From Rhodocyclaceae bacterium (GTDB taxonomy: Bacteria; Pseudomonadota; Gammaproteobacteria; Burkholderiales; Rhodocyclaceae), in contig VMSX01000009.1 in NCBI GenBank assembly GCA_013791905.1, forward strand, positions 124,001 to 188,000: 64,000 nucleotides of DNA, read 5' to 3'. This document shows positions 1-64,000 of this stretch, in pieces. Each line of letters starts with the position of its first letter. Within the stretch, counting starts at the first letter, position 1. The position numbers and the translations under genes are program-made. Under the pieces are notes generated by a model. It ran no database searches. It had not been told where the DNA came from and saw only the letters and a list, made by a program, of their open reading frames with translations.

Positions 1-37
1 CATGGCGCATTGATTAAACCAAGGCACTGATACACCA

Positions 38-685
38 ATGGACTACCTAATCCTTCCCGTCACACCCCTTGTTCAAAACTGCACGATTCTCTGGGATCCG
101 GCTACCCGCCAAGCGGCTGTCGTCGACCCCGGCGGGGATGTCGATGCAATTCTCGATGCCATCAAAGCAAACAATCTCAAGGTTGAAAAATTGCTGCTGA
201 CGCATGGCCATATCGACCATGTAGGCGGCACGGCGGCACTCGCCGCACGCCTCGGCGCGCCGGCGGCGTGCGTTGAAGGGCCGCAGCGGGAAGATGCTTT
301 CTGGCTGGAGCAATTGACCGAGCAGTGCCGCATGTTCGGTTTCCCCCCCACGCCGACGCTGACGCCCGACCGCTGGCTGGAAGACGGCGACACGGTGACG
401 GTTGGCGGCCTCACGCTCGACGTGTTGCACACTCCCGGCCACACTCCCGGCCACATCTGTTTCATTCACAAGCCCTCGAAGCTCGCCATCGTTGGCGACG
501 TGCTGTTCGCCGGTTCGATCGGCCGCACGGACTTTCCGCTGGGCAATCCCACTGCTCTGATTCGCTCCATTCGCGAAAAACTCTTTCCGCTCGGGGACGA
601 CTTTGTCTTCATTCCCGGCCATGGTCCCACCTCCACTTTCGGCGAGGAACGGCGCAGCAATCCCTACGCAGGCGATCAGGTCTAA
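38..685 (+). CDS. MBL-fold metallo-hydrolase (glyoxalase II-like)
   Basis: A 215-residue metallo-beta-lactamase-fold hydrolase of the small YcbL/glyoxalase II-like type. The zinc-binding signature THGHIDH lies near residue 56, followed by a second histidine region (GHTPGHICF), the metal-bridging Asp in GDVLFAGSIGRTD, and the final PGHGP histidine. These cover the expected metal ligands, so a di-metal cytoplasmic thioesterase or hydrolase is likely. There is no C-terminal HAGH substrate domain, which argues against a classical glyoxalase II. No clear Shine-Dalgarno precedes the ATG, which is the first start in the frame. The true substrate cannot be read from the sequence. Confidence 0.9.
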   Translation: MDYLILPVTPLVQNCTILWDPATRQAAVVDPGGDVDAILDAIKANNLKVEKLLLTHGHIDHVGGTAALAARLGAPAACVEGPQREDAFWLEQLTEQCRMFGFPPTPTLTPDRWLEDGDTVTVGGLTLDVLHTPGHTPGHICFIHKPSKLAIVGDVLFAGSIGRTDFPLGNPTALIRSIREKLFPLGDDFVFIPGHGPTSTFGEERRSNPYAGDQV

Positions 686-699
686 ATAAACGCCCGTTC

Positions 700-836
700 C
701 AGACGCCCGCTTCCTCCCGGCCTCCCCAGCGCGGGGGAGGTGACCGTGGCTCGCTGCGCTCGTCTGTTACGGGGAGCGTTTGTTTGGGGTTGGGTGAGGA
801 TTGCGGCTGGGGGAGAAGGGGTACCTTTTAGTGCTT
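700..836 (-). repeat. Dispersed repeat element B, copy 1
   Basis: GC-rich noncoding stretch between the MBL-fold gene and the AsmA-like gene. It shares blocks with gaps near 13.3-13.7, 24.5, 27.5 and 58.9 kb: a CTCCC...GGGGGAGGTGAC hairpin, the block CTCGCTGCGCTCG, then ACGGGGAG and a GATTGCGGCTGG block. Orientation is opposite to the 24.5-kb copy. Function unknown; it may act as a REP-like structure at gene ends. Confidence 0.65.
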
Positions 837-866
837 GCATCTTTGTCCGGTATAGAATGATTCGTC

Positions 867-2936
867 ATGAAAACACCGAAACTCATTGCCATTGCCGGTG
901 GTGCCGTGCTGCTGGTTATCGTCGTCTTGATGGGCGTGTTGCTGGCCAGTTTCGATGCCGCGCGTCTCAAGAGCGAACTGACGGCCGCAGTGCAGGAGCA
1001 GACCGGCCGCAAACTGAAGATTGACGGCGATCTGTCACTGAGTTTCTGGCCCAATGTCGGCGTGAAAATCGGCCGCACGACGCTGTCGGAGCGGGATGGT
1101 GACGCCAGTTTCGCCTCACTCAACAGCGCGCGTGTTTCAGTTGCGGTGCTGCCCCTGCTGTCGAAACAGGTGGTGGCCAAAACAGTAGAGATCAGCGGAC
1201 TTGATGTCACTGTGATCAAGCGGCGGGACGGCACCCACAATATCGATGATCTGATGATCGGCAAACCGCCGGGCAAGAAAGTCGGCGTGACCGAAGGACA
1301 TCCCCGTGGGACTGGCGAGACGGCGCAATCCGCCACGCCGCTGGTTGTTGCCATTGCTGGCATTAATATTTCCGACGCTGCGCTGACCTGGCGTGATGAG
1401 CGCTCCGACAGTACCCTGAAGGTGGCCGATCTTGATCTGACCACGGGCAACATTGCGCTGGACACGGGCCGGCGCATGCTAAACGTTGCCGGCTTGACAC
1501 TGATTGCGCAAGGTAATGCCGACGCAGTGGGCAACGCCGAAAGTTTTGTTTTGCGGCTTGACGCCCCAAGCCTGACGCTCTCTCCGGAGCGTTCCGGCGG
1601 GCAGGCCGTGACGCTGACGGTCCGTCTCGATGGGGGCGGGGGCAGGCGCACCGTCAATGCCACACTGGAACTCACCGGCCTCGCGCTGCAAGCCGAGGCG
1701 ATCTCCGCAAATGAGCTAGCCCTCACCTTCGACGCGCATCTCGCCACCACTGCTGTGAAGGCCCGGCTTGCCGCCCCGCTATCAGTCAATCTGGCGAAGC
1801 AGGCTTTCGCCATTGAGAATCTGGCCGGCCAGTTGACCATTGTCCATCCCGATATGCCGATGAAGTCATTGAAGCTGCCACTCACGGGCAGTCTGCATGC
1901 CAATCTTACGAAAGCCACTGCCGCGCTCAGCCTGGACTCCCGGCTCGATGATTCGCCCATCGCCCTGCGGATTGATGCTGCGGATTTGGCACCTTTGTCC
2001 CTGGCATTCGATCTCGCGATCGACCAGATTAATGTCGACCGATATCTTCCAGCGCGGAAGAACACGAAGGCCGCCAGCGACAAGCTCGATTTCTCCGCGC
2101 TGCGCGGCCTTGATGTGCGTGGTACGGTCAAGGTCGGCGCGCTGCAGGCCTCACAAGTGAAGATGCAGGACGTGCGCATGCAGGTGAAGGTGGCGGACGA
2201 CCGCCTCGATATCGCGCCGCACAGCGCAAAACTCTACGGCGGCAGCCTCGTTGGCGCGCTATCGGTCGAAGCCGACGGCAATCGTGTGCATCTCAAGCAA
2301 ACCCTGACCGGTGTGCAGATCCAGCCACTGCTGAATGACCTCGCCAACACGGACCTGCTGGCCGGGCGTGGCAACATTGCGCTGGACGTCACCACCCGGG
2401 GCGGCAGCGTCGATGAAATGAAAAAGGCACTGGCCGGCACCGCGAAAATCGCCCTGAAGGATGGCGCGATCAAGGGCATCAACCTCGCCCAGCGCTTGCG
2501 TGAACTGAAGGGAAAGCTTGCTGGCCGGCAGGACACGGTCGAGCCGGCCAGCGCCGACCGGCAGACCGATTTCTCCGAACTGACAGCTTCATTTCGCATT
2601 GCCGACGGCGTCGCCCACAACAACGACTTGCGGGCCAAGTCGCCGCTGTTGCGGCTCTCCGGCGCGGGCGACATCGACATCGGCAACAATCGCATCGACT
2701 ATCTGGCGAAAGCCAGTGTGGTCGCCACCAGCCGCGGTCAAGGCGGCAGCGACCTCGCCCACCTCAAGGGGCTGGCCATCCCGGTGCACCTGCACGGACC
2801 GCTCGACAGTCCGGCCTGGAACATCGAAGTCGCCGGTCTGGCCGGCGGCGCGGTGAAGGCGCGAGTGGAGGAAACCAGGCAGCAGGCCGCAGACAAACTT
2901 AAAGGTTCGCTCAAAGGCCTGTTGCAGAACCGCTAG
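867..2936 (+). CDS. AsmA family protein
   Basis: A 689-residue protein of the AsmA family, inner-membrane-anchored proteins with a long periplasmic beta-rich domain linked to outer-membrane assembly or lipid transport. An N-terminal membrane segment lies at about residues 5-27, followed directly by the typical FDAARLKSEL stretch and a GRKLKIDGDLSLSFWPNVG segment characteristic of the AsmA N-terminal domain. The C-terminal AsmA repeat region (about 480-640) carries the LKDGAIKGINLA motif. Residues 138-153 ([16 protein letters not shown]) are encoded by a long copy of dispersed element A and have no counterpart expected in the family. The ROK gene follows after 10 bases, so the two may be cotranscribed. 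Confidence 0.9.
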   Translation: MKTPKLIAIAGGAVLLVIVVLMGVLLASFDAARLKSELTAAVQEQTGRKLKIDGDLSLSFWPNVGVKIGRTTLSERDGDASFASLNSARVSVAVLPLLSKQVVAKTVEISGLDVTVIKRRDGTHNIDDLMIGKPPGKKVGVTEGHPRGTGETAQSATPLVVAIAGINISDAALTWRDERSDSTLKVADLDLTTGNIALDTGRRMLNVAGLTLIAQGNADAVGNAESFVLRLDAPSLTLSPERSGGQAVTLTVRLDGGGGRRTVNATLELTGLALQAEAISANELALTFDAHLATTAVKARLAAPLSVNLAKQAFAIENLAGQLTIVHPDMPMKSLKLPLTGSLHANLTKATAALSLDSRLDDSPIALRIDAADLAPLSLAFDLAIDQINVDRYLPARKNTKAASDKLDFSALRGLDVRGTVKVGALQASQVKMQDVRMQVKVADDRLDIAPHSAKLYGGSLVGALSVEADGNRVHLKQTLTGVQIQPLLNDLANTDLLAGRGNIALDVTTRGGSVDEMKKALAGTAKIALKDGAIKGINLAQRLRELKGKLAGRQDTVEPASADRQTDFSELTASFRIADGVAHNNDLRAKSPLLRLSGAGDIDIGNNRIDYLAKASVVATSRGQGGSDLAHLKGLAIPVHLHGPLDSPAWNIEVAGLAGGAVKARVEETRQQAADKLKGSLKGLLQNR
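1278..1325 (+). repeat. Element A, long form, in frame in asmA-like gene
   Basis: A 48-bp copy bounded by AAAGTCGGCG and GACGGCG with an internal TCCC-CGT-GGGA hairpin. It adds 16 codons in the K-V-G frame without disturbing the host frame. Confidence 0.85.
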
Positions 2937-2946
2937 GTCAAGCAAG

Positions 2947-3879
2947 ATGCGGATCGGCATTGACCTCGGCGGCACCAAGATCGAAATTGTCGCGCTGGCC
3001 GATGACGGCGCAGAACTGCTGCGCGAGCGCGTGCCGACGCCGCGCGGCGACTATCCAGCCACCGTCGCGACGCTTGCCGCACTGGTGCAGGCGGCGGAGC
3101 GGAAAGTCGGCGCTGGTGGGACGGCGGCAACGGTGGGCATCGGCATTCCCGGTGCGGAATCGCGGGTGACGGGGCTCATCAAGAACGCCAACTCGACCTG
3201 GCTGATCGGTCAGCCCTTGCGCCGCGATCTCGCTGCCGCGCTGGGCCGCCCGGTGCAGATCGCCAACGATGCCAACTGCTTTGCCTTGTCCGAGGCGACC
3301 GATGGGGCGGCGGCGGAGGCGGCGGTAGTGTTCGGGGTGATTCTCGGCACCGGCGTCGGGGGCGGCATCGTCGTGCGCGGCGAGGCGATCGTCGGTGCCA
3401 ACGCTATCGCCGGCGAGTGGGGGCACAACCCCTTGCCCGGTGACGAGCCGTTTCGTCCCGCCTGTTACTGCGGTCGCAGCGGTTGCGTCGAGACCTTTCT
3501 CTCCGGGCCGGGGCTGGCCGCCGATCATCGCCGCGCAGTGGGCAACCACACCGCCGCCGGCCTCGCGGCAGAAGAAATTGCCGCGCGCGCCGCGGCGGGC
3601 GACCCGGCCTGCGAAGCCACCCTGCAACGCTACGAGGCGCGGTTGGCGCGCGCCCTGGCGCAGGTCATCAACATCCTCGACCCTGAGGTAATTGTGCTCG
3701 GCGGCGGTCTCTCCGCGCTCGACCGGTTGTATGATCGCGTGCCCCGGCTGTGGGGTGCGCAGGTATTTTCGGATGCGGTCGCCACGCGGCTGGTGAAAAA
3801 CCGTCACGGCGATTCATCCGGTGTACGCGGCGCCGCCTGGCTGTGGCCGCAAGCCGTGCCAGGCCCGGCAAAACAATAA
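2947..3879 (+). CDS. ROK family sugar kinase
   Basis: A 310-residue ROK-family kinase, a cytoplasmic enzyme that phosphorylates a hexose such as fructose, glucose or N-acetylglucosamine. The N-terminal phosphate loop IDLGGTK starts at residue 5. The catalytic region carries NDANCF, GTGVGGGI and EWGHNPLPG. The zinc-binding CYCGRSGC follows near residue 178, and the C-terminal LGGGL loop is present. Length is normal for the family. Residues 53-60 (KVGAGGTA) come from a short element A copy placed before the VGIGIPG strand. The substrate is not determined by the motifs. The gene sits between the AsmA-like and thioredoxin-like genes on the same strand. Confidence 0.92.
   Translation: MRIGIDLGGTKIEIVALADDGAELLRERVPTPRGDYPATVATLAALVQAAERKVGAGGTAATVGIGIPGAESRVTGLIKNANSTWLIGQPLRRDLAAALGRPVQIANDANCFALSEATDGAAAEAAVVFGVILGTGVGGGIVVRGEAIVGANAIAGEWGHNPLPGDEPFRPACYCGRSGCVETFLSGPGLAADHRRAVGNHTAAGLAAEEIAARAAAGDPACEATLQRYEARLARALAQVINILDPEVIVLGGGLSALDRLYDRVPRLWGAQVFSDAVATRLVKNRHGDSSGVRGAAWLWPQAVPGPAKQ
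3103..3126 (+). repeat. Element A, short form, in frame in ROK kinase gene
   Basis: A 24-bp copy encoding KVGAGGTA in the sense K-V-G frame, located in a surface-loop position between two conserved segments of the kinase. Confidence 0.8.
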
Positions 3880-3896
3880 TTCGGAGGAGTGTTTGT

Positions 3897-4265
3897 TTGT
3901 CTCATGTTCATTCAGGTCAACCGGCTGAAACCATCTTCGATACCGATCTGGATGGATTCGAGGCTGCCGTCATCAAAGCTTCGCTGTCCGTGCCGGTCAT
4001 CGCCGACTTCTGGGCCGAATGGTGCCCGCCCTGCGTTGCGCTGACGCCGGTGCTTGAGCGGGTTACCAGCGCGCTGGACGGCCGACTCAAGCTCGCCAAG
4101 ATCGAGGTCGATGACGGGGACAACATGAAGCTGGCCGGCCGCTACGCCCTCAAGGGTTTCCCGACGGTGCTGCTGTTCAGCGGCGGCGAAATCAAGGGCA
4201 GATTCTCCGGGGCACGGGCGGGGCATTGGGTGAAAGCGTTTCTCGCCGAGCATGGTGTCACTTGA
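3897..4265 (+). CDS. Thioredoxin family protein
   Basis: A protein of about 122 residues with a single thioredoxin domain. The active site is FWAEWCPPC, a WCxxC redox pair with Pro-Pro between the cysteines rather than the Gly-Pro of standard thioredoxin. The cis-proline loop GFPTVLLF is intact, so a disulfide oxidoreductase role in the cytoplasm is likely; no signal peptide is seen. The frame stays open further upstream, but TTG at 3897 is chosen because a strong GGAGGAG lies 7 bases before it. The stop overlaps the start of the MFS gene, which suggests translational coupling. Confidence 0.85.
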   Translation: MSHVHSGQPAETIFDTDLDGFEAAVIKASLSVPVIADFWAEWCPPCVALTPVLERVTSALDGRLKLAKIEVDDGDNMKLAGRYALKGFPTVLLFSGGEIKGRFSGARAGHWVKAFLAEHGVT

Positions 4266-5488
4266 CTACAGTTCCGTCGATTAACCTCTGGCGGCGCATC
4301 TTCGCGCCGTTTGCGGTCGGCTATTTTCTTTCGTATCTGCTGCGCAATGCCAATGCCGTCATCTCGCCGGAACTGACGCAGGATCTGGGGCTGTCGGCCG
4401 CCGACCTGGGGCTGCTGACGGCGACCTACCTGCTGGCCTTCGGCGCCTTCCAGTTGCCGCTGGGCATTTTGCTCGACCGCTATGGCCCGCGGCGCGTCGA
4501 AGCCGGGCTGTTGCTGTTCTGCGCCGCTGGTTGCGCCCTGTTTGCCGCCGGGACGACCCTGCCACAGCTCACCATGGGACGGGCCTTGATCGGTCTAGGC
4601 GTATCGGCCTGCCTGATGGCCAGTTTCAAGGCGTTTTCCTTGTGGTTTCCGCCGGAACGGCAGGCCTCGCTCAACGCTGCAATCATGGCTGCGGGCGGCC
4701 TTGGGGCGCTGGCGGCCAGCTCTCCGCTCGGCGCGCTGATGCCGCTGCTGGGCTGGCGCGGCATCTTCTTCGCCATGGCGGCACTGGCGCTGGTGGCCGC
4801 GGCACTGATCTTCGTCACTCCCGAGAAAGCCGCCACCGCTGCGCGCGAAAACCTGCATCAACAACTGGCCGGCCTGCGGGCCATTTTCGCCAGCCGTGCC
4901 TTCTGGCGCTTCGCACCGCAGACCACCATGATCGTCGGCGGCTTCATGGCCCTGCAGGGCTTGTGGGCGGTGCCCTGGCTGATGACGGTGAATGGCGCGA
5001 CACGAGATGTGGCGGCCTTCAACATGCTGCTGATGGCCGGCGCGCAGCTCACCGGCTTCCTTGCCATTGCCTTCCTGGTCACGCGGCTGGCCGGCTTGGG
5101 CTTTCCGCCGGTGCGGCTGCTGGCCCTGGGCATGGGCGGGGGGTTGCTGGCGATGCTCGGCATCGTCCTCGACATTGCGCCCAGTTGGCTGCTCTGGCCG
5201 GCGCTGGGGCTGGTGTTCTCGGTGGGCAACCTTTCCTATGCACTGTTGACCGCCGAGTTTCCGCTCACGCTGGCCGGGCGCGTCAACACTGCGCTTAATC
5301 TCGGTGCCTTCGTCGGCGCCTTCGGCATCCAATGGCTGTTCGGCGTCGCCGTCGATGGCTTTCAGGCGCTCGGCAGTGACCCGACCATGGCCTACCGCGC
5401 CAGCATGGCGGGTCTGCTTGTGCTGCAAACAACGGGCTGGGGCTGGTTCATGATCGAGAGCCGCCGCGCTGCCAGAGCCGATTCCTGA
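4262..5488 (+). CDS. MFS transporter
   Basis: A major facilitator superfamily permease of about 408 residues with the hydrophobic profile of 12 membrane helices. The loop between helices 2 and 3 carries LPLGILLDRYGPRRVE, the MFS D-R-x-G-x-R type signature near residue 70. TTG at 4262, overlapping the thioredoxin stop, is preferred over the in-frame ATG at 4226, which lies inside the previous gene. The substrate is unknown; motif and length fit sugar-phosphate or small-organic-acid porters. The mixed context gives no further clue. Confidence 0.85.
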   Translation: MTTVPSINLWRRIFAPFAVGYFLSYLLRNANAVISPELTQDLGLSAADLGLLTATYLLAFGAFQLPLGILLDRYGPRRVEAGLLLFCAAGCALFAAGTTLPQLTMGRALIGLGVSACLMASFKAFSLWFPPERQASLNAAIMAAGGLGALAASSPLGALMPLLGWRGIFFAMAALALVAAALIFVTPEKAATAARENLHQQLAGLRAIFASRAFWRFAPQTTMIVGGFMALQGLWAVPWLMTVNGATRDVAAFNMLLMAGAQLTGFLAIAFLVTRLAGLGFPPVRLLALGMGGGLLAMLGIVLDIAPSWLLWPALGLVFSVGNLSYALLTAEFPLTLAGRVNTALNLGAFVGAFGIQWLFGVAVDGFQALGSDPTMAYRASMAGLLVLQTTGWGWFMIESRRAARADS

Positions 5489-5804
5489 GCAAGGGTAGTT
5501 ACACGCCGTTAATCCGGTTGCACCACACACTCCGGTTATTCAAAATAGAGCAACTATTGAGGGTCTGGAACGGCTGCTGCGCTACTGCGCCCGTCCGGCC
5601 TTTGGCATACATAATCGGGATGAACGGGCGGGCTTTCTGAGGCTACCAGGAACCTCGGACACGAATTTCACGATTCACACGGACAGGAACGGACGCGATT
5701 TTTTGAAAAGTGGCATTGGAATTCCTATCCTTCACAATGAAACCGGTAATCAGGCATGTCGCTCACTCAACGCAAACCAGCACGCCCCGTCCTGGGCCGG
5801 GAAA
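5489..5804 (+). mobile_element. Intergenic gap with a probable transposase scar
   Basis: No intact gene lies in this 316-bp gap. Around 5550-5610 the + strand reads EGLERLLRYCARPAFG. That matches the conserved ERLLRYCARP-type block of Y2 (IS91-like) transposases as I know them, but it is followed by unrelated sequence. I read it as a small relic of a rolling-circle element. It may belong with the larger relic at 8340-8522. Confidence 0.45.
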
Positions 5805-8024
5805 CTAAGCGCGAACTTCCTGGGGCGCAGTGTCGAGTGCATTGATGGCGCCATCCAGTGCCCGTTCGAAAATCGAAGTATCACTGGTAACGATACGGGC
5901 GGTATCTGTCTGCAAGCGATGTGCCAATGCCTCGGCTGTGATAGAGATGGCGCAGTTGGCGGCGTGATTGCTGAACAGAAAATATGCGCGACTGGGACTG
6001 ACCCAAGTCAGGCGTTCGCGTCTGCTTTCACCATCGTCATCGACAAACTCGATCCAATCACCGCGCACCAGATTATTGACACGACGCACGCCGCTACCCC
6101 GTGCGCTGTTCTCGGCCGGCGCTGCCGTTTCAGGGAATGACACTTCTTCAAGATGAAAGCCGTGATCCTCAGAATGGGTGACCAGCAGCGTGGGCACCGG
6201 GGCTGTCACTTTGGGTACAACAGGTACCGGTGCCGGGCTGAGCGCGCGCTTGTCACCACGCAGTACGGCCAGGTGCAACTCGACCAGCGCGTCCATGAAC
6301 AGGCAGCGTGTATCCATGGCAGTGCCGACCAGGTCCATCCCCTGATTCAAGCCACTCAAGAGTTTGGGCAACCTGGCCGCATGGTTTCTTCGTTCTTCGG
6401 CGTCTTTCTTCGGAGCAACGCTCCAGACAAGCTCCGCCGCAATGCGTTCAGCATCATGATACTCGGCACCATCGGCACCTGATCTGAGGGCATGGTTCTG
6501 CAGTACCTCACGCCACTGGTCGAGCAAAAACTGTTCGATCGTGGCGGGTAAAGGGTTGGCGAGCAATGGTGCAAGCGAAAGATTGACGGTTTGCCGGGCA
6601 ATGGCTTGCCGCTCGCGCTGCAAGAGTAACTCTTCTTCCTTGCGCTGCACGATTGCAGCGACGACGCGACTGGCTTCGGCCTCCATCGCCTCGTGCGCGG
6701 AGACGAAAGCAGCCAGTTCGGTGATTGCGATACCAAAGATATCGGCATTTTGATCAAAGGTGCCCTGAATGCGCTCGACGAGTTGCAATAACTCGACGTA
6801 AAACGGATCGTCCTCATTGACGGTTTTTCCCCAGCGGATGGAAATGCCGGAAATGCTATCGAGAAAGCGGCGCGCCGGATGACTGCGTTCGGTAAAGAAC
6901 TGCTGATCAAGCATCGCCAACTTGAGCACCGGAATCTGCAAGCGGCTAACCAGGCCCTTGACGGCATTCGGAACCCTTTCGTCGTCAAAGATCAGATCGA
7001 AGAGCATCATGACGATGTCCAGCGTGATGGTCTCAAGGGGCTTTATCTGGCGCGCGGCGTCACTGTCCCGGGCAATACGCACGAGGTTGGTCAACTCGCC
7101 CGGCGGACCCGCTGGAACGGTCTGGAGCGCTTGCAGCGACTCGAGCAAGGCGGCACTCACGGCCACCATATCGTCGGGCGACAGGATTTCCCCGCCACCA
7201 CTGCCGCCACCCGCCTTGCCAGCGGAACCACTTCCCGTATTGCCGGCGTCCGTCATCCGGCTGGTGACAGGGTTGCCACCCCCCACTGCGGTGGAGCGCG
7301 CCTGTGCCAGACGCTGCAGCGTACCTAGGATATTGGCGGGATCAGACGCGACTGCCTTGCCGCCATGTGCCGCTACGGGACGATAGTTGCGCTTCAACTG
7401 GGGCAAAATGCCCGCGTCGATCAGGCGCTCGTTGACCGCGCGGTACAGTTGCGGCAATTCCGCATGAAGATGAGGTTCAATCTGGCGCAGCAGCAATGTA
7501 TGCCTATCTTGATCGGCATACATTGCTGCGCAACCGGCCCAGACAGCTGCGCACACTGCTGACGGGCCAAGTTGATTGCCCCACGCGTCGTGCTCCTCAA
7601 GCCCGAGTAGATGAGCAATGCGCAGGTCAAAAGCGTAAGTTTCTTCGCTGCACGCCTCGTTGATACGCCCGGCGAACTCGCGGCGGACGATTTGTTCAGT
7701 TATTTCATCGTCGCTGACCAACTGCATTTGCGAAAAATGAGGTTCTATGAACTCTTCAGTGGCAAGCAGGCTGGTCGCCTGCAGTTGCCGACCGAGTTCG
7801 TCGCGAAATGCTGCCGCCAGCTTCTCCCAGTCCTGTTGCACATCCGTGCGCATGTGCAGATATTTCCTTTGCTCGGTACTGTCCCGGGTCGAATTGATCA
7901 AGGAGAGCAATTCCTCGGCAATCAGCGGGCCAAGCTCATCGAACAACGCGCCCAGGTCGTGCTCCAGAAAATCGCGACCTTCGCGCAGTAGTCTTTGGGA
8001 GATATGCGGGTCGATATCAGTCAA
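5805..8024 (-). CDS. DUF1631 family protein
   Basis: A 739-residue cytoplasmic protein that I recognise as the DUF1631 family of beta- and gammaproteobacteria, whose function is unknown. The N-terminal part is acidic and helical, and a Gly/Ser-rich linker (GSGSAGKAGGGSGGG) lies near residue 270. A charged helical segment around 460-500 may form a coiled coil. The C-terminal RGDWIEFVDDDGESRRERL...SRAYFLFSNH segment resembles the PilZ-like end of the family. The start is TTG at 8024, with no clear ribosome-binding site. A 15-bp perfect inverted repeat lies inside the gene, and a 17-bp tandem repeat touches its start. Confidence 0.8.
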   Translation of the reverse strand: MTDIDPHISQRLLREGRDFLEHDLGALFDELGPLIAEELLSLINSTRDSTEQRKYLHMRTDVQQDWEKLAAAFRDELGRQLQATSLLATEEFIEPHFSQMQLVSDDEITEQIVRREFAGRINEACSEETYAFDLRIAHLLGLEEHDAWGNQLGPSAVCAAVWAGCAAMYADQDRHTLLLRQIEPHLHAELPQLYRAVNERLIDAGILPQLKRNYRPVAAHGGKAVASDPANILGTLQRLAQARSTAVGGGNPVTSRMTDAGNTGSGSAGKAGGGSGGGEILSPDDMVAVSAALLESLQALQTVPAGPPGELTNLVRIARDSDAARQIKPLETITLDIVMMLFDLIFDDERVPNAVKGLVSRLQIPVLKLAMLDQQFFTERSHPARRFLDSISGISIRWGKTVNEDDPFYVELLQLVERIQGTFDQNADIFGIAITELAAFVSAHEAMEAEASRVVAAIVQRKEEELLLQRERQAIARQTVNLSLAPLLANPLPATIEQFLLDQWREVLQNHALRSGADGAEYHDAERIAAELVWSVAPKKDAEERRNHAARLPKLLSGLNQGMDLVGTAMDTRCLFMDALVELHLAVLRGDKRALSPAPVPVVPKVTAPVPTLLVTHSEDHGFHLEEVSFPETAAPAENSARGSGVRRVNNLVRGDWIEFVDDDGESRRERLTWVSPSRAYFLFSNHAANCAISITAEALAHRLQTDTARIVTSDTSIFERALDGAINALDTAPQEVRA
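7490..7529. repeat. Perfect inverted repeat inside the DUF1631 gene
   Basis: The arms GCAGCAATGTATGCC (7490-7504) and its exact reverse complement (7515-7529) flank a 10-base spacer. The arms encode CAAMYADQDRHTLLLRQ-type residues, so the structure is embedded in coding sequence. Confidence 0.85.
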
Positions 8025-8058
8025 GGTATGTTGTGCGACAGGGTATGTTGTGCGACAG
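8025..8058. repeat. 17-bp tandem direct repeat upstream of DUF1631 start
   Basis: Two exact adjacent copies of GGTATGTTGTGCGACAG lie immediately before the TTG start of the minus-strand gene, in its 5' leader. This may be a slippage duplication or a paired regulator site. Confidence 0.8.
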
Positions 8059-8156
8059 GGCTACAGGGGGCTGACGGTTAATTTTCACATAAAAAAGTGC
8101 TTACTTTTACTGTTTCGGGCCAGGAGGCGTTAACTTGAACAAGCTTTGCCACAAAT

Positions 8157-8340
8157 TCAGAAGTGCAGCGGCCGCTTGTCGACTGCCAATGCCGCTTCAT
8201 GCATGACCTCCGACAGGGTCGGATGGGCATGGCAGATGCGGGCGATGTCTTCTGACATGGCGCCGAATTCCATCGCCACCACCGCCTCGGAGATCAATTC
8301 AGAGGCGTTGGCGCCGATGATGTGCACACCAAGGATGTAA
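8157..8340 (-). pseudogene. lpd: Dihydrolipoamide dehydrogenase, C-terminal remnant
   Basis: The minus strand reads [18 protein letters not shown], then [20 protein letters not shown], then [20 protein letters not shown] and a stop. This is the conserved C-terminal dimerisation end of dihydrolipoamide dehydrogenase, including the catalytic HPT(L)SE region (H-A-H-P-T). Only about 60 codons remain; FAD- and NAD-binding domains are absent. Homology stops just upstream of ILGVHIIG near 8338, exactly where the opposite strand begins to read as an IS91-like transposase. The gene was therefore probably cut by that insertion or a linked deletion, and the fragment cannot make an active enzyme. Confidence 0.85.
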
Positions 8341-8522
8341 TTGATCCCGAGCATCTGGTCTATGAGAGCGTGAAGCCGGGGCCAGGTGGTAGCGTCAGCC
8401 TGATGCTGACGCCGATGCAATTGCTCGATCGGCTGGCGGCGCTGATTTCACCGCCGCGGCTTCTCCGCCAGCGGGTGTACCAGCAACCGCCGCCGTCCCC
8501 ATCAACGCGGCGGTCCGGCTGA
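8340..8522 (+). mobile_element. IS91-like (Y2) transposase C-terminal remnant
   Basis: From about 8340 the + strand reads [20 protein letters not shown] followed by [20 protein letters not shown] recognise this as the C-terminal end of Y2/IS91-type transposases. After 8465 the match continues in another frame (GVPATAAVPINAAVRLTPS), so a frameshift is present. The catalytic HUH and tyrosine region is missing. The remnant abuts the truncated lpd gene on one side and an element A copy on the other. Confidence 0.65.
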
Positions 8523-8573
8523 CGCCGTCCCGCCAGTCCCGAAAAAGGGATTTCCTTCGGTCACGCCGACTTT
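8523..8573 (-). repeat. Element A, long 51-bp form, at the priA stop codon
   Basis: A minus-strand copy whose first bases overlap the priA stop, which reads TGAAAGTCGGCG. The internal hairpin has the larger loop TCCC...TTTTTC...GGGA. Its right end meets the IS91-like remnant. Confidence 0.85.
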
Positions 8574-10552
8574 CAGAATTCCTGCGGATCGACATCCAGA
8601 TGCCAGCGCAACTCGCGAGGTGTCTTGAGGGCGTAAAGGCGCGGCATCCAGTCGGCGAGAAAGCTTTGCAGCGCCGGGCGACTTTTCGATTCGACCAGCA
8701 GCTGGGCGCGTTCGCGGTTTTTCAGCCGCGCCATGCGCATCGGCACCGGATCGTAAAGCATGATGTCGGGCGCCCCGAGTGCTTCGGCGCTGGTGACCGC
8801 CGTGGCGAGAAATTCGAGTGCCTGCGGCAAGGCCGGCGCTTCGGCGCGCAGCAGGGCCTGGAAGGTAAAGGGGGGAAAGCCAGCCACAGCGCGCTCGGCC
8901 AGTTGCTCATTGGCGAAGGCGCTGTAGTCGTGGTTGATCAGGGCGCGATAAAGCGGGTGGTCGGGGTATTCGGTCTGGATCAGCACGGCGCCGGGCAGGT
9001 GGGCGCGGCCGGAGCGGCCGCCGACTTGCATTAATTGTGCGAACAGACGTTCCGGTGCGCGGAAATCGGCGGCGAACAGGGCGGCATCGGCACCGACCAC
9101 GCCTACCAGCGTGAGTTTGGGGAAGTCATGCCCCTTGGCGAGCATCTGGGTGCCGACGAGCATGTCGGCCTCGCCGGCATGGATGGCGGCCAGCAGGGCA
9201 TGCCATTTTTTCGGCGAATCGGCCGAATCGCGATCGATGCGCAGGATGCGCGCCGTCGGAAAACGTTCGGTCAGGGCAACTTCAAGTCGTTGGGTGCCGC
9301 GGCCGAAGGGTTGCAGGTCAAGGTTGCCGCAGTCAGGGCAAGTATGCGGGATGGCCACTTCAAGCCCGCAATGGTGGCAGCGCAGGCGGCGGTCGGCAAG
9401 GTGCAGCACCATATTGGCAGCACAGCGGCGACAGTGTGAAATCCAGCCGCAGGCGGGGCAGGCCAGCACGGGGGCGTAGCCGCGGCGGTTGAGGAAGAGC
9501 AGGCTCTGCTCGCCTTTTTCCAGCCGCGCGCCGACGGCGGCAAGCAGCGCGGCGGAAAGCCCGTCCTGCAACTTCTCCTTGCGCGTGTCGACCGTGGCGA
9601 CCGTCGGCATGGCGGCGGCGACGGCGCGCAGCGGCAGGTCGAGCTTGCGGTAGCGACCACAGCTGGCGTGGTGGAAGGTCTCCAGGGACGGCGTGGCAGA
9701 ACCCAGCACGATCGGGATGGCGCGCTGCTTGGCGCGGAAGATGGCGACATCGCGCGCCGAGTAGCGCAAGCCCTCCTGCTGCTTGAAGGAGGCGTCGTGT
9801 TCTTCATCCACGACGATCAATTGCAGTGCCGGCAGCGGCATGAATACTGACAGGCGCGTGCCCAGTACGATGGCGGCGCGCCCTTCGAGGGCGGCGAGAA
9901 AGGCCCGGGTGCGCGCCGCATCGCCCACGCCGCTGTGGGCCGCAACGATGTGTGCGCTGGGGAAGCGCGCGCTGACACGGGATTCGAGTTGCGGTGTCAG
10001 TGCTATTTCCGGCACGAGCATCAGCGCCTGGCCTCCACGCTCAAGCACCGCCGCGATGGCGCGCAGATAAACCTCGGTCTTGCCGCTGCCGGTGACGCCA
10101 TGTAGCAGGAAAGTCTGGAAGCCGGACGCGGCGGTGATCGCATCGATGGCAATGACTTGATCCGGCATGGCGACCGGCAAAGTCGGCGCTGGTGGAACGG
10201 CGCCCGCCTTGTCTTTCAGCATCCGCGGCTTCTTGCCGCGCCGCAACAGCGGCGGCAGGGCGAAAGTGACGACCTGGCCGAGCGGATAGTGGTAGTAGCG
10301 GGCGCAAAAGCCGCATAACTCCAGCCAGTCGGCCGGCAGCGCTGGCAGATCGTCGATGAGTTCGGCAGCTTTCAGTTTTTCGGCCGGCTGGTCGCTGGTA
10401 GTAGCTTCGCCAACCACCACACCGAACCGGACGCCCCGACCGAAGGGCACCCTGACCAGTCGCCCGACCAGGTTGCCCTGACTTTCACCCGCCAGCCGAT
10501 AGTCGAACAGGCGCGGCAACGGTACGTCAAGGGCGATTTGCAGGATGGTCAC
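8573..10552 (-). CDS. priA: Primosomal protein N' (replication restart helicase PriA)
   Basis: A 659-residue PriA, the 3'-to-5' DNA helicase that reloads the replisome at stalled forks. The N-terminal 3'-DNA-binding region is short. Walker A GVTGSGKTEV lies near residue 155 and Walker B DEEH near 247. The paired zinc-binding cysteines follow at CPACGWISHCRRC and CHHCGLE...CPDCG, then the helicase motifs GTQMLAKGHDFP and QVGGRSGRA. The start is GTG at 10552. Residues around 120 (AVPPAPTL) are encoded by the antisense face of an element A copy in the linker before the helicase core. The stop codon overlaps another element A copy. Confidence 0.95.
   Translation of the reverse strand: MTILQIALDVPLPRLFDYRLAGESQGNLVGRLVRVPFGRGVRFGVVVGEATTSDQPAEKLKAAELIDDLPALPADWLELCGFCARYYHYPLGQVVTFALPPLLRRGKKPRMLKDKAGAVPPAPTLPVAMPDQVIAIDAITAASGFQTFLLHGVTGSGKTEVYLRAIAAVLERGGQALMLVPEIALTPQLESRVSARFPSAHIVAAHSGVGDAARTRAFLAALEGRAAIVLGTRLSVFMPLPALQLIVVDEEHDASFKQQEGLRYSARDVAIFRAKQRAIPIVLGSATPSLETFHHASCGRYRKLDLPLRAVAAAMPTVATVDTRKEKLQDGLSAALLAAVGARLEKGEQSLLFLNRRGYAPVLACPACGWISHCRRCAANMVLHLADRRLRCHHCGLEVAIPHTCPDCGNLDLQPFGRGTQRLEVALTERFPTARILRIDRDSADSPKKWHALLAAIHAGEADMLVGTQMLAKGHDFPKLTLVGVVGADAALFAADFRAPERLFAQLMQVGGRSGRAHLPGAVLIQTEYPDHPLYRALINHDYSAFANEQLAERAVAGFPPFTFQALLRAEAPALPQALEFLATAVTSAEALGAPDIMLYDPVPMRMARLKNRERAQLLVESKSRPALQSFLADWMPRLYALKTPRELRWHLDVDPQEF
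10179..10202 (+). repeat. Element A, short form, antisense within priA
   Basis: A 24-bp copy on the + strand inside the minus-strand priA gene. The gene reads it as AVPPAPTL, a Pro-rich linker. Confidence 0.75.
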
Positions 10553-10962
10553 AAGGTGCAGCGAGTCGGATTGATGTCAAATGAGGCGAGGAGGGGCAAT
10601 TAGTTACCGCCGTTCTTTCAAATGATTCTTCGCCGACTGGCTTAATCACTTGGCTACAAAGCAAATTTTCATCAGCTGCAGATTTGTGGATAACTTTGTG
10701 AATAACCCCACAAAAAATCCCGCTTATTTCGCGTGTTTGCCGCTAAAGTCATACTAATGTAACAATGTGACTACTAAAAGTATTGTAAATACAATTAGTT
10801 AAGTAAGTGCAATGCACGCAGGGTCATGGAATGACAAAAAATCTTAAGATCAGCATTCTGTGAATAAGTCAACTATTTGTGCCCCGTTGAAACCCTTTTG
10901 CAGTGCGGCTTGGCTGGGGGGGCGATTGGACACCGATGCGTATAAGGGGTTCCCAGCCAGAC
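10553..10962. promoter_or_regulatory. AT-rich priA-hemE gap with three DnaA-box-like sites
   Basis: A noncoding region of 410 bases, far more AT-rich than its surroundings, between two minus-strand genes. Three sites fit the DnaA-box consensus TTATNCACA in one orientation: TGTGGATAA at 10685-10693, TGTGAATAA at 10697-10705 and TGTGAATAA at 10859-10867. A long A/T-rich stretch lies between them (about 10740-10800). It must at least contain the priA promoter. The boxes allow DnaA control of priA or an origin-type role, but no dnaA gene is in the window, so this stays a hypothesis. Confidence 0.5.
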
Positions 10963-12060
10963 TTAAATTTTTCTATGGCCGTGAACGGTGTCGACAAGTA
11001 CGGACACGTTTTCGGGCGGAGTGTGTTGGTTGATGCCGTGCCCGAGGTTGAAGACGTGGCCGGTGTTGCCACCGCCCGCTGCGCCAGCAGCGCCACAATC
11101 GCCAGCAGCCCCACAATAGTTGTCGAGAATGCGCGTGGCTTCGGCGGCTACCGCAGCGGGCGAAGCAAACAATGCCATGGGGTCGAAGTTACCTTGCAAC
11201 GCGACCTTGTCACCGATGCGGCGGCGTGCGTCGCCGATGTCGGTCGTCCAGTCGAGGCCGACGGCATCGCAACCGCTGGCGGCGATGGCTTCGAGCCACT
11301 GGCCGCCGCCCTTGGTGAAGACAATGCAGGGAACGCGTTCGCCGTCGTGGGTCTTCTTGAGGCCGGATATCACGCGCTGCATGTATTCCAGCGAAAACTC
11401 GCGATAGGCGGCATGCGACAGCGCGCCACCCCAGGTATCGAAGATTTGCACCGCCTGGGCGCCTGACTCGATCTGGGCGTTCAGGTAATTCGTTACCGCC
11501 TCGGCATTCACTTTCAGGATGTGGTGCAGGAGATCGGGGCGGTCGTAGAGCATCGTCTTGACCGCGCGGAAGTCGGCTGAACCACCACCTTCAACCATGT
11601 AGCAGGCGAGCGTAAACGGCGAACCGGAAAAGCCGATCAGCGGCACGCTGTTATTCAATGCGCGGCGGATTTCGGCTACTGCGTCGAGCACGTAGCGCAG
11701 GTGATCGTAAGGGTCCGGGGCGGTCAGGTCGCGGATCGCCCACTCCTCGCGCAGCGGCCGCTCGAATTTCGGCCCCTCGCCATCGGCGAAATACAGCCCC
11801 AGCCCCATGGCATCGGGTACGGTCAGGATGTCGGAAAACAGGATGGCGGCATCGAGATCGTAACGCGCCAGCGGTTGCAGCGTCACCTCGCAGGCGTAGC
11901 CAGGATTCTTGCACAAGGCGAGAAAATTGCCGGCGCGGCGGCGTGTTTCGTTGTATTCAGGCAAATAACGGCCCGCCTGACGCATCAGCCACAGGGGGGT
12001 GTAATCCACCGGCTCGCGCAGCAGGGCGCGCAGAAAATTGTCGTTCTTGGGACGAGTCAT
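10963..12060 (-). CDS. hemE: Uroporphyrinogen decarboxylase
   Basis: A 365-residue cytoplasmic enzyme that removes four acetate carboxyls from uroporphyrinogen III to give coproporphyrinogen III in haem synthesis. The N-terminal [13 protein letters not shown] signature (residues 24-36) and the second signature [16 protein letters not shown] are intact. So are the substrate Asp in [12 protein letters not shown] and the C-terminal HVFNLGHGI. Just before the latter, [18 protein letters not shown] replaces the usual short loop; it is encoded by an 18-bp tandem duplication and is an expansion. The haem product would supply the c-type cytochromes of the nap operons, although it is unlinked to them. 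Confidence 0.95.
11080..11115 (-). repeat. 18-bp tandem repeat expanding a hemE loop
   Basis: Two adjacent 18-bp units encode CGAAGD and CGAAGA. They differ at few positions and sit in a loop just before the conserved HVFNLGHGI of HemE. Confidence 0.75.
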
Positions 12061-12158
12061 GATTGGGAATCCAGTGTGTTTATGTGATTATCGCATGCCC
12101 TCATTGGCGCAATGGTGAGCAATTGACGCACAATGCGCCACTAAACAAGGAGGCGCAC

Positions 12159-13292
12159 ATGACTCAGCATATTGGCATTCTCACCGCCGGCGGCGACAGC
12201 CCCGGTCTCAACGCGGCCATCCGTGGCGTCGGCAAGGCGGCCATGGGCCACCATGGCATGCACATCATTGGTTTTCGCGACGGCTTCCGTGGCCTGATGG
12301 AAAACCGCACCATGTCGCTCAGCGGCGGGCAGTTATCAGGCATTCTCACCACCGGCGGCACGATTCTCGGCACCAGCCGCGACAAGCCGCACAAGATGCC
12401 GGTGGGCGGCAAGGTGCTCGACATGACCGACGCCATCGTCGGCAACTACCATGACAATCATCTCGATTGCCTGGTCTGCCTGGGTGGCGGCGGCACGCTG
12501 AAAAATGCGCTGCGCCTGAAGCAGAAGGGCCTGAATGTCATCAACCTGCCCAAGACTATCGACAACGACGTCTTCGGCACCGACACCACCTTCGGTTTCG
12601 ACACCGCACTGGGCATCGCCACCGAGGCGATCGACCGCCTGCACAGCACCGCACACAGCCATCACCGCATCATCGTCGTCGAAATCATGGGCCACCGCGC
12701 CGGCTGGCTGGCCTTGGGAGCGGGCATTGCTGGCGGCGCCGACGTGATCCTGCTGCCGGAAATTCCGTATGACGTCGATTCCGTGGCCGAAGCGATCCGC
12801 GAACGCGCCCGTGGCGGCAAACCATTTTCCATCGTGGCCGTCGCCGAGGGGGCGGTTTCGGTGCAGGATCTGGCGGCGATGGATGCCGCCAAGAACGCCA
12901 AGAACGCGAAGAAACCGGTGCGCAAAGCCGCCAAGGGCGACCCGCTAGACGATACGGCCGCCGATGCCGCCGAATTGATCTATGCTGATCGCACCCTGCG
13001 ACTGGCCCAGCGGCTGGAAAAACTCACCGGCCTGGAGGCGCGCCTGACCATTCTGGGTCACCTGCAGCGCGGCGGTACGCCCTCTGCGGCCGACCGCATC
13101 CTGGCAACACGACTGGGCACTGCCGCGGCCGACCTGATTGCCAAGAAACACTATGGCGTGCTGGTGGCGGCCAGGGGCGAGGAAATCCGTCCAGTAAAAA
13201 TGGAAGATTGCGCCGGCAAGGTCAAGACCGTACCGCCGGACCATCCTCTGGTCTTGTCGGCGCGCCGTGTGGGGACAAATTTCGGGGACTGA
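12159..13292 (+). CDS. pfkA: 6-phosphofructokinase
   Basis: A phosphofructokinase of about 377 residues that phosphorylates fructose 6-phosphate. It has the nucleotide/PPi loop [11 protein letters not shown] near residue 10, [12 protein letters not shown] near 125, [11 protein letters not shown] near 165 and a late LGHLQRGG sugar-phosphate site. ATG at 12159 is chosen because AAGGAGG lies 5 bases upstream; the open frame before it is not coding. In the phosphoryl-donor loop the usual GGDG (ATP) or GGDD (PPi) reads GGGG, while the Lys in PKTIDND is typical of PPi or mixed-donor enzymes. The donor is therefore uncertain. A Lys/Ala-rich insert ([15 protein letters not shown]) lies near 250. Confidence 0.9.
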
Positions 13293-13675
13293 GTGGCCCG
13301 CCCCCTTCGACGCCCGCCCCCCTTCGCCCCCCTCTCGGGGGGTTCTTTACTGCTCGCTTCGCTCGAATATCACGGGGCGCATTATTTTTACTGAGGTGCG
13401 GGTTGCGGCTTTCGCCGCGTGCCGTCTCGCCTTGGGGCGGCCCGGCGGCGCGACTGCTTGGTTAGGGTTGCAGGTTTGAAAGTCGGCGCTGGCTAGACGG
13501 CGTTAAATCCACACCCACCGCAGCGTTTGCGCCGGGCCGCCCCAAGCAAACGCGGCACGCGGCGCCAGCCGCAATCCGCACTACAGCCTGATCAAAGCTC
13601 CCCGTGATAAACGAGCGCAGCGAGTCAACAGTCACCTCCCCCGCGGGGGAGCCGGGAGGGGGCGGGCGCCGAAAT
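13293..13675. repeat. Inverted pair of element B copies around one element A
   Basis: This noncoding gap lies between convergent pfkA and trkH. Element B runs forward at about 13296-13460 (GCTCGCTTCGCTCG, ATCACGGGGCGC, TTGGGGCGGCCCGGCG) and inverted at about 13520-13675 (CGGGCCGCCCCAAGC, CTCCCCGTGATAAACGAGCG, CCCCGCGGGGGAG). A 24-bp element A lies at 13479-13502 between them. The whole can fold into a large cruciform or hairpin and may serve as a two-way transcription barrier. No other gene is seen. Confidence 0.75.
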
Positions 13676-15157
13676 TCAGATGCGCCAGAACGCCGGCGTC
13701 AGCACCACGAGCAGGGTGAACATTTCCAGCCGGCCGAGCAGCATCGCAAAGGTGCAGATCCAGGTCTGGAAGTCCGTAAGAATCGCAAATGTCGTGGCCG
13801 GTCCCACCTGATTGAGGCCGGGGCCGGTGTTGTTGATGCTGGCGACGACGGCTGAAAAGGCGCTGACGATCTCCAACCCGGAGAAGATCATCAGCAGAGT
13901 CAGAAGCGAGATGCTCACCATGTAAATGAAGCCGAACGCCATGACCGCCGACAGAATGTTGCCCGGTACCGGCTTGCCGCCAATCCGTACCGGCCAGACG
14001 GCACTGGGATGCATGGCACGGATCAATTCACGATAGACCTGCTTGTAGAGGATCATGGCACGTACCATCTTGAGGCCGCCGCCGGTCGAGCCGGCACTGG
14101 TGGCGAAGCAGCTAAGCAACAGCATCCACAGCGGGGCGAAGATGGGCCAGAGGTTGTAGTCGGTGTTGGCGTACCCGGTGGTGGTGGCGATCGACACCAC
14201 ATTGAAGGCGGCAAAGCGCAGCGCCGTGGTGAACTCCGGATAGACGCCGAACTGCCAGAGGTACAGGGCGATACCGAGCACGCTGCCGAGCGTGACGACC
14301 AGGAACCAGCCGGCTTCCGGGTCGCGCCGATAGGGCGCAAGCGATTGGCGATGTACCGCAAGAAAATGGGTGGCGAAGTTCATGCCGGCGATGAGCATGA
14401 ATATGATGGCCACCATTTCGATGGCCGGCGAGTTCCAGTACTCGAAACTGCTGTCATGGCTGGAAAAACCGCCAAGGCCCATGGTGGTGAACGCATGCAT
14501 GACGGCGTCGAACCAGTCCATGCCGGCCAGCTTGTAGGCAAGGGCGCAGGCCAGCGTGATCGCGGCATAGACTACCCACAGGCCCTTGGCGGTTTGGGCC
14601 ATGCGCGGGGTGAGCTGGGCATCCTTCATCGGCCCGGGTGTCTCGGCCTTGAACATCTGGCGGCCACCAATGCCCAGCAGCGGCAGCACCGCCACCGCCA
14701 GCACGATCAGGCCCATGCCGCCCAGCCAGACCAGCATGCCGCGCCAGAGATTGATGGATGGCGGCAGCGTGTCAATGTTGGCAAGAACGGTAGCGCCCGT
14801 GGTGGTCAGTCCGGAAACGGCCTCGAAATAGGCATCGGTAAACGAGAGATTCAGTTGCAGGATCAGCGGCAGGCAGGCAAATGCCGGTAGGAGGACCCAT
14901 ACCATGACGACCATCAGAAAGCCGTCGCGTATCTTGAGCTCGTCCTTCTGGTGGCGCGCCATCCACCACAGGCCGAGACCGCTGCCAAAGGTCAGGACAA
15001 AGGCCTCGTCATAGGCCGCCGTTGCGCCATCGTGCCACCACCAGGAGAGGATCAGGGGTACCAGCAGCGTGAGCGAAAATCCGATCAGCAGGACGCCGAA
15101 GACGCGCAGGAGAGGATAGAACCGCAGAACACTTCTGGGGAATGGCAAGGCGATCAT
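13676..15157 (-). CDS. trkH: TrkH family potassium uptake protein (copy 1)
   Basis: A 493-residue polytopic membrane protein of the Trk/Ktr/HKT type, the K+-translocating subunit that works with TrkA. The repeated pore (P-loop) segments include SGLTTTGATVL near residue 135, TMGLGGFSSHDSS near 240, and later TTTGYANTDY and SAGSTGGGLKM. These match the K+ filter glycine regions. The length is normal. It follows a second trkH closely (57 bases) and probably belongs to the trkA-trkH-trkH run. The 3' end meets the element B/A/B cluster. Confidence 0.93.
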   Translation of the reverse strand: MIALPFPRSVLRFYPLLRVFGVLLIGFSLTLLVPLILSWWWHDGATAAYDEAFVLTFGSGLGLWWMARHQKDELKIRDGFLMVVMVWVLLPAFACLPLILQLNLSFTDAYFEAVSGLTTTGATVLANIDTLPPSINLWRGMLVWLGGMGLIVLAVAVLPLLGIGGRQMFKAETPGPMKDAQLTPRMAQTAKGLWVVYAAITLACALAYKLAGMDWFDAVMHAFTTMGLGGFSSHDSSFEYWNSPAIEMVAIIFMLIAGMNFATHFLAVHRQSLAPYRRDPEAGWFLVVTLGSVLGIALYLWQFGVYPEFTTALRFAAFNVVSIATTTGYANTDYNLWPIFAPLWMLLLSCFATSAGSTGGGLKMVRAMILYKQVYRELIRAMHPSAVWPVRIGGKPVPGNILSAVMAFGFIYMVSISLLTLLMIFSGLEIVSAFSAVVASINNTGPGLNQVGPATTFAILTDFQTWICTFAMLLGRLEMFTLLVVLTPAFWRI

Positions 15158-15214
15158 GCCAGTCTGTCAGCCGCAGATTTTTCCACGATGCAGGTCAGTC
15201 GCGTGGTGCCGGGC

Positions 15215-16669
15215 TCACTTGCGCCAGAAGGCCGGTGTCAGGACGACGAGCAGGGTAAAGATTTCCAGCCGGCCGAGCAGCATGGCGAAGGTGCAGACCC
15301 AGGTCTGAAAGTCGGTCAATACAGAGAAATTGGATGACGGGCCGACCAGATTGAGGCCGGGGCCGGTATTGTTGATGCAGGCGACGACGGCGGAGAAGGA
15401 GGTGACGATGTCCAGCCCGGTGAAGGACATCAGCAGGGTCAGCGAGACAATGCTGACCATGTAGATGAAGCCGAACGCCATCACCCCGGAGAGGACGTTT
15501 TGCGGCACCACGCTGCGCTTGATGCGCACCGGCCAGAGGGCGCTGGGGTGCATGGCGCAGATCAGTTCGCGATAGACCTGCTTGTAAAGGATCATCGCGC
15601 GGATCATCTTGATGCCGCCGCCGGTCGAGCCCGAGCAGGCGATGAAGCTGCCGAGAAACAGCATCCAGATTTGCGCGAAGAAAGGCCACTGCCCGTAATC
15701 CGCGGTCGCCAATCCGAGCGAAGTGGCCAGTGAGATCGTGTGGAAGGCAACATAACGCAAGGTCTCGCCAAAACTGCTGAAAACATCCAGCGACCACAGA
15801 TAGATCGACAGCGCCAGAATGCTCGCCGCCAGGACACCCAGAAAATAGGGCGCCTCGGCATCCTTGCGGTAGGGGTTGAGCGAGCGGCCGTGCAGCGCCA
15901 TGAAATGCGTGGCGTAGTTGATTCCGGACAGCAGCGCAAAAAACATTACCGCCAGTTCGATCTCTAGGCTGTTGAAGTGGCCGAGGCTGGCATCCTTGCT
16001 GGAAAAGCCGCCCAGCCCGAGGACGCTGAAGGCGTGCATCAGCGCATCCCAGGGTTCCATGCCGAGTTGCCACAGGGTCAGTCCGCAGGCGATGGTCAGG
16101 AGCAGATAGACGCGCCACAGCCCCTTGGCGGTTTCGGCGATGCGCGGCGTCAGACTGGCCTCTTTCATTGGGCCGGGCACCTCGGCCTTGAACATCTGCC
16201 GGCCACCGATGCCGAGCAGCGGCAGAATCGCCACAGCCAGCACCACGACGCCCATGCCGCCGATCCAGTGCATGAAGGTGCGCCAGAAGTTGATCGACAG
16301 CGGCATTTGGTCGAGGCCGGAAAGTACCGTGGCACCCGTTGCCGTGAGACCCGACATGGCCTCGAAATAGGCATCGGTGGGCGAAATGCCCAACTGGATG
16401 ATGAACGGCAGGCAGGCGAACAGGGGCAGCACCGTCCACACCAGCACGACGAGCAGGAAGCCGTCGCGCACCTTCATTTCGCGGGCTTCGCGATACAGCC
16501 CGAGAAAGAGTATCGAACCGCTCAGGAGCGTGGCAAGGAAGGCCGTATCGAAAGCCGTATGCGCGCCATCGGCGACATACCAGGACAGGCCCATGGGCAC
16601 CAGCAGGCAGAGCGAAAAGCCGATCAGCAGCGCGCCAAAAACCCTGAGCAGCGGATAAAACCGGTGCAT
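15215..16669 (-). CDS. trkH: TrkH family potassium uptake protein (copy 2)
   Basis: A 484-residue TrkH paralogue, clearly related to its neighbour across the whole length (both end ...LLVVLTPAFWR). The P-loops read SGLTATGATVL, VLGLGGFSSKDAS, ATSLGLATADY and CSGSTGGGIKM. The two copies are not near-identical, so this is an older tandem duplication rather than an assembly artefact. The gene begins 2 bases after the trkA stop, pointing to one operon with trkA and a shared regulatory subunit. Confidence 0.93.
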   Translation of the reverse strand: MHRFYPLLRVFGALLIGFSLCLLVPMGLSWYVADGAHTAFDTAFLATLLSGSILFLGLYREAREMKVRDGFLLVVLVWTVLPLFACLPFIIQLGISPTDAYFEAMSGLTATGATVLSGLDQMPLSINFWRTFMHWIGGMGVVVLAVAILPLLGIGGRQMFKAEVPGPMKEASLTPRIAETAKGLWRVYLLLTIACGLTLWQLGMEPWDALMHAFSVLGLGGFSSKDASLGHFNSLEIELAVMFFALLSGINYATHFMALHGRSLNPYRKDAEAPYFLGVLAASILALSIYLWSLDVFSSFGETLRYVAFHTISLATSLGLATADYGQWPFFAQIWMLFLGSFIACSGSTGGGIKMIRAMILYKQVYRELICAMHPSALWPVRIKRSVVPQNVLSGVMAFGFIYMVSIVSLTLLMSFTGLDIVTSFSAVVACINNTGPGLNLVGPSSNFSVLTDFQTWVCTFAMLLGRLEIFTLLVVLTPAFWRK

Positions 16670-16671
16670 GG

Positions 16672-18099
16672 CTAGAGGAAGTGGAAGCCGACCTGAAACA
16701 GTTTTTCGACTTGGGTGACTTCGCGTTTGCGCGTGCAGAAAACGATGACGTGGTCGTCGCTCTCGATCACCGTGTCGTGATGCGGGATGATGACGCGGTC
16801 GATGTACTCCTTGGACGGCAACCCGTCGCGGTACAGCACCTCCGGGTCGTGGCTGCGCCTGACGATGGCGCCGATGTGGGCGCCCTTGATCACCGGCAGT
16901 TCGTCGATGCGCCGGCCGACCACCTTGGAAGTCTTCTTGTCGCCGTGGGCGATCAACTCCAGCGCCTCCGCCGCGCCGCGCCGCAAGCTATGCACCTTGG
17001 CGACATCGCCGCGCCGCACATGGGTGAGCAGGGCGCCAATGGAAACCTGCGCGGGACTCAAGCCGATGTCGATCGGTCCGCCCTGCACCATGTCGGCATA
17101 GGCGCGGCGATTGATGAGCGCCAGCACACGTTTGCAGCCCAGCCGCTTGGCCAGTGATGCGGCCATGATGTTGTCCTCGTCGTCGTTGGTCAGGGCGAGG
17201 AACAGATCTGTTTCATCGATATTCTCCTGCGCGAGCAGGTCCTCGTCGGTGGCTTCGCCGACCAGCACCAGCGTGTTGTCGAGCTTGCCGGCGATGCTTT
17301 CGGCGCGGCGCTGGTCGAGTTCGATCAGCTTGACCTGGTAATCGCTGCCGAGGGTCGAGGCGACCCGCAGCCCGATATTGCCGCCGCCGGCGATCATTAC
17401 GCGCTTGACCGGCTCAAGCGAGCGGCGCAGCTCTTTCAAAACGAGGCGGATATGCGCGCTGGCGGCAATCACGAAGACTTCGTCGCCCGGCTCGATGACG
17501 GTGTGACCGTCGGGCTCGATCGGCTGGTGCTCGCGGAAGATTGCGGCAATGCGGGCATCAACCCCGGACGGCAGGTGTTCGCGCATGGCGTGGATCGGCT
17601 TGCCGACCAGCAAGCCGCCGGTGAATGCGCGCACGCCGATCAGCGTGACGTTGCCGTCGGCGAATTCGAGCACCTGCAGCGCTTCGGGGAACTCGATCAG
17701 CTTGACGATGTAGTCGGTGATGTCCTGCTCGGGGCAGATGGCGTAATCAACGGCGAAGTTGTCGTTCGACAGCAGCACGGGGTCGAGCAGATCATGGGCG
17801 CGCAAGCGGGCAATCCGGGTCGGCACGTGAAATATGCTACGCGCGATTTTGCAGGCCACCAGATTGGTCTGGTCGGACTGCGTTACCGCCACCAGCATGT
17901 CGGCATCCTCGATGCCAGCCTCGCGCAGCACCGAAGGATAGGCCGCGTCGCCAGTCACTGTCCGCACGTCGAGGCGGTCGGCCAGCTCGGCGAGCGCTGC
18001 GTGGTTGCGGTCGACGACGGTGATGTCATTGGCTTCGGAAGAGAGCGCCTCGGTCACTGAAGCGCCCACCTGCCCGGCGCCCAAAATGACGATTCTCAT
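16672..18099 (-). CDS. trkA: Trk system potassium transport regulator TrkA
   Basis: A 475-residue peripheral cytoplasmic subunit that binds NAD(H)/nucleotides and gates TrkH. It has the two RCK halves expected. The first Rossmann motif GAGQVGASV is at residues 7-15 with the following acidic VVDRN. The second, GGGNIGLRVA, is near residue 240 with LIELD. Each half ends in a TrkA_C domain. The ATG overlaps the ntrX stop by 4 bases, and the stop is followed 2 bases later by the start side of trkH copy 2. Confidence 0.95.
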   Translation of the reverse strand: MRIVILGAGQVGASVTEALSSEANDITVVDRNHAALAELADRLDVRTVTGDAAYPSVLREAGIEDADMLVAVTQSDQTNLVACKIARSIFHVPTRIARLRAHDLLDPVLLSNDNFAVDYAICPEQDITDYIVKLIEFPEALQVLEFADGNVTLIGVRAFTGGLLVGKPIHAMREHLPSGVDARIAAIFREHQPIEPDGHTVIEPGDEVFVIAASAHIRLVLKELRRSLEPVKRVMIAGGGNIGLRVASTLGSDYQVKLIELDQRRAESIAGKLDNTLVLVGEATDEDLLAQENIDETDLFLALTNDDEDNIMAASLAKRLGCKRVLALINRRAYADMVQGGPIDIGLSPAQVSIGALLTHVRRGDVAKVHSLRRGAAEALELIAHGDKKTSKVVGRRIDELPVIKGAHIGAIVRRSHDPEVLYRDGLPSKEYIDRVIIPHHDTVIESDDHVIVFCTRKREVTQVEKLFQVGFHFL

Positions 18100-19352
18100 G
18101 GTTTCTCCACCGGCGCATTGCGCAGGCCGAGATCCTTGAGCTTGCGATATAGATGGGTACGCTCCAGCCCGGACTTGTCAGCCAGTCGCGTCATGCTGCC
18201 GCCCTCGATTTTGAGATGATATTCGAAGTAAAGACGCTCGAACATTTCGCGCGCCTCCCGGAGCGGGAGCGCCAGCATTTCGGGCAGGATGCCGGGTGGC
18301 ACTTGAGGCAGAGCCGCCGCGCCGGGGGTCAGCAAATGTTGTACATCATCCGCGCCGATTTCTTCTTCAAGTGCCGCCAGCGCGAGTGACTTGACCGTGC
18401 TCTTCAACTGGTCATAGCCTTCCGGCCAAGGATGCAGCCGCAGGGCATTTTGCGCTGCAACCGCCAGGCGCCGGTTGGGCGCATCGCCGGCCTCGATTAA
18501 TTGGGTGAGGATGTGGGCAGCCAGATCGGGTATGTCGTCCTTCAGCTCGGCCAGCGATGGCAGTCCGATACTGATGTCGAATAGCGCTTTCAGCAGGTCT
18601 TCTTCCCAGCCCTGTGCGGCAAGCTGGGCGGCATCCAGCACGGTGGCCGCCACCAACCGCAGGTTGTGGCGTTCCAGGCGCTCCATGGCAAAGGCGAGAT
18701 TTTTTTGTTGCAGGCGCGTCAGGCGTGACAGTTCGCTGCAGTAGAGCACCCCGCCCGCGGACTGCACCATGAGGTCGAGCGTCAACGGATTCGAATCATG
18801 GCCCAGGTCGATCCATGCCTTGCCTGCCGGCTGCAGGGTGCGCGCCGCCAGTTCGGTGATTGATCCGGTTGGCGCCCGCAACAATACCGTGCGGCTCTTG
18901 CCGGCCACCTGCTCGAGGCGGCGGCGCAAATCCTTGAGCGCTGCCGAACGCGGAAAGGCCGCCAGCGACAGCACGCTGCTCTGCCGCGGTGCGCGGTCGA
19001 GGGCCTGCTTGACGCTGGCGAGCAGCTTTTGCATGCCGATGGGTTTTTCGAGAAAGCCGACCGCGCCGATGCGGGTGGCTTCCACCGCGGTGTCGATGGT
19101 GGCGTGGCCCGACATCATGACCACCGGCATGGTGAGTTGCCCGGCAGCAGCCCATTCCTTGAGCAGGGTGACGCCGTCGGTGTCAGGCATCCAGATATCG
19201 AGCAGCACCAGATCCGGCCGTGCTGCGTCGCGCCTGACGCGAGCGGATGCGGCGTCTTCAGCCGTGACGACATCGTGCCCCTCGTCGGTAAGAATCTCCG
19301 AGAGGAGTTCGCGAATGCCGACTTCGTCGTCGATGACCAGAATCTGTGACAT
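18096..19352 (-). CDS. ntrX: NtrX-like response regulator with degenerate AAA+ domain
   Basis: A 418-residue response regulator next to its sensor NtrY. The receiver domain (1-120) has the acidic pair DDE, phospho-acceptor Asp in LLDIWMPDTDG near 53, and Lys in FLEKPIG. A Fis-type helix-turn-helix is at the C-terminus (SGLERTHLYRKLKDLG). The middle domain is poorly conserved: the Walker A of sigma-54 activators is replaced by LLRAPTGSI, and no GAFTGA loop is visible. Sigma-54-dependent activation is therefore unlikely, and direct DNA-binding control is more plausible. The stop overlaps trkA, so K+ transport and this regulator are cotranscribed. Confidence 0.85.
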   Translation of the reverse strand: MSQILVIDDEVGIRELLSEILTDEGHDVVTAEDAASARVRRDAARPDLVLLDIWMPDTDGVTLLKEWAAAGQLTMPVVMMSGHATIDTAVEATRIGAVGFLEKPIGMQKLLASVKQALDRAPRQSSVLSLAAFPRSAALKDLRRRLEQVAGKSRTVLLRAPTGSITELAARTLQPAGKAWIDLGHDSNPLTLDLMVQSAGGVLYCSELSRLTRLQQKNLAFAMERLERHNLRLVAATVLDAAQLAAQGWEEDLLKALFDISIGLPSLAELKDDIPDLAAHILTQLIEAGDAPNRRLAVAAQNALRLHPWPEGYDQLKSTVKSLALAALEEEIGADDVQHLLTPGAAALPQVPPGILPEMLALPLREAREMFERLYFEYHLKIEGGSMTRLADKSGLERTHLYRKLKDLGLRNAPVEKP

Positions 19353-19361
19353 GGAGCGTGA

Positions 19362-21545
19362 TTATGCCGCCGTGCCGCCCTGGCGGGAATGCTGATGTAA
19401 GGGCAATTGCACGCTTACTTCGGCGCCGCCCCCTTGTTCGCTGGTCCGGTTGGCGAGATTGACAGTGCCGCCGTGATCGTCGACGATTTTCCGGACGATG
19501 GCGAGCCCGAGACCGGTACCCTTGGCCTTGGTCGTCACATAGGGTTCAAAGGCGCGCGCCAGAATTTGCGCCGGGAAACCCGGACCGTTGTCAGCCACCG
19601 TCAGCTGTGCCATGCGCCCGCCTTTGGTGGTTACCGTGACGACCGCCTTAGCCGCTGCGGGACACGCCAACCCGCCGGCCCCGCGGGGACTCCCCGCGGC
19701 CGCGCCGGCTTTCTCGGCCATCGCCTCGCTGGCATTCTTGATGAGATTGTGCAGCACCTGGCGCAGTTGGTCGGCATCGGCCAGCACGGGCGGCAAGGCC
19801 GGGTCAAGGTCGGCGCTCACTGCCACGGGGCCGTCCTCGTACAGTTCGAGTACTTCCGCAACCAGCGCGTTCAAATCCATGGGCGTCGGCATGGGCGGCG
19901 GCAGGCGCGCGTAGTCGCGGAAGTCATTGACCATGTTTTTCATCGACTCGACCTGGTCGACGATGGTGCGCGTCGCTCGGCCGAGGATGGCGGCGGAGGC
20001 GGGATCAAGCTTGTCGGCCAGCTTCATCTGCAGACGCTCGGCCGAGAGCTGGATGGGCGTAAGCGGGTTCTTGATTTCGTGGGCCAGCCGCTGCGCCACT
20101 TCACCCCAGGCGGCCGCGCGCTGGGCGACAATTACCGGGCTGATGTCATCGAACACCACGACGCGCCCTGCCGCGGCCGGCAGGGTGGAGCCGCGCAACA
20201 GCAGGATCTGGCGAGTGCCGGACGGGCTGTCGATTTCCAATTGGCGCTGCCACTCGTCGCTCCCCGCGAAGGCCTCGTGGATCGCCGCCTTGAAGTCGGC
20301 GCGGTCCGGCCATTCGACAAGCGGCCGGCCGACGGTCGCGCACAGATCATCCCCGAGAATTGCACAGGCCCCGCGGTTGGCCGCGCGCAGCATGAAGTCG
20401 CCATCGAAGGCCAGCACGCCGGTCGACAGGTTGGTCAATACGCCCTCGAGATAGGCGTGGGCCGCCTCGCGTTCGCCGCGCGCCTGGCTGAGCTGGGCGG
20501 TCATGGTGTTGAAGGAGCGCGTCAGCACGCCCAGTTCGTCGTCCGTTGCCAGTGCCGCACGCGGCGTGAGGTCGCCGGCCGCCACGGCGCGGGTGCCTTC
20601 GGCCAGGATCAGGAGCGGCTTGGCGAGGCGCGCAGCGAGAAAAAACGCGAGCGCCACGGCGGCGAACAATGCCAGCAACAGCGAAAAGGTCAGCGTCAGG
20701 GTGTACAGACGCTTCAGGCCGGAGCGTCCCAGCTGCAATTCCTGGTAGTCGCGCCGTGCGCTCTCCACCAGTGCGGCGCTTTGCGTGATGGCGGTTGGCA
20801 CGGACTGCTCCAGTTGCAGTATCAGTGGCTCGCTGCCGAGGCGGTAGCTAGCCACCGGGATCAGCGCGTGCACGACCAGGCCACTGGCGGGGTCGCCCTC
20901 CACGCGGGCGATGCCGGAGCCAAGGCGGGCCTGGCGTAGCTGGGCGGCTGAGGGCAGTATCGGTAGCAGTCCCTGCATGCCGCCACCGCTGTTGGCGACG
21001 AGTTGTCCGGCAGCCGTCAGCAGTGTGGCTCCCTGCACACCGGCCTGCTCGCGCAGCCGGTTGAGCTGCACCGGGCTAACCGCTGGCGTACCGGCAAGAT
21101 CGTAGGCCATGCTGCGCCCCTTGACCAGCAGATCATCGCGCATGGCATCGAGTACGCTGTGACCGAGATCAAGCCCACCGTCAAGTGCTGCTTCGATACG
21201 CACATCAAACCAGGAATCAATGCTGTTCACTGCAAACTGCATCGATACGGCATACACCAGCGCGCCCGGTGCCACCGCCATCAGCGCCAGCATCAGCAGC
21301 AGCCGCGATTTGAGGCGGGCGCCGAAGACGCCGCCGCGATAGTCGCGCCACAGCCGGCGCAATTGGGCCGCCACCAGCCCGAGCAGCACCAGCGCTGCCA
21401 GTGCGTTCATGCCGATCAGGAGCAGCGTATGCTGCGCGAACAGTGTGGCGTCGGCGCTCGCCGAGGCGAGCAGAAATACCAGCATGGCGCCCAGGGTGGC
21501 AACAATGGCGAGGGCGGTGATCATGCCGGGCCGTCCGCGCTGCAC
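19362..21545 (-). CDS. ntrY: NtrY-like membrane sensor histidine kinase
   Basis: A 727-residue sensor kinase. Two N-terminal membrane helices, a further helix near 60-95, a periplasmic domain and another helix near 290 lead into a HAMP domain (RLAKPLLILAEG). A PAS region follows, then the H-box LAHEIKNPLTPIQLSAERL, N-box NLIKNASEAM, DNGPGFP and GTGLGLAIVRKIVDDHGG. A Gly/Ala-rich stretch of about 20 residues (AGAAAGSPRGAGGLACPAAA) is inserted right after the N-box. It is encoded by a palindrome-containing repeat-like sequence. The start is GTG 21545 or ATG 21524; neither has a clear ribosome-binding site. NtrX lies 9 bases downstream. Confidence 0.9.
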   Translation of the reverse strand: MQRGRPGMITALAIVATLGAMLVFLLASASADATLFAQHTLLLIGMNALAALVLLGLVAAQLRRLWRDYRGGVFGARLKSRLLLMLALMAVAPGALVYAVSMQFAVNSIDSWFDVRIEAALDGGLDLGHSVLDAMRDDLLVKGRSMAYDLAGTPAVSPVQLNRLREQAGVQGATLLTAAGQLVANSGGGMQGLLPILPSAAQLRQARLGSGIARVEGDPASGLVVHALIPVASYRLGSEPLILQLEQSVPTAITQSAALVESARRDYQELQLGRSGLKRLYTLTLTFSLLLALFAAVALAFFLAARLAKPLLILAEGTRAVAAGDLTPRAALATDDELGVLTRSFNTMTAQLSQARGEREAAHAYLEGVLTNLSTGVLAFDGDFMLRAANRGACAILGDDLCATVGRPLVEWPDRADFKAAIHEAFAGSDEWQRQLEIDSPSGTRQILLLRGSTLPAAAGRVVVFDDISPVIVAQRAAAWGEVAQRLAHEIKNPLTPIQLSAERLQMKLADKLDPASAAILGRATRTIVDQVESMKNMVNDFRDYARLPPPMPTPMDLNALVAEVLELYEDGPVAVSADLDPALPPVLADADQLRQVLHNLIKNASEAMAEKAGAAAGSPRGAGGLACPAAAKAVVTVTTKGGRMAQLTVADNGPGFPAQILARAFEPYVTTKAKGTGLGLAIVRKIVDDHGGTVNLANRTSEQGGGAEVSVQLPLHQHSRQGGTAA
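19647..19713 (-). repeat. Palindrome-bearing in-frame insertion in ntrY
   Basis: A GC-rich in-frame block between the conserved N-box and the VTVTTKGG strand. Its centre, at about 19681-19699, is a perfect 9-bp palindrome (CCGCGGGGA, one C, TCCCCGCGG). It encodes AGSPRGAGG-type residues and resembles the long element A in starting AAAGCCGGCG, but it is not the same sequence. Confidence 0.6.
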
Positions 21546-21573
21546 CGAACGGTGGCGCTCAGTGAGGCCAATG

Positions 21574-22170
21574 TCATTTTTCGCCTGTCAGCACGAAGTT
21601 CCAGCGCAGTGTCCGCGCCTCGACACGCCAGTCGCGGTCTGCCAGTGCATCAATTTGCAGGGGTTTGGGCAACTGGTTGTGATCGAGCGACAAGCGTACA
21701 GCAGCCGCGTAGGTCTCGCCGGGGGTTAGCGCGGCGCGGTCGACGACATGCAAGCGGGCGGTATGTGACAGCACCTGCAGAACTTCATCCAGCGCATCGA
21801 AGTTCCGGTGCAGTCCGCCCAGCGCCAGCCGGTACTGGCGCGTCAGCGCGTGATAACTCAGGCGATAGTCGAGTACATGGCCGGCGACATGTTCGTCCAC
21901 CCAATACCAGCGCTTGCGCGCCAGCGTGAATTCGAGGCGGAAGTGCAGCGGCACGCCACGGGTTACCGCCTCCTCCAGGCGTGGGCCGAGGTCAATGGCG
22001 AATTCGGTAGTCAGCGCCTGGCCACGTTCGTCCGGCGTCAGTCCAGCGTTTTTCGGTTCGATGCTGCCGGCCAGGGCGGCGCTCGTCGTCAACAGCCCCG
22101 CCACCAAGAGGGCAAGCAGAATTAGCCACTCAAGGCATTTTTTCCAGCAGTGCGTAATAAAAGCCGTCAT
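21574..22170 (-). CDS. DUF4390 domain protein, exported
   Basis: A protein of about 198 residues matching the DUF4390 family found beside ntrYX in betaproteobacteria; its function is unknown. ATG at 22170 gives an N-terminal signal peptide (two Lys, then WLILLALLVAGLLTTSAALAG). The open frame extends 340 bases further upstream, but that part overlaps rsmB and shows no protein character. The mature part is soluble and beta-rich (FRLEFTLARKRWYW, YRLSYHALTRQYRLALGG). The 41-base overlap with the rsmB 3' end suggests translational coupling. The position before ntrY hints at an accessory envelope role in that signalling pathway. Confidence 0.75.
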   Translation of the reverse strand: MTAFITHCWKKCLEWLILLALLVAGLLTTSAALAGSIEPKNAGLTPDERGQALTTEFAIDLGPRLEEAVTRGVPLHFRLEFTLARKRWYWVDEHVAGHVLDYRLSYHALTRQYRLALGGLHRNFDALDEVLQVLSHTARLHVVDRAALTPGETYAAAVRLSLDHNQLPKPLQIDALADRDWRVEARTLRWNFVLTGEK

Positions 22171-23494
22171 GCGTGGCGGAGGGCAGTAGTTGTAATTCCG
22201 GGGCATCACTCCCCGTCGGCCGGCGACGGGAATCCGGGTGGCGCGCCACGAAGGCGCGCATCTGATCGTCGTTTTCTTGCGGAAAGACAGAACAAGTACA
22301 GTAAAGCATTTTGCCACCCGGGGCGAGCAGAGGCCACAAAGCATCGAGGATTGCCGCCTGGGTGCGTACGAATCCCGCCACATCGGCGGGGCGTCGCAGC
22401 CACTTGATGTCGGGGTGACGCCGCACCACGCCAGAGGCCGAACAGGGCACATCGGCCAGGATGCGGTCAAAGCGTTGGCCATTCCACCAGGCAGCGGGCT
22501 GGCATGCGTCACCGACCAGTAATGTTGCGCTCAGACCGAGGCGTTGCAGATTCTGTTCGATGCGCGTCGACCGCTGCGGGTCGAGTTCGAGTGCGGTCAG
22601 CTGTACAGTGGCATGCTCAAGGATGTGGGCTGTCTTGCCGCCGGGTGCGGCGCAGGCATCCAGTACGCGCTGGCCGTCTGATAGGTCGAGCAGGGTGGCG
22701 GCATGTTGCGCTCCCCAGTCCTGTACGGACACCCTGCCCTCGGCGAAACCCGGCAAACGTTCGACCGGTAGCGGCTTGTCGAGCAACAGCGCCGTGTCGT
22801 CGAGGACTTGGGCCTTGATCCCGGCGGCAGCCAGTTCCTGCGCGTAATAGTCGGCGCTGGGCCGCCCCAAGCCGACGTCTCCCCCGTGGGGGGCAGCGAG
22901 CCGGGTTTGCGAGCGTGGGGGGCTAATAAAGTCGGCGCTGGTGGTACGGCGCCGATTGATGCGCAGGCACAGTGGCGGATGCGAGTTGCCGGCTGCGGCG
23001 ATCTCTTCCCAGCGTGCCGGGTAGACTTCCCGCAAGGCATCCAGCCACCAGGCCGGATGCCGCCAGTGCGCGACAGCGTCGGCATCCGCGGCCGTCAGCA
23101 GGTCGTCGCGCTGACGCAGGAAGTTGCGCAGCACGGCATTGGTCAACCCCTTGAGCCGCCCCCCCGCGATACCAGCGGCGGCCCCGACAGCCTGATCCAC
23201 AATGGTGTGCGCATCTTCCGGTCGCCGCTCCAGTCGTGCCAACGCCACCAGCAACAGGGCGCGAATTCCGGTTTCCTTGAGTGGTTTGCTCAGCAGACGG
23301 CCAAGCAGAAAGTCGCCGCGCCCAAAGTCGCGCAGGGTCGTGTACGCGAGGTCAAGCGTGGCCGGGCGGAGGGGAAGGGCGGTTTGCGCCAGGGTTGCAT
23401 CGGGTGTCCGGCCCGCCAGGACTGCGGCAACGATCCGTGCCGCCGACCCCAGTGAATCAGACAGACCGGGCTGGATGCGGGGTGGCGTGGTCAT
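22130..23494 (-). CDS. rsmB: 16S rRNA (cytosine-967-C5) methyltransferase
   Basis: A 454-residue RsmB/Sun with an N-terminal NusB-like RNA-binding domain (about 15-150) and a C-terminal SAM-dependent methyltransferase. Motifs seen are [42 protein letters not shown] (catalytic PC Cys) and the second Cys in [13 protein letters not shown]. Between INRRR and [12 protein letters not shown], about 30 extra residues ([19 protein letters not shown], then [12 protein letters not shown]) are encoded by a composite of elements A and B. This lies in the linker between the domains and keeps the frame. The start overlaps the fmt stop by 4 bases. Confidence 0.93.
22848..22951 (+). repeat. Composite A-B-A repeat inserted in rsmB
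   Basis: A partial element A (AGTCGGCGCTGG, near 22849-22860) is joined directly to an element B segment (GCCGCCCCAAGC...GCGAGCGTGGGG). This is followed by a full element A at 22928-22951. The whole insertion is in frame on the rsmB strand. Confidence 0.75.
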
Positions 23495-24450
23495 CCGCCA
23501 AGATGGCTTGCCTCGCCGGACAGCGCTGCCGGCAGGACGAAACCTTGGCCGACGCTAACCGGAGAGCCGTGCAAAAAGTCGGCGCTGGCGAGACGGCGGC
23601 CACCGGGTTTTTGCAGCTCAATCAATCTGAGAGCTCCCGTGCCACAAGCAACCGTGATGCCGGCGGGACTGACGGCGAGGATAGTGCCGGGCCCACCCGC
23701 GCCGATCTCCGGTAGTGCGCGCCAGACTTTGATGGTGGTTTCGCCCAGTTGCGCCGTGGCACCCGGAAAGGGATCGAAGGCGCGGATACGCCGCTCGATG
23801 AGCGCCGCGGGGAGCCGCCAGTCGATCGCCGCTTCGGCCTTGGCGATCTTGTTGGCGTAGGTCACACCAGCGGCGGGTTGCGCAACCGGTTTCAGTGTTT
23901 CGAACTCGCGCAGTGCGAGAACGATCAGCCGGCTGCCCAGGATTGCCAGCTTGTCGTGCAGTGTTGCCGCCGTTTCGCCAGCGCCGACTTGAATCGAATG
24001 CGCCAGCAGCATGGGGCCGGTGTCGAGGCCGGCTTCCATCTGCATGATGGTTACGCCGGTTTCGGCATCGCCCGCCTCGATACACCGCTGAATCGGCGCC
24101 GCCCCGCGCCAGCGCGGCAGCAGCGAGGCATGGATGTTGAGACAGCCGTGCCGGGGGATGTCGAGCACCGCCTGCGGCAGGATCAGGCCGTAGGCGGCGA
24201 CCACCAGCAGATCGGGCGCCGCTTCGATGAGCGGGGCATGGGTGGCGGGGTCCTTGAGCCTTTCCGGCTGATGGACGGGGATGCCCTCTGCCAGCGCCAG
24301 CTGTTTGACCGGACTGACCACCAGCTTTTGCCCGCGTCCGGCCGGTCGGTCCGGCTGGGTCAGCACCAGCGCAATTTCGAAGCCGGCGGCAATCAGCGCC
24401 CGCAACGCGACCGCGGCGAATTCGGGCGTTCCGGCAAAGGTGATTTTCAT
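23491..24450 (-). CDS. fmt: Methionyl-tRNA formyltransferase
   Basis: A 319-residue enzyme that formylates initiator Met-tRNA using 10-formyl-tetrahydrofolate. It has the N-terminal [16 protein letters not shown], the catalytic Asn/His region [20 protein letters not shown], and the Asp in [15 protein letters not shown]-terminal tRNA-binding domain follows ([17 protein letters not shown]). Two element A copies lie here. One encodes QVGAGETA where the family normally has a similar-length loop before LHDKLA. The other encodes RRLASADF near the C-terminus. It sits in the classic def-fmt-rsmB order, translationally coupled to rsmB. Confidence 0.95.
23575..23598 (+). repeat. Element A, short form, antisense in fmt 3' region
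   Basis: A 24-bp copy with the full consensus (AAAGTCGGCG...GACGGCG). The fmt gene reads it as RRLASADF, ahead of its last 25 residues. Confidence 0.8.
23968..23991 (-). repeat. Element A, short form, sense in fmt
   Basis: A copy with about 22 of 24 consensus bases encoding QVGAGETA in the same K/Q-V-G frame used by the other sense copies. Family alignment from memory suggests little or no length change here, so part of the match could be host sequence. Confidence 0.6.
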
Positions 24451-24474
24451 GGGTCAGGTATCAGATGAACGGTG

Positions 24475-24628
24475 TAGCCTTGCCGCCGGGCCGCCCCAAG
24501 GCAAGGCGGCACGCGGCGCAGCCGCAATCCGCGCCAAAGTTTGAACGGGGGGCTCCCCGTGATAAACGAGCAAAGCGAGTCAACTGTCACCCCTCCCGCG
24601 AGGGAGGGGCCGGGGGAGGGCGGGACTT
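24475..24628 (+). repeat. Dispersed repeat element B between fmt and def
   Basis: Noncoding spacer with the blocks CGGGCCGCCCCAAGGC, GGCACGCGGCGCAGCCGCAA, CTCCCCGTGATAAACGAG and a closing GGGAGGGG-type hairpin, in the same order as the right-hand copy at 13.5-13.7 kb. Confidence 0.75.
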
Positions 24629-24630
24629 TA

Positions 24631-25134
24631 TCACGCAGTAATCCGCGCCTGTTTGGCGAGTTTGGCCTTGATCCGTCCCAGCTTGAGTTTCGACAGATAT
24701 TCGACGAACACCTTGCCATCGAGGTGATCTATCTCGTGTTGCAGGCAGACGGCCAACATGCCGTCGGCGTCGATCTCGAAGGGCTTGCCGTCGCGATCCA
24801 GGGCGCGCACCTTGACGCGTTCGCTGCGTTTCACCGTTTCATAAATGCCGGGCACGGAAAGGCAGCCTTCCTCGCCCTCGCATTCACCTTCGCGCGACAG
24901 GATTTCCGGGTTGATGAAGATTTGCAGTTGCGACCTGTCATCCGAGATGTCGAGCACCAGCAAGCGCTGGTGCACGTTCACCTGAGTGGCGGCCAAGCCG
25001 ATGCCAGGCGCGGCATACATGGTCTCGGCCATGTCGGCAGCCAGTTTGCGGATGCCGGCATCGACCCGCGCCACAGGCTTGGCGCGAGTGTGCAGGCGGG
25101 GATCTGGATAGCGCAATATGGGTAATAGAGCCAT
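24631..25134 (-). CDS. def: Peptide deformylase
   Basis: A 167-residue Fe2+/Zn2+ hydrolase that removes the formyl group added by Fmt. The three class motifs are present: [12 protein letters not shown] (motif 1), EEGCLSVPG with the metal-ligand Cys (motif 2), and QHEIDHLDG with HExxH-type ligands (motif 3). Length and order are normal. It lies upstream of fmt on the same strand, separated by an element B copy that may divide the transcription unit. A divergent LysM-protein gene starts about 75 bases away, so the two promoters share a short region. Confidence 0.96.
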
Positions 25135-25208
25135 GAAAACCGTCTTGAAGTGATTGATGCTTGCGGGATTTGCGGGCAGAATCCGTTTAACGCCGGAGGA
25201 TGCCCCCT

Positions 25209-26264
25209 ATGCGACGTATTATATTCGCGCTGCTTCTCAGTTTTTCAACCGTTGCAACCACCACAGTGCTCGCTCAGAGTGCTCCGGTTCCTGCAACCCC
25301 TGCTGCCAAACCCATTGAGCTTGCGCCTGACGCGCCGGACCGGCACATTGTCGTTCCCGGCGACACTTTGTGGGGTATTTCGGCGAAATTTCTCAAGGAT
25401 CCCTTTCGCTGGCCAGATCTGTGGAAGATGAACGCGGAGCAGGTGAAGAACCCGCACCGCATCTACCCCGGTCAGGTGGTGATACTCGATCGCAGTGGCG
25501 CCGAGCCGCAACTCCGGCTTGGTCAGCTGGTCAAGCTCGAGCCCCAAGTGCGTGTCGAGGCGCTGTCCAAGGAAATTCCCGCCATCCCGGCGCAAGCCAT
25601 CGAACCCTTCCTGGCCCAGCCACTGGTGATCGATATTGTGGCGTTCGAGAACGCCCCGCGTGTGGTGGCCAGTCAGGAAAGCCGCGTCTATACGGCTACT
25701 GGCGACACCATCTATGCCACGGGCGTCGATGCGAACATCAAACTCTGGCAGGTTTACCGCCCGGGCAAGCCGCTGATCGATCCAGACAACGGTGAAACGC
25801 TGGGGCTGGAGGCGACTTTCCTTGGCAATGCGCGTACCGCTGGCGAAGGCGAGCCGACACCGTTGATGGTGACCAGTATCAAGCAGGAAATCGGCCGGGG
25901 CGACTACCTGGTTGCCGCCAGCCGCCCTGAAGTCCTGAGCTATGTCCCCCGGGTGCCCACGCAAGCAGTCAGCGGTCGTGTCCTGGCCCTGTACGGCGGG
26001 GTCGGCGAGGGCGGGCGCAATTCGATCATCTCGATTTCGCGCGGAATCCGTGACGGCCTCGAAATGGGACACGTATTGGCGCTCTACCGTGCCGGCGCCA
26101 CCGTGACAAATCGTTTCGAAGACGACAAGCTGCGCAGCCATACGCTACCGGATGAGCGTTATGGCCTGATTTTCATCTTCCGCGTCTTCGACCGGGTTGC
26201 TTACGGTCTCGTGACTGATGCCGCTCGCCCGGTAATGGCTGGCGACCGCGTGCGCCAGCCATAA
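25209..26264 (+). CDS. LysM peptidoglycan-binding protein, exported
   Basis: A protein of about 351 residues. ATG at 25209 is preferred to the ATG at 25200 because GGAGG at 25195-25199 abuts the first but is 9 bases from the second. A signal peptide (RRIIFALLLSFSTVATTTVLAQ) is followed by an LysM domain at about 45-100 (HIVVPGDTLWGISAKFL, NPHRIYPGQVVIL), which binds peptidoglycan glycan strands in the periplasm. The rest, about 250 residues, is not assigned to a known enzyme. Such LysM proteins usually sit beside dprA in betaproteobacteria, and dprA follows here after 33 bases. Confidence 0.85.
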   Translation: MRRIIFALLLSFSTVATTTVLAQSAPVPATPAAKPIELAPDAPDRHIVVPGDTLWGISAKFLKDPFRWPDLWKMNAEQVKNPHRIYPGQVVILDRSGAEPQLRLGQLVKLEPQVRVEALSKEIPAIPAQAIEPFLAQPLVIDIVAFENAPRVVASQESRVYTATGDTIYATGVDANIKLWQVYRPGKPLIDPDNGETLGLEATFLGNARTAGEGEPTPLMVTSIKQEIGRGDYLVAASRPEVLSYVPRVPTQAVSGRVLALYGGVGEGGRNSIISISRGIRDGLEMGHVLALYRAGATVTNRFEDDKLRSHTLPDERYGLIFIFRVFDRVAYGLVTDAARPVMAGDRVRQP

Positions 26265-26297
26265 GGGCCCATTTTTACAGGCCAAATCGATCTTCCG

Positions 26298-27395
26298 GTG
26301 AGCGGTGAGATCGCTGCCTGGCTGCGGCTGACCCTGATCCCTGGCATCGGGGGCGAGACGCAGCGGCAACTCCTGAAAGCCCTGGGCGACCCCGAGGCGA
26401 TTTTTTCTGCACCCTCCGCTGTCATGCGCGGCGTCCTCGGGGCGGGTCTGGTGGATCGCCTGCGCAGCCATGATTGTCGCGCCGAAGTTGCGGCCGCCCT
26501 AGCCTGGGCAGAGCAACCCGGCAACCATATTTTGACGCTGGCCGATGCCGCCTATCCGCAGGCGCTGCTGACCGCTGCCGACCCGCCCGTACTGCTCTAT
26601 GCCAAGGGCGACATCGGCTTGCTGAATCGCCCGGGCTTCGCCGTTGTTGGCAGCCGCAATGCGACAAAACAGGGTGAAATGAATGCCGAGGCCTTTGCCG
26701 CGACGCTCTGCGCGGCTGGCTTTGTCGTCGTCAGCGGGCTGGCGGCAGGTATCGATGCGGCAGCGCACCGCGGCGCACTCGCCGCCACGGGGATGGGCGC
26801 CACCATTGCCGTCATTGGCACCGGCATTGACCGCATTTACCCGGCACGCAATGAAGCCTTGGCGCGTGAAATCGGTGCGCACGGGGTGATCATCAGCGAA
26901 TTTCCCCTCGGCACGCCACCGCTGCCGGCCAATTTCCCGCGCCGCAACCGCCTGATTGCCGGGCTGGGGCAGGGCTGCCTGGTGGTGGAGGCAGCACGCC
27001 AGAGCGGCTCATTGATCACAGCGCGGCTGGCGGCCGAGGCCGGCCGCGAAGTGTTCGCCATCCCCGGGTCGATTCACTCCCCCCAGGCTAAAGGCTGCCA
27101 CGCCCTCATCAAGCAGGGCGCCAAGCTGGTCGAGTCGGCGCAGGATATTCTGGAAGAACTGGGATGGGGCCGCGGGATTGCCGCCGTATCGCCAACGCCG
27201 ACTATTGATGCCGCGGCATCCGGGAGCGAAGAAGACCCCATCCTGCGCGCCATGGGCCATGATCCATGTGATCTCGACACCCTTGCCACCCGCAGCGGGC
27301 TACCCCCTGAAACCCTGCTGGCCCGCCTGTTGCCCCTTGAACTGGATGGCCGGATTGCCCCCTTGCCGGGGGGGCGCTACCAGCGGCTTGGCTGA
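26298..27395 (+). CDS. dprA: DNA-processing protein DprA
   Basis: A 365-residue DprA/Smf that binds incoming single-stranded DNA and loads RecA in natural transformation. The SAM-like N-terminal part precedes the Rossmann-type core with VVGSRNATKQGE, SGLAAGIDAAAHRGAL, TGIDRIYPARN and the FPRRNRLIAGL motif. A winged-helix domain ends the protein (about 300-365). The linker between core and winged helix (AVSPTPTI) is the antisense face of a degenerate element A. The start is GTG. The smg gene often found between dprA and topB in relatives is absent, and element B occupies that gap. Confidence 0.94.
   Translation: MSGEIAAWLRLTLIPGIGGETQRQLLKALGDPEAIFSAPSAVMRGVLGAGLVDRLRSHDCRAEVAAALAWAEQPGNHILTLADAAYPQALLTAADPPVLLYAKGDIGLLNRPGFAVVGSRNATKQGEMNAEAFAATLCAAGFVVVSGLAAGIDAAAHRGALAATGMGATIAVIGTGIDRIYPARNEALAREIGAHGVIISEFPLGTPPLPANFPRRNRLIAGLGQGCLVVEAARQSGSLITARLAAEAGREVFAIPGSIHSPQAKGCHALIKQGAKLVESAQDILEELGWGRGIAAVSPTPTIDAAASGSEEDPILRAMGHDPCDLDTLATRSGLPPETLLARLLPLELDGRIAPLPGGRYQRLG
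27182..27205 (-). repeat. Degenerate element A in dprA linker
   Basis: Minus-strand match AATAGTCGGCGTTGGCGATA then CGGCGG, within a few bases of the short consensus. The gene reads it as AVSPTPTI. Confidence 0.55.
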
Positions 27396-27459
27396 ACCGG
27401 GTTTTTCGACAAACTTGCCAGTTGGCATCAAGCGCGCTTAAGATGCCGACCCTATGCGC

Positions 27460-27570
27460 CCGCCGCCGGGCCGCCCCAAGGCGAGCGCAGCCAACGAACC
27501 GGAGGCCACGCGAAGCGTGACCGAACACCCGTCACCCCCTTTCCATGGAAGGGGGATGGGGGAAGGGGTA
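27460..27570 (+). repeat. Partial element B before topB
   Basis: The block GCCGCCGGGCCGCCCCAAGG begins this gap. It then diverges, including GCCACGCGAAGCGTGACCG, and ends in a C-run/G-run hairpin (CCCCCTTTCC...GGAAGGGGG) just upstream of the topB start. Confidence 0.6.
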
Positions 27571-27574
27571 ATAA

Positions 27575-30151
27575 GTGAGCAAGCAACTAATCATCGCCGA
27601 GAAACCTTCAGTCGCCCAGGACATCGCCAAGGCGCTGGGCGGATTTACTCGTGAAGGCGAATATTTCGAGAGCGAGCACTATGTGTTGTCCTCCGCCATT
27701 GGCCATCTGCTGGAACTCGCGGTGCCGGAGGAATACGAGGTCAAGCGCGGCAAATGGACCTTCACCCACCTGCCGGTGATCCCGCCGCGCTTCACTGTCA
27801 ACCCCATCGAGAAGACCGCCGACCGGCTGAGGCTGCTGACCCGGCTCATCAAGCGCAAGGATGTCACCGGCCTGGTGAATGCCTGCGACGCGGGGCGTGA
27901 AGGCGAACTGATCTTCCGCTACGTCCTGCAGCACGCGCTGTCAGGGAAGACCGCCAAGGACGCCAAGCCGGTGCGCCGCCTGTGGCTGCAGTCGATGACC
28001 GCCACCGCCATCCGCGACGGTTTTGCCCACCTGCGCTCCGACGAAGAGATGCAGCCGCTGGCCGACGCCGCACGTTGTCGCTCGGAGGCCGACTGGCTGA
28101 TCGGCATCAACGGCACGCGTGCCATGACGGCCTTCAATTCCAAGGAAGGCGGTTTCTACAAAACCACCGTCGGTCGCGTGCAGACGCCGACACTCGCCAT
28201 TCTGGTGCAGCGCGAGCGCAAGATCCGCGCCTTCGAGCCGCGCGATTACTGGGAGGTCGAGGCTGAGTTCCAGGCCGTGGCCGGCACCTACCGGGGCCGC
28301 TGGTTCGACGAGAAGTTCAAGAAGCCTGAAGGCGACGAACACGCCAAGGCCGAACGGCTGTGGGATAAGGCCAGTGCCTATGCCCTGCGGCAGAAATGCC
28401 TCGGCAAGCACGGCACGGTCACGGAAGAAGCCAAACCGAAGACCGAAGCCTGTCCGATGCTGTACGACCTGACCAGCTTGCAGCGCGATGCCAACGGCCG
28501 CTTCGGCTTCTCGGCCCGCAACACGCTGGCGCTGGCGCAGGCGCTTTACGAGCGCCACAAGGTGCTGACCTATCCGCGTACCGACGCCCGCTGCCTGCCC
28601 GAAGACTATCTCGGTGAGGTCAAGGACACCCTGCGTTCGCTGTCTGAAAACGGCTTCGGCAAGCACGCCAGCACCGTGCTGGACAACGGCTGGGTGCACC
28701 CGAACAAGCGCATCTTCAACAACGCCAAGATTTCCGACCACTTCGCCATCATCCCGACCGGGGCGGCGCCGAAGAGTCTGTCGGAGCCCGAGCAGAAACT
28801 TTACGACCTCGTGGTCAAGCGCTTCATCGCCATCTTCTACCCGGCCGCCGAATACCTTGTCACCACCCGCATCACGCGTGTCGAGAACGAGCCGTTCAAG
28901 ACCGATGGCAAGGTGCTGGTGACGCCGGGCTGGCTGGCTGTCTATGGCAAGGAAGCGCAGGGCGACGAAGAGAATCCCAACCTGCCGCCTTTGCAGAAGG
29001 ACGAACGGGTCTGGGCCAATGATATCGAGGTCAAGGACTGTGCCACCAAACCGCCGCCGCGCTTCAATGAAGCGACGTTGCTGTCGGCCATGGAAGGCGC
29101 CGGCAAGTTGATCGAGGATGAAGAGCTGCGCCTCGCGATGTCCGAGCGCGGACTCGGTACGCCAGCGACACGCGCCGCCACCATCGAGGGCCTGATCGCC
29201 GAGGAATACGTGCACCGCAATGGCCGCGAACTGCAGCCCACCGCCAAGGCCGCCAACCTGCTGTTCGCCCTCGAACAGCTCAAGGTCGACGAGATCCGCT
29301 CGCCCGAACTGACCGGGATGTGGGAGTCGAAGCTCAGGGAAATGGAACAGGGACGCCTCAAACGCGAGGAGTTCATGGCGCACATCGGCGAGCAAACGCA
29401 GAAGATGGTGGAGCGTATCAAGACCGGCGAGTTCGCCGATCCGGATTTCGGTCCGCTCCAGACCCCCTGCCCGAAATGCGGTGGCGCCATCCACGAGACC
29501 TACAAGCACTTCAAGTGCGACAAGTGTGACTACAAGCTGTGGAAGGTCATCGCCAGCCGCCAGTGGGAACCCGAGGAGATGGATCAACTGCTGCGCGACC
29601 GCCAGATTGGCCCGCTGCAGGGCTTTCGCAGCAAGATGGGGCGCGCCTTCGCCGCCGTCATCAAGCTTAACGAAGAGCATGCGCCGAGCTTCGATTTCGG
29701 TAATGCAGAGGATGAGGGCGAGGAGGTCGATTTCAGCGGCCAGGAGCCGCTGGGCGCCTGCCCGAAATGCGGCAGTCGCGTCTTCGAGCAGCCGATGGCC
29801 TATGTCTGCGAGAAATCCACCGGCGCGGCGAAGACCTGCGATTTTCGTTCGGGAAAAGTCATCCTGCAACAGGAAATATCCCGCGCCGAGATGCAGAAGT
29901 TGCTCGAAACCGGCAAGACCAGCCTGTTGAAAACCTTCATCTCCAACCGCACCCGCAAGAAATTTTCCGCCTATCTGGTGCGTGGCGCCGATGGCAAGGT
30001 GGGTTTCGAGTTCGAGCAGCGTGCGCCCAAGGCCGGCAAGGCGGCACCCAAGGCGACGGCCAAGCCCGAAGCGGAAGCCAAGCCGGCCAAAGCTGTAAAA
30101 GCGAAAGCGGCGCCGGCGAAGAAAAAGCCGGTAGCCAGGAAAAAAGCCTAG
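27575..30151 (+). CDS. topB: DNA topoisomerase III
   Basis: An 858-residue type IA topoisomerase that decatenates DNA by single-strand passage. The TOPRIM domain opens the protein (LIIAEKPSVAQDIAKALGG) with the acidic CDAGREGE metal site near 110. The active-site Tyr is in LTYPRTDAR near residue 332. The C-terminus is longer than in E. coli TopB: one four-Cys zinc finger (CPKCGG...CDKCDYKLW near 630), a second Cys-rich module (CPKCGS...CEKS...C near 730) and a basic Lys/Ala-rich tail of about 45 residues. The start is GTG. Extended TopB forms with zinc modules are common in betaproteobacteria. Confidence 0.95.
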   Translation: MSKQLIIAEKPSVAQDIAKALGGFTREGEYFESEHYVLSSAIGHLLELAVPEEYEVKRGKWTFTHLPVIPPRFTVNPIEKTADRLRLLTRLIKRKDVTGLVNACDAGREGELIFRYVLQHALSGKTAKDAKPVRRLWLQSMTATAIRDGFAHLRSDEEMQPLADAARCRSEADWLIGINGTRAMTAFNSKEGGFYKTTVGRVQTPTLAILVQRERKIRAFEPRDYWEVEAEFQAVAGTYRGRWFDEKFKKPEGDEHAKAERLWDKASAYALRQKCLGKHGTVTEEAKPKTEACPMLYDLTSLQRDANGRFGFSARNTLALAQALYERHKVLTYPRTDARCLPEDYLGEVKDTLRSLSENGFGKHASTVLDNGWVHPNKRIFNNAKISDHFAIIPTGAAPKSLSEPEQKLYDLVVKRFIAIFYPAAEYLVTTRITRVENEPFKTDGKVLVTPGWLAVYGKEAQGDEENPNLPPLQKDERVWANDIEVKDCATKPPPRFNEATLLSAMEGAGKLIEDEELRLAMSERGLGTPATRAATIEGLIAEEYVHRNGRELQPTAKAANLLFALEQLKVDEIRSPELTGMWESKLREMEQGRLKREEFMAHIGEQTQKMVERIKTGEFADPDFGPLQTPCPKCGGAIHETYKHFKCDKCDYKLWKVIASRQWEPEEMDQLLRDRQIGPLQGFRSKMGRAFAAVIKLNEEHAPSFDFGNAEDEGEEVDFSGQEPLGACPKCGSRVFEQPMAYVCEKSTGAAKTCDFRSGKVILQQEISRAEMQKLLETGKTSLLKTFISNRTRKKFSAYLVRGADGKVGFEFEQRAPKAGKAAPKATAKPEAEAKPAKAVKAKAAPAKKKPVARKKA

Positions 30152-30265
30152 GGTGTGTTCTCAATCAGGCGACGGTGGCGCCGGAGGCTAATCGGGAGGC
30201 GGGACAAGGCGCGATGACGAAGCGATGTGCGCACCTCGCGAGACGTCGCAACGCAGGAACGCGCC

Positions 30266-31525
30266 TTAGACTTCAGCCCACAGGCGGTCGATGTCCTTGA
30301 TCCCCCACTTGGCCGCATCCTCGCGGCCGGTGATTTTCTCCGTCGTCCCCGGGCTGGAGATGTCGATGATTTCGGGCAGCAGATAGGTGTTCGACTTGGT
30401 CGAGAAAAACGCCTTAACCGTCGGCGCCAGCAGCGAGGTGAGTGACTGTTCGACCACGACTGCCAGGCGGTCGGAAGACAGGCGTACCAGCGAACCGGTC
30501 GGGTAGATGCCGATGCTTTTGACGAAGGCATGGAAGACGCGTTCGTCGAAGTGGCCTTTTGACCATTCCGCCATCTTGCGGATCGACTCGGCCGGATCCC
30601 AGCCGGCCTTGTAGGGGCGGTTCGAGGTGATTGCGTCATACACGTCGCAGACGGCCCCCATCTTGGCGTGGAGGCTGATCTCGGCATCCTTGAGACCCTC
30701 CGGATAGCCGCTGCCGTCGACCTTCTCGTGATGGTGCAGGCAGACGTCGAGCGCCATTGCGCCGGCCGTGCCGCCTTCGAGCAGCAGGCGATGGCCTTCG
30801 ACGGGGTGGCTCTTGATGATGTTGAATTCCGCGTCGGTAAGCTTGCCCGGCTTGTTGAGTACCTCCAGCGGCATCATCGCCTTGCCCAGATCGTGCAACA
30901 GACCGGCCATGCCGGCGGCGCGGGTGGCCGTTTCATCGAGATCGAGCTGGCGCGACAAGGCCACCATCAGGGCGCAGACGGCCACCGAGTGCATGTAGGT
31001 GTAATCGTCCGCCGTCTTCAGGCGCGCCAGGCTGATGAGGGCGCCGGGGTTGCGCATCACCGAACTGGCAATTTCTTCCACCAGCTCGCCGGCTGCCGAC
31101 GAATCGACAGCCTTGCCCATGCGTACTTCGTGGAACATGGAGACCACGGCTTGTTTCGCGGAGGCGCAGATCTTGACAGCGCGCTGTACTTCTTCGGTGA
31201 TCGGTACGCGCTGCACCGCCCTGGGGTTGGGCGGCACGACTTTGGGCGGCTCTGCCTTGGGTGGTTCAGCCTGGGGCGGCGCAATGTGCTCCAGTGCGGT
31301 GTCGATCTGCGCTTCGACCTCCGGCTTGGTGACGCCAGTGACATCGAGCCCCTTCCGGGCGTCGATCCATACTTCATTGATGCCGCAGGCCTTGATCTGG
31401 CGCAGATCTTCCGGGTCTTCGAGGATGAACTTGGTGCGCCAGAACGGATGGCTCATCCACGAGCCGCACAACTCGTGGATGTGCATGCCCAGCGTGAGCT
31501 GTCCGACGGCGATTTTTTTCAGCAT
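30266..31525 (-). CDS. HD-GYP domain cyclic-di-GMP phosphodiesterase
   Basis: A protein of about 419 residues likely to hydrolyse cyclic di-GMP in the cytoplasm. An N-terminal DUF3391-type domain (LTLGMHIHELCGSWMSHPFW) precedes a Pro-rich linker (PPQAEPPKAEPPKVVPP). The HD-GYP domain follows, with metal-binding HDLGK near residue 215, then SHPVEGH, the HHEKVDGSGYPEGL motif and DVYDAITSNRPYK. All diagnostic residues are present. ATG at 31525 gives the typical MLKKIAVGQL start; an ATG at 31546 is also possible. It is divergent from uppP with only about 35 bases between, so the promoters must overlap the coding starts. Confidence 0.92.
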   Translation of the reverse strand: MLKKIAVGQLTLGMHIHELCGSWMSHPFWRTKFILEDPEDLRQIKACGINEVWIDARKGLDVTGVTKPEVEAQIDTALEHIAPPQAEPPKAEPPKVVPPNPRAVQRVPITEEVQRAVKICASAKQAVVSMFHEVRMGKAVDSSAAGELVEEIASSVMRNPGALISLARLKTADDYTYMHSVAVCALMVALSRQLDLDETATRAAGMAGLLHDLGKAMMPLEVLNKPGKLTDAEFNIIKSHPVEGHRLLLEGGTAGAMALDVCLHHHEKVDGSGYPEGLKDAEISLHAKMGAVCDVYDAITSNRPYKAGWDPAESIRKMAEWSKGHFDERVFHAFVKSIGIYPTGSLVRLSSDRLAVVVEQSLTSLLAPTVKAFFSTKSNTYLLPEIIDISSPGTTEKITGREDAAKWGIKDIDRLWAEV

Positions 31526-31560
31526 GTTAGACTCGCCGGTCCCCATTAATTGTGTGCGAC

Positions 31561-32385
31561 ATGGATATTTACCCGCTGTTTCAGGCGCTGATTCTCGGCG
31601 TCGTCGAGGGTCTGACCGAGTTTTTGCCGATTTCCAGTACCGGACATCTGATCCTGGCTAGCGACCTGCTGGATTTTAACGACGAACGTGGCAAGTTGTT
31701 TGCCATTGTGATCCAGTCCGGCGCGATTCTCGCCATTATCTGGGAATATCGGCAGCGCTTTGCCAGCGTCCTGAGGGGGCTGCCGGACGATCCGGTGTCG
31801 CGTCGTTTCGTCATCAATCTCGCCATCGCTTTCACGCCGCTGGCCGTGCTGGGTCTGTTGTTCGGCAAGGCGATCAAGGCGCATCTCTTCCAGCCGGTGC
31901 CGGTCGCCATCGCCTTTATTGTCGGTGCGTTCATTATTTTGTGGGCCGAGCGGCGCGAACACAAAATCACTATCCACTCAGTCGACGAGATCGGGCCACT
32001 CGACGCGCTCAAGCTCGGTTTTGCTCAGGCTGTCGCGCTGATTCCCGGCACTTCGCGTTCCGGTTCCACCATCATCGGCGGTTTGTTTTTCGGCCTGTCG
32101 CGCAAGGCGGCCACCGAGTTTTCCTTCTTCCTTGCCGTGCCCATTATCGGCGCAGCAACGCTTTACCAGCTCTGGCAGGAGCGCCATCTGCTAGTGATGG
32201 ACGATCTTGGCATATGGGTGGTCGGTTTCGTCTCGGCCTTCGTCTCGGCCGTCCTCTGCGTGCGCTGGCTGTTGCGCTACATCTCGACCCACGACTTCAC
32301 GATCTTCGCCTGGTATCGCATTGCCTTCGGCATCATCGTGCTGTTGACCTGGCAGTTTGGGTTGGTGAATTGGAGCAACCCCTGA
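31561..32385 (+). CDS. uppP: Undecaprenyl-diphosphatase
   Basis: A membrane enzyme of about 274 residues (UppP/BacA) that dephosphorylates undecaprenyl diphosphate to recycle the lipid carrier of cell-wall synthesis. The two family motifs are clear: [17 protein letters not shown] at the N-terminus and [15 protein letters not shown] near residue 165. The hydrophobic profile fits about eight helices. ATG at 31561 is preferred over the in-frame GTG at 31552. The downstream esterase gene starts within its last codons. Confidence 0.95.
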
Positions 32386-32981
32386 TCCTTTATTTTCATG
32401 GCTTTACCAGCGGTCCGGAGTCACGCAAGGTGCAGGCGTTGGCATCCAGGATGGCTGAGCGGGGTATCGCCGACCAGTTGATCTGCCCGCAATTGCCGGC
32501 TTCGCCGGCCGCCGCCATCGCGCTGGCCGATCAAATCATCACTGCAAAAGTCGGCGTGACCGAAGGAAATCCCCGTGGGACTGGCGAGACGGCGACTCTG
32601 ATGGGGTCTTCCCTTGGTGGCTTCTATGCGACCCATCTCGCGGAAAAGCATCGTCTCAATGCGGTGCTGATCAACCCCGCCGTGGTTGCCGCGCTCGAAC
32701 TGGAACGCTATCTGGGCCCGCAGACCTGGCTGTACAGCGGCGAACCCTTCGACTTCACGCGCCAGCACATCGACGAACTGGCCGCCCTTGAAGTGCCAGT
32801 GCTGGCAGACCCGGCGCGTTACTGGCTGCTCGTTGAGGAGGGTGACGAAACCCTGGATTACCGGCAAGCCGTGGCCCGTTATGCCGGCGCCCGCCAGACC
32901 GTGCTGCCGGGAGGCGATCACAGCTTCACGCGCTGGGACGACTATCTTGACGAGGTGCTGGCATTTGCCGGTCTGAAGTGA
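32370..32981 (+). CDS. YqiA/YcfP-like alpha/beta-fold esterase
   Basis: A small alpha/beta hydrolase of about 203 residues. It opens with [16 protein letters not shown] (oxyanion strand) and has the nucleophile elbow [14 protein letters not shown], a late Asp (EEGDETLDY) and the His of [12 protein letters not shown], a full Ser-Asp-His set. TTG at 32370, inside the end of uppP, is the only suitable start close to the conserved first strand. Just before the nucleophile strand, [16 protein letters not shown] is encoded by a long element A copy; relatives have a short loop there. The stop overlaps the next gene by 4 bases (GTGA). Confidence 0.82.
32547..32594 (+). repeat. Element A, long form, in frame in esterase gene
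   Basis: A 48-bp copy differing from the asmA copy at one base. It inserts 16 codons directly before the TLMGSSLGG nucleophile strand. Confidence 0.88.
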
Positions 32982-33850
32982 AGCCAAACAACGAACGCGA
33001 CGGCATCGCTGCCGCCCTCGTTGCCTACACGCTGTGGGGATTGGTGCCGGTGTTTTTCAAGCAATTGGCCAGCGTGCCGGCGCTGGAGATCATCGCCCAC
33101 CGCGTGCTCTGGTCGCTGCTGTTGCTCGGCGGTCTTCTGGCCGTGCGCGGCCGTCTCGGCGCGGCCTGGATTGCAGCCCAGAATCCGCGCATTCTGGCGC
33201 GCGTGGCCCTCGCCTCGATACTGATCGTCATCAACTGGCTCACCTTCGTCTGGGCGGTCAATGTCAATCGCGTTCTCGAAACCAGCCTCGGCTACTTCAT
33301 CACGCCGCTTGTCAGCGTCGTGCTGGCGGTGGTTGTTCTTGGCGAGCGTTTGCGCACCCGCCAGTGGCTGGCTGTCGCACTCGCGGCCTGTGGCGTCGCG
33401 CTGGAAGGCTGGCGGATCGGCGGCCTGCCCTGGGTGTCGCTGGTGCTCGCCGCCTCCTTCGGCCTGTATGGCCTGCTGCGCAAGCAGTTGCCGCTCGACG
33501 CGGCGGGCGGCCTGTTGCTCGAAACGGCCTGCGCGGCACCGGTCGCGGGGCTGTATCTCCTTTGGCTGGGTAGCGCCGGACAGTTCGGCGGCACCCTGAC
33601 AATCGATGTGCTGTTGATCGCCTCCGGTGCGGTGACGGCCGTTCCCCTGCTGCTGTTCGCCGTCGGTGCGCGCCGCCTGCCGCTGGTGACGCTCGGCTTC
33701 CTGCAATACACCGCGCCCTCGCTGACCTTCCTGCTGGCGATCTTTTATTACAGTGAGCCCATGGATCTGTCGCGCCTGCTGGCTTTCGCCGCGATCTGGG
33801 CGGGTTTGGCGCTCTACAGTACCGACCTGTTGCTGCAAAGGCGCCAATGA
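32978..33850 (+). CDS. rarD: EamA-type transporter RarD
   Basis: A 290-residue inner-membrane protein of the drug/metabolite transporter superfamily with ten predicted helices in two EamA repeats. The RarD hallmarks near the start are present: AYTLWGLVPVFFKQL and EIIAHRVLWSLLL. NVNRVLETSLGYFITPL follows near residue 90. RarD is linked by name to chloramphenicol sensitivity, but its substrate is unknown. GTG start overlaps the esterase stop, and its own stop overlaps the methyltransferase ATG, so the four genes from uppP look like one operon. Confidence 0.9.
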   Translation: MKPNNERDGIAAALVAYTLWGLVPVFFKQLASVPALEIIAHRVLWSLLLLGGLLAVRGRLGAAWIAAQNPRILARVALASILIVINWLTFVWAVNVNRVLETSLGYFITPLVSVVLAVVVLGERLRTRQWLAVALAACGVALEGWRIGGLPWVSLVLAASFGLYGLLRKQLPLDAAGGLLLETACAAPVAGLYLLWLGSAGQFGGTLTIDVLLIASGAVTAVPLLLFAVGARRLPLVTLGFLQYTAPSLTFLLAIFYYSEPMDLSRLLAFAAIWAGLALYSTDLLLQRRQ

Positions 33851-34653
33851 GCTTCGACCCGCGCCAGATGAAGCGCATCGAGCGCGATGGCTACAACCTG
33901 ATCGGTGCGCGCTATGCCGCCGGCGCAGCGGCGCGGACGGCGCTGACAGATGCCCTGATCGAGGCTGCCCACCTGCAGCCAAATCAGAACGTGCTCGACC
34001 TCGCCGCCGGCCCCGGACTGCTGGCCAGTGCGGCCAGAGAGAAAGTCGGCGCTGGCGGAACGGCGATTGCCACCGACCTCGCCGAAGCGCAGCTGGCCTG
34101 CTGCCCCGGCCTGCCCCGGGTGGCCGCCGACGGCGAATATCTTCCATTTGTGAGCAATCACTTCGACCGCGTGCTTTGCGGGCTGGGTCTGATGGTATTT
34201 CCGGATACGGCGCGGGCACTGGCCGACGCGCGCCGCGTCATGGCGCCGGGCGGCATGATTGCCCTCTCGGTCTGGGGTGAGGCCGAGCACACCCCCCTGC
34301 TCGCCTGTGCGCTCGATTGCATGAAACGCCTGCTGCCAGCCCCGAAGGTGGCCCGGCCTTCGGTGTTCCGCTTTGGCACGACTGCCGCGCTCGGTGCGCC
34401 CCTTGCTGAAGCTGGCTTCGGTGAGATTGCCATCGAGACGATCATGATCGACAGCTATTTCGCCGATGCCGCCAGCTATTGGCAGGCCTTTCTCGACCTA
34501 GCCGGCGGTGCGGCGGGCAGTCTGGCGCGCCAGCCCGAGAGCATGCAGCAGCGTCTGGCCACCGAAGTCGCCCAGGAGTTGTCCGTCTTTGCCGGCGCAG
34601 ATGGCTACGCCATGCAAAGTGCCGTGCTGATCGCCACGGCGACCAGGAAATAA
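33847..34653 (+). CDS. Class I SAM-dependent methyltransferase
   Basis: A 268-residue methyltransferase with the SAM-binding motif VLDLAAGPGLLASAA near residue 52, acidic ATDLAEAQL and a motif IV-like FDRVLCGLGLMVFPD. It resembles UbiE/COQ5-type or small-molecule enzymes; the substrate is unknown. The stretch between motif I and the acidic strand (KVGAGGTA) is an element A copy, at a place where many relatives carry a similar K/R-V-G-x-G-G loop. The ATG overlaps the rarD stop. A strong hairpin terminator shared with the convergent porin gene follows. Confidence 0.85.
   Translation: MSFDPRQMKRIERDGYNLIGARYAAGAAARTALTDALIEAAHLQPNQNVLDLAAGPGLLASAAREKVGAGGTAIATDLAEAQLACCPGLPRVAADGEYLPFVSNHFDRVLCGLGLMVFPDTARALADARRVMAPGGMIALSVWGEAEHTPLLACALDCMKRLLPAPKVARPSVFRFGTTAALGAPLAEAGFGEIAIETIMIDSYFADAASYWQAFLDLAGGAAGSLARQPESMQQRLATEVAQELSVFAGADGYAMQSAVLIATATRK
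34042..34065 (+). repeat. Element A, short form, in methyltransferase gene
   Basis: A 24-bp copy in the sense K-V-G frame directly after motif I of the methyltransferase. Confidence 0.7.
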
Positions 34654-34684
34654 AAAAAGCCCGCTGCACTTACGCAGCGGGCTT
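34652..34684. terminator. Rho-independent terminator of porin (possibly bidirectional)
   Basis: A perfect 10-bp stem AGCCCGCTGC/GCAGCGGGCT with a 6-base loop. On the minus strand it is followed by a run of seven T, a canonical intrinsic terminator for the porin gene. The + strand side has only TTC after the stem, so its use by the methyltransferase operon is less sure. Confidence 0.92.
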
Positions 34685-34706
34685 CACTCTCACGCAGGCG
34701 GAACTA

Positions 34707-35696
34707 TTAACGGCCGCCGGAAAGCTTAATGTCGAAAACGTAGATCACGCCCAGAGCGTATGCGTTGCCCCTGGGGCCGAGGTACGAGGTCTGGTTGACG
34801 CGAGCAAAGTCAGCATAGGCGTAGGTGTTCTTGAAGATTTCGCGATTGATGAAAAGTTCGGTAGCAGCGGCATCGGTGTCGTTGTTCTTGCCGTACATCA
34901 TGCCGACGTTGAAACCCGCCACCGGGGCGACGAAGCCCACACCAGGGCCTTTGCTATTCGTGCCGTAAAAACCGTCAGAATAGCTGGCCATGACCTTGAC
35001 GACGCCGAAGTCGTAGCTGCCCGACACGCCGGCGAAGTTCTCGCTGCTATCCTCGCGCTTGGTTTCACCGACCACGCTCACGGAGAACTTGCCGGCGACG
35101 TAGGTCAAGCCAGCCGAGGTAGTCGCCTTGGCATCGTTGGTTCTCACGCCATCTTCCTTGCCGGCGAAGCCGACCTGTGCCGTAAAGCCGCTCATGCTAG
35201 GAGAAATGTATTGCAAGGACTGTGTCTGGCGGCCCCTGCCCCACGCGGCGACGCCGGAGTTGCCCAGCGCCGAGGCGGCGTTGGCAAGGCCGTTGAAATC
35301 GTAGCCGCCCATCATCTGGAACGGCACCGAATCCTGCCGGCCGAAGCGAACCTCGCCAAAGCTGCCGGAAAGGCCGGCCCAAGCCTGACGATTGAAGAAC
35401 AGCTTGTCTTCCTTGCCGATCCGCAGGTCGCGGTCAATGCCGGCGGTCTCGAGTTTGAAGTTGGCCTTGAGTCCGCTGCCGAGATCGTTGCTGCCTTTCA
35501 GGCCGACGCGGGTGACCGAATTGCCTTGCGAACTGCCATCATCACCGCCGGAGTGGATCCGGGCGTTCCTGTCAGCGGCGTCATCGGCAATATTCTTGCC
35601 GTAGCTGATATCGACCAAGCCATACACGGCGAGCTCGGCATGGGCGGCGCCCATGGCTGTGAGAAGGATGGCAGCGGGAATCAGTTTCTTCATCAT
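34707..35696 (-). CDS. Gram-negative porin
   Basis: An outer-membrane protein of about 329 residues, of the general trimeric porin type common in betaproteobacteria. ATG at 35696 is chosen for the signal peptide MMKKLIPAAILLTAMGAAHA and a preceding AAGAAGG at 8 bases; the longer open frame lacks signal character. The mature N-terminus ELAVYGLVDISYG, the LGSGLKANFKLETAG and AWAGLSGSFGEVRFGRQ strands, and the C-terminal beta strand (GVIYVFDIKLSGGR) fit a 16-strand barrel. The last residue is Arg rather than the usual Phe, which is unusual for barrel insertion. A strong terminator follows. Confidence 0.9.
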   Translation of the reverse strand: MMKKLIPAAILLTAMGAAHAELAVYGLVDISYGKNIADDAADRNARIHSGGDDGSSQGNSVTRVGLKGSNDLGSGLKANFKLETAGIDRDLRIGKEDKLFFNRQAWAGLSGSFGEVRFGRQDSVPFQMMGGYDFNGLANAASALGNSGVAAWGRGRQTQSLQYISPSMSGFTAQVGFAGKEDGVRTNDAKATTSAGLTYVAGKFSVSVVGETKREDSSENFAGVSGSYDFGVVKVMASYSDGFYGTNSKGPGVGFVAPVAGFNVGMMYGKNNDTDAAATELFINREIFKNTYAYADFARVNQTSYLGPRGNAYALGVIYVFDIKLSGGR

Positions 35697-35890
35697 TTCA
35701 GTGACCTTCTTAAGAGTGTTGGTGTGCCATGCATCTGTAGCTGGCACATTGAATATTGGGATAGGCTTTAAAACTAAAGGGATATTTCAGGGAATGATTA
35801 TATTTGCCTTTCGCAACCCTGAGCCTTTCCGGAGGAAGGTTGAATTATGAAAGGCATCCAGCTGTCTCAATTTCCCGACAGACGAATCCC

Positions 35891-35917
35891 TTGAGACAAT
35901 CCGGTCCCCGTTATAAT
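35891..35917 (+). promoter_or_regulatory. Predicted sigma-70 promoter of the RNB gene
   Basis: TTGAGA at 35891-35896 and a perfect TATAAT at 35912-35917, separated by 15 bases, lie about 35 bases before the RNB start. The spacer is shorter than the optimum of 17. Confidence 0.5.
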
Positions 35918-35952
35918 CCGCACCCCTCCTGCCGCACCCCTTCCTGTTTTCC

Positions 35953-37905
35953 ATGAATCTCCTCTTTGAAGAGGATGGCGCCTTCAAGACCGGCACCATC
36001 GTCGCCGACAACGACGCGTCCCTGCAGGTCGACACGGCCAGCGGTAAACGCATCAAGCTGAAAGCAGCCAACGTGCTGCTGCGCTATGCCGCGCCCGCGC
36101 CCACCGAACTGCTGGCGCAAGCCGAAGCGCAGGCGGAGGCGATCGAGACAGAATTCCTGTGGGAGGTCTGCCCGGAAGCCGAGTTCGGCTTCGAGGAACT
36201 GGCACGTGAGTATGTCGGCCATGCGCCGGCTCCCGTCGAAGCCGCCGCCGTGTTGCTGCGGCTGCAGGCTGCGCCGATCTACTTTCACCGCAAGGGCAAG
36301 GGGCGCTTCCGGAAAGCGCCGCCGGAAATATTGCAGGCCGCGCTTGCCGGGCAGGAGAAAAAGCGCCAGCAGGCGCTCGCCATCGGGCGCATGGCGGACG
36401 AACTCAAGGCCGGACAATTGCCGGCGGAGTTTGCGCCGCTGCTCAATCAGCTGCTTTACAAGCCGGATCGTAACCGGCCGGAGACCAAGGCACTGGAAGC
36501 CGCCTGTGCCGAGCTGGGGAAAAGTCCGGAACGCCTGCTGCATAGTTGCGGCGCGTTGCCCGACAGTCACGCCTATCATCTCGGCCGGTTCTTGTTCGAG
36601 CATTTCCCCGCTGGCCATGATGGTGCGGGGGGCACGAATTTCCCTGCCTATGCCGATGCGGTCGATCCGCCCGATCTGCCGTTGGCGGAGGTGCGGGCTT
36701 TTTCCATCGACGACGCGCACACCACCGAGATCGACGATGCCTTTTCGCTCACCGTCAATGCAGACGGCAGCCTGCGCGTCGGCATCCACATCGCCGCGCC
36801 GAGTCTCGGTTTCGGGCCGGATTCCGATCTCGGCCGCATTGCCCGCAGCCGCTTGTCGACGGTGTATATGCCCGGCCGCAAGATCACCATGCTGCCGGAA
36901 GATGTCATCGAGAGCCATACGCTGGATGCTGGGCACAATGTGCCGGCGCTGTCGCTCTACCTCGATGTCGCGTCCGATTTGCGCGTGCTCGGTCATGAGA
37001 CAAAGATCGAGTGTGTGCCAGTGGTCGCCAACCTGCGCCACCACGACATCGAGCCGGTGTTCAACACCGAAACACTGGCGACCGGCCTGCCGGACTTTCC
37101 TTTCCGTGACGAGCTCAAGTGCCTGTGGGAACTCGCCACCGTGCTCGAAGCCGCACGGGGACAAGGAAGCCAGTCGCCCGCCAAGCAGAATCGCAAGGAC
37201 TACAGTTTCGTCGTTGACTGGGATGCCGAAACATCCCAGGGCCGCGGTCGGGTCAGCATCGAGGAGCGCCCGCGCGGCAGTCCGCTCGACACCCTGGTCG
37301 CCGAACTGATGATTGTCGCCAATGCCACCTGGGGGGCGCTGTTGCGCGATGCCCGCATCCCGGCACTGTATCGCGCCCAGACGGCGGGCAAAGCGCGCAT
37401 GACCACGGTGGCCACCCCGCACGAAGGGTTGGGCGTCGATTGCTACGCCTGGTCAACCTCGCCGCTGCGCCGCTTTGCCGATCTAGCCAACCAGTGGCAA
37501 CTCATCTCGCACTTGCGCGGCGAGCCGCCGGCCTACCCGCCGAAGTCGGCTGATCTCATGGCGGCGCTGCGCGATTTCGAACTGACCTACGCGAGCTATG
37601 CCGAATTCCAGCGCGGCATGGAACGTTATTGGTGCCTGCGCTGGCTGGCGCAGGAGAACGTCACCACTGTCGACGCACAGGTGTTGAAGGAAAACATCGT
37701 GCGTCTCGACCATCTGCCGCTAGTGTTGAAAGCCAGCGGCATGCCGACGCTCGAACGCGGTGTGCGGGTGCGGCTGGCGGTCTCCGAGATCGACCTGCTG
37801 GTGGCCGAGGCAAAGGCGACATTCACTGAATTGATTGAATTGCCGGGTCCGGATAGCGTTGATGCAGGCTTAACCGACAACGGAGCGGATGCCGACGGGG
37901 AGTAA
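35953..37905 (+). CDS. RNB domain ribonuclease (RNase II/R-like)
   Basis: A 650-residue exoribonuclease of the RNase II superfamily. The catalytic RNB domain starts near residue 245 with FSIDDAHTTEIDDAFS, carrying the metal-binding Asp cluster. It continues with GIHIAAPS, RLSTVYMPGRKITMLPED and the C-terminal YAWSTSPLRRFADLANQWQL signature. The N-terminal region lacks a clear cold-shock pair, and the C-terminal S1 domain is short or divergent, as in the betaproteobacterial VacB-like proteins. A 3'-to-5' RNA-degrading role in the cytoplasm is likely. tonB-like, NYN, aroE and mtgA genes follow closely. Confidence 0.9.
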   Translation: MNLLFEEDGAFKTGTIVADNDASLQVDTASGKRIKLKAANVLLRYAAPAPTELLAQAEAQAEAIETEFLWEVCPEAEFGFEELAREYVGHAPAPVEAAAVLLRLQAAPIYFHRKGKGRFRKAPPEILQAALAGQEKKRQQALAIGRMADELKAGQLPAEFAPLLNQLLYKPDRNRPETKALEAACAELGKSPERLLHSCGALPDSHAYHLGRFLFEHFPAGHDGAGGTNFPAYADAVDPPDLPLAEVRAFSIDDAHTTEIDDAFSLTVNADGSLRVGIHIAAPSLGFGPDSDLGRIARSRLSTVYMPGRKITMLPEDVIESHTLDAGHNVPALSLYLDVASDLRVLGHETKIECVPVVANLRHHDIEPVFNTETLATGLPDFPFRDELKCLWELATVLEAARGQGSQSPAKQNRKDYSFVVDWDAETSQGRGRVSIEERPRGSPLDTLVAELMIVANATWGALLRDARIPALYRAQTAGKARMTTVATPHEGLGVDCYAWSTSPLRRFADLANQWQLISHLRGEPPAYPPKSADLMAALRDFELTYASYAEFQRGMERYWCLRWLAQENVTTVDAQVLKENIVRLDHLPLVLKASGMPTLERGVRVRLAVSEIDLLVAEAKATFTELIELPGPDSVDAGLTDNGADADGE

Positions 37906-37914
37906 AATTCCCCG

Positions 37915-38805
37915 ATGTTCGCCTTCCTCAGATGGCCCGCCCCGCTGGCGGCGATGGATCCACCGCAGCGCAGCCTGACGCTGGCCTTGGGCGTGTCGTT
38001 GTTTCTGCACGCGATCCTGCTGTCGATCCACTTCAAGTTGCCAGAGGCGCTGGACCGCGTGCGCGAACAGGCGCTCGATGTCATCCTCGTCAATGCCAAG
38101 CATGCCGCCAAGCCGACCCAGGCGCAGGCCAAGGCGCAGGCCAACCTGGACGGTGGCGGCAATACTGATGAACCGCGGCGCGCCAAGACGCCCCTGCCGC
38201 CCACCAAGCAGGAACAGTCCGGCGATGATCTGGCCAGCGCACAGGCGCGCGTCGTGCAGATGGAGGCGCAGCAACGCGAACTGCTTACCCAGACCCAATC
38301 CACGCGCACCGCCAAGGTCGATGCCGATCGCATCCCGCCGAAACCGCAGCCGGAACAGGAAATCTCCGGCCGCGACCTCGCCACCCGCGCGCTGGCACTG
38401 GCCCGGCTGGAAGGAGAAATCGCCCGCAATATCGAGGAATACAACCAGCGCCCCAAACGGCGCTTTCTTGGCGCACGCGTCACGGAATACCGTTTCGCCC
38501 AGTACGTCGAGGACTGGCGCCAGAAGGTCGAGCGCGTCGGCAACCTCAACTACCCCGACTCCGCCAAGGGCAAACTCTACGGCAGCCTGGTGCTGACCGT
38601 GGCAATCAAGAAGGACGGTGAACTGGAGCGCGTCGAGATCAACCGCTCCTCCGGCCACAAGGTGCTGGACGAGGCGGCGCGGCGCATCGTGCGCCTGGCG
38701 GCGCCCTATGCCGATTTTCCCGAAGCCGTGCGCCGCGACACCGATATCATCGAAATCACCCGCACCTGGTCATTCACTGGCGCCGATCAGTTGCGCGCCG
38801 ATTAA
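37915..38805 (+). CDS. Energy transducer TonB-family protein
   Basis: A 296-residue protein with an N-terminal membrane helix (LTLALGVSLFLHAILLSIHF, about 19-38). A charged, Ala/Gln-rich periplasmic spacer with coiled-coil character follows (about 60-200). The C-terminal TonB domain (GSLVLTVAIKKDGELERVEI, SSGHKVLDEAARRIVRLA) would contact TonB-box peptides of outer-membrane receptors. The usual long Pro-rich stretch is reduced. No exbB/exbD or receptor gene is near, so it would rely on unlinked partners; alternatively it is a TolA-like linker. It lies 10 bases after the RNB gene. Confidence 0.85.
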   Translation: MFAFLRWPAPLAAMDPPQRSLTLALGVSLFLHAILLSIHFKLPEALDRVREQALDVILVNAKHAAKPTQAQAKAQANLDGGGNTDEPRRAKTPLPPTKQEQSGDDLASAQARVVQMEAQQRELLTQTQSTRTAKVDADRIPPKPQPEQEISGRDLATRALALARLEGEIARNIEEYNQRPKRRFLGARVTEYRFAQYVEDWRQKVERVGNLNYPDSAKGKLYGSLVLTVAIKKDGELERVEINRSSGHKVLDEAARRIVRLAAPYADFPEAVRRDTDIIEITRTWSFTGADQLRAD

Positions 38806-38835
38806 CTCGATGTGCCCACCTAAAGGGAAACTCCC

Positions 38836-40017
38836 ATGACCACCCAATCTGCCGATGCTGTCAGCATGGCCCTGTTCTGCGATTTCGAAAACATCGCGCT
38901 CGGCGTGCGCGACGCCCAGTATGAAAAGTTCGACATCAAACCGGTGCTGGAACGACTGCTGCTCAAGGGCAGCATCGTCGTCAAGAAGGCTTATTGCGAC
39001 TGGGATCGCTACAAGGCTTTCAAGGCCCCGATGCACGAGGCGAACTTCGAACTGATCGAAATTCCGCATGTGCGCCAGTCCGGCAAGAACTCCGCCGACA
39101 TCCGCATGGTGGTCGATGCGCTCGACCTCTGTTACACCAAGGCGCATGTCAATACCTTCGTCATCATCAGCGGCGACTCGGATTTCTCGCCGCTGGTTTC
39201 CAAGTTGCGCGAAAACAACAAACGCGTGATCGGCGTCGGCGTCAAGCAATCGACCTCCGACCTGCTGATTGCCAACTGCGACGAATTCATCTACGTCGAT
39301 GATCTGGTGCGCCGCCGCCAGCGCGAGGTGGCCGACAAGCAGAACCGCCGCCCGCCCAATGTTGTCGATCCGCAGCAACAGGAAGCGCGGCGCCTCAAGG
39401 GTCTCGACATGGCGGCCGCCACGCTCGAAGCCCTGCTCGAGGATCGCGACGACGACGAGCGGGTCTGGGCCTCGGTGCTCAAAGAAGCCATCAAGCGCCG
39501 CAACCCCGGCTTCAACGAAACCTATTTTGGCTACAAGACCTTTGGCGCCATGCTCGAAGATGCCGACAAGCGCGGCCTGCTCGAATTCGGCCGCGACGAG
39601 CGTTCGAGCGCCTATGCCAAGCGCCGGGTTTCCGGCGCAGCGCCGCATATTCTTGAAGAGGGGGCCGCTGACGCCGTAGCGCCAGCGCCGACTTTTGCCG
39701 AAACGACCGTGATTGCCGAACCGGTGGAGCCGGCCGCCAGCGCCGAAGCCGCTCCGGCGGCGGAGGTGAATCGGCGGCGGCGTGGTCGGGGTCGCAAGCC
39801 GCAACCCGAGAGCATGCAGGCGCTTAACGGCAATGTGCCTGCGCCGACAGTTATTCCCGATGCGGAGCAGCCGGCAACACCACCCGCTGCCGCACCGCAG
39901 GCGGATGCCACGCAAGCCAAGCCCCCAAAGTCCCCACGCCCCAGGCAGCCGCGCGCCCAGACACCCCGCAAGCCGCGCACCAGCAAACCAAAAAAGACGC
40001 CAAGCGGGGAGTCGTAA
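38836..40017 (+). CDS. NYN domain protein with OST-HTH/LOTUS module
   Basis: A 393-residue protein. The N-terminal NYN (LabA-like, PIN-fold) domain has the acidic nuclease residues in [26 protein letters not shown] and [17 protein letters not shown], so a metal-dependent RNase is likely. Residues about 195-265 ([38 protein letters not shown]) match the OST-HTH/LOTUS RNA-binding module. The C-terminus is Pro/Ala-rich and basic ([12 protein letters not shown]) and includes an antisense element A (AVAPAPTF). RNA processing or decay is inferred. It lies between tonB-like and aroE with close spacing. Confidence 0.88.
39672..39695 (-). repeat. Element A, short form, antisense in NYN gene tail
   Basis: A 24-bp copy on the minus strand. 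The gene reads AVAPAPTF in its disordered C-terminal region. Confidence 0.7.
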
Positions 40018-40021
40018 GACC

Positions 40022-40834
40022 ATGACTGACCGTTACGCTGTCTTTGGCAACCCCATTTCGCACAGCAAGTCGCCACGCATTCATGCCCTGTTTGCTGCCC
40101 AGACCCGGCAGAACATCAGCTACGAAGCCTTGCTGGCCCCCCTTGACGGATTTGCTGCGGCAGTCGAAGCCTTTGCCAGCAGTGGCGGCAAAGGCGCCAA
40201 TGTCACCGTGCCGTTCAAGGAGGAGGCCTTTCGGCTGGCAACCAGCCTCACGCCGCGCGCCCAAGCCGCCGGTGCGGTCAATACCTTGAGCTTTGCCGAG
40301 GGTGTGATCAGCGGCGATAATACCGATGGTGCCGGTCTGGTGCGTGACCTCAAGGCCAACCTGGGTTGTGACATCCAGGGCAAGCACATCCTGCTGCTGG
40401 GCGCGGGCGGTGCAGCGCGTGGCGTGATTCTGCCCTTGTCGCAAGAACAACCGGCCGCGCTGACCATTGCCAATCGCACCGAGGAGAGAGCCTTTCGACT
40501 GGCGCTCGAATTTGCCGGCAGGACCGACGTTCTACCCGAGGCCTGCAGCTTTGCCCAGCTCGCCGGCCGGGAATTCGACCTGGTCATCAATGCCACCTCG
40601 ACCGGCCTGTCCGCTACCGAGTTGCCGCTGCCGCCGCACCTGTTCGCCCCCCGCGGTCTGGCTTACGAAATGGTCTATGGCCAGCAAACCCCCTTCATGC
40701 AGCAGGCCCGGGCAGCGGGTTGCCGGGTTGCCGACGGTCTGGGCATGCTGGTCGAGCAGGCGGCGGAGGCCTTTTTCGGCTGGCGTGGCGTGCGTCCGGC
40801 CACCGGACCAGTACTGGTGGCGCTAAAGGGATGA
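40022..40834 (+). CDS. aroE: Shikimate dehydrogenase
   Basis: A 270-residue NADP-dependent enzyme reducing 3-dehydroshikimate to shikimate in aromatic amino acid synthesis. It has [18 protein letters not shown] at the N-terminus (substrate site) and [11 protein letters not shown] with the catalytic Lys near 66. [13 protein letters not shown] follows, then the NADP loop [10 protein letters not shown] and the basic NRTEERA. ATG at 40022 lies 5 bases after the NYN stop. Its stop overlaps the mtgA start (ATGA), a pairing common in betaproteobacteria. Confidence 0.96.
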
Positions 40835-41526
40835 GGCCCGCGCCGCGCTGGCTGAAGCAATTACTGGCGTTCGTTTTTCTTGGCCTGCTGCTGTGGCAGG
40901 GCTGGTATCTGGGCTGGGTAGTCTGGTGGCGCTATGTTGACCCCGGTCAGACCAGTTTCATGGTGATGCGCCTCGATGCGCTGCGCGAGAAGAGTCCCAA
41001 GGCCAAGCTCCAACAGCGTTGGGTGCCGTACGGAAAAATATCGGTGCAGTTGAAGCGCGCCGTGGTGGCGGCGGAAGACGACAAGTTCATCGTGCACGAA
41101 GGCTTTGATTGGGAAGGCATCCAGAAGGCCCTCGAAAAAAACCAGAGGAAGGGCAAGGTGGTGGCCGGCGGCTCGACCATCAGTCAGCAGCTTGCCAAGA
41201 ACCTGTTCCTGTCCTCGGACAAGACGCCCTGGCGCAAGGCGCAGGAAGCGATCATCACCGTCTGGCTCGAATTGCTGTGGGACAAGCGGCGCATCCTTGA
41301 GGTCTATCTCAACGTGGTCGAATGGGGCGACGGCATATTCGGCGCCGAAGCCGCCGCCAGTCACTATTTTGGCAACAGCGCCAGCCAGTTGTCAGCCGTG
41401 CAGGCGGCGCGCCTGGCGGTGATGTTGCCGGCGCCGCGCCGCTTCGAGAAGAACCCGAATTCAGAATATCTCAATCAGCGCACGCAACTGATCTTGGCCC
41501 GCATGCATTACTCCGCAGTGCCCTGA
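40831..41526 (+). CDS. mtgA: Monofunctional biosynthetic peptidoglycan transglycosylase
   Basis: A glycosyltransferase family 51 protein of about 231 residues that polymerises lipid II into glycan strands. A single N-terminal membrane anchor ([23 protein letters not shown]) is followed by the GT51 motifs [18 protein letters not shown] (catalytic Glu), [27 protein letters not shown] and [14 protein letters not shown]. No transpeptidase domain is present. It is coupled to aroE by a 4-base overlap. A GGGCCATCCGG/CCGGATGGCCC hairpin follows at 41560-41593. Confidence 0.96.
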
Positions 41527-41559
41527 GCGCTGCATCCTGACAGGCTTCGCCAAAAGGAA

Positions 41560-41593
41560 GGGCCATCCGGTCCTTGCGGTTGCCGGATGGCCC
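41560..41593. terminator. Hairpin between convergent mtgA and napC
   Basis: A perfect 11-bp stem GGGCCATCCGG/CCGGATGGCCC with a 12-base loop lies between the convergent mtgA and napC ends. There is no T-run, so intrinsic termination is only possible. Confidence 0.45.
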
Positions 41594-41610
41594 TGGTGAG
41601 CGGACGAGAG

Positions 41611-42300
41611 TTACTTGCCCGGCGCCGACCTCAATGCGCCAAATGAGGAGGCGTCCAGACCGGTCTTGCCGTCTGCAGCCGCTGCTGTTGTGGCAGTCTT
41701 CGCGGGGATGGCCCCCGCATCCATAACCGCCCCTTCCTTGCCAATGCCGATGGACTGATCGACCGGTGGCATGTTGTGCGCGATACCCTTGTGGCAGTCG
41801 ATGCAGGTCTTGCCTTGCTGCCAGCCGAGCTGGTGCGTGCTGGAAGCGCGCCGCCCCTGCTCTGCGTAATCCATGTAGTCAAAGTGGTGGCAATTGCGGC
41901 ACTCCTGGGAATCGTTTTTCTTCATCCGGTTCCATTCGTTCTGTGCCAGCACCGCACGCTTGGCATTGAACTTCTCCGGCGTGCTGATGGTGCCGAGAAT
42001 CTTGTGGAACACCTCATTCGATGCCTGGATCTTGCGCACGATTTTCGGCCCCCATTCCTTCGGCACATGGCAGTCGGGGCAGGTCGCCCGCACGCCGGTG
42101 CGGTTGGAATAGTGAATGGTGTTGCGGTATTCCTGATAGACGTTCTTCTCCATCTCGTGGCAGGAAATACAGAATGCCTCGGTGTTGGTCAATTCCAGGA
42201 CGGTGTTGAAGCCGCCCCAGAACATGATGCCGACGACAAAGGCGATGCCAAAGCCGCTGAAGGCCAGCGCCTTGATTTTGCTGAAAGCTGATCCGATCAT
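41611..42300 (-). CDS. napC: NapC/NirT-type tetrahaem cytochrome c
   Basis: A membrane-anchored quinol dehydrogenase of about 229 residues that passes electrons to NapB and NapA. An N-terminal helix (ALAFSGFGIAFVVGIMFWGG) is followed by four CxxCH haem sites: CISCH, CPDCH, CRNCH and CIDCH. The second lies in GVRATCPDCHVPKEW. The C-terminal tail (about 40 residues, Ala-rich) is longer than usual. ATG at 42300 is chosen because it starts at the anchor; upstream codons overlap napB. It is the last gene of napFDAGHBC and the only intact napC in the window. Confidence 0.95.
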   Translation of the reverse strand: MIGSAFSKIKALAFSGFGIAFVVGIMFWGGFNTVLELTNTEAFCISCHEMEKNVYQEYRNTIHYSNRTGVRATCPDCHVPKEWGPKIVRKIQASNEVFHKILGTISTPEKFNAKRAVLAQNEWNRMKKNDSQECRNCHHFDYMDYAEQGRRASSTHQLGWQQGKTCIDCHKGIAHNMPPVDQSIGIGKEGAVMDAGAIPAKTATTAAAADGKTGLDASSFGALRSAPGK

Positions 42301-42310
42301 GGCTGGGCCC

Positions 42311-42757
42311 TCACTGCAGGCCGACGCCGGGCCGGAAGGTGTTGCCCACCAGCGGCTGGGCATCTGCCTGCGACACATGGCATTGGGTGCAGAAGTAACG
42401 CAGTGGCGAGATGTTTGACAGCTCCACGCCGTCGCGCGTCTTGAAGTGCGTTACCGAGACCTTGGTTGCGCCGCTTTCACGGGTCTTGGCCCAGCTGTGG
42501 CAGTCCATGCATTTATTGAAGTTCATGGTTATCTGGTAATCGCGGATCGTGTGCGGAATCAGCGGTGGTTGCTGCACAAAGTCGCGTGGCAGCGGTTTCG
42601 CGTCCTTGATCTGCCGGTACATGTCGGCCTCAGGAGTCTGTGAGATCGGCGTGTCGCCACGCAAAGACTGGACCCTCACCGGGGCATCGGCGGCATAAGC
42701 AGCGGCGGCGCCCAGAATTGCCACCAGCGTCAGGCTACGCAAAATTTTCTTGATCAT
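42311..42757 (-). CDS. napB: Periplasmic dihaem cytochrome c NapB
   Basis: A protein of about 148 residues, the small electron-transfer subunit of periplasmic nitrate reductase. A cleavable signal (LTLVAILGAAAAYA) is followed by RGDTPISQTPEADMYRQ and PPLIPHTI. The two haem-binding motifs are CMDCH and CTQCH. The start at 42757 has GGAGGACAAC immediately upstream and overlaps the napH stop by 4 bases. Confidence 0.95.
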   Translation of the reverse strand: MIKKILRSLTLVAILGAAAAYAADAPVRVQSLRGDTPISQTPEADMYRQIKDAKPLPRDFVQQPPLIPHTIRDYQITMNFNKCMDCHSWAKTRESGATKVSVTHFKTRDGVELSNISPLRYFCTQCHVSQADAQPLVGNTFRPGVGLQ

Positions 42758-43644
42758 GATGTTGTCCTCCGATGAGTCGAAGCAGAAAAGCGGGTCGTGA
42801 AACGGAATACGTCGAGCGCACAAACTTCGATACAGCGACCGCAGTTGGTGCATTCGGGGTCTTTGATGAGGGGTGAGCCGTCGCCCTTGAGGGCGGGGCG
42901 GATCACCTGTGGTTCCGGACACACGGTGAAACAATCCATGCAATCGTCACAGGCAGCGCGCTTGGCTGCGGAGACGCGTGGCACGGCCGTGCGATTGAGC
43001 AGCGCGTAGGTGGCGCCCATCGGGCAGAGGTGCCCGCACCAGCCACGGCTGGCCACCAGCAGGTCGTAGAGAAAAATCCCCAGCACCACCAGCCAGCCGA
43101 AGCCCATGCCGAAGATCAGGCCGCGGTGGAGCATCGATACCGGATTGACGAACTCCCAGACCATATTACCGGTCACGAATGCGGTAACGAGCAAGCTACC
43201 CAGCAACCAGTAACGCGTCGAGGCAGCCGGCGCGCGACCACCCTTGATGCCCAGCTTGCGCCGCAACGCGGCAGCGGCGTCGGTAATCGGGTTGACCGGG
43301 CAGACCCAGGAACAGAACACGCGCCCGCCGACCAGGAGATAGAAGGCAACGACAATCGCGACACCAATCAGCGCATCCTGGTAAGGCATGTAGCCGGCAG
43401 CCCAAGACTGCATGATCAGCAGCGGGTCGGTCAGCGGCAGTACGCCTAGTGTCATCGAGGAGGACAGGTTGCCCGTGACGATCCAGATGCCGAACCAGGG
43501 GCCGAGCAGGAACAGGCCAAGAATTCCGGCCTGCGACATGCGCCGCAACAGCAACCACTTGCCCCAGCGCAGCCGGGCGAAGAAAGTCGGCGCTGGTACG
43601 ACGGCGTCAGTCGTGTTGCCGGGGGCGGCGCTGGCCTTTTCCAT
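42754..43644 (-). CDS. napH: Quinol dehydrogenase membrane component NapH
   Basis: A ferredoxin-type membrane protein of about 296 residues that works with NapG to move electrons from quinol towards NapA. Four helices, two CxxxCP motifs (FCSWVCPVNP, WCGHLCPMGA), and two C-terminal 4Fe-4S clusters (CDDCMDCFTVCP, CTNCGRCIEVCA) are seen. An ATG 12 bases upstream (43656) is an alternative start; 43644 overlaps the napG stop. The cytoplasmic N-terminus contains VVPAPTF from an antisense element A copy, just before the conserved LRWGKWLLLRR. Confidence 0.94.
   Translation of the reverse strand: MEKASAAPGNTTDAVVPAPTFFARLRWGKWLLLRRMSQAGILGLFLLGPWFGIWIVTGNLSSSMTLGVLPLTDPLLIMQSWAAGYMPYQDALIGVAIVVAFYLLVGGRVFCSWVCPVNPITDAAAALRRKLGIKGGRAPAASTRYWLLGSLLVTAFVTGNMVWEFVNPVSMLHRGLIFGMGFGWLVVLGIFLYDLLVASRGWCGHLCPMGATYALLNRTAVPRVSAAKRAACDDCMDCFTVCPEPQVIRPALKGDGSPLIKDPECTNCGRCIEVCALDVFRFTTRFSASTHRRTTS
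43583..43606 (+). repeat. Element A, short form, antisense in napH
   Basis: A 24-bp copy; the gene reads AVVPAPTF in its N-terminal tail. The paralogous napH of the second operon lacks it. Confidence 0.78.
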
Positions 43645-44447
43645 CACGGCTTCCATGTCGAATCGAGGGTGGGTTGCGCCGGAGCGGGTGGCGTGCCTTC
43701 CATGCCGCGCACCGGCAACTGGATTTGTTCGCCGATCAGCGAACCGCCATGCGCGGCCTTCTCTTCCCAACTCTTGCGATAGTGGTCGGGGAGACTGCCC
43801 TTGGCGAGCTTGATCGGATAAATCTTGATCGCGGCTTCCGGCAGCACACAAGCCCGTTCGCACTTGCCGCAGCCCGTGCAATGTTCCGAGTGCACGGTCG
43901 GCAGCAACAGCGCGTGACGGTCCGAGCGTGGGTTGTGCAGATTTTCCAGCGTAATCGCCTTGTCGATGACCGGGCAGACGCGGTAGCAGACATCGCAACG
44001 CAGGCCGAGGAAATTGAGGCAATTCTCCTGATCCACCAGTGCTGCCAGACCCATGCGCGCCTTGCCGATATCCTTGAGCGAACGGTCCAGTGCGCCTGAC
44101 GGGCAGGCCGCGACACAGGGAATGTCCTCGCACATCTCGCACGGCTTGTCGCGTGCCGTGAAGTAGGGCGTGCCCGTCGCCACCGGCGTGCCGGGCGAGG
44201 CAAGCTTCAACATGTCGTAGGGGCAGCCATGCACGCACAGCCCGCAACGCAGGCAGGCGGCCAAAAACGCATCCTCCACCAGCGCCCCCGGCGGGCGCAG
44301 CGCCTGCGCCGGCAGGGCGGATGCCTGCCGCGCATAGAGCCCCAGGCCCAGCGAGAACAGGCACGCGCCCCCCGCCACTCCGGCCACCTTTGACAAGGTG
44401 GCGAGAAATTGGCGGCGCGATTCCTTTACCGGCGTTGATGCAGCCAT
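43644..44447 (-). CDS. napG: Ferredoxin-type protein NapG
   Basis: A 267-residue periplasmic iron-sulfur protein. A Tat-type signal ([19 protein letters not shown]) precedes four 4Fe-4S motifs: [35 protein letters not shown] (with the preceding Cys in [10 protein letters not shown]) and [11 protein letters not shown]. It pairs with NapH to form the NapGH quinol-oxidising route. It follows napA by 13 bases and is coupled to napH. Confidence 0.95.
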
Positions 44448-44460
44448 CGTCCATCCGTCA

Positions 44461-47022
44461 TCAGGCCTTGACGACCTTCACCGCACATTTCTTGAAGTCG
44501 GTCTCTTTCGAGATCGGGCAGGTGGCATCGAGGGTCAATTTATTGACCAGCTTGGCCTCGTCGAAGAAGGGCACGAAGATCAGGCCGCGTGGCGGCTTGT
44601 TGCGGCCGCGGGTTTCGATGCGGGCGATCATGTCGCCGCGCCGTGACACGACCTTCACCTCCATGCCGCGCGAGAAACCGCGTGCCTTGGCATCGTCGTG
44701 GTGCATGAAGATCTGCGCCTCGGGTACGGCACGATGCAGTTCGGCGACGCGCCGCGTCATGGTGCCGGTGTGCCAGTGTTCCAGAACGCGACCGGTGCAC
44801 AACCAGAGGTCGTATTCCTTGTCCGGCATTTCCGGCGGGTCCTGGTAGGGCAGCGCAAATATCACCGCCTTGCCGTCCTTGTGGCCATAGAATTTCACGC
44901 CCTCACCGGTCTTGACATAGGAGTCATAGCCTTCGCGGAAGCGCCACAAGGTCTCCTTGCCGTCTACCACCGGCCAGCGGAGGCCGCGCGCCTTGTGATA
45001 AACATCAAACGGTGCCAGGTCATGCGCCTTGCCGCGACCGAACTGGGCATATTCCTCGAACAAACCCTTCTGCACATAATAGCCATAGGCCTTGGATTCG
45101 TCGTTCATGTAGCCTTTGAAGCCGCTGGCGTGGGCGTTGGCTTTCTCCACATCGGCCAGCGGGAACTTGTTGACCACCTTGTTGGCATAGAGAACGTCGT
45201 AAAGCGTCTTGCCCTTGTATTCCGGTTTCTTGGCAAGCAGTTCGGCGGGCCAGACTTCCTCCATCTTGAAGCGCTTGGAAAATTCCATGTACTGCCAGAG
45301 ATCGGATTTCGAATCGCCCGGCGCATTGACCTGCTGGCGCCAGAATTGGGTACGGCGCTCGGCGTTACCGAAAGCACCCTCTTTCTCGACCCACATGGCC
45401 GACGGCAAAATCAGGTCGGCGGCCAGCGCCGAGACCGTCGGGTAGGCGTCGGAAACGACGATGAACGTTACTGGGTTGCGCCAGCCGGGATAGATCTCGT
45501 CATTGACGTTCGGTCCGGCCTGCATGTTGTTGGTGGTGCTGGTCCAGTAACACTTGAGCTTACCGTCCTTCAACGCGCGGCTCTGCGCTACGGCATGCAG
45601 CCCGATCTTGTCGGAGAGCGTGCCATCCGGCAATTGCCAGAGTTCTTCGGTGATTTTGCGGTGCGCGGGATTGGTCACCACCATGTCGGCCGGCAGGCGA
45701 TGGGCGAAGGTGCCCACTTCGCGCGCTGTGCCGCAAGCGGATGGTTGGCCGGTCAGCGAGAAGGGGCCATTGCCTGGTTCGCTGATCTTGCCCGTCAGCA
45801 GATGCACGTTGTAGATCATGTTATTGACCCAGGTGCCGCGCGTGTGCTGATTGAAGCCCATGGTCCAATAGGAGACGATCTTCTGTTTCGGGTCGGCATA
45901 CAGTTCGGCGAGCCGCTTGAGCTTGTCGGCCGGCACGCCCGAGAGTTTCGCCACCTTATCAAGCGTGTATTCCGAAACAAACTTGGCGAACTCCTCGAAG
46001 GTGGAGTCCTTGGCTGCGCCGGTGTTCCCCTTCGGTTTGCCGTCGGCGCCCGGATAGCCATTGCTGGTGGCGTTCTTTTCCAGGGCATGGCCGGGACGCA
46101 GGCCGAAGCCGATGTCGGTCTCGCCCATCTTGAAGTTGACGTTTTTCTTGACGAACTCCTGGTTGACCTTGCCGGTGCTGATGATGTGGTGGCAGATGTA
46201 GTTGAGGATCGCCAGGTCGGTGTTCGGCACGAAAATCATGCCCAGGTCGGCCAGGTCGAAGCTGCGGTGCTCGAAGGTGGATAGCACCATTACCTTGGCA
46301 TCGACGTGCGTCAGCCGCCGGTCGGTGATGCGCGACCAGAGAATCGGGTGCATTTCGGCCATGTTGGCGCCCCACAGCACGAAAGAGTCCGCATGTTCAA
46401 TGTCGTCATAACAACCCATCGGCTCGTCAATGCCGAAGGTGCGCATGAAACCGGCGACGGCGGAGGCCATGCAGTGGCGGGCATTGGGGTCGAGGTTGTT
46501 GGAGCGGAACCCGGCCTTCCACAATTTGGCAGCTGCGTAGCCTTCCCAGATGGTCCATTGTCCGGAGCCGAACATGCCGACGCCAGCCGGGCCGTCAGTC
46601 TTGAGCGTCTCTTTCCATTTCTTGGCCATGACGTCGAAGGCTTCGTCCCATGAGACCTCGACAAAGCTGCCATTCTTGTCGTACTGGCCGCCTTTTTTGC
46701 GCAGAAGCGGCTTTTTCAGGCGGTCGGCGCCATACATGATCTTGGACAGGAAATAGCCCTTGATGCAGTTGAGGCCTCGGTTGACCGGTGAGTCTGGATC
46801 GCCCTGGGTCGCGACGACGCGGCCTTCCTGGGTGCCGACCAGCACGGAGCAACCGGTGCCACAGAAGCGGCACGCCGCCTTGTCCCAGCGGACCACGGTC
46901 GGGTTGGCGCCTGACGCCTCTTTTTTTGCCGCAGCAGCGGTCAGGGGAAGCGAAATACCCGCTGCGGCTGCAGTGGCGGCAACGGCATTGGCCTTGATGA
47001 ACCCACGACGATCCATGTTCAT
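44461..47022 (-). CDS. napA: Periplasmic nitrate reductase catalytic subunit NapA (operon 1)
   Basis: An 853-residue molybdoenzyme that reduces nitrate to nitrite in the periplasm. A Tat signal ([19 protein letters not shown]) is followed by the single 4Fe-4S motif [13 protein letters not shown]...GLNCIKGYF. The Mo-ligand Cys lies in [10 protein letters not shown] near residue 180. NapA-type blocks [33 protein letters not shown] and [17 protein letters not shown] near the C-terminus are intact. Both bis-MGD binding halves are present. It overlaps napD by 4 bases. Confidence 0.97.
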
Positions 47023-47276
47023 GCTGTCATCTCCTTCATGAGATTCTCATCTGAATATTGATAAACCAAAGCTGCGTCTGAAATGCAATCAATCAAATGC
47101 ACCTTGAGCAGGGAATCTTCGACGCTGTAACCGGCGCCATCCTCCAGCGTCAGGACGATGCGTCCACCATCTTCCTCGGCGGCGTGGATTTCCACGCCGG
47201 CAATGTTGCGTAGAGCGGCCAGAGCCTCGGGAAACCGCGCGGGCAGAGCCCGCACGAGCACGCCAGTAATATTCAT
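47019..47276 (-). CDS. napD: NapD chaperone (operon 1)
   Basis: An 85-residue cytoplasmic chaperone that binds the Tat signal of NapA and prevents export before cofactor loading. The ferredoxin-like fold pattern is visible: [39 protein letters not shown] and a late [11 protein letters not shown]. It overlaps both napF and napA by 4 bases, so translation is coupled. Confidence 0.92.
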
Positions 47277-47788
47277 TTCATTACCTCATGATTTTCAGCC
47301 GAGATGCGCACTGCGTGATTCGGACACGGCGCAACGCAGGCGCCACATCCGGTACATATCGACAGGTCAACCGCGGGGCGGGCGGCTTGTCCCACTTGTG
47401 GGTGAAAACGAATCGCCCCCGCTTCGCAGATGTCGCCGCAGGTACGGCAAACCACACCAGCCCATGCGAGACAAGTTTCGCTGATGACGGCCACGTTTTG
47501 CCATGCCACGCCACCAGGCTGATCCTGCAGGGCTTTGGGTGTGCAGGCATCCACACACTCGTGGCAGAAGGTGCATTCATGTTCACCGCGCAAGAAATCG
47601 ATTTCCGGAAATCCGCCATCGCCGCGCATCACGATACCCGTGGGGCAAACGTCGATGCAGGCATTGCAGCGCGTACATGCGGCCAGGAAACCGGTTTCGG
47701 GCTGTGCCCAAGGTGGCCGCAAGAATTGCCGTGCTGAAGCCTTGGCGCGGAAGAAGCCGCGACGTGACAAATTAACGGAAGCCTCCAC
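47273..47788 (-). CDS. napF: Ferredoxin-type protein NapF
   Basis: A 171-residue iron-sulfur protein, first gene of operon 1. An RR-containing N-terminus (SRRGFFRAKASARQFLRPPW) is followed by 4Fe-4S motifs CTRCNACIDVCP, CTFCHECVDACT and CTGCGACVAPCP, plus additional Cys in CLAWAGVVCRTCGDICEA. NapF is cytoplasmic in well-studied bacteria and helps mature NapA. The start is GTG at 47788. It lies 72 bases from the centre of an upstream FNR-type site. Confidence 0.92.
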   Translation of the reverse strand: MEASVNLSRRGFFRAKASARQFLRPPWAQPETGFLAACTRCNACIDVCPTGIVMRGDGGFPEIDFLRGEHECTFCHECVDACTPKALQDQPGGVAWQNVAVISETCLAWAGVVCRTCGDICEAGAIRFHPQVGQAARPAVDLSICTGCGACVAPCPNHAVRISAENHEVMK

Positions 47789-47825
47789 TAGATCGCTTCG
47801 CCTTTTTTCGAAAAATGATCATTAA

Positions 47826-47867
47826 ATATTACGCAATAGCGACAGCAGAGACATTGATTGAAGTCAA
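47826..47867 (-). promoter_or_regulatory. FNR-type site and promoter of nap operon 1
   Basis: TTGATTGAAGTCAA at 47854-47867 matches the FNR/ANR consensus TTGATNNNNATCAA in 9 of 10 fixed bases. On the minus strand a TAATAT -10 box is at 47826-47831. This places the site centre about 41.5 bases upstream of the predicted start point (about 47819), the classic class II activator position. Confidence 0.75.
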
Positions 47868-48063
47868 TTGTTTTTCACTCTGTTGCTCTTGACCGGGCCG
47901 GGCTATGTTTCGGGAGGAAACCCATTCTGAACTACTGAATAAGATTCCTGATTCCTTGAAGCTGTGCAGCTCTGGTCGGGAAAGAGAAAGCAAAACCCGC
48001 TTGCCACTGCGAGGATTTTGACCAGCAGTCAATCCCGAGCAGCAAACTCAACATTCAAATTGC

Positions 48064-48105
48064 TTGATGGTCGTCAATTCAATAAAAATAGGGAGAATCT
48101 ACGAT
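48064..48105 (+). promoter_or_regulatory. FNR-type site and promoter of nap operon 2
   Basis: TTGATGGTCGTCAA at 48064-48077 has the same half-sites (TTGAT, GTCAA) as the operon 1 site. A TACGAT -10 candidate at 48100-48105 would give a start near 48112, again about 41.5 bases from the site centre. The napD2 ATG follows about 26 bases later. Confidence 0.7.
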
Positions 48106-48137
48106 GTATCGATCCAATAGTTTTTTAGGTTAACGAT

Positions 48138-48398
48138 ATGAATATTTCAAGCGTCATTGTCATTCCCCATCCCGACCAAATTGAGCCGGTGCAGCGCTTG
48201 CTGCGTGAAGTCGAAGGTGTCGAGGTGCATGCGGTTTCACCGGAGGGCAAGATCGTCGTCACGCTGGAAGCGGAGGACGATCGTGCGACATCCCATATTT
48301 TCAATTTCGTCAGCCATATGGACGGCGTGCTGTCGGCGGCGATGGTCTATCACCAAAACGAACCTAATCCAGAAGCACTCATTTCTTTAGAGGCTTAG
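48138..48398 (+). CDS. napD: NapD chaperone (operon 2)
   Basis: An 86-residue NapD paralogue (ISSVIVIPHPDQIEPVQRLL, GVEVHAVSPEGKIVVTLEAE, GVLSAAMVYHQNE) that would bind the NapA2 signal peptide. It is the first gene of the + strand operon, which has no napF. It differs substantially from the operon 1 copy, so each chaperone may be matched to its own NapA. Confidence 0.9.
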   Translation: MNISSVIVIPHPDQIEPVQRLLREVEGVEVHAVSPEGKIVVTLEAEDDRATSHIFNFVSHMDGVLSAAMVYHQNEPNPEALISLEA

Positions 48399-48444
48399 CC
48401 GTCAGGCGATGCCGCAACCATGATTAACGAGAGGGAGGTTGGCT

Positions 48445-51009
48445 ATGAAACTGACACGGCGTGAATTCATCAAGACAAACGCGGTTGCTGCTGCTGTCGG
48501 CGTGGCGGGCATGTCCATTCCCGGCGCCCAGGTCTTAGCTCAGGCGGGGGGTGGTGACGGCGTGCGCTGGGACAAGGGCGTGTGTCGTTACTGCGCGGTT
48601 GGTTGCGGTGTGCTGGTCGGCGTCAAGGATGGGCGCATCGTCGCCACCCAGGGTGACCCCGATGCGCCGGTGAATAGCGGCCTGAGCTGCGTCAAGGGCT
48701 ACTTCCTGGCGAAAATGTTGTATGGCAAGGATCGCCTGACCCAGCCCTTGCTGCGCAAGAAGGACGGCAAATTCGACAAGAACGGCGAGTTTGTTCCCGT
48801 GTCCTGGACTGAAGCCTTCGACATCATGGCCGAGAAGGTCAAGGCGACGATGAAGAACCCCGACCAGGGTCCTTTCGGCGTTTCGATGTTCGGCTCCGGT
48901 CAATGGACGATCTGGGAGGGTTATGCCGCCAACAAGCTGATGAAGGCTGGTTTCCGCTCCAACAGTCTTGACCCCAACGCGCGCCACTGCATGGCTTCGG
49001 CGGTAACCGGCTTCATGCGCACCTTCGGCGCCGACGAGCCGATGGGCTGCTACGACGACATCGAGCATGCCGATGCCTTCGTGCTGTGGGGGGCGAACAT
49101 GGCCGAGATGCACCCGATCCTCTGGTCACGCATCACCAACCGCCGCCTCACCGCCAAGCACGCCAGGATCAACGTGCTATCAACCTTCGGTAACCGTTCC
49201 TGCGAGCTGGCTGATAGCGAGCTGATCTTCAAGCCGCAGTCCGATCTGGCGATCATGAACTACATCTGCAACTACATCATCCAGAACGGCAAGGTCAACA
49301 AGGACTTCGTCGCCAAGCACGTTAATTTCCGCAAGGGCGTGACCGACATCGGCTACGGTCTGCGGCCCAATCATCCGCTGGAGCAGGTCGCCGGCAACAA
49401 CGGCTATGCGGGGCCCGTGGGTGCGGACGGCAAGCCCACGGTCAAGGGCAACCCCAACAACTCGTCGTCCATTACTTTCGACGATTTTGCCAAATTCGTC
49501 TCCGAATACACGCTCGACAAGGCACACGAAATCTCCGGCGTGCCCAAGGACAAGCTCGTGGCGCTGGCCAAGGTCTATGCCGATCCCAAGACCAGGGTCA
49601 CCTCGTTCTGGTGCATGGGCTTCAATCAGCACACGCGCGGCACTTGGGTCAACAACATGATCTACAACGTGCATCTGCTGGTCGGCAAGATCTCCGAGCC
49701 GGGCAACAGCCCCTTCTCGCTGACCGGCCAGCCCACGGCCTGCGGCACGGCGCGCGAAGTGGGCACTTTCGCCCACCGTCTGCCCGCCGACATGGTTGTC
49801 ACGAATCCCAAGCATCGGGAAAAGGCGGAACATATCTGGAAATTGCCGGCCGGCACCATTTCCGAGCGCGTCGGCTACCACGCCGTGCTGCAAAGTCGCA
49901 TGCTCAAGGATGGCAAGATCGGTTTCTACTGGACCAGCACCACCAACAACATGCAGGCTGGTCCGAACATCAATGAGGAGATGCTCCCCGGCTGGCGCAA
50001 TCCCAAGGCCTTCGTCGTCGTTTCCGATATCTATCCGACGGTCTCCGCGATGTCCGCCGACCTGATCCTGCCCTGCGCCTCATGGATGGAGAAAGAAGGC
50101 GCCTTCGGCAACGCCGAGCGGCGCGGCCAGTTCTGGCGCCAGCAGGTCAAGGCGCCGGGGGATAGCATGTCCGATCTGTGGCAGTACATGGAATTCTCGA
50201 AGCGCTTCAAGACCGACGAAGTCTGGCCGGCCGAGTTGCTCGACAAGAACCCGCAGTACAAGGACAAAACGCTCTACGAAGTGCTCTACACCAATGGCGA
50301 GAGCAATAAATTCGGCAAGGACGAGGCCGCCAGGGTCAATGCACACGCCTGGGCGGGTTACACCAACGATGAAACCGAGTTTTTCGGTTACTACGTGCAA
50401 AAGGGCCTGTTCGAGGAATACCGCAAATTTGGTTTGGGCGAGGCCAAGGATCTTGGCGAGTTCGATCACTACCACAGGGTGCGCGGCTTGCGCTGGCCGG
50501 TGGTGAATGGCAAGGAAACCCTCTGGCGCTATCGCGAGGGCTTTGACCCCTACATCAAGGTAGGTGAGACGCTGAAGTTCTACGGCAAGCCGGACGGCAA
50601 GGCAGATATTTACGCGCTGCCCTATCAGCCCGCCGCCGAGGTACCGGACAAGGAGTTTGATCTGTGGCTGTGTACTGGTCGCGTGCTGGAGCACTGGCAC
50701 ACCGGTTCGATGACGCGGCGTGTCCCGGAGCTCTACAAGGCCTTCCCGGATGCGGTGGTCTGGATGCACCCGAAGGACGCCGAAAAGCGCGGCATCAAGC
50801 GCAACGACATCGTCAAGGTAGCCACGCGGCGTGGTGTGATCGAATTGCGCGCCGAGACCAAGGGCCGTAACAGGATGCCCGAAGGGACGATCTTCATTCC
50901 CTTCTTCGATGAACATCGCCTGGTCAACAAACTCATCCTGGATGCCACCTGCCCGATCTCGAAAGAGACGGACTTCAAGAAGAACGCAGCCAAGATGTGG
51001 AAGGTTTGA
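48445..51009 (+). CDS. napA: Periplasmic nitrate reductase catalytic subunit NapA (operon 2)
   Basis: A second complete NapA of about 854 residues. The Tat signal ([20 protein letters not shown]), 4Fe-4S motif [13 protein letters not shown]...GLSCVKGYF, Mo-ligand Cys in [10 protein letters not shown] and C-terminal [17 protein letters not shown] are all intact. ATG at 48445 has GGGAGG 6 bases upstream; the TTG two codons earlier is less likely. It is closely related to NapA1 along its whole length but differs throughout, for instance by a larger insert near residue 330 ([19 protein letters not shown]). The duplication therefore looks old rather than recent. Confidence 0.96.
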
Positions 51010-51071
51010 CGTCATCATCAACCTATGAATGCGGGAGGCGCATCAGGGGGTGCGCTTCCCTTGGCTAGATC

Positions 51072-51944
51072 ATGGACCAGGAAAGCAAACCCAAACCTGC
51101 GGGATCAAACGCAGCCCGGCGCCAGTTCCTCGCCGATACCGCGCGCATGGCGTGCGGCGTCGGTCTCTTGGGGCTTGGACTCGGGTTTTATGCGCGTCAA
51201 GCCACGGCGCTGCCCCCGGTCGCCTTGCGCCCCCCCGGCGCTTTGCCGGAAGCCGAGTTCTCCGCCGCCTGCATCCGCTGCGGCATGTGCGTGCGCGATT
51301 GCCCTTTCAACATGCTCCATTTGGCGAAGGCAGGCGAGCCAATGTCGATCGGTACGCCTTATTTCATTGCCCGCCAGGCGCCTTGTGAAATGTGCGAGGA
51401 CATTCCGTGCTTAAAAGCCTGTCCGACCGGCGCACTGGATCATTCGCTCACCGACATCGCCAAGGCGAAGATGGGTTTGGCCGTGTTGGTGGACCAGGAA
51501 ATTTGCCTGAATTTTCTTGGCCTGCGTTGCGACATCTGTTACCGCGTTTGTCCGCTGCTCGACAAGGCGATAACGCTCGCGCCTCAGCCCAATCCGCGCA
51601 CCGGTACCCACACGTTGTTCATCCCGGTGGTGCATTCGAATCACTGCACGGGGTGCGGACTTTGCGAGAAGGCCTGCCCCACGGAAATCGCCGCGATCAA
51701 GGTATTTCCGCTCTACATGGCCAAAGGCCAGCTCTCGGCGCATTACCGGCTCGGCTGGGTCGAGAAGGAAAAGGCGGGCGGCTCGCTCGTGACACCGGAT
51801 ATCCAGCACCAGTACCACCTGCCCGAAGGTCTGCGCTATGAGTATGCGCCCGGCAAAGGCCTATCCACAGTGCCGCAAGGCGAAGTGCCGCCAGCTCCCG
51901 CCGCCCCCGTCATCCCCAAAGCCATTCAGGGGAATAAATTATGA
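51072..51944 (+). CDS. napG: Ferredoxin-type protein NapG (operon 2)
   Basis: A 290-residue NapG with a Tat-like N-terminus (ARRQFLADTARMACGVGLLG). Its four 4Fe-4S motifs are [35 protein letters not shown] and CTGCGLCEKACP. It is about 23 residues longer than the operon 1 copy, mainly at the C-terminus (Pro/Ala-rich). It overlaps napH2 by 4 bases. Confidence 0.94.
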   Translation: MDQESKPKPAGSNAARRQFLADTARMACGVGLLGLGLGFYARQATALPPVALRPPGALPEAEFSAACIRCGMCVRDCPFNMLHLAKAGEPMSIGTPYFIARQAPCEMCEDIPCLKACPTGALDHSLTDIAKAKMGLAVLVDQEICLNFLGLRCDICYRVCPLLDKAITLAPQPNPRTGTHTLFIPVVHSNHCTGCGLCEKACPTEIAAIKVFPLYMAKGQLSAHYRLGWVEKEKAGGSLVTPDIQHQYHLPEGLRYEYAPGKGLSTVPQGEVPPAPAAPVIPKAIQGNKL

Positions 51945-52825
51945 ACGCAACTCCCCTGCGTCCGGGTGCTGCGGTCATTGCCGAGAGGGGCTGGTTTGCC
52001 GCGCACAAATGGCTGATCCTGCGCCGGGCGAGCCAGATCGGCATCTTGTTGCTGTTCCTGGTCGGTCCATGGTTCTCGCTGTGGATCGTCAAGGGCAATC
52101 TCAATTACAGCTACACGCTGGACATCTTGCCGCTGACCGACCCCTATCTGCTCCTGCAAATGCTGGCGGCGGGTCACACACCGGAAAAGCTGGCGTGGAT
52201 AGGTGTCGCGATCGTGGTGATTTTCTATTTCCTGCTGGGCGGACGCACCTACTGCTCATGGGTCTGCCCAGTCAATCCGGTGTCGGACGGCGCCAACTGG
52301 CTGCGTACCCGACTCGGACTGAAGGGCGGCGCACACCTGTCGCGGTCGACACGCTACTGGATTCTCGCCATGACTCTGATCGTTGCCGCCATAACCGGCA
52401 CGATCGCCTGGGAGATGGTCAATCCGGTAGCGATGACGCATCGCGGGCTTATTTACGGTATGGGCTTTGCATGGGTAGTGCTGCTCGCGATATTCCTGTT
52501 CGATTTGTTAGTCATGCGCCAGGGGTGGTGCGGCCATCTATGTCCGGTGGGCGCCTTCTACAGCTTGATCGGCAAACTGGCGGTCCTGCGGGTGCGATTG
52601 CCCGCGCGCGACGCTTGCGACGACTGCCTGGACTGTTTTGCAGTTTGCCCGGAGCAACAGGTGATCCGACCAGCCCTGAAAGCAATCAATGGCACGCCGC
52701 CGGTCATTCTGGAGGCGAACTGCACGAACTGCGGGCGCTGTATTGATGTGTGTGCAAAGAGTGTTTTCGTCTTTGGTAGCCGCTTCGGCGGCAAAATGAG
52801 CGAGCCTGTGCCGTCCAGCAAATAG
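51941..52825 (+). CDS. napH: Quinol dehydrogenase membrane component NapH (operon 2)
   Basis: A 294-residue NapH with four helices, CxxxCP motifs (YCSWVCPVNP, WCGHLCPVGA) and C-terminal clusters CDDCLDCFAVCP and CTNCGRCIDVCA. As operon 2 has no intact napC, NapGH is its only encoded quinol-oxidising branch, unless NapC from operon 1 serves both. Confidence 0.95.
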   Translation: MNATPLRPGAAVIAERGWFAAHKWLILRRASQIGILLLFLVGPWFSLWIVKGNLNYSYTLDILPLTDPYLLLQMLAAGHTPEKLAWIGVAIVVIFYFLLGGRTYCSWVCPVNPVSDGANWLRTRLGLKGGAHLSRSTRYWILAMTLIVAAITGTIAWEMVNPVAMTHRGLIYGMGFAWVVLLAIFLFDLLVMRQGWCGHLCPVGAFYSLIGKLAVLRVRLPARDACDDCLDCFAVCPEQQVIRPALKAINGTPPVILEANCTNCGRCIDVCAKSVFVFGSRFGGKMSEPVPSSK

Positions 52826-52868
52826 AGTGGGCCGTGTAATTCTTTTTCTGAAGGGAATGGAGATGATC

Positions 52869-53399
52869 ATGAAGAAAACTATCACGATGGTTGCTATGTC
52901 ACTTGCCGCTGCACTGTTATTTGGCGCTACCCAACTACATGCGCAGCAACTGGACGGCGTAAAGTCCATGCGCGGTTCTGGTGTGGCTGCCGACGACAAG
53001 GCTGATGCGCTCAAGCTGTATGGTGGCGCCAATCCCGGCCAGCAACGAGCCCTTTATCGCTCCATCACAGACCAGCCGCCAATGATCTCGCATGCCTTAC
53101 CCGGCTTCGACAAAATCACACTCACTGAAAACCAGTGCATGATCTGCCACAGCGTCGAGAATTACGAAAAAAGAGCAACGCTCAAGTTCGGCGATAGCCA
53201 AATAAATTTGGTCGACATCCGGAAAAAAGCGAGCAAGGTCAGCGATAGTCACATGACACAGGTCAGCGTTCCTGGCGGCGGCAAGAAAAATGTGTTGGAC
53301 ATGGCGCGCTGGCAGTGCGATAGCTGCCACGTGCCGCAAGTCGATGCCAATCCGCTGGTCGACACAACCTTCAAAGGGGGGCGCATCGCCAAGCAATGA
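52869..53399 (+). CDS. napB: Periplasmic dihaem cytochrome c NapB (operon 2)
   Basis: A NapB of about 176 residues. The signal peptide TMVAMSLAAALLFGATQLHA begins at the ATG at 52869, preceded by GGAGATGATC. Two haem sites CMICH and CDSCH and the PPMISHALPGF block are present. It is longer than NapB1 by an N-terminal insert and a Lys-rich stretch between the haems. Its stop (TGA) is overlapped by an element A copy. Confidence 0.93.
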   Translation: MKKTITMVAMSLAAALLFGATQLHAQQLDGVKSMRGSGVAADDKADALKLYGGANPGQQRALYRSITDQPPMISHALPGFDKITLTENQCMICHSVENYEKRATLKFGDSQINLVDIRKKASKVSDSHMTQVSVPGGGKKNVLDMARWQCDSCHVPQVDANPLVDTTFKGGRIAKQ

Positions 53400-53422
53400 A
53401 AGTCGGCGCTGGCGAGGTGGCG
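53399..53422 (+). repeat. Element A, short form, at the napB2 stop codon
   Basis: The stop reads TGAAAGTCGGCG, exactly as at the priA stop; the TGA supplies the first A of the element. The right half is slightly diverged (GAGGTGGCG). Confidence 0.78.
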
Positions 53423-53439
53423 CTCGGCTCGGCTGGCGG

Positions 53440-53632
53440 AAAGGCATCCGCGTGAAGGAACTGGCGGCGTTTGGCCATCGAAAACCGCTTCCCGCCAGAA
53501 AGAAATGCGCACCACGGTATTTGCTGATTACATAAACACAGTAGCCGTGGCGCGCGTGAGAGTTGCTTTGACTGTCATGTGCCCAGGGACTGGGCGGTCG
53601 GTGCGGTCAGTGTGATAGCGCTGGCCGGGTAG
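53440..53632 (+). pseudogene. Decayed napC/nirT-like gene behind napB2
   Basis: After napB2 the + strand reads EMRTTVFADYINT (about 53494-53531) in one frame and then, after a shift, GARESCFDCHVPRDW (about 53546-53593) before a stop at 53630. Intact NapC in this window reads EMEKNVYQEYRNT followed by GVRATCPDCHVPKEW. The order, spacing and CxxCH site therefore match the first and second haem regions, with the first haem Cys pair lost. I infer that operon 2 once ended in napC, as operon 1 does, and the copy has decayed. The rest of this 468-bp gap (to 53867) shows no other gene and probably holds the corA promoter. Confidence 0.65.
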
Positions 53633-53867
53633 GAATTGGCACCGTGAAATCATGGCGACCATCGTAGCAAGAACAGGGCAAGACGATAAGGCTATCTATC
53701 TCCGGCGCAGTGACAGGCCTGCGGCGGGCGCTTGTGCAGATAGGTGCGGAATCCAACGAACAGACCTGTATCGGTACGCCTGTTAGCTGGACGGGAACCG
53801 GCGCGATCTTCCGGCGCGGGCGTAGAATCCACCCTTAATATCGGCATGGCGTCCGCCGCTGCGGGCG

Positions 53868-55238
53868 TTGTCCTTGTCAGAAACTACGCTCAGAGATCCC
53901 GCTCCCATCACCATGGTCGAACCACTGGACGTCCGCCCCCGCCCCGAAGACCCGCTGGAGCAGCACCTCTCCAAGGTGCAGTTGCTGCTTTCACGCCATC
54001 GTCGCATCGAGGATCTGGTGCACCGGCAGGATATGCCACGCCACGAACTGGTCGAGGATCTGGTACACAAGCAGCATCTGACCGAATTGCAGCAGTTGCT
54101 CGAAGGGCTTGAGACCTCCTACATTGCACGCATTCTCGAGGCGCTCCCCGAGGAGGATTGCATCATGGCCTGGCAGCAGGTCAGCGAGGAGCGCTGCGAA
54201 CGGGTCCTCGAAATTCTGCCTGACGACCTGCGCGAAGAACTCGTCGGCGCGCGCTCCTATGCCAGTGTGCGCAGCATGCTCAACGCCTTCGAACTGAAGA
54301 AAGGTCGCCTGAGTCAGGTGCAGGTCGACAGCCGCGCCGATCTGGCCAATATCAAGCCGATCTGGGTGGATCTGGTTGCGCCTTCGGCCTTCGTGCGGGT
54401 CTGGGTCGGCAAGTATTTCGGCCTTGAACTGCCCGATCCCGACGATCTCACCGACCTGGAGGCCAGTGCGCGCTTCTACATCGATGACAATGGCGAGGTG
54501 CATCTGCATTCCGACTTCCTGCTCGAGACCGAGACGGAATCACGCAACGTCGCGGTCGCCTTTGTCCTGCATCGCGACATCCTGTTCTCGGTGCGCAAGG
54601 AAGAATTGCCGGTGTTCCGTCTGCAACGCTTGCGCGCGCGCAGTCAGCCCGGTTATGTTTCCGATGGCAAGGACGTGCTGCTCGATCTTTACGCCGCCGA
54701 TGCCGAATACTCGGCCGATGCGCTTGAAGATGTCTATGCCGGCCTGGAAAAGGTCGGCAAGCGGGTGCTCGGACAGTCGCTTACCGACGCCGAAGCAGCC
54801 CAGTTTCTGGCTGCCATCGCCAGTGAAGAAGACCTGAACGGCCGCATTCGGCGCAACGTACTCGACGACCGGCGTGCGCTATCTTTTTTGTTGCGCAGCA
54901 AGTTTCTGCTGCCCAACCAGCAGGATGACGCGCGGCAGATCTTGCGCGACATCGAATCGCTGGATGGTCACACCACTTTCCTGTTCGGCAAAATCAACTT
55001 CCTGATGGATGCCACGGTTGGCTTCATCAACATCAACCAGAACAAGATCATCAAGATCTTTTCCGTTGTGTCGGTCGGGCTTTTGCCGCCAACATTGATC
55101 GCCAGTATCTACGGCATGAACTTCCGCTTCATGCCCGAACTGGAGTGGCAATACGGCTATCCGTTCTCGCTGGCGCTGATGGCGGCGGCGGTGGCCGTGC
55201 CGTTCTGGATCTTCCGCAAGAAGGGTTGGTTGCGTTAA
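53868..55238 (+). CDS. CorA-type Mg2+ transporter with MgtE_N-like N-terminus
   Basis: A 456-residue protein. The C-terminal two helices carry the CorA signature YGMNF (GMN) near residue 415 with the long preceding stalk helix; the last helix ends FRKKGWLR. Instead of a plain CorA N-terminus, residues about 35-135 show the helical MgtE_N-type repeat (LQQLLEGLETSYIARILEAL, then RVLEILPDDLREELVG). This domain serves as a Mg2+ sensor in MgtE channels. The start is TTG at 53868 or ATG at 53913, with no clear ribosome-binding site for either. An element A copy touches its stop. Confidence 0.85.
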   Translation: MSLSETTLRDPAPITMVEPLDVRPRPEDPLEQHLSKVQLLLSRHRRIEDLVHRQDMPRHELVEDLVHKQHLTELQQLLEGLETSYIARILEALPEEDCIMAWQQVSEERCERVLEILPDDLREELVGARSYASVRSMLNAFELKKGRLSQVQVDSRADLANIKPIWVDLVAPSAFVRVWVGKYFGLELPDPDDLTDLEASARFYIDDNGEVHLHSDFLLETETESRNVAVAFVLHRDILFSVRKEELPVFRLQRLRARSQPGYVSDGKDVLLDLYAADAEYSADALEDVYAGLEKVGKRVLGQSLTDAEAAQFLAAIASEEDLNGRIRRNVLDDRRALSFLLRSKFLLPNQQDDARQILRDIESLDGHTTFLFGKINFLMDATVGFININQNKIIKIFSVVSVGLLPPTLIASIYGMNFRFMPELEWQYGYPFSLALMAAAVAVPFWIFRKKGWLR

Positions 55239-55289
55239 TAAGTCGGCGTGACCGAAGGAAATCCCCTTTTCGGGACTGGCGGGACGGCG
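55239..55289 (+). repeat. Element A, long 51-bp form, at the corA stop
   Basis: Begins at the TAATAAGTCGGCG junction with the corA stop. It has the large-loop hairpin TCCCC-TTTT-CGGGA, as in the copy at the priA stop. The rest of the gap to 55532 has no gene; it should hold the frd promoter, but no FNR-type site was found there. Confidence 0.85.
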
Positions 55290-55532
55290 CAGCTGGTCCG
55301 CAAGATAGTGGACAAGCCATTCGCCTTAGCTAACCGCCTTAATTCAAACCACAGGTCGGCCTAATTGATATATCCTTCGCTTGGTGCGGCGCACAAAAAG
55401 GTGTGGCTCCCGCGGTGCTTGCCGGCAATCTACTGATCGTCGGCGCCCACCCCCAGGCTGACCTTGATCCGCTGCGCAACAAAGCGCCAATATAGGCGTT
55501 CCGTGTTCACGCATGCTTCAAGGACGGGTGGA

Positions 55533-57290
55533 ATGGAAACGATATCGACTGATGTTGTAATTATCGGCGCCGGTGGCGCTGGCCTGCGAACCGCGATCGC
55601 CTTGGCCGAAACTGATCCCAAGCTGCGCATTGCGCTGATCTCCAAGGTGTACCCGATGCGCAGTCATACCTGTGCTGCCGAGGGTGGCGCCGCTGGCGTG
55701 ATCAAGCCGGATGACAGCTTCGACATGCACTTCGACGATACCGTTGGCGGCGGTGACTGGCTGTCCGATCAGGACTGCGTCGAGTACTTTATCCGCGAAG
55801 CGCCCAAGGAACTGCTGCAACTGGAACACTGGGGCTGCCCCTGGAACCGCGAGGCGGATGGGTCGGTAGCAGTGCGGCCGTTCGGCGGCATGCAGAAGAA
55901 GCGCACCTGGTTCGCCGCCGACAAGTCGGGTTTCCACATCCTGCACACCCTGTTCCAGACTTCCCTGCAGTTTCCCTCGATCATCCGCTACGATGAGTAC
56001 TACGCGCTGGATCTGCTGGTCGACGATGGCCGTTGCCAGGGCGTCACCGCCATGGAAATGCGCAGCGGCCAGTTGCGTCAGTTCCATGCCAAGGCGGTGA
56101 TCATCGCCGGCGGCGGCGCCGGCCGCATGTTCCCCTTCTCCACCAACGGCGCCATCAAGACCGGCGACGGCATGGCGATGGCCTATCGCGCCGGCGCACC
56201 GTTGAAGGACATGGAATTCGTGCAGTATCACCCGACCGGCCTGCCGAACACCGGCAGCCTGCTGACCGAGGCGTGTCGCGGCGAAGGCGGCATCCTGGTG
56301 AACAAGAACGGGCGCCGCTACCTGCAGGACTACGGCATGGGACCGGAAACGCCGGTGGGTCAGCCGCAACTCAAGACCATGGAACTCGGCCCGCGCGACC
56401 GCGTCAGCCAGGCCTACTGGCACGAACTGCAAAAGGGCAACACGGTGACGACCCAGTGGGGCGAATGCGTGATGCTCGACATGCGCCACCTCGGCGAAAA
56501 GAAAATCAACGAACGCCTGCCGCTGGTGCGCGAACTGGCCGCCAGCTATCTCGGCGTCGATATCGTCAAGGATCCGGTGCCGATCCGCCCCGTGGTGCAT
56601 TACATGATGGGCGGCATTTCCACCAATACCCAGGCCGCCACGCCGCTGCCCGGCCTGTTCGCCGCCGGCGAGTGCGCGTGCGTCAGCCTGAATGGCGCCA
56701 ACCGGCTGGGTTCGAACTCGCTGGTCGAGTTGCTGGTGTTCGGCCGGCGCGCCGCGCTTTCCGCGATTGAGCACATGCAGGGCTTGCCCGCCACCAACAC
56801 CGCGGCACTCAATGCCCGTGCCGAGGCAACGCAGCTGCGTATCCGCGAACTTTTCTCGCGCACCGACGGGACAGAATCAATGTCGGGTTTGCGCAAGGAA
56901 ATGATGGATACGATGGAGAAGAACGCCGGTATCTACCGCACCGAAGAGGGCTTGCAGGAAGGCGTCGACAAGATCGACGAATTGCGCGAACGCTACCAGC
57001 GCGTCATCCTCACCGACAAGACCAACGTCTTCAACACCGACCTGTTCCAGATGCTTGAGCTGGGCTCGATGCTCGATTGCGCCACGGCGGTGACGGTGGG
57101 CGCGCTGGCCCGCAAGGAGTCGCGCGGCGCGCACCAGCGCCTCGACTACCCGGAACGGGACGACAAGAATTTTCTGCGCCATACGATGGTTTATCACCAG
57201 GGGCAGGCAGCCCCGCGCGTCGATTATCTTGATGTGGTCATCACCAAATCGCCACCGGGTGTGCGCGATTATTCGGGAGACCATAAATGA
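55533..57290 (+). CDS. frdA: Fumarate reductase flavoprotein subunit
   Basis: A 585-residue FAD subunit of quinol:fumarate reductase. The FAD loop VVIIGAGGAGLRTAIAL opens the protein. SHTCAAEGGAAG carries the His expected to bind FAD covalently. The dicarboxylate site is seen in FVQYHPTGL, LTEACRGEGG and the late GGISTN and GANRLGSNSLVELLVFGRRA. ATG at 55533 has AAGGA about 9 bases upstream. FrdA and SdhA are close relatives; the frd call rests mainly on the gene order A-B-C-D and the small C and D subunits. Together with nap it points to anaerobic respiration. Confidence 0.9.
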   Translation: METISTDVVIIGAGGAGLRTAIALAETDPKLRIALISKVYPMRSHTCAAEGGAAGVIKPDDSFDMHFDDTVGGGDWLSDQDCVEYFIREAPKELLQLEHWGCPWNREADGSVAVRPFGGMQKKRTWFAADKSGFHILHTLFQTSLQFPSIIRYDEYYALDLLVDDGRCQGVTAMEMRSGQLRQFHAKAVIIAGGGAGRMFPFSTNGAIKTGDGMAMAYRAGAPLKDMEFVQYHPTGLPNTGSLLTEACRGEGGILVNKNGRRYLQDYGMGPETPVGQPQLKTMELGPRDRVSQAYWHELQKGNTVTTQWGECVMLDMRHLGEKKINERLPLVRELAASYLGVDIVKDPVPIRPVVHYMMGGISTNTQAATPLPGLFAAGECACVSLNGANRLGSNSLVELLVFGRRAALSAIEHMQGLPATNTAALNARAEATQLRIRELFSRTDGTESMSGLRKEMMDTMEKNAGIYRTEEGLQEGVDKIDELRERYQRVILTDKTNVFNTDLFQMLELGSMLDCATAVTVGALARKESRGAHQRLDYPERDDKNFLRHTMVYHQGQAAPRVDYLDVVITKSPPGVRDYSGDHK

Positions 57291-58030
57291 AGGAACGCCT
57301 GGTCCAGATGGAAATCCTGCGCTACAACCCGGATACCGACACCGAGGCCTACTTCCAGCACTATGAAGTGGTCTGTCAGGAAGAGTGGGTGGTGCTTGAC
57401 GCCCTGAACAAGATCAAGGAAACCATCGATCCGACGCTGAACTACCGCTGGTCTTGCCACATGGCGGTGTGCGGCAGCTGCGGGATGATGATCAATGGTG
57501 ACCCGAAATTGTCCTGCCATACCTTTCTGCGTGATTACGCTGGCGTGATCCGGGTCGAGCCGCTGGCGCATTTCCCGATCGAACGCGATCTGGTGACCGC
57601 ACCCGACGATTTCATGGAGAAGTTGAAGCGCGTCAAGCCTTACCTCATTCCGAAAGCGCCGAAGCCGATCAGCGAGGGGGAATACAAGCAGACGCCAGCG
57701 CAGCTGAAACGCTATCACCAATTTACCTTGTGCATTAATTGCATGCTCTGCTATGCCGCCTGTCCCGAGTATGGGCTGACGCCGAAGTTCATCGGGCCGG
57801 CAGCCCTTTCGCTGGCGCACCGCTATAACCAGGATTCGCGTGACGGCGGGCGTGACGAGCGCCAGGAGATCATCGCCAGCAAGGAAGGCGTTTGGGAGTG
57901 CACCTTCGTCGGCGCCTGTTCCGAGGTGTGCCCGGCGCATGTCGATCCGGCAAGCGCGCTGCAGCAGATCAAGATCGCCAGTTCCATCGACTGGTTTCAG
58001 GAACATTTGATGCCATGGGGGAAGAAATGA
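57287..58030 (+). CDS. frdB: Fumarate reductase iron-sulfur subunit
   Basis: A 247-residue subunit with three Fe-S centres: the plant-type 2Fe-2S site CHMAVCGSCGMMINGDPKLSC, the 4Fe-4S site CINCMLCYAACP and the 3Fe-4S site CTFVGACSEVCPAH. It transfers electrons from the membrane subunits to FrdA. It overlaps frdA by 4 bases and frdC by 4 bases. Confidence 0.94.
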   Translation: MKERLVQMEILRYNPDTDTEAYFQHYEVVCQEEWVVLDALNKIKETIDPTLNYRWSCHMAVCGSCGMMINGDPKLSCHTFLRDYAGVIRVEPLAHFPIERDLVTAPDDFMEKLKRVKPYLIPKAPKPISEGEYKQTPAQLKRYHQFTLCINCMLCYAACPEYGLTPKFIGPAALSLAHRYNQDSRDGGRDERQEIIASKEGVWECTFVGACSEVCPAHVDPASALQQIKIASSIDWFQEHLMPWGKK

Positions 58031-58485
58031 GCCGCAATCTAGGAGCGGGCGCAGCCCGCGAACCCCAGTCACCTCCCCGCGCGGGGAGGGTGGGCGGGGC
58101 GGGTCCATTGATTCGCGAAGTCCCGCCGACCACCTGGTTTTTCCGCCATCCGCGCTACTTGCGCTACATGGCGCGCGAGATCACCTGCATCTTCGTTGGC
58201 GCCTATTGCGTGTTGCTGGTGCTCGGCCTGCACAGCCTTGCCGCCGGACAGCCCAGTTATGAAGCATTTCTGGTCGCACTGCGCAGTCCCGCCTCGATCA
58301 TTTTCCACCTGCTGGCCCTGGCGGCCTCCTTCTATCACGCGGCCACCTGGTTCAACGCCACGCAAAAAGCCATGCCGATCCAGCTTGGCGAGGAATTTGT
58401 GCCCGGCAACCTGATTTCCGGCGCGCATTACGTGGCGTGGGCAGCGCTGTCCATAGTCATCCTGTTTCTGGCGGGAGTGTTCTGA
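58027..58485 (+). CDS. frdC: Fumarate reductase membrane subunit C with repeat-derived N-terminus
   Basis: A membrane anchor of about 152 residues with three helices (ITCIFVGAYCVLLVLGLHSL, SIIFHLLALAASFYHAATWF, AHYVAWAALSIVILFLAGVF) and the TWFFRHPRYLRYMARE entry typical of FrdC. Residues about 4-28 (NLGAGAAREPQSPPRAGRVG) do not belong to the family; they are encoded by an element B-like block (GGGCGCAGCCCGCG, CACCTCCCCGCGCGGGGAGG). The insertion keeps the ATG overlapped with frdB and the frame intact, so the anchor probably still works. Confidence 0.88.
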   Translation: MSRNLGAGAAREPQSPPRAGRVGGAGPLIREVPPTTWFFRHPRYLRYMAREITCIFVGAYCVLLVLGLHSLAAGQPSYEAFLVALRSPASIIFHLLALAASFYHAATWFNATQKAMPIQLGEEFVPGNLISGAHYVAWAALSIVILFLAGVF

Positions 58486-58487
58486 AC

Positions 58488-58829
58488 ATGGCCAAATCAA
58501 ACAAACCCATCATCTGGTTCCCGTTTGCCGCAGGCGGCACGGTGATTGCCTTCTTCATTCCGGTGATCGTCCTGCTCACGTTCATGGCCGCGCTGGGCTA
58601 TGTTCCGACGGGCTTGAGTTACGACAGCATGCGTGCCTTTGCCGGCAGCGGCATCGGCAAGCTGGTCATCTTCGGCGTGATTGCGCTGTCGCTGTGGAGT
58701 TCGGCGCATCGCCTGCGCTGCACCTGCTACGATTTCGGCTTGCGCGCTGACACACTGGTGGCGAACGTCCTGTATCTGGCAGCAGCGGCCGGCAGCATTG
58801 CCACGGCGGTGTATCTGCTGCGCATCTAA
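58488..58829 (+). CDS. frdD: Fumarate reductase membrane subunit D
   Basis: A 113-residue hydrophobic subunit with three helices, typical FrdD length, and the entry KPIIWFPFAAGGTVIAFFIP. With FrdC it anchors the complex and forms the quinol site. ATG at 58488 lies 2 bases after the frdC stop; the longer open frame overlaps frdC and is not used. Confidence 0.9.
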   Translation: MAKSNKPIIWFPFAAGGTVIAFFIPVIVLLTFMAALGYVPTGLSYDSMRAFAGSGIGKLVIFGVIALSLWSSAHRLRCTCYDFGLRADTLVANVLYLAAAAGSIATAVYLLRI

Positions 58830-58849
58830 CTTTCATGATGTGCGGGCTG

Positions 58850-59095
58850 CGCCCCCGATCATGAAAGACACCCGCCCCCCTTTGTGCGCCGTTGTCGCAT
58901 CCCTCGCTTTGTTCCGGACCGCTGCTGCGCAGCGTCCTGCGGCCTGCGGCCTGGTGCCCCCCTCGCGGGGTGTTCTAGACGGCTCGCTGCGCTCGGCTAT
59001 CACGGGGCGCGATGGTTCGAGGTCGGCGCGGATTGCGGCTGGCGCCGCGTGCCGCGTTTGCTTGGGGCGGCCCGGCGCAAACGCTGTATTTCACG
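58850..59095 (+). repeat. Element B copy between frdD and cobC
   Basis: A GC-rich gap between convergent genes with the element B blocks GGCTCGCTGCGCTCGGCTAT, CACGGGGCGCG, GATTGCGGCTGGCGCCGCGT and GCTTGGGGCGGCCCGGCGCA, in the same order as the left-hand copy at 13.3 kb. Confidence 0.75.
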
Positions 59096-59650
59096 CTAAC
59101 CGGTGCCGGTGGCGGCGTGCTTGCGATTGCGCCAAAGCAGCGCGCCAGCCTCGATCAGGCTGATGCTGCCATATTCGAAGGAGAGCGCGAGCCATTCGTC
59201 CGCCGGCACGCCCGCCAGTTCGGCCGCGCATAGCTTCATCACGCCGGCATGCGTGACGAGGATCGCCTCATCCGGCAGATCGGCAAGGCAAGCCATGACG
59301 CGCGCCCGCAGCATGGCCACCGATTCGCCGCCGGGCGGTATGTAGTGGAGCGGATCGGCGGCCCATGCATCAATAGCGGGGCGGTCGATGGCAGCCCAGG
59401 GCTGCATTTCCCATGTGCCGAAATCGAGCTCCATGAGCCGCGCGTCGAAAACCGGCTGCGGGTGCAGCAGTTCGGCGAGTTGGCGACAGCGCGCGAGCGG
59501 GCTGGAAAATAGCGGCGCGTCGGCTGGCAGAAGTGCGCGCAAGGCGGCGGCGCGGATTGTCGGGTCGTCGGTCAGCGGCAGGTCGGTGCGGCCATAGCAG
59601 ACGCCGGGTGCAACCGCGGGGCGCGGATGCCTGACTAGAAACAAACGCAT
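59096..59650 (-). CDS. cobC: Histidine phosphatase (alpha-ribazole phosphatase-like)
   Basis: A phosphoglycerate-mutase-fold phosphatase of about 184 residues. The catalytic LVRHPRP (RH with phospho-His) is at the N-terminus, SSPLARCRQLAELL follows, and the second His is in VTHAGVMKL. ATG at 59650 places this motif at residue 4, as in the family. Its position after cobT and cobS supports alpha-ribazole 5'-phosphate phosphatase, the last step of the nucleotide loop. Substrate assignment rests on context. Confidence 0.88.
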   Translation of the reverse strand: MRLFLVRHPRPAVAPGVCYGRTDLPLTDDPTIRAAALRALLPADAPLFSSPLARCRQLAELLHPQPVFDARLMELDFGTWEMQPWAAIDRPAIDAWAADPLHYIPPGGESVAMLRARVMACLADLPDEAILVTHAGVMKLCAAELAGVPADEWLALSFEYGSISLIEAGALLWRNRKHAATGTG

Positions 59651-59654
59651 GAAA

Positions 59655-59725
59655 TTAGCCCCCCACGCTCGCAAAAGCGCTCGCTGCCCCCCACAGGGGG
59701 GCGTGCTGTGCTTGGAACGGCCCGA
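59655..59725 (-). repeat. Element B segment forming the cobS 3' end
   Basis: Blocks GCCCCCCACGCTCGCAAAAG, GCTCGCTGCCCCCCACAGGG and GCTTGGAACGGCCC resemble the element B part inserted in rsmB. The cobS stop lies inside the repeat. Confidence 0.65.
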
Positions 59726-60506
59726 CGCACAGCAGCCCCAGATAGAAGGCGAGTTCGGCCAGCTGTTGGGTCGCGCCAAGGCAGTCGCCCGTGTAGCCGC
59801 CGATGCGCCGGACGAAGTAACGTGCGGCGAGCAGCGTCACGGCGGCGACCAGCGCGAGGGCAATGGCAACCTGTGCGGCCGGCAGCAGCAGGCAGGGCGC
59901 GAGGCCAAACAGCGCGGCGACGGCGAGTTCGCCCTTGCCCAGGCGCGTGGCGAGCGGCTTCGATTTGGCCGAGTCGTCTTCGCGCGCATAGTCGAGCGTA
60001 TAAATCAATGTCGTGGAGGCGAAGCGCGACACGCTATGACCGGCGATCAGCATGGCCACAAAAGTCGGCGCTGGCGGGATGAAATGCCCCGCAGCGGGTA
60101 CGGCGACGAGTGCCGTCAGCGCCTCGAACTTCGTCAGCAACGCCATGCCGATGCCGATCGCGCCGTAGCTGCCGATGCGCGAATCCTTCATGATCGCGAG
60201 CACCTGTTCCTTCGTCCATCCCCCACCGCAGCCGTCGATACTGTCGGCGAGCCCGTCCTCGTGGAATGCGCCCGTAGCGAGCAGCGTCGCCGCCATGCCG
60301 GCGAGCACGGCGATCGCCGGCGGCCACAGCTGCAGGGCCGCAAGCGTAACCGCCGCGCCGATGGCGCCGATGATGATGCCGATTGCCGGGAAGTAGCGCG
60401 CGGCGTGGTTGAGCTGCGCCGCCGAATGACCAACCCAGCCCGGCACCGGCAGTCGCGTGAAGAAGCGCAGCGCGGCGAAGAAGTATTCAGCTTCTCTGCG
60501 AATCAT
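59655..60506 (-). CDS. cobS: Adenosylcobinamide-GDP ribazoletransferase
   Basis: A 283-residue integral membrane enzyme joining alpha-ribazole to adenosylcobinamide-GDP. The N-terminal [14 protein letters not shown] and the metal-site block [19 protein letters not shown], then [13 protein letters not shown], are diagnostic. A central loop reads IPPAPTF from an antisense element A. The last about 20 residues ([20 protein letters not shown]) are encoded by an element B copy, so the native C-terminus seems to have been replaced. The ATG overlaps the cobT stop. Confidence 0.93.
60061..60084 (+). repeat. Element A, partial, antisense in cobS
   Basis: The left 19 bases match (AAAGTCGGCGCTGGCGGGA); the right end has diverged. 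The gene reads PPAPTF in a loop between membrane segments. Confidence 0.6.
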
Positions 60507-61570
60507 AGTTTGTCGGAAACGTTCGCCGACTCGAAGCTCGCCATCTCATTGAGGAAGGCGCATGCCGCGCGCACCAGCGGCCAGGCCAGCGCCGCGCCGG
60601 TGCCTTCGCCGAGCCGCAGGTCGAGTGACATGAGTGGCGCAACATTCAGCGCGGCCAGTTGCGTGCGATGGCCCGCTTCGGCCGAGGCGTGGCAAAACGC
60701 GGCGTAGTCGAGAAAGGCGGGTTGCAATCTGGCCGCGACCAGCGCCGCCGCACCGCAGATGAAGCCGTCGACCAGCACCAACATTCGCTGCCGCGCCGCC
60801 GCCAGCATGGCGCCTGTCATCATCGCAATCTCGAAGCCGCCGAACTGCGCGAGCACGGCGAGCGCATCGTGGCGCGATCCGGCGTAGCGTGACAAGGCTT
60901 GACGCAGCAGCAGCTTCTTGCGCGCCAGACCGGTATCGTCCAGCCCGGTGCCGCGTCCGACACAGTCATCGAGTGGCGCATCCGTCAGGCAATGTGTCAG
61001 CAGCGCGGCGGATGCCGTGTTGCCGATGCCCATTTCGCCGAAGCCGATGACCTCGCAACCCGTCGCCGCGAGTTTGGCGACGATGTCCGTGCCACGCGCC
61101 ATGGCGGTATCGCGCTGGGCCGCTGTCATCGCCGCGCCATCAAGATAGCTCGCCGTCCCGCCAGTCCCCCGGGGATTTCCTTCGGTCACGCCGACTTTTG
61201 CGTCGACGAGATTGCTCCGCACGCCAAAGTCGTGCGCCACGCCAGCATCGACCACCGTGAGGGCAATGCCGTTGGCGCGGGCGAACACGTTGATCGCCGC
61301 GCCGCCGGCGAGAAAATTCTCGACCATCTGCCAGGTCACCTCCTGCGGAAAGGCGGAGATGCCGGATCGGGCGGCGCCGTGGTCGCCGGCAAAAACGACG
61401 AGGTGCGGCTGGTTCAAAGTCGGCGTCAGCGAGCCGCGCACCAGGCCGATCTGCAGGGCGAGCTCCTCCAGCCGGCCGAGGCTGCCGGGCGGCTTGGTCT
61501 TGTTGTCGATCTTGTGGCGCAGTCCGGTTTCCAGACTGCGGTCGAGCGGGGGTATTGCGAGGGAATGCAT
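60503..61570 (-). CDS. cobT: Nicotinate-nucleotide-dimethylbenzimidazole phosphoribosyltransferase
   Basis: A cytoplasmic enzyme of about 355 residues making alpha-ribazole 5'-phosphate. It has [15 protein letters not shown] near residue 22, [30 protein letters not shown], and the glycine-rich [16 protein letters not shown] with a late [12 protein letters not shown] at 61570 is chosen because GGAAGG lies 9 bases upstream; the ATG at 61579 abuts it. After VDAK a long element A adds [16 protein letters not shown] where relatives have a short loop. It is the first gene of cobT-cobS-cobC and lies under a cobalamin riboswitch. Confidence 0.95.
61151..61198 (-). repeat. Element A, long form, sense in cobT
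   Basis: A 48-bp copy in the K-V-G frame. The local host sequence (DAK...GTASYL) resembles the element ends, suggesting insertion at a matching site. Confidence 0.85.
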
Positions 61571-61594
61571 CCGATTCATCCTTCCAGAAAAGCG

Positions 61595-61638
61595 AAAAGG
61601 GTTTCGCCGCACACAGCCAGGCATGCGGCAAAACCCTT
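61595..61638 (-). terminator. Intrinsic terminator of the cobalamin riboswitch
   Basis: On the minus strand, GGGTTTTGCCGCA pairs with TGCGGCGAAACCC (one G-T pair) across a 12-base loop, followed at once by TTTT. It lies between the B12 box and the cobT ribosome-binding site, so control by premature termination is likely. Confidence 0.85.
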
Positions 61639-61654
61639 GCCACAGGTTTCATGA

Positions 61655-61815
61655 AAATGACACGGCAGGTCTTCTGGCTCCCGGATCGTCCGCAACGTCG
61701 CGCCTTCCCGTGGTTTCCCACAGTGGCTGCCTTGCGGCATGCGACGTTCGTCCCCGGTTACAGCGGCGGGCCCGCTGCCGAATTGCACGGCATTCCCTTG
61801 ACCGAATCGGAACCG
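61655..61815 (-). ncRNA. Cobalamin (AdoCbl) riboswitch
   Basis: The minus strand 5' of cobT carries the conserved blocks in order. These are AGGGAATGCCGTGCAATTCG with the following GCAGCGGGCCCGC, the CGCTGTAACCGG segment, GCCACTGTGGGA, CGGGAAGGCG and the B12 box AGCCAGAAGACCTGCCGTG (near 61659-61677). Ligand binding should favour the downstream terminator and switch off cobT-cobS-cobC when cobalamin is plentiful. Confidence 0.95.
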
Positions 61816-61821
61816 ATTATA
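61816..61821 (-). promoter_or_regulatory. -10 box of the riboswitch-cobTSC transcript
   Basis: A perfect TATAAT on the minus strand just upstream of the riboswitch 5' end. No good -35 is seen. The region also lies directly in front of the divergent cobU ATG at 61830. Confidence 0.5.
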
Positions 61822-61829
61822 TTCCCCCC

Positions 61830-62387
61830 ATGAACGAACTCATCATCGGCGGCGCCCGTTCGGGCAAGAGCGCCTTCGCCGAAGCACAGGCGCTGGCCTC
61901 CGGCCAGCGCGTCATCTACGTCGCCACCGCGCAGGCGCGGGACGCCGAAATGGCGCGGCGCGTCGCCCACCACCAGGCCCGCCGCCCGGCCGCCTGGCGC
62001 AGCATCGAAGCACCGCTGCGGCTGGCCGAAACGCTGGGTGCGCAAGCGGCGCCCGACACCTGCCTGCTGGTCGATTGCCTGACGCTGTGGCTGTCCAACC
62101 TCTTCTTCGCCGGCAGTGCGGCACGCCAGGCCGAAGCGGACGAGGCCATCGCCTGCCCGCTGCTCGCCGGCGAGACGCAGGCCCTGCTCGACGCGCTGCC
62201 GGCGTTGCCCGGCCGCATCATCCTCGTCAGCAACGAAGTCGGCTGGGGCATCGTGCCCATGCACCCCGTCTCGCGGTTGTTCGCCGACGAGCAGGGGCGG
62301 CTCAACCAGCGCGTCGCCGCAGTCAGCGACCGCGTCACCCTGGTCGTGGCAGGGCTGCCGCTGGAACTTAAATCGACCCGGATTTGA
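61830..62387 (+). CDS. cobU: Adenosylcobinamide kinase / guanylyltransferase
   Basis: A bifunctional enzyme of about 185 residues that phosphorylates adenosylcobinamide and transfers GMP from GTP. The P-loop GGARSGKSAFAE starts at residue 7. The nucleotide-site His lies in RRVAHHQARRP, and LLVDCLTLWLSNLF and VSNEVGWGIVPMHPVSRLFA are conserved. ATG at 61830 starts directly at the first beta strand, as in relatives. It is divergent from cobT, so riboswitch control does not extend to it. Confidence 0.93.
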   Translation: MNELIIGGARSGKSAFAEAQALASGQRVIYVATAQARDAEMARRVAHHQARRPAAWRSIEAPLRLAETLGAQAAPDTCLLVDCLTLWLSNLFFAGSAARQAEADEAIACPLLAGETQALLDALPALPGRIILVSNEVGWGIVPMHPVSRLFADEQGRLNQRVAAVSDRVTLVVAGLPLELKSTRI

Positions 62388-62666
62388 AAACGGGTCCGGG
62401 CAAGGTACTTGGGGCGGCTTACTGAGTCCACCAGCCGTTCCAGCTTGTAGATTAAGCCCCGGACTGCGGAAGGAACTCGGCCAGAATTGGCGGTTGGAAA
62501 ACTTGGTGCTTGATCCGCTGGATGATCTTGGCTGGGATCGCTGAATCTGTTTCGCAAAACAGATAAGTCGGCGCTGGCATGACACCGGCAAAATCCATCT
62601 TTGTCCGGGAAGGTGTTTCCAGTAGAGTAGCGGGTTTGGCAATGCCAACCTAAAAAGCGCCAGCCC
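62388..62666. other. Gap before hsdM: unresolved remnant and element A
   Basis: On the minus strand (about 62575-62457) an open stretch reads PTYLFCETDSAIPAKIIQRI then KHQVFQPPILAEFLPQSGA and a stop. It looks like the end of a protein, but I do not recognise it; its 5' part is an element A copy (62564-62587). A hairpin TCTGTTT/AAACAGA lies next to it. This may be a scar at the border of the restriction-modification locus. Confidence 0.4.
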
Positions 62667-64000
62667 ATGTTTGAACAAGCCTTCAAGAATATCGACAATG
62701 ACCTGCGCAACGAAGCCGGGTGCACCACCGAACTTGACTACACCGAGCAGACCTCCTGGCTGCTGTTTCTCAAGTATCTCGACGGGCTGGAGCAGGACAA
62801 GGCGATGGAGGCGGAACTGGAGGGGAAGCTCAGTGGCAAACCCTACGCTTTCATCCTCGACGAAGCCTACCGCTGGTCATCCTGGGCCGCGCCCAAGGAC
62901 AAAGACGGCAAGCTCGACCACAACAAGGCCCTGACCGGCGACGACCTGCGCGAGTTTGTCGATCGCAAGCTTTTCCCCTACCTGCACGGCTTCAAGCAGA
63001 AGGCCACTGGCCCGAACACCATCGAATACAAGATCGGCGAGATCTTCGGCGAGATCAAGAACAAGATTCAAAGCGGCTACAGCCTGCGCGAGATCATCGA
63101 CCACATCGACGAACTGCGTTTCCGTTCGCAGGCCGAGAAGCACGAACTCTCACACCTCTACGAAGCCAAGATCAAGAACATGGGCAACGCCGGGCGCAAC
63201 GGCGGCGAGTACTACACCCCGCGCCCGCTGATCCGCGCGATGGTGCAGGTGGTGCAGCCCAAGGTTGGCGAACGCATCTACGACGGTGCCTGCGGCTCGG
63301 CCGGCTTCCTTTGCGAATCCTTCGACTACCTGCGCGGCCAAGCCGGGCTGACCGCCGGCAATCTCAAGACACTTCAGGAGCGCACCTTCTACGGCAAGGA
63401 AAAGAAGCCGCTGGCCTATGTGATAGCGATCATGAACATGATCCTGCATGGCATCGAAGCGCCGAACATCATCCACACCAACACGCTGACCGAGAACCTG
63501 GCCGACATTCAGGACAAGGACCGGATGGACGTGATCCTCGCCAATCCCCCCTTCGGCGGCGGCGAGCGCAAGGAAGTGCAGCAGAACTTCCCCATCCGCA
63601 CCGGCGAGACGGCCTTCCTGTTCCTGCAACACTTCATCAAGATGCTCAAGGCCGGCGGCCGCGCCGGGGTGGTCATCAAGAACACCTTCCTGTCGAATAC
63701 CGACAACGCCTCGGTGAGCCTGCGCAAACTGCTGCTGGAAAGCTGCAACCTGCACACCGTCCTCGACTGCCCCGGCGGCACCTTCCAGGGCGCCGGCGTC
63801 AAGACCGTGGTGCTGTTCTTCGAGAAGGGAACAAAGACGCGCACGATCTGGTACTACCAGCTCGACCCCGGCCGCAACATGGGCAAGACCAACCCGCTCA
63901 ACGATGCCGACCTCGCCGAGTTTGTCGAACTGCAAAAGACCAAGGCCGACTCGGAGAAAAGCTGGAGCGTCGATGCCGCGACGATAGCCACCGCAACCTA
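62667..64000 (+). CDS. hsdM: Type I restriction-modification DNA methyltransferase subunit, partial
   Basis: The 5' 444 codons of an HsdM N6-adenine methyltransferase, cut by the window end. The N-terminal HsdM domain (AFKNIDNDLRNEAGCTTELD, TSWLLFLKYLDGLEQDKAME) is followed by the MTase core. There the GEYYTPRPLIRAMVQVV block and the SAM motif GACGSAGFL lie near residues 190-215, and the catalytic NPPFGG near 294. HsdS and HsdR are expected downstream, outside the window. No clear ribosome-binding site precedes the ATG. Type I systems are often acquired, which fits the scarred left border. Confidence 0.93.
   Translation, partial: MFEQAFKNIDNDLRNEAGCTTELDYTEQTSWLLFLKYLDGLEQDKAMEAELEGKLSGKPYAFILDEAYRWSSWAAPKDKDGKLDHNKALTGDDLREFVDRKLFPYLHGFKQKATGPNTIEYKIGEIFGEIKNKIQSGYSLREIIDHIDELRFRSQAEKHELSHLYEAKIKNMGNAGRNGGEYYTPRPLIRAMVQVVQPKVGERIYDGACGSAGFLCESFDYLRGQAGLTAGNLKTLQERTFYGKEKKPLAYVIAIMNMILHGIEAPNIIHTNTLTENLADIQDKDRMDVILANPPFGGGERKEVQQNFPIRTGETAFLFLQHFIKMLKAGGRAGVVIKNTFLSNTDNASVSLRKLLLESCNLHTVLDCPGGTFQGAGVKTVVLFFEKGTKTRTIWYYQLDPGRNMGKTNPLNDADLAEFVELQKTKADSEKSWSVDAATIATAT

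Follow-up and report, generated by a model that had tools for sequence, protein, structure and literature searches.

A dispersed 24-bp motif in protein genes of Rhodocyclales, a candidate self-recognition motif of DNA uptake

A short sequence recurs about 18 times in a 64-kb stretch of a Rhodocyclaceae genome (the window, meaning the whole 64,000 nucleotides analysed), often inside protein genes and without disturbing their reading frames. An earlier note on this DNA had described it as a repeat that invades genes. This raises the question of whether the repeat jumped into its host genes or arose within them, and of what keeps it there.

The short form spans 24 bp and reads AAAGTCGGCGCTGG-nnnn-ACGGC(G/A), two blocks with 20 fixed bases around a tolerant gap of 4. 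All 19 places listed in the earlier note were read, and our own motif finder returned 18 copies in the window. The remaining entry, 22849 (partial), is a half-motif on the left of an 81-bp insertion in rsmB. With up to two mismatches, AAAGTCGGCGCTGG matched 14 times in the window (mean 0.92, maximum 3 in 100 shuffles). A genome-wide search, as the note had proposed, gave 528 copies of the 24-bp motif (≤2 mismatches) in the 3.64 Mb of the source genome (G000) and none for a reversed-pattern control, confirming that the repeat is real; 267 lie on one strand and 261 on the other, at a density of 0.145 per kb. No prior description of the motif was found in the open-access literature among the matches listed, and none with the letters of its first part in the full text. 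The copies in the window are as follows (G-numbers denote genomes).

1278–1325, + strand: long form (48 bp) in an asmA-like gene; 24-bp insert at 1288–1311.
3103–3126, + strand: short motif, sense, in a ROK-family gene.
8523–8573, − strand: long form (51 bp), beginning at the final base of the priA stop codon; 27-bp insert at 8537–8563.
10179–10202, + strand: short motif, antisense in priA; long form at the same place in G008.
13479–13502, + strand: short motif, no called gene over it.
22847–22951, + strand: antisense in rsmB; half motif, 81-bp GGGCCGCCCCAAG-type insertion and full motif (22928–22951); 24 bp only in G010 and G012.
23575–23598, + strand: short motif, antisense in fmt; the residues here, RRLASADF, are also encoded in G006, which has no copies.
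23968–23991, − strand: short motif, sense in fmt; equal length in outgroups G006, G020, G021 and G022 (0–2 copies genome-wide); 81-bp insertion in G008 and G015.
27182–27205, − strand: short motif (2 mismatches), antisense in dprA; length differs among relatives.
32547–32594, + strand: long form in a yqiA-like (UPF0227) gene; 24-bp insert at 32557–32580; short motif there in G009, G013 and G004.
34042–34065, + strand: short motif, sense, in a methyltransferase gene; long form in G008.
39672–39695, − strand: short motif, antisense in a NYN-domain gene.
43583–43606, + strand: short motif, antisense in the open frame of a 4Fe-4S protein (42754–44454).
53399–53422, + strand: short motif with degraded right part, beginning at the final base of the napB stop codon.
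55239–55289, + strand: long form (51 bp) directly after the stop of a corA-like open frame; 27-bp insert at 55249–55275.
60061–60105, + strand: 45-bp form, antisense in cobS; 21-bp insert at 60079–60099; motif uninterrupted in G009 (flank identity 95–97%).
61151–61198, − strand: long form, sense in a cobT-like gene; short motif in G009 and G010; K-V/I-A-x-G-T, one residue shorter, in outgroups G006, G020, G021, G025 and G036.
62564–62587, + strand: degraded copy (right part), no called gene over it.

Pfam identified the hosts as AsmA, ROK, PriA, RsmB, Fmt, DprA, UPF0227, a methyltransferase, NYN, a 4Fe-4S protein, CobS and a CobT-type phosphoribosyltransferase (DBI_PRT). The description of a dispersed family that lies inside genes and keeps their frame holds. 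For larger counts we used our own codon-usage gene calls, which are approximate and picked the wrong antisense frame for the copy at 32547. By these calls, over about 0.86 Mb of three genomes, the 57 in-gene sense copies split 40, 1 and 16 among the frames and the 54 antisense copies 32, 19 and 3; the statement that sense copies all use one frame fails beyond the window. With 111 of 182 copies in genes against 153 expected, again by approximate calls, the motif is mildly depleted in genes. Sixteen of the 182 copies start at −1 to +2 of a stop codon, where 0.3 would be expected.

The motif is plentiful in 17 of the 18 genomes of the same genus (201–688 copies each) and in two other genera (661 copies in G019, 761 in G026), and nearly absent elsewhere. 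The rest of the family has 0–6 copies per genome, and in a sample of the class any match was found in 11 of 369 genomes (source genome counted), with at most two matches each outside the source genome.

The earlier note had suggested aligning host proteins with orthologues and looking for clean presence or absence of the repeat. After alignments with flank identity below 0.6 were left out (476 of 712; 662 of 913 rows in a second set), 236 remained, covering 97 sites. None of these chromosomal alignments showed a clean 24-bp empty site and none lacked 20 or more bases at the motif, while 151 were gapless with a graded series of mismatches. Among outgroup proteins, 107 of 286 pairs did not reach the site and were left out; 75 of the remaining 179 alignments were gapless, the outgroup segment was shorter by at least 2 residues in 61 (by at least 7 in 15 of these), and 4 differed by a net of exactly 8 residues. 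The outgroup sequence was already similar to the motif, with a mean of 10.2 mismatches in 20 versus 14.0 for a shifted control, and 10.9 when only distinct segments were counted (n = 33). At several sites motif-less outgroup orthologues carry the same or similar residues at the same places, which the note had named as evidence against invasion: Fmt of G006 contains RRLASADF and PIAADETA, and the CobT-type protein of G020 contains DAKV-ASGTASYL. Even so, 104 of the 179 outgroup alignments (58%) have some gap near the motif. Alignment sites are not independent, as the same orthologous site appears in more than one genome and in both directions, and this applies to the empty-site, dialect, graded-mismatch, constraint and outgroup comparisons alike. 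With no empty site in 236 alignments and an 8-residue difference in 4 of 179, we reject the view that the short form entered chromosomal genes mainly by insertion, and for this form there invasion is not supported. At alignable chromosomal sites the short form seems mostly to have evolved in place and not to have jumped in.

Rickettsia palindromic elements are palindromic insertions inside genes that keep the reading frame, and SDR5 of Nostoc is a 24-bp repeat of the mobile mini-element type. A selfish mini-element of this kind, inserting itself in frame, would be in keeping with the strong consensus and few intermediates, with the long forms, which are genuine inserts, and with copies in phage genes, where at two sites a motif-bearing block of about 30 bp is present or absent (at one, absent in five relatives). 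The resemblance to Rickettsia palindromic elements is that of a short in-gene repeat keeping the frame, but the short form is neither palindromic nor, at the chromosomal sites tested, an insertion. The 24-mer folds no better than shuffles (z −0.15; −0.15 to −0.85 over five forms), and the earlier proposal that these elements are the closest known idea fails on structure. Given also the lack of empty sites, the rarity of exact 8-residue differences, the pre-similarity of outgroup sites, the position-specific variability and the lineage-specific last base at shared sites (see below), a mobile element is unlikely, and we do not favour it as the chief way in which chromosomal genes acquired the motif. 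A hairpin or known RNA family was likewise set aside, Rfam at gathering thresholds returning only a cobalamin riboswitch in the window.

Invasion does hold for the long forms. Inserts of 24/27, 21, 42, 54 and 81 bp, blocks absent from orthologues, lie inside motifs that relatives leave uninterrupted; judged from these alignments, the long forms are true insertions into existing motifs. In the stretches of the source genome analysed, the 24-bp insert is within a motif in 15 of 20 matches, and the other 5 are weak matches. Very small mobile or copied inserts landing inside existing motifs would form a second layer upon the short form.

The phage genes carrying copies encode terminase, portal, transposase and tail proteins. 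Beyond the ascertained copy, the density in phages is 0.057 per kb, about 0.4 of that of the chromosome. In a comparison of the phage terminase the copy was present in 6 of 79 relatives, the motif lying in a variable C-terminal tail where alignment cannot decide.

Copies with 0, 1, 2, 3 and 4 mismatches number 45, 26, 9, 8 and 5, and an excess at 4–5 mismatches was not found. With so few intermediates, stepwise mutation alone is not obvious as the source of the motif. The ratio of perfect to single-mismatch copies is 45:26 in the source genome and 15:29 in G017 and G002 together.

Conservation has sharp edges at positions 1 and 24, with little conserved flank beyond, and the four inner positions 15–18 vary more than their neighbours. 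In three divergence bands, conservation among orthologues at fixed positions and flanks was 0.81 vs 0.69 (n = 53), 0.89 vs 0.79 (n = 65) and 0.91 vs 0.90 (n = 33), fixed positions exceeding flanks in the two more divergent bands; positions 15–18 scored 0.61, 0.72 and 0.79, less than the flanks. The contrast between positions 15–18 and 19–24 is weaker in G017 and G002 (0.67–0.78 vs 0.78–0.86) than in the source genome. Position 24 tends to follow lineage: in 28 of 30 cross-clade pairs, drawn from about 6 sites with fmt supplying 19, the genome from G002, G017 or G004 has A and its partner G. The two exceptions involve G001 and G013, both A-rich themselves. Genome-wide counts of the last base also form dialects that go with lineage, and some G-type genomes contain 25–41 A-ended perfect copies.

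Constraint around a tolerant gap, such as protein sites show, occurrence on both strands and clade-restricted dialects would all suit a binding site of a chromosome-maintenance protein (a nucleoid protein, a Chi-type recombination hotspot, or a replication or segregation motif) kept by selection. Yet motifs for nucleoid, Chi or segregation functions usually need less than about 500 sites of 20 fixed bases, copies also sit in phage genes, and the 63 copies along G002 show none of the strand or arm bias expected for Chi- or FtsK-type motifs, so that a strand-polar motif was rejected. We regard this explanation as rather unlikely. Even spacing of copies on contig C1 was not significant (p = 0.08). 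Ectopic gene conversion between copies of a recombinogenic repeat, spreading it with no uptake bias, fits the concerted last base at shared sites, the altered centre GCTT common to four copies in G002, and the placement of the 24-bp insert within motifs. It appears improbable, as conversion tracts should carry flanks, of which little is conserved, and 24 bp is short for homologous recombination.

The uptake-type reading is based on the motif's abundance on the two strands, its confinement to one clade, in-place origin at alignable chromosomal sites, position-specific constraint and lineage dialects. In these respects the motif likely resembles the 'self' tags by which some bacteria know their own DNA in uptake. 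We put the probability that the short form serves for self-recognition in the manner of DNA uptake sequences (DUS, or USS for uptake signal sequences), here in Rhodocyclales, at roughly 0.57. A DNA receptor of the competence pilus would prefer fragments with the motif, and these would be taken up and recombined more often, so that near-matches in the population would be drawn towards the motif wherever the host gene allows, whichever the strand and in several frames. Hundreds of odd peptides in proteins of the clade (KVGAGxTA, AVPPAPTF, RRxASADF) would then be a by-product of a DNA code. Of 61 genomes, 55 have ComEC and 53 the ComP_DUS family, the source genome among them (its ComP_DUS-family pilin lies in the region C4:263672–263959), and DprA is encoded in the window; ComEC and ComP_DUS are about equally frequent in relatives with few or no copies and do not discriminate. 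In a comparison of pilins from G000, G017 and G006, loci L281 and L282 were common to the first two and had no full-length partner in G006; they are leads only, since by eye they resemble pseudopilins of type II secretion and the G006 genome is 87% complete. No report of natural transformation in Sulfuritalea was found in the open-access literature. We counted against uptake the gap frequency above that of USS, the phage copies, the blocks of about 30 bp in phages, the few intermediates, the length of the motif, the small number of sites behind the dialect pairs, the spacing that is not significantly even, and, in G017 and G002, the weaker contrast and the lack of a surplus of perfect over single-mismatch copies.

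Uptake motifs are known in two families, and Rhodocyclales lies outside both, according to the part of the source available (PMC12616744). Under a wider proposal, which we hold tentatively and at a little under even odds, motif-specific uptake of DNA arose independently a third time, in this clade of environmental bacteria. Its motif, 24 bp in two blocks and with dialects by lineage, would be the longest known for uptake, and the inserts of 21–81 bp would be parasites that target this motif itself and thereby spread within protein genes. If true, such a third case, with its many sequenced relatives and visible intermediates, would make it possible to test directly how uptake motifs originate, how their dialects change and whether selection or drive maintains them. 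Pasteurellaceae USS are alike in having many copies, mostly in genes (956, or 65% of all, in coding regions), a strong consensus, an origin by substitution and two dialects by subclade, in the available portion of the published account (PMC1626085). That portion applies the same alignment test and describes USS as having the look of a young transposon without being an insertion; 115 of 474 alignments were gapped there (24%), under a stricter identity cut-off than that behind our 58% (PMC1626085). The USS core is 9 bp (extended, 17), whereas the motif here has 24 bp with a tolerant 4-base gap and also nested inserts; known uptake motifs measure 9–13 nt in the partial sources to hand. REP and REPIN elements are also short, numerous and dispersed but, in the sections available, extragenic palindromes (PMC3733652, PMC3116915), whereas 111 of 182 copies here are in called genes. 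Campylobacter jejuni is described as recognising methylated DNA instead (PMC8468864). Inverted pairs in terminators are known for Neisseriaceae DUS and rare here: among the 182 copies, 2 pairs lie no more than 60 bp apart, both of them same-orientation pairs, and terminators of this kind were rejected. One inverted pair, 8 bp apart, occurs elsewhere in the source genome, on C4. DUS measure 10–12 bp in the partial sources, against 24 bp here, and are absent from recently acquired genes in the available part of one report (PMC2397512), whereas the present motif occurs in phages. The same part describes many new DUS as lacking any similar counterpart in relatives, a sign that they came in by recombination (PMC2397512), which may also hold for the two phage sites. 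Neisseriaceae DUS likewise have dialects, and these follow phylogeny (PMC3630211).

The short form of the repeat is a 24-bp motif with the consensus AAAGTCGGCGCTGG-nnnn-ACGGCG and sharp edges at positions 1 and 24. Our finder recovered the 18 copies that the earlier note had located in the window, together with one half copy. The source genome (G000; 3.64 Mb, 30 contigs), in which the window is C25:124001-188000, contains 528 copies with at most two mismatches, 267 on one strand and 261 on the other; the reversed pattern, used as a control in the same search, gave 0 matches. The most frequent 12-mers in the examined stretches of G000 and of two further genomes, G017 and G002, were parts of the motif. 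The mismatch spectrum of the copies lacks intermediates.

In a survey of 61 genomes, 17 of the 18 members of the same genus carried 201–688 copies and one, G006, carried none; two genomes of other genera, G019 and G026, had 661 and 761. The remaining family members had 0–6 copies and other families of the order 0, apart from one with 4. With one mismatch allowed, 11 of 369 genomes in a class sample, G000 included, gave any match, and none apart from G000 more than two. Among the matches listed, named records with exact copies were mostly Sulfuritalea, Rugosibacter, Sulfurisoma and unnamed Rhodocyclaceae/Rhodocyclales assemblies. Outside the clade, to which the window probably belongs, six genomes (G022, G028, G034, G035, G036 and G047) hold one to three exact copies each, perhaps from transferred DNA.

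Four stretches from three genomes supplied 182 copies for an analysis of placement. Called genes contained 111 of these (153 expected), 57 in sense and 54 in antisense orientation, and no strand bias was seen among 63 copies of G002. Spacing was near random and inverted pairs were rare. Stop codons had an excess of motif starts: 16 of the 182 copies began within −1 to +2 of one, where 0.3 would be expected, the motif opening on the last base of the stop or directly behind it. In G000 and G017 (L280 and L292), the residues AVPPAPTF, an antisense translation of the motif, stand a short way ahead of GFTLTEM in the leader peptide of a pilin-like protein.

The earlier note had proposed that the repeat invades protein genes. 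Orthologous stretches were pooled and set against 213 sites; requiring at least 60% identity in both flanks left 236 alignments from 97 sites. In no case among the 236 were 20 or more bases missing at the motif, which leaves the proposal unsupported for the short form at alignable chromosomal sites. Gapless alignments numbered 151, with target distances of 0–10 of 20 in a graded series. At the protein level, ten outgroup genomes with 0–6 copies each yielded 179 alignments covering the motif, 75 of them gapless and 104 with a gap within three residues of it. The net difference was at most two residues in 47 of the gapped alignments; the outgroup was shorter by at least two residues in 61 and by at least seven in 15, and the difference was exactly eight residues in four. 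At gapless sites, outgroup DNA had a mean of 10.2 mismatches to the motif, compared with 14.0 at control positions shifted in frame within the same genes. Fmt has PIAADETA in G006 versus QVGAGETA, and its RRLASADF is common to G006 and motif-bearing genomes; a CobT-type protein reads DAKV-ASGTASYL in G020 versus a 13-residue counterpart. The missing empty sites, the graded gapless series and the motif-like outgroup sequence together argue that the short form at these alignable chromosomal sites originates in place from sequence already close to the motif, through substitutions and small frame-preserving indels.

Among 73 G000 copies chosen by their left part, one base accounted for 62–75% at positions 15–18 and 82–85% at positions 19–24; the contrast was weaker in 36 copies from G017 and G002 (67–78% versus 78–86%). 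In orthologues with flank identities of about 69%, 79% and 90%, the fixed positions were 81%, 89% and 91% identical, and positions 15–18 61%, 72% and 79%. This pattern would not be expected from neutral decay of inserted copies. The last base distinguishes lineage dialects: in pooled stretches, A predominates in G002, G017 and G004 and, on few copies, in G001 and G013; G predominates in G000, G005, G008, G009, G010 and G015. Counts of perfect copies ending in A were 25 in G000, 41 in G008, 164 in G017 and 230 in G004. Of the 30 cross-clade pairs at shared orthologous sites, 28 showed A versus G, the pairs stemming from about six sites with fmt supplying 19; both exceptions pair G004 with the A-rich G001 and G013. 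Four copies in G002 have an altered centre, GCTT.

Invasion does hold for the long forms, in which inserts of 21 to 81 bp interrupt motifs that are whole in relatives. These are 24 or 27 bp after AAAGTCGGCG, 21 bp before ACGGCG, or composites of 42, 54 and 81 bp; the form with insert TGACCGAAGGAAATCCC...GGGA gave 71 matches in G000 (at most three mismatches). At the same threshold the 24-bp piece matched 20 times in G000 stretches, 14 flanked by motif on both sides and one on one side, the other five being weak and without motif. This piece (GACCGAAGGAAATCCC...) is an independent mini-insert, because six further occurrences, all in G005 (L298–L303), sit within the loop of another repeat; G005 is the only one of 11 genomes searched to show this. 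In that second dispersed repeat the loop, GCCGGGCCGCCCCAAG, is constant, and the stems vary by copy yet remain complementary (for example GTTTGC/GCAAAC, GCCTCC/GGAGGC). It gave 43 matches in 464 kb of G000 with one mismatch allowed, some by chance, and no Rfam match in the window.

Second repeat, further repeats and a riboswitch in the window
13431 (-), second repeat
13535 (+), second repeat
22860 (+), second repeat
24489 (+), second repeat
27469 (+), second repeat
59061 (-), second repeat
about 8157-8337, further repeat (100–350 bp, many matches in relatives)
about 13310-13667, further repeat (likewise)
about 58827-59100, further repeat (likewise)
61647-61832 (-), cobalamin riboswitch upstream of the cobT-like gene

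The motif fits a putative uptake-sequence-type element: uptake biased to motif-bearing DNA, followed by recombination, would maintain it. The comparisons show that the motif is abundant, arises in place at chromosomal sites, is under constraint and forms dialects; a receptor, an uptake bias and a drive are inferred. ComEC was found in 55 of the 61 genomes and the ComP_DUS pilin family in 53, both about equally present inside and outside the motif clade. No earlier description of the motif was found among the open-access papers that the searches listed.

Points that count against the uptake reading include phage copies, sites differing by a block of ~30 bp, and the missing mismatch intermediates. 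Exact copies occur in at least 120 stretches of viral contigs (L304–L423), some within phage genes; six viral frames checked against PHROGs matched terminase large subunit (two), portal, transposase (two) and central tail fibre J. Copies lie, for example, near the C-terminus of terminase large subunits and near the N-terminus of Mu-type transposases. With the ascertained copy excluded, motif density was 0.057 per kb in viral stretches versus 0.145 in G000. Among viral and named loci, 6 of 251 alignments lacked at least 20 bases at the motif, five being relatives of L384 (L356, L387, L402, L407 and L422) and one of L403 (L382). Relatives of L384 lack ~30 bp including the motif, with flanks otherwise similar. 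The L384 and L403 sites lie just upstream of, or within the start of, a gene that by eye encodes a DNA methyltransferase. Elsewhere, one viral contig holds five exact copies (L331:883-2239), the first four 316 bp apart, and a terminase frame (L359:3925-7302, -) has a long extra stretch, intein-like by eye, that is missing in its relative L344.

According to one source, uptake motifs are known only from the families Neisseriaceae and Pasteurellaceae (PMC12616744). Many new DNA uptake sequences (DUS) of Neisseriaceae are described as without similar sequence in relatives and as probably having arrived by recombination (PMC2397512); block differences like those at L384 and L403 therefore occur in known systems. 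The same paper reports DUS to be absent from recently acquired genes, whereas the 24-bp motif is present in phage genes. For the uptake signal sequence (USS) of Pasteurellaceae, Redfield and colleagues applied the same insertion test and reached the same answer (PMC1626085); they also remark that a strong consensus of the USS type looks like a young transposon. Gaps occurred there in 24% of USS alignments (115 of 474, at least 50% identity), compared with 58% for the 24-bp motif under a looser cut-off.
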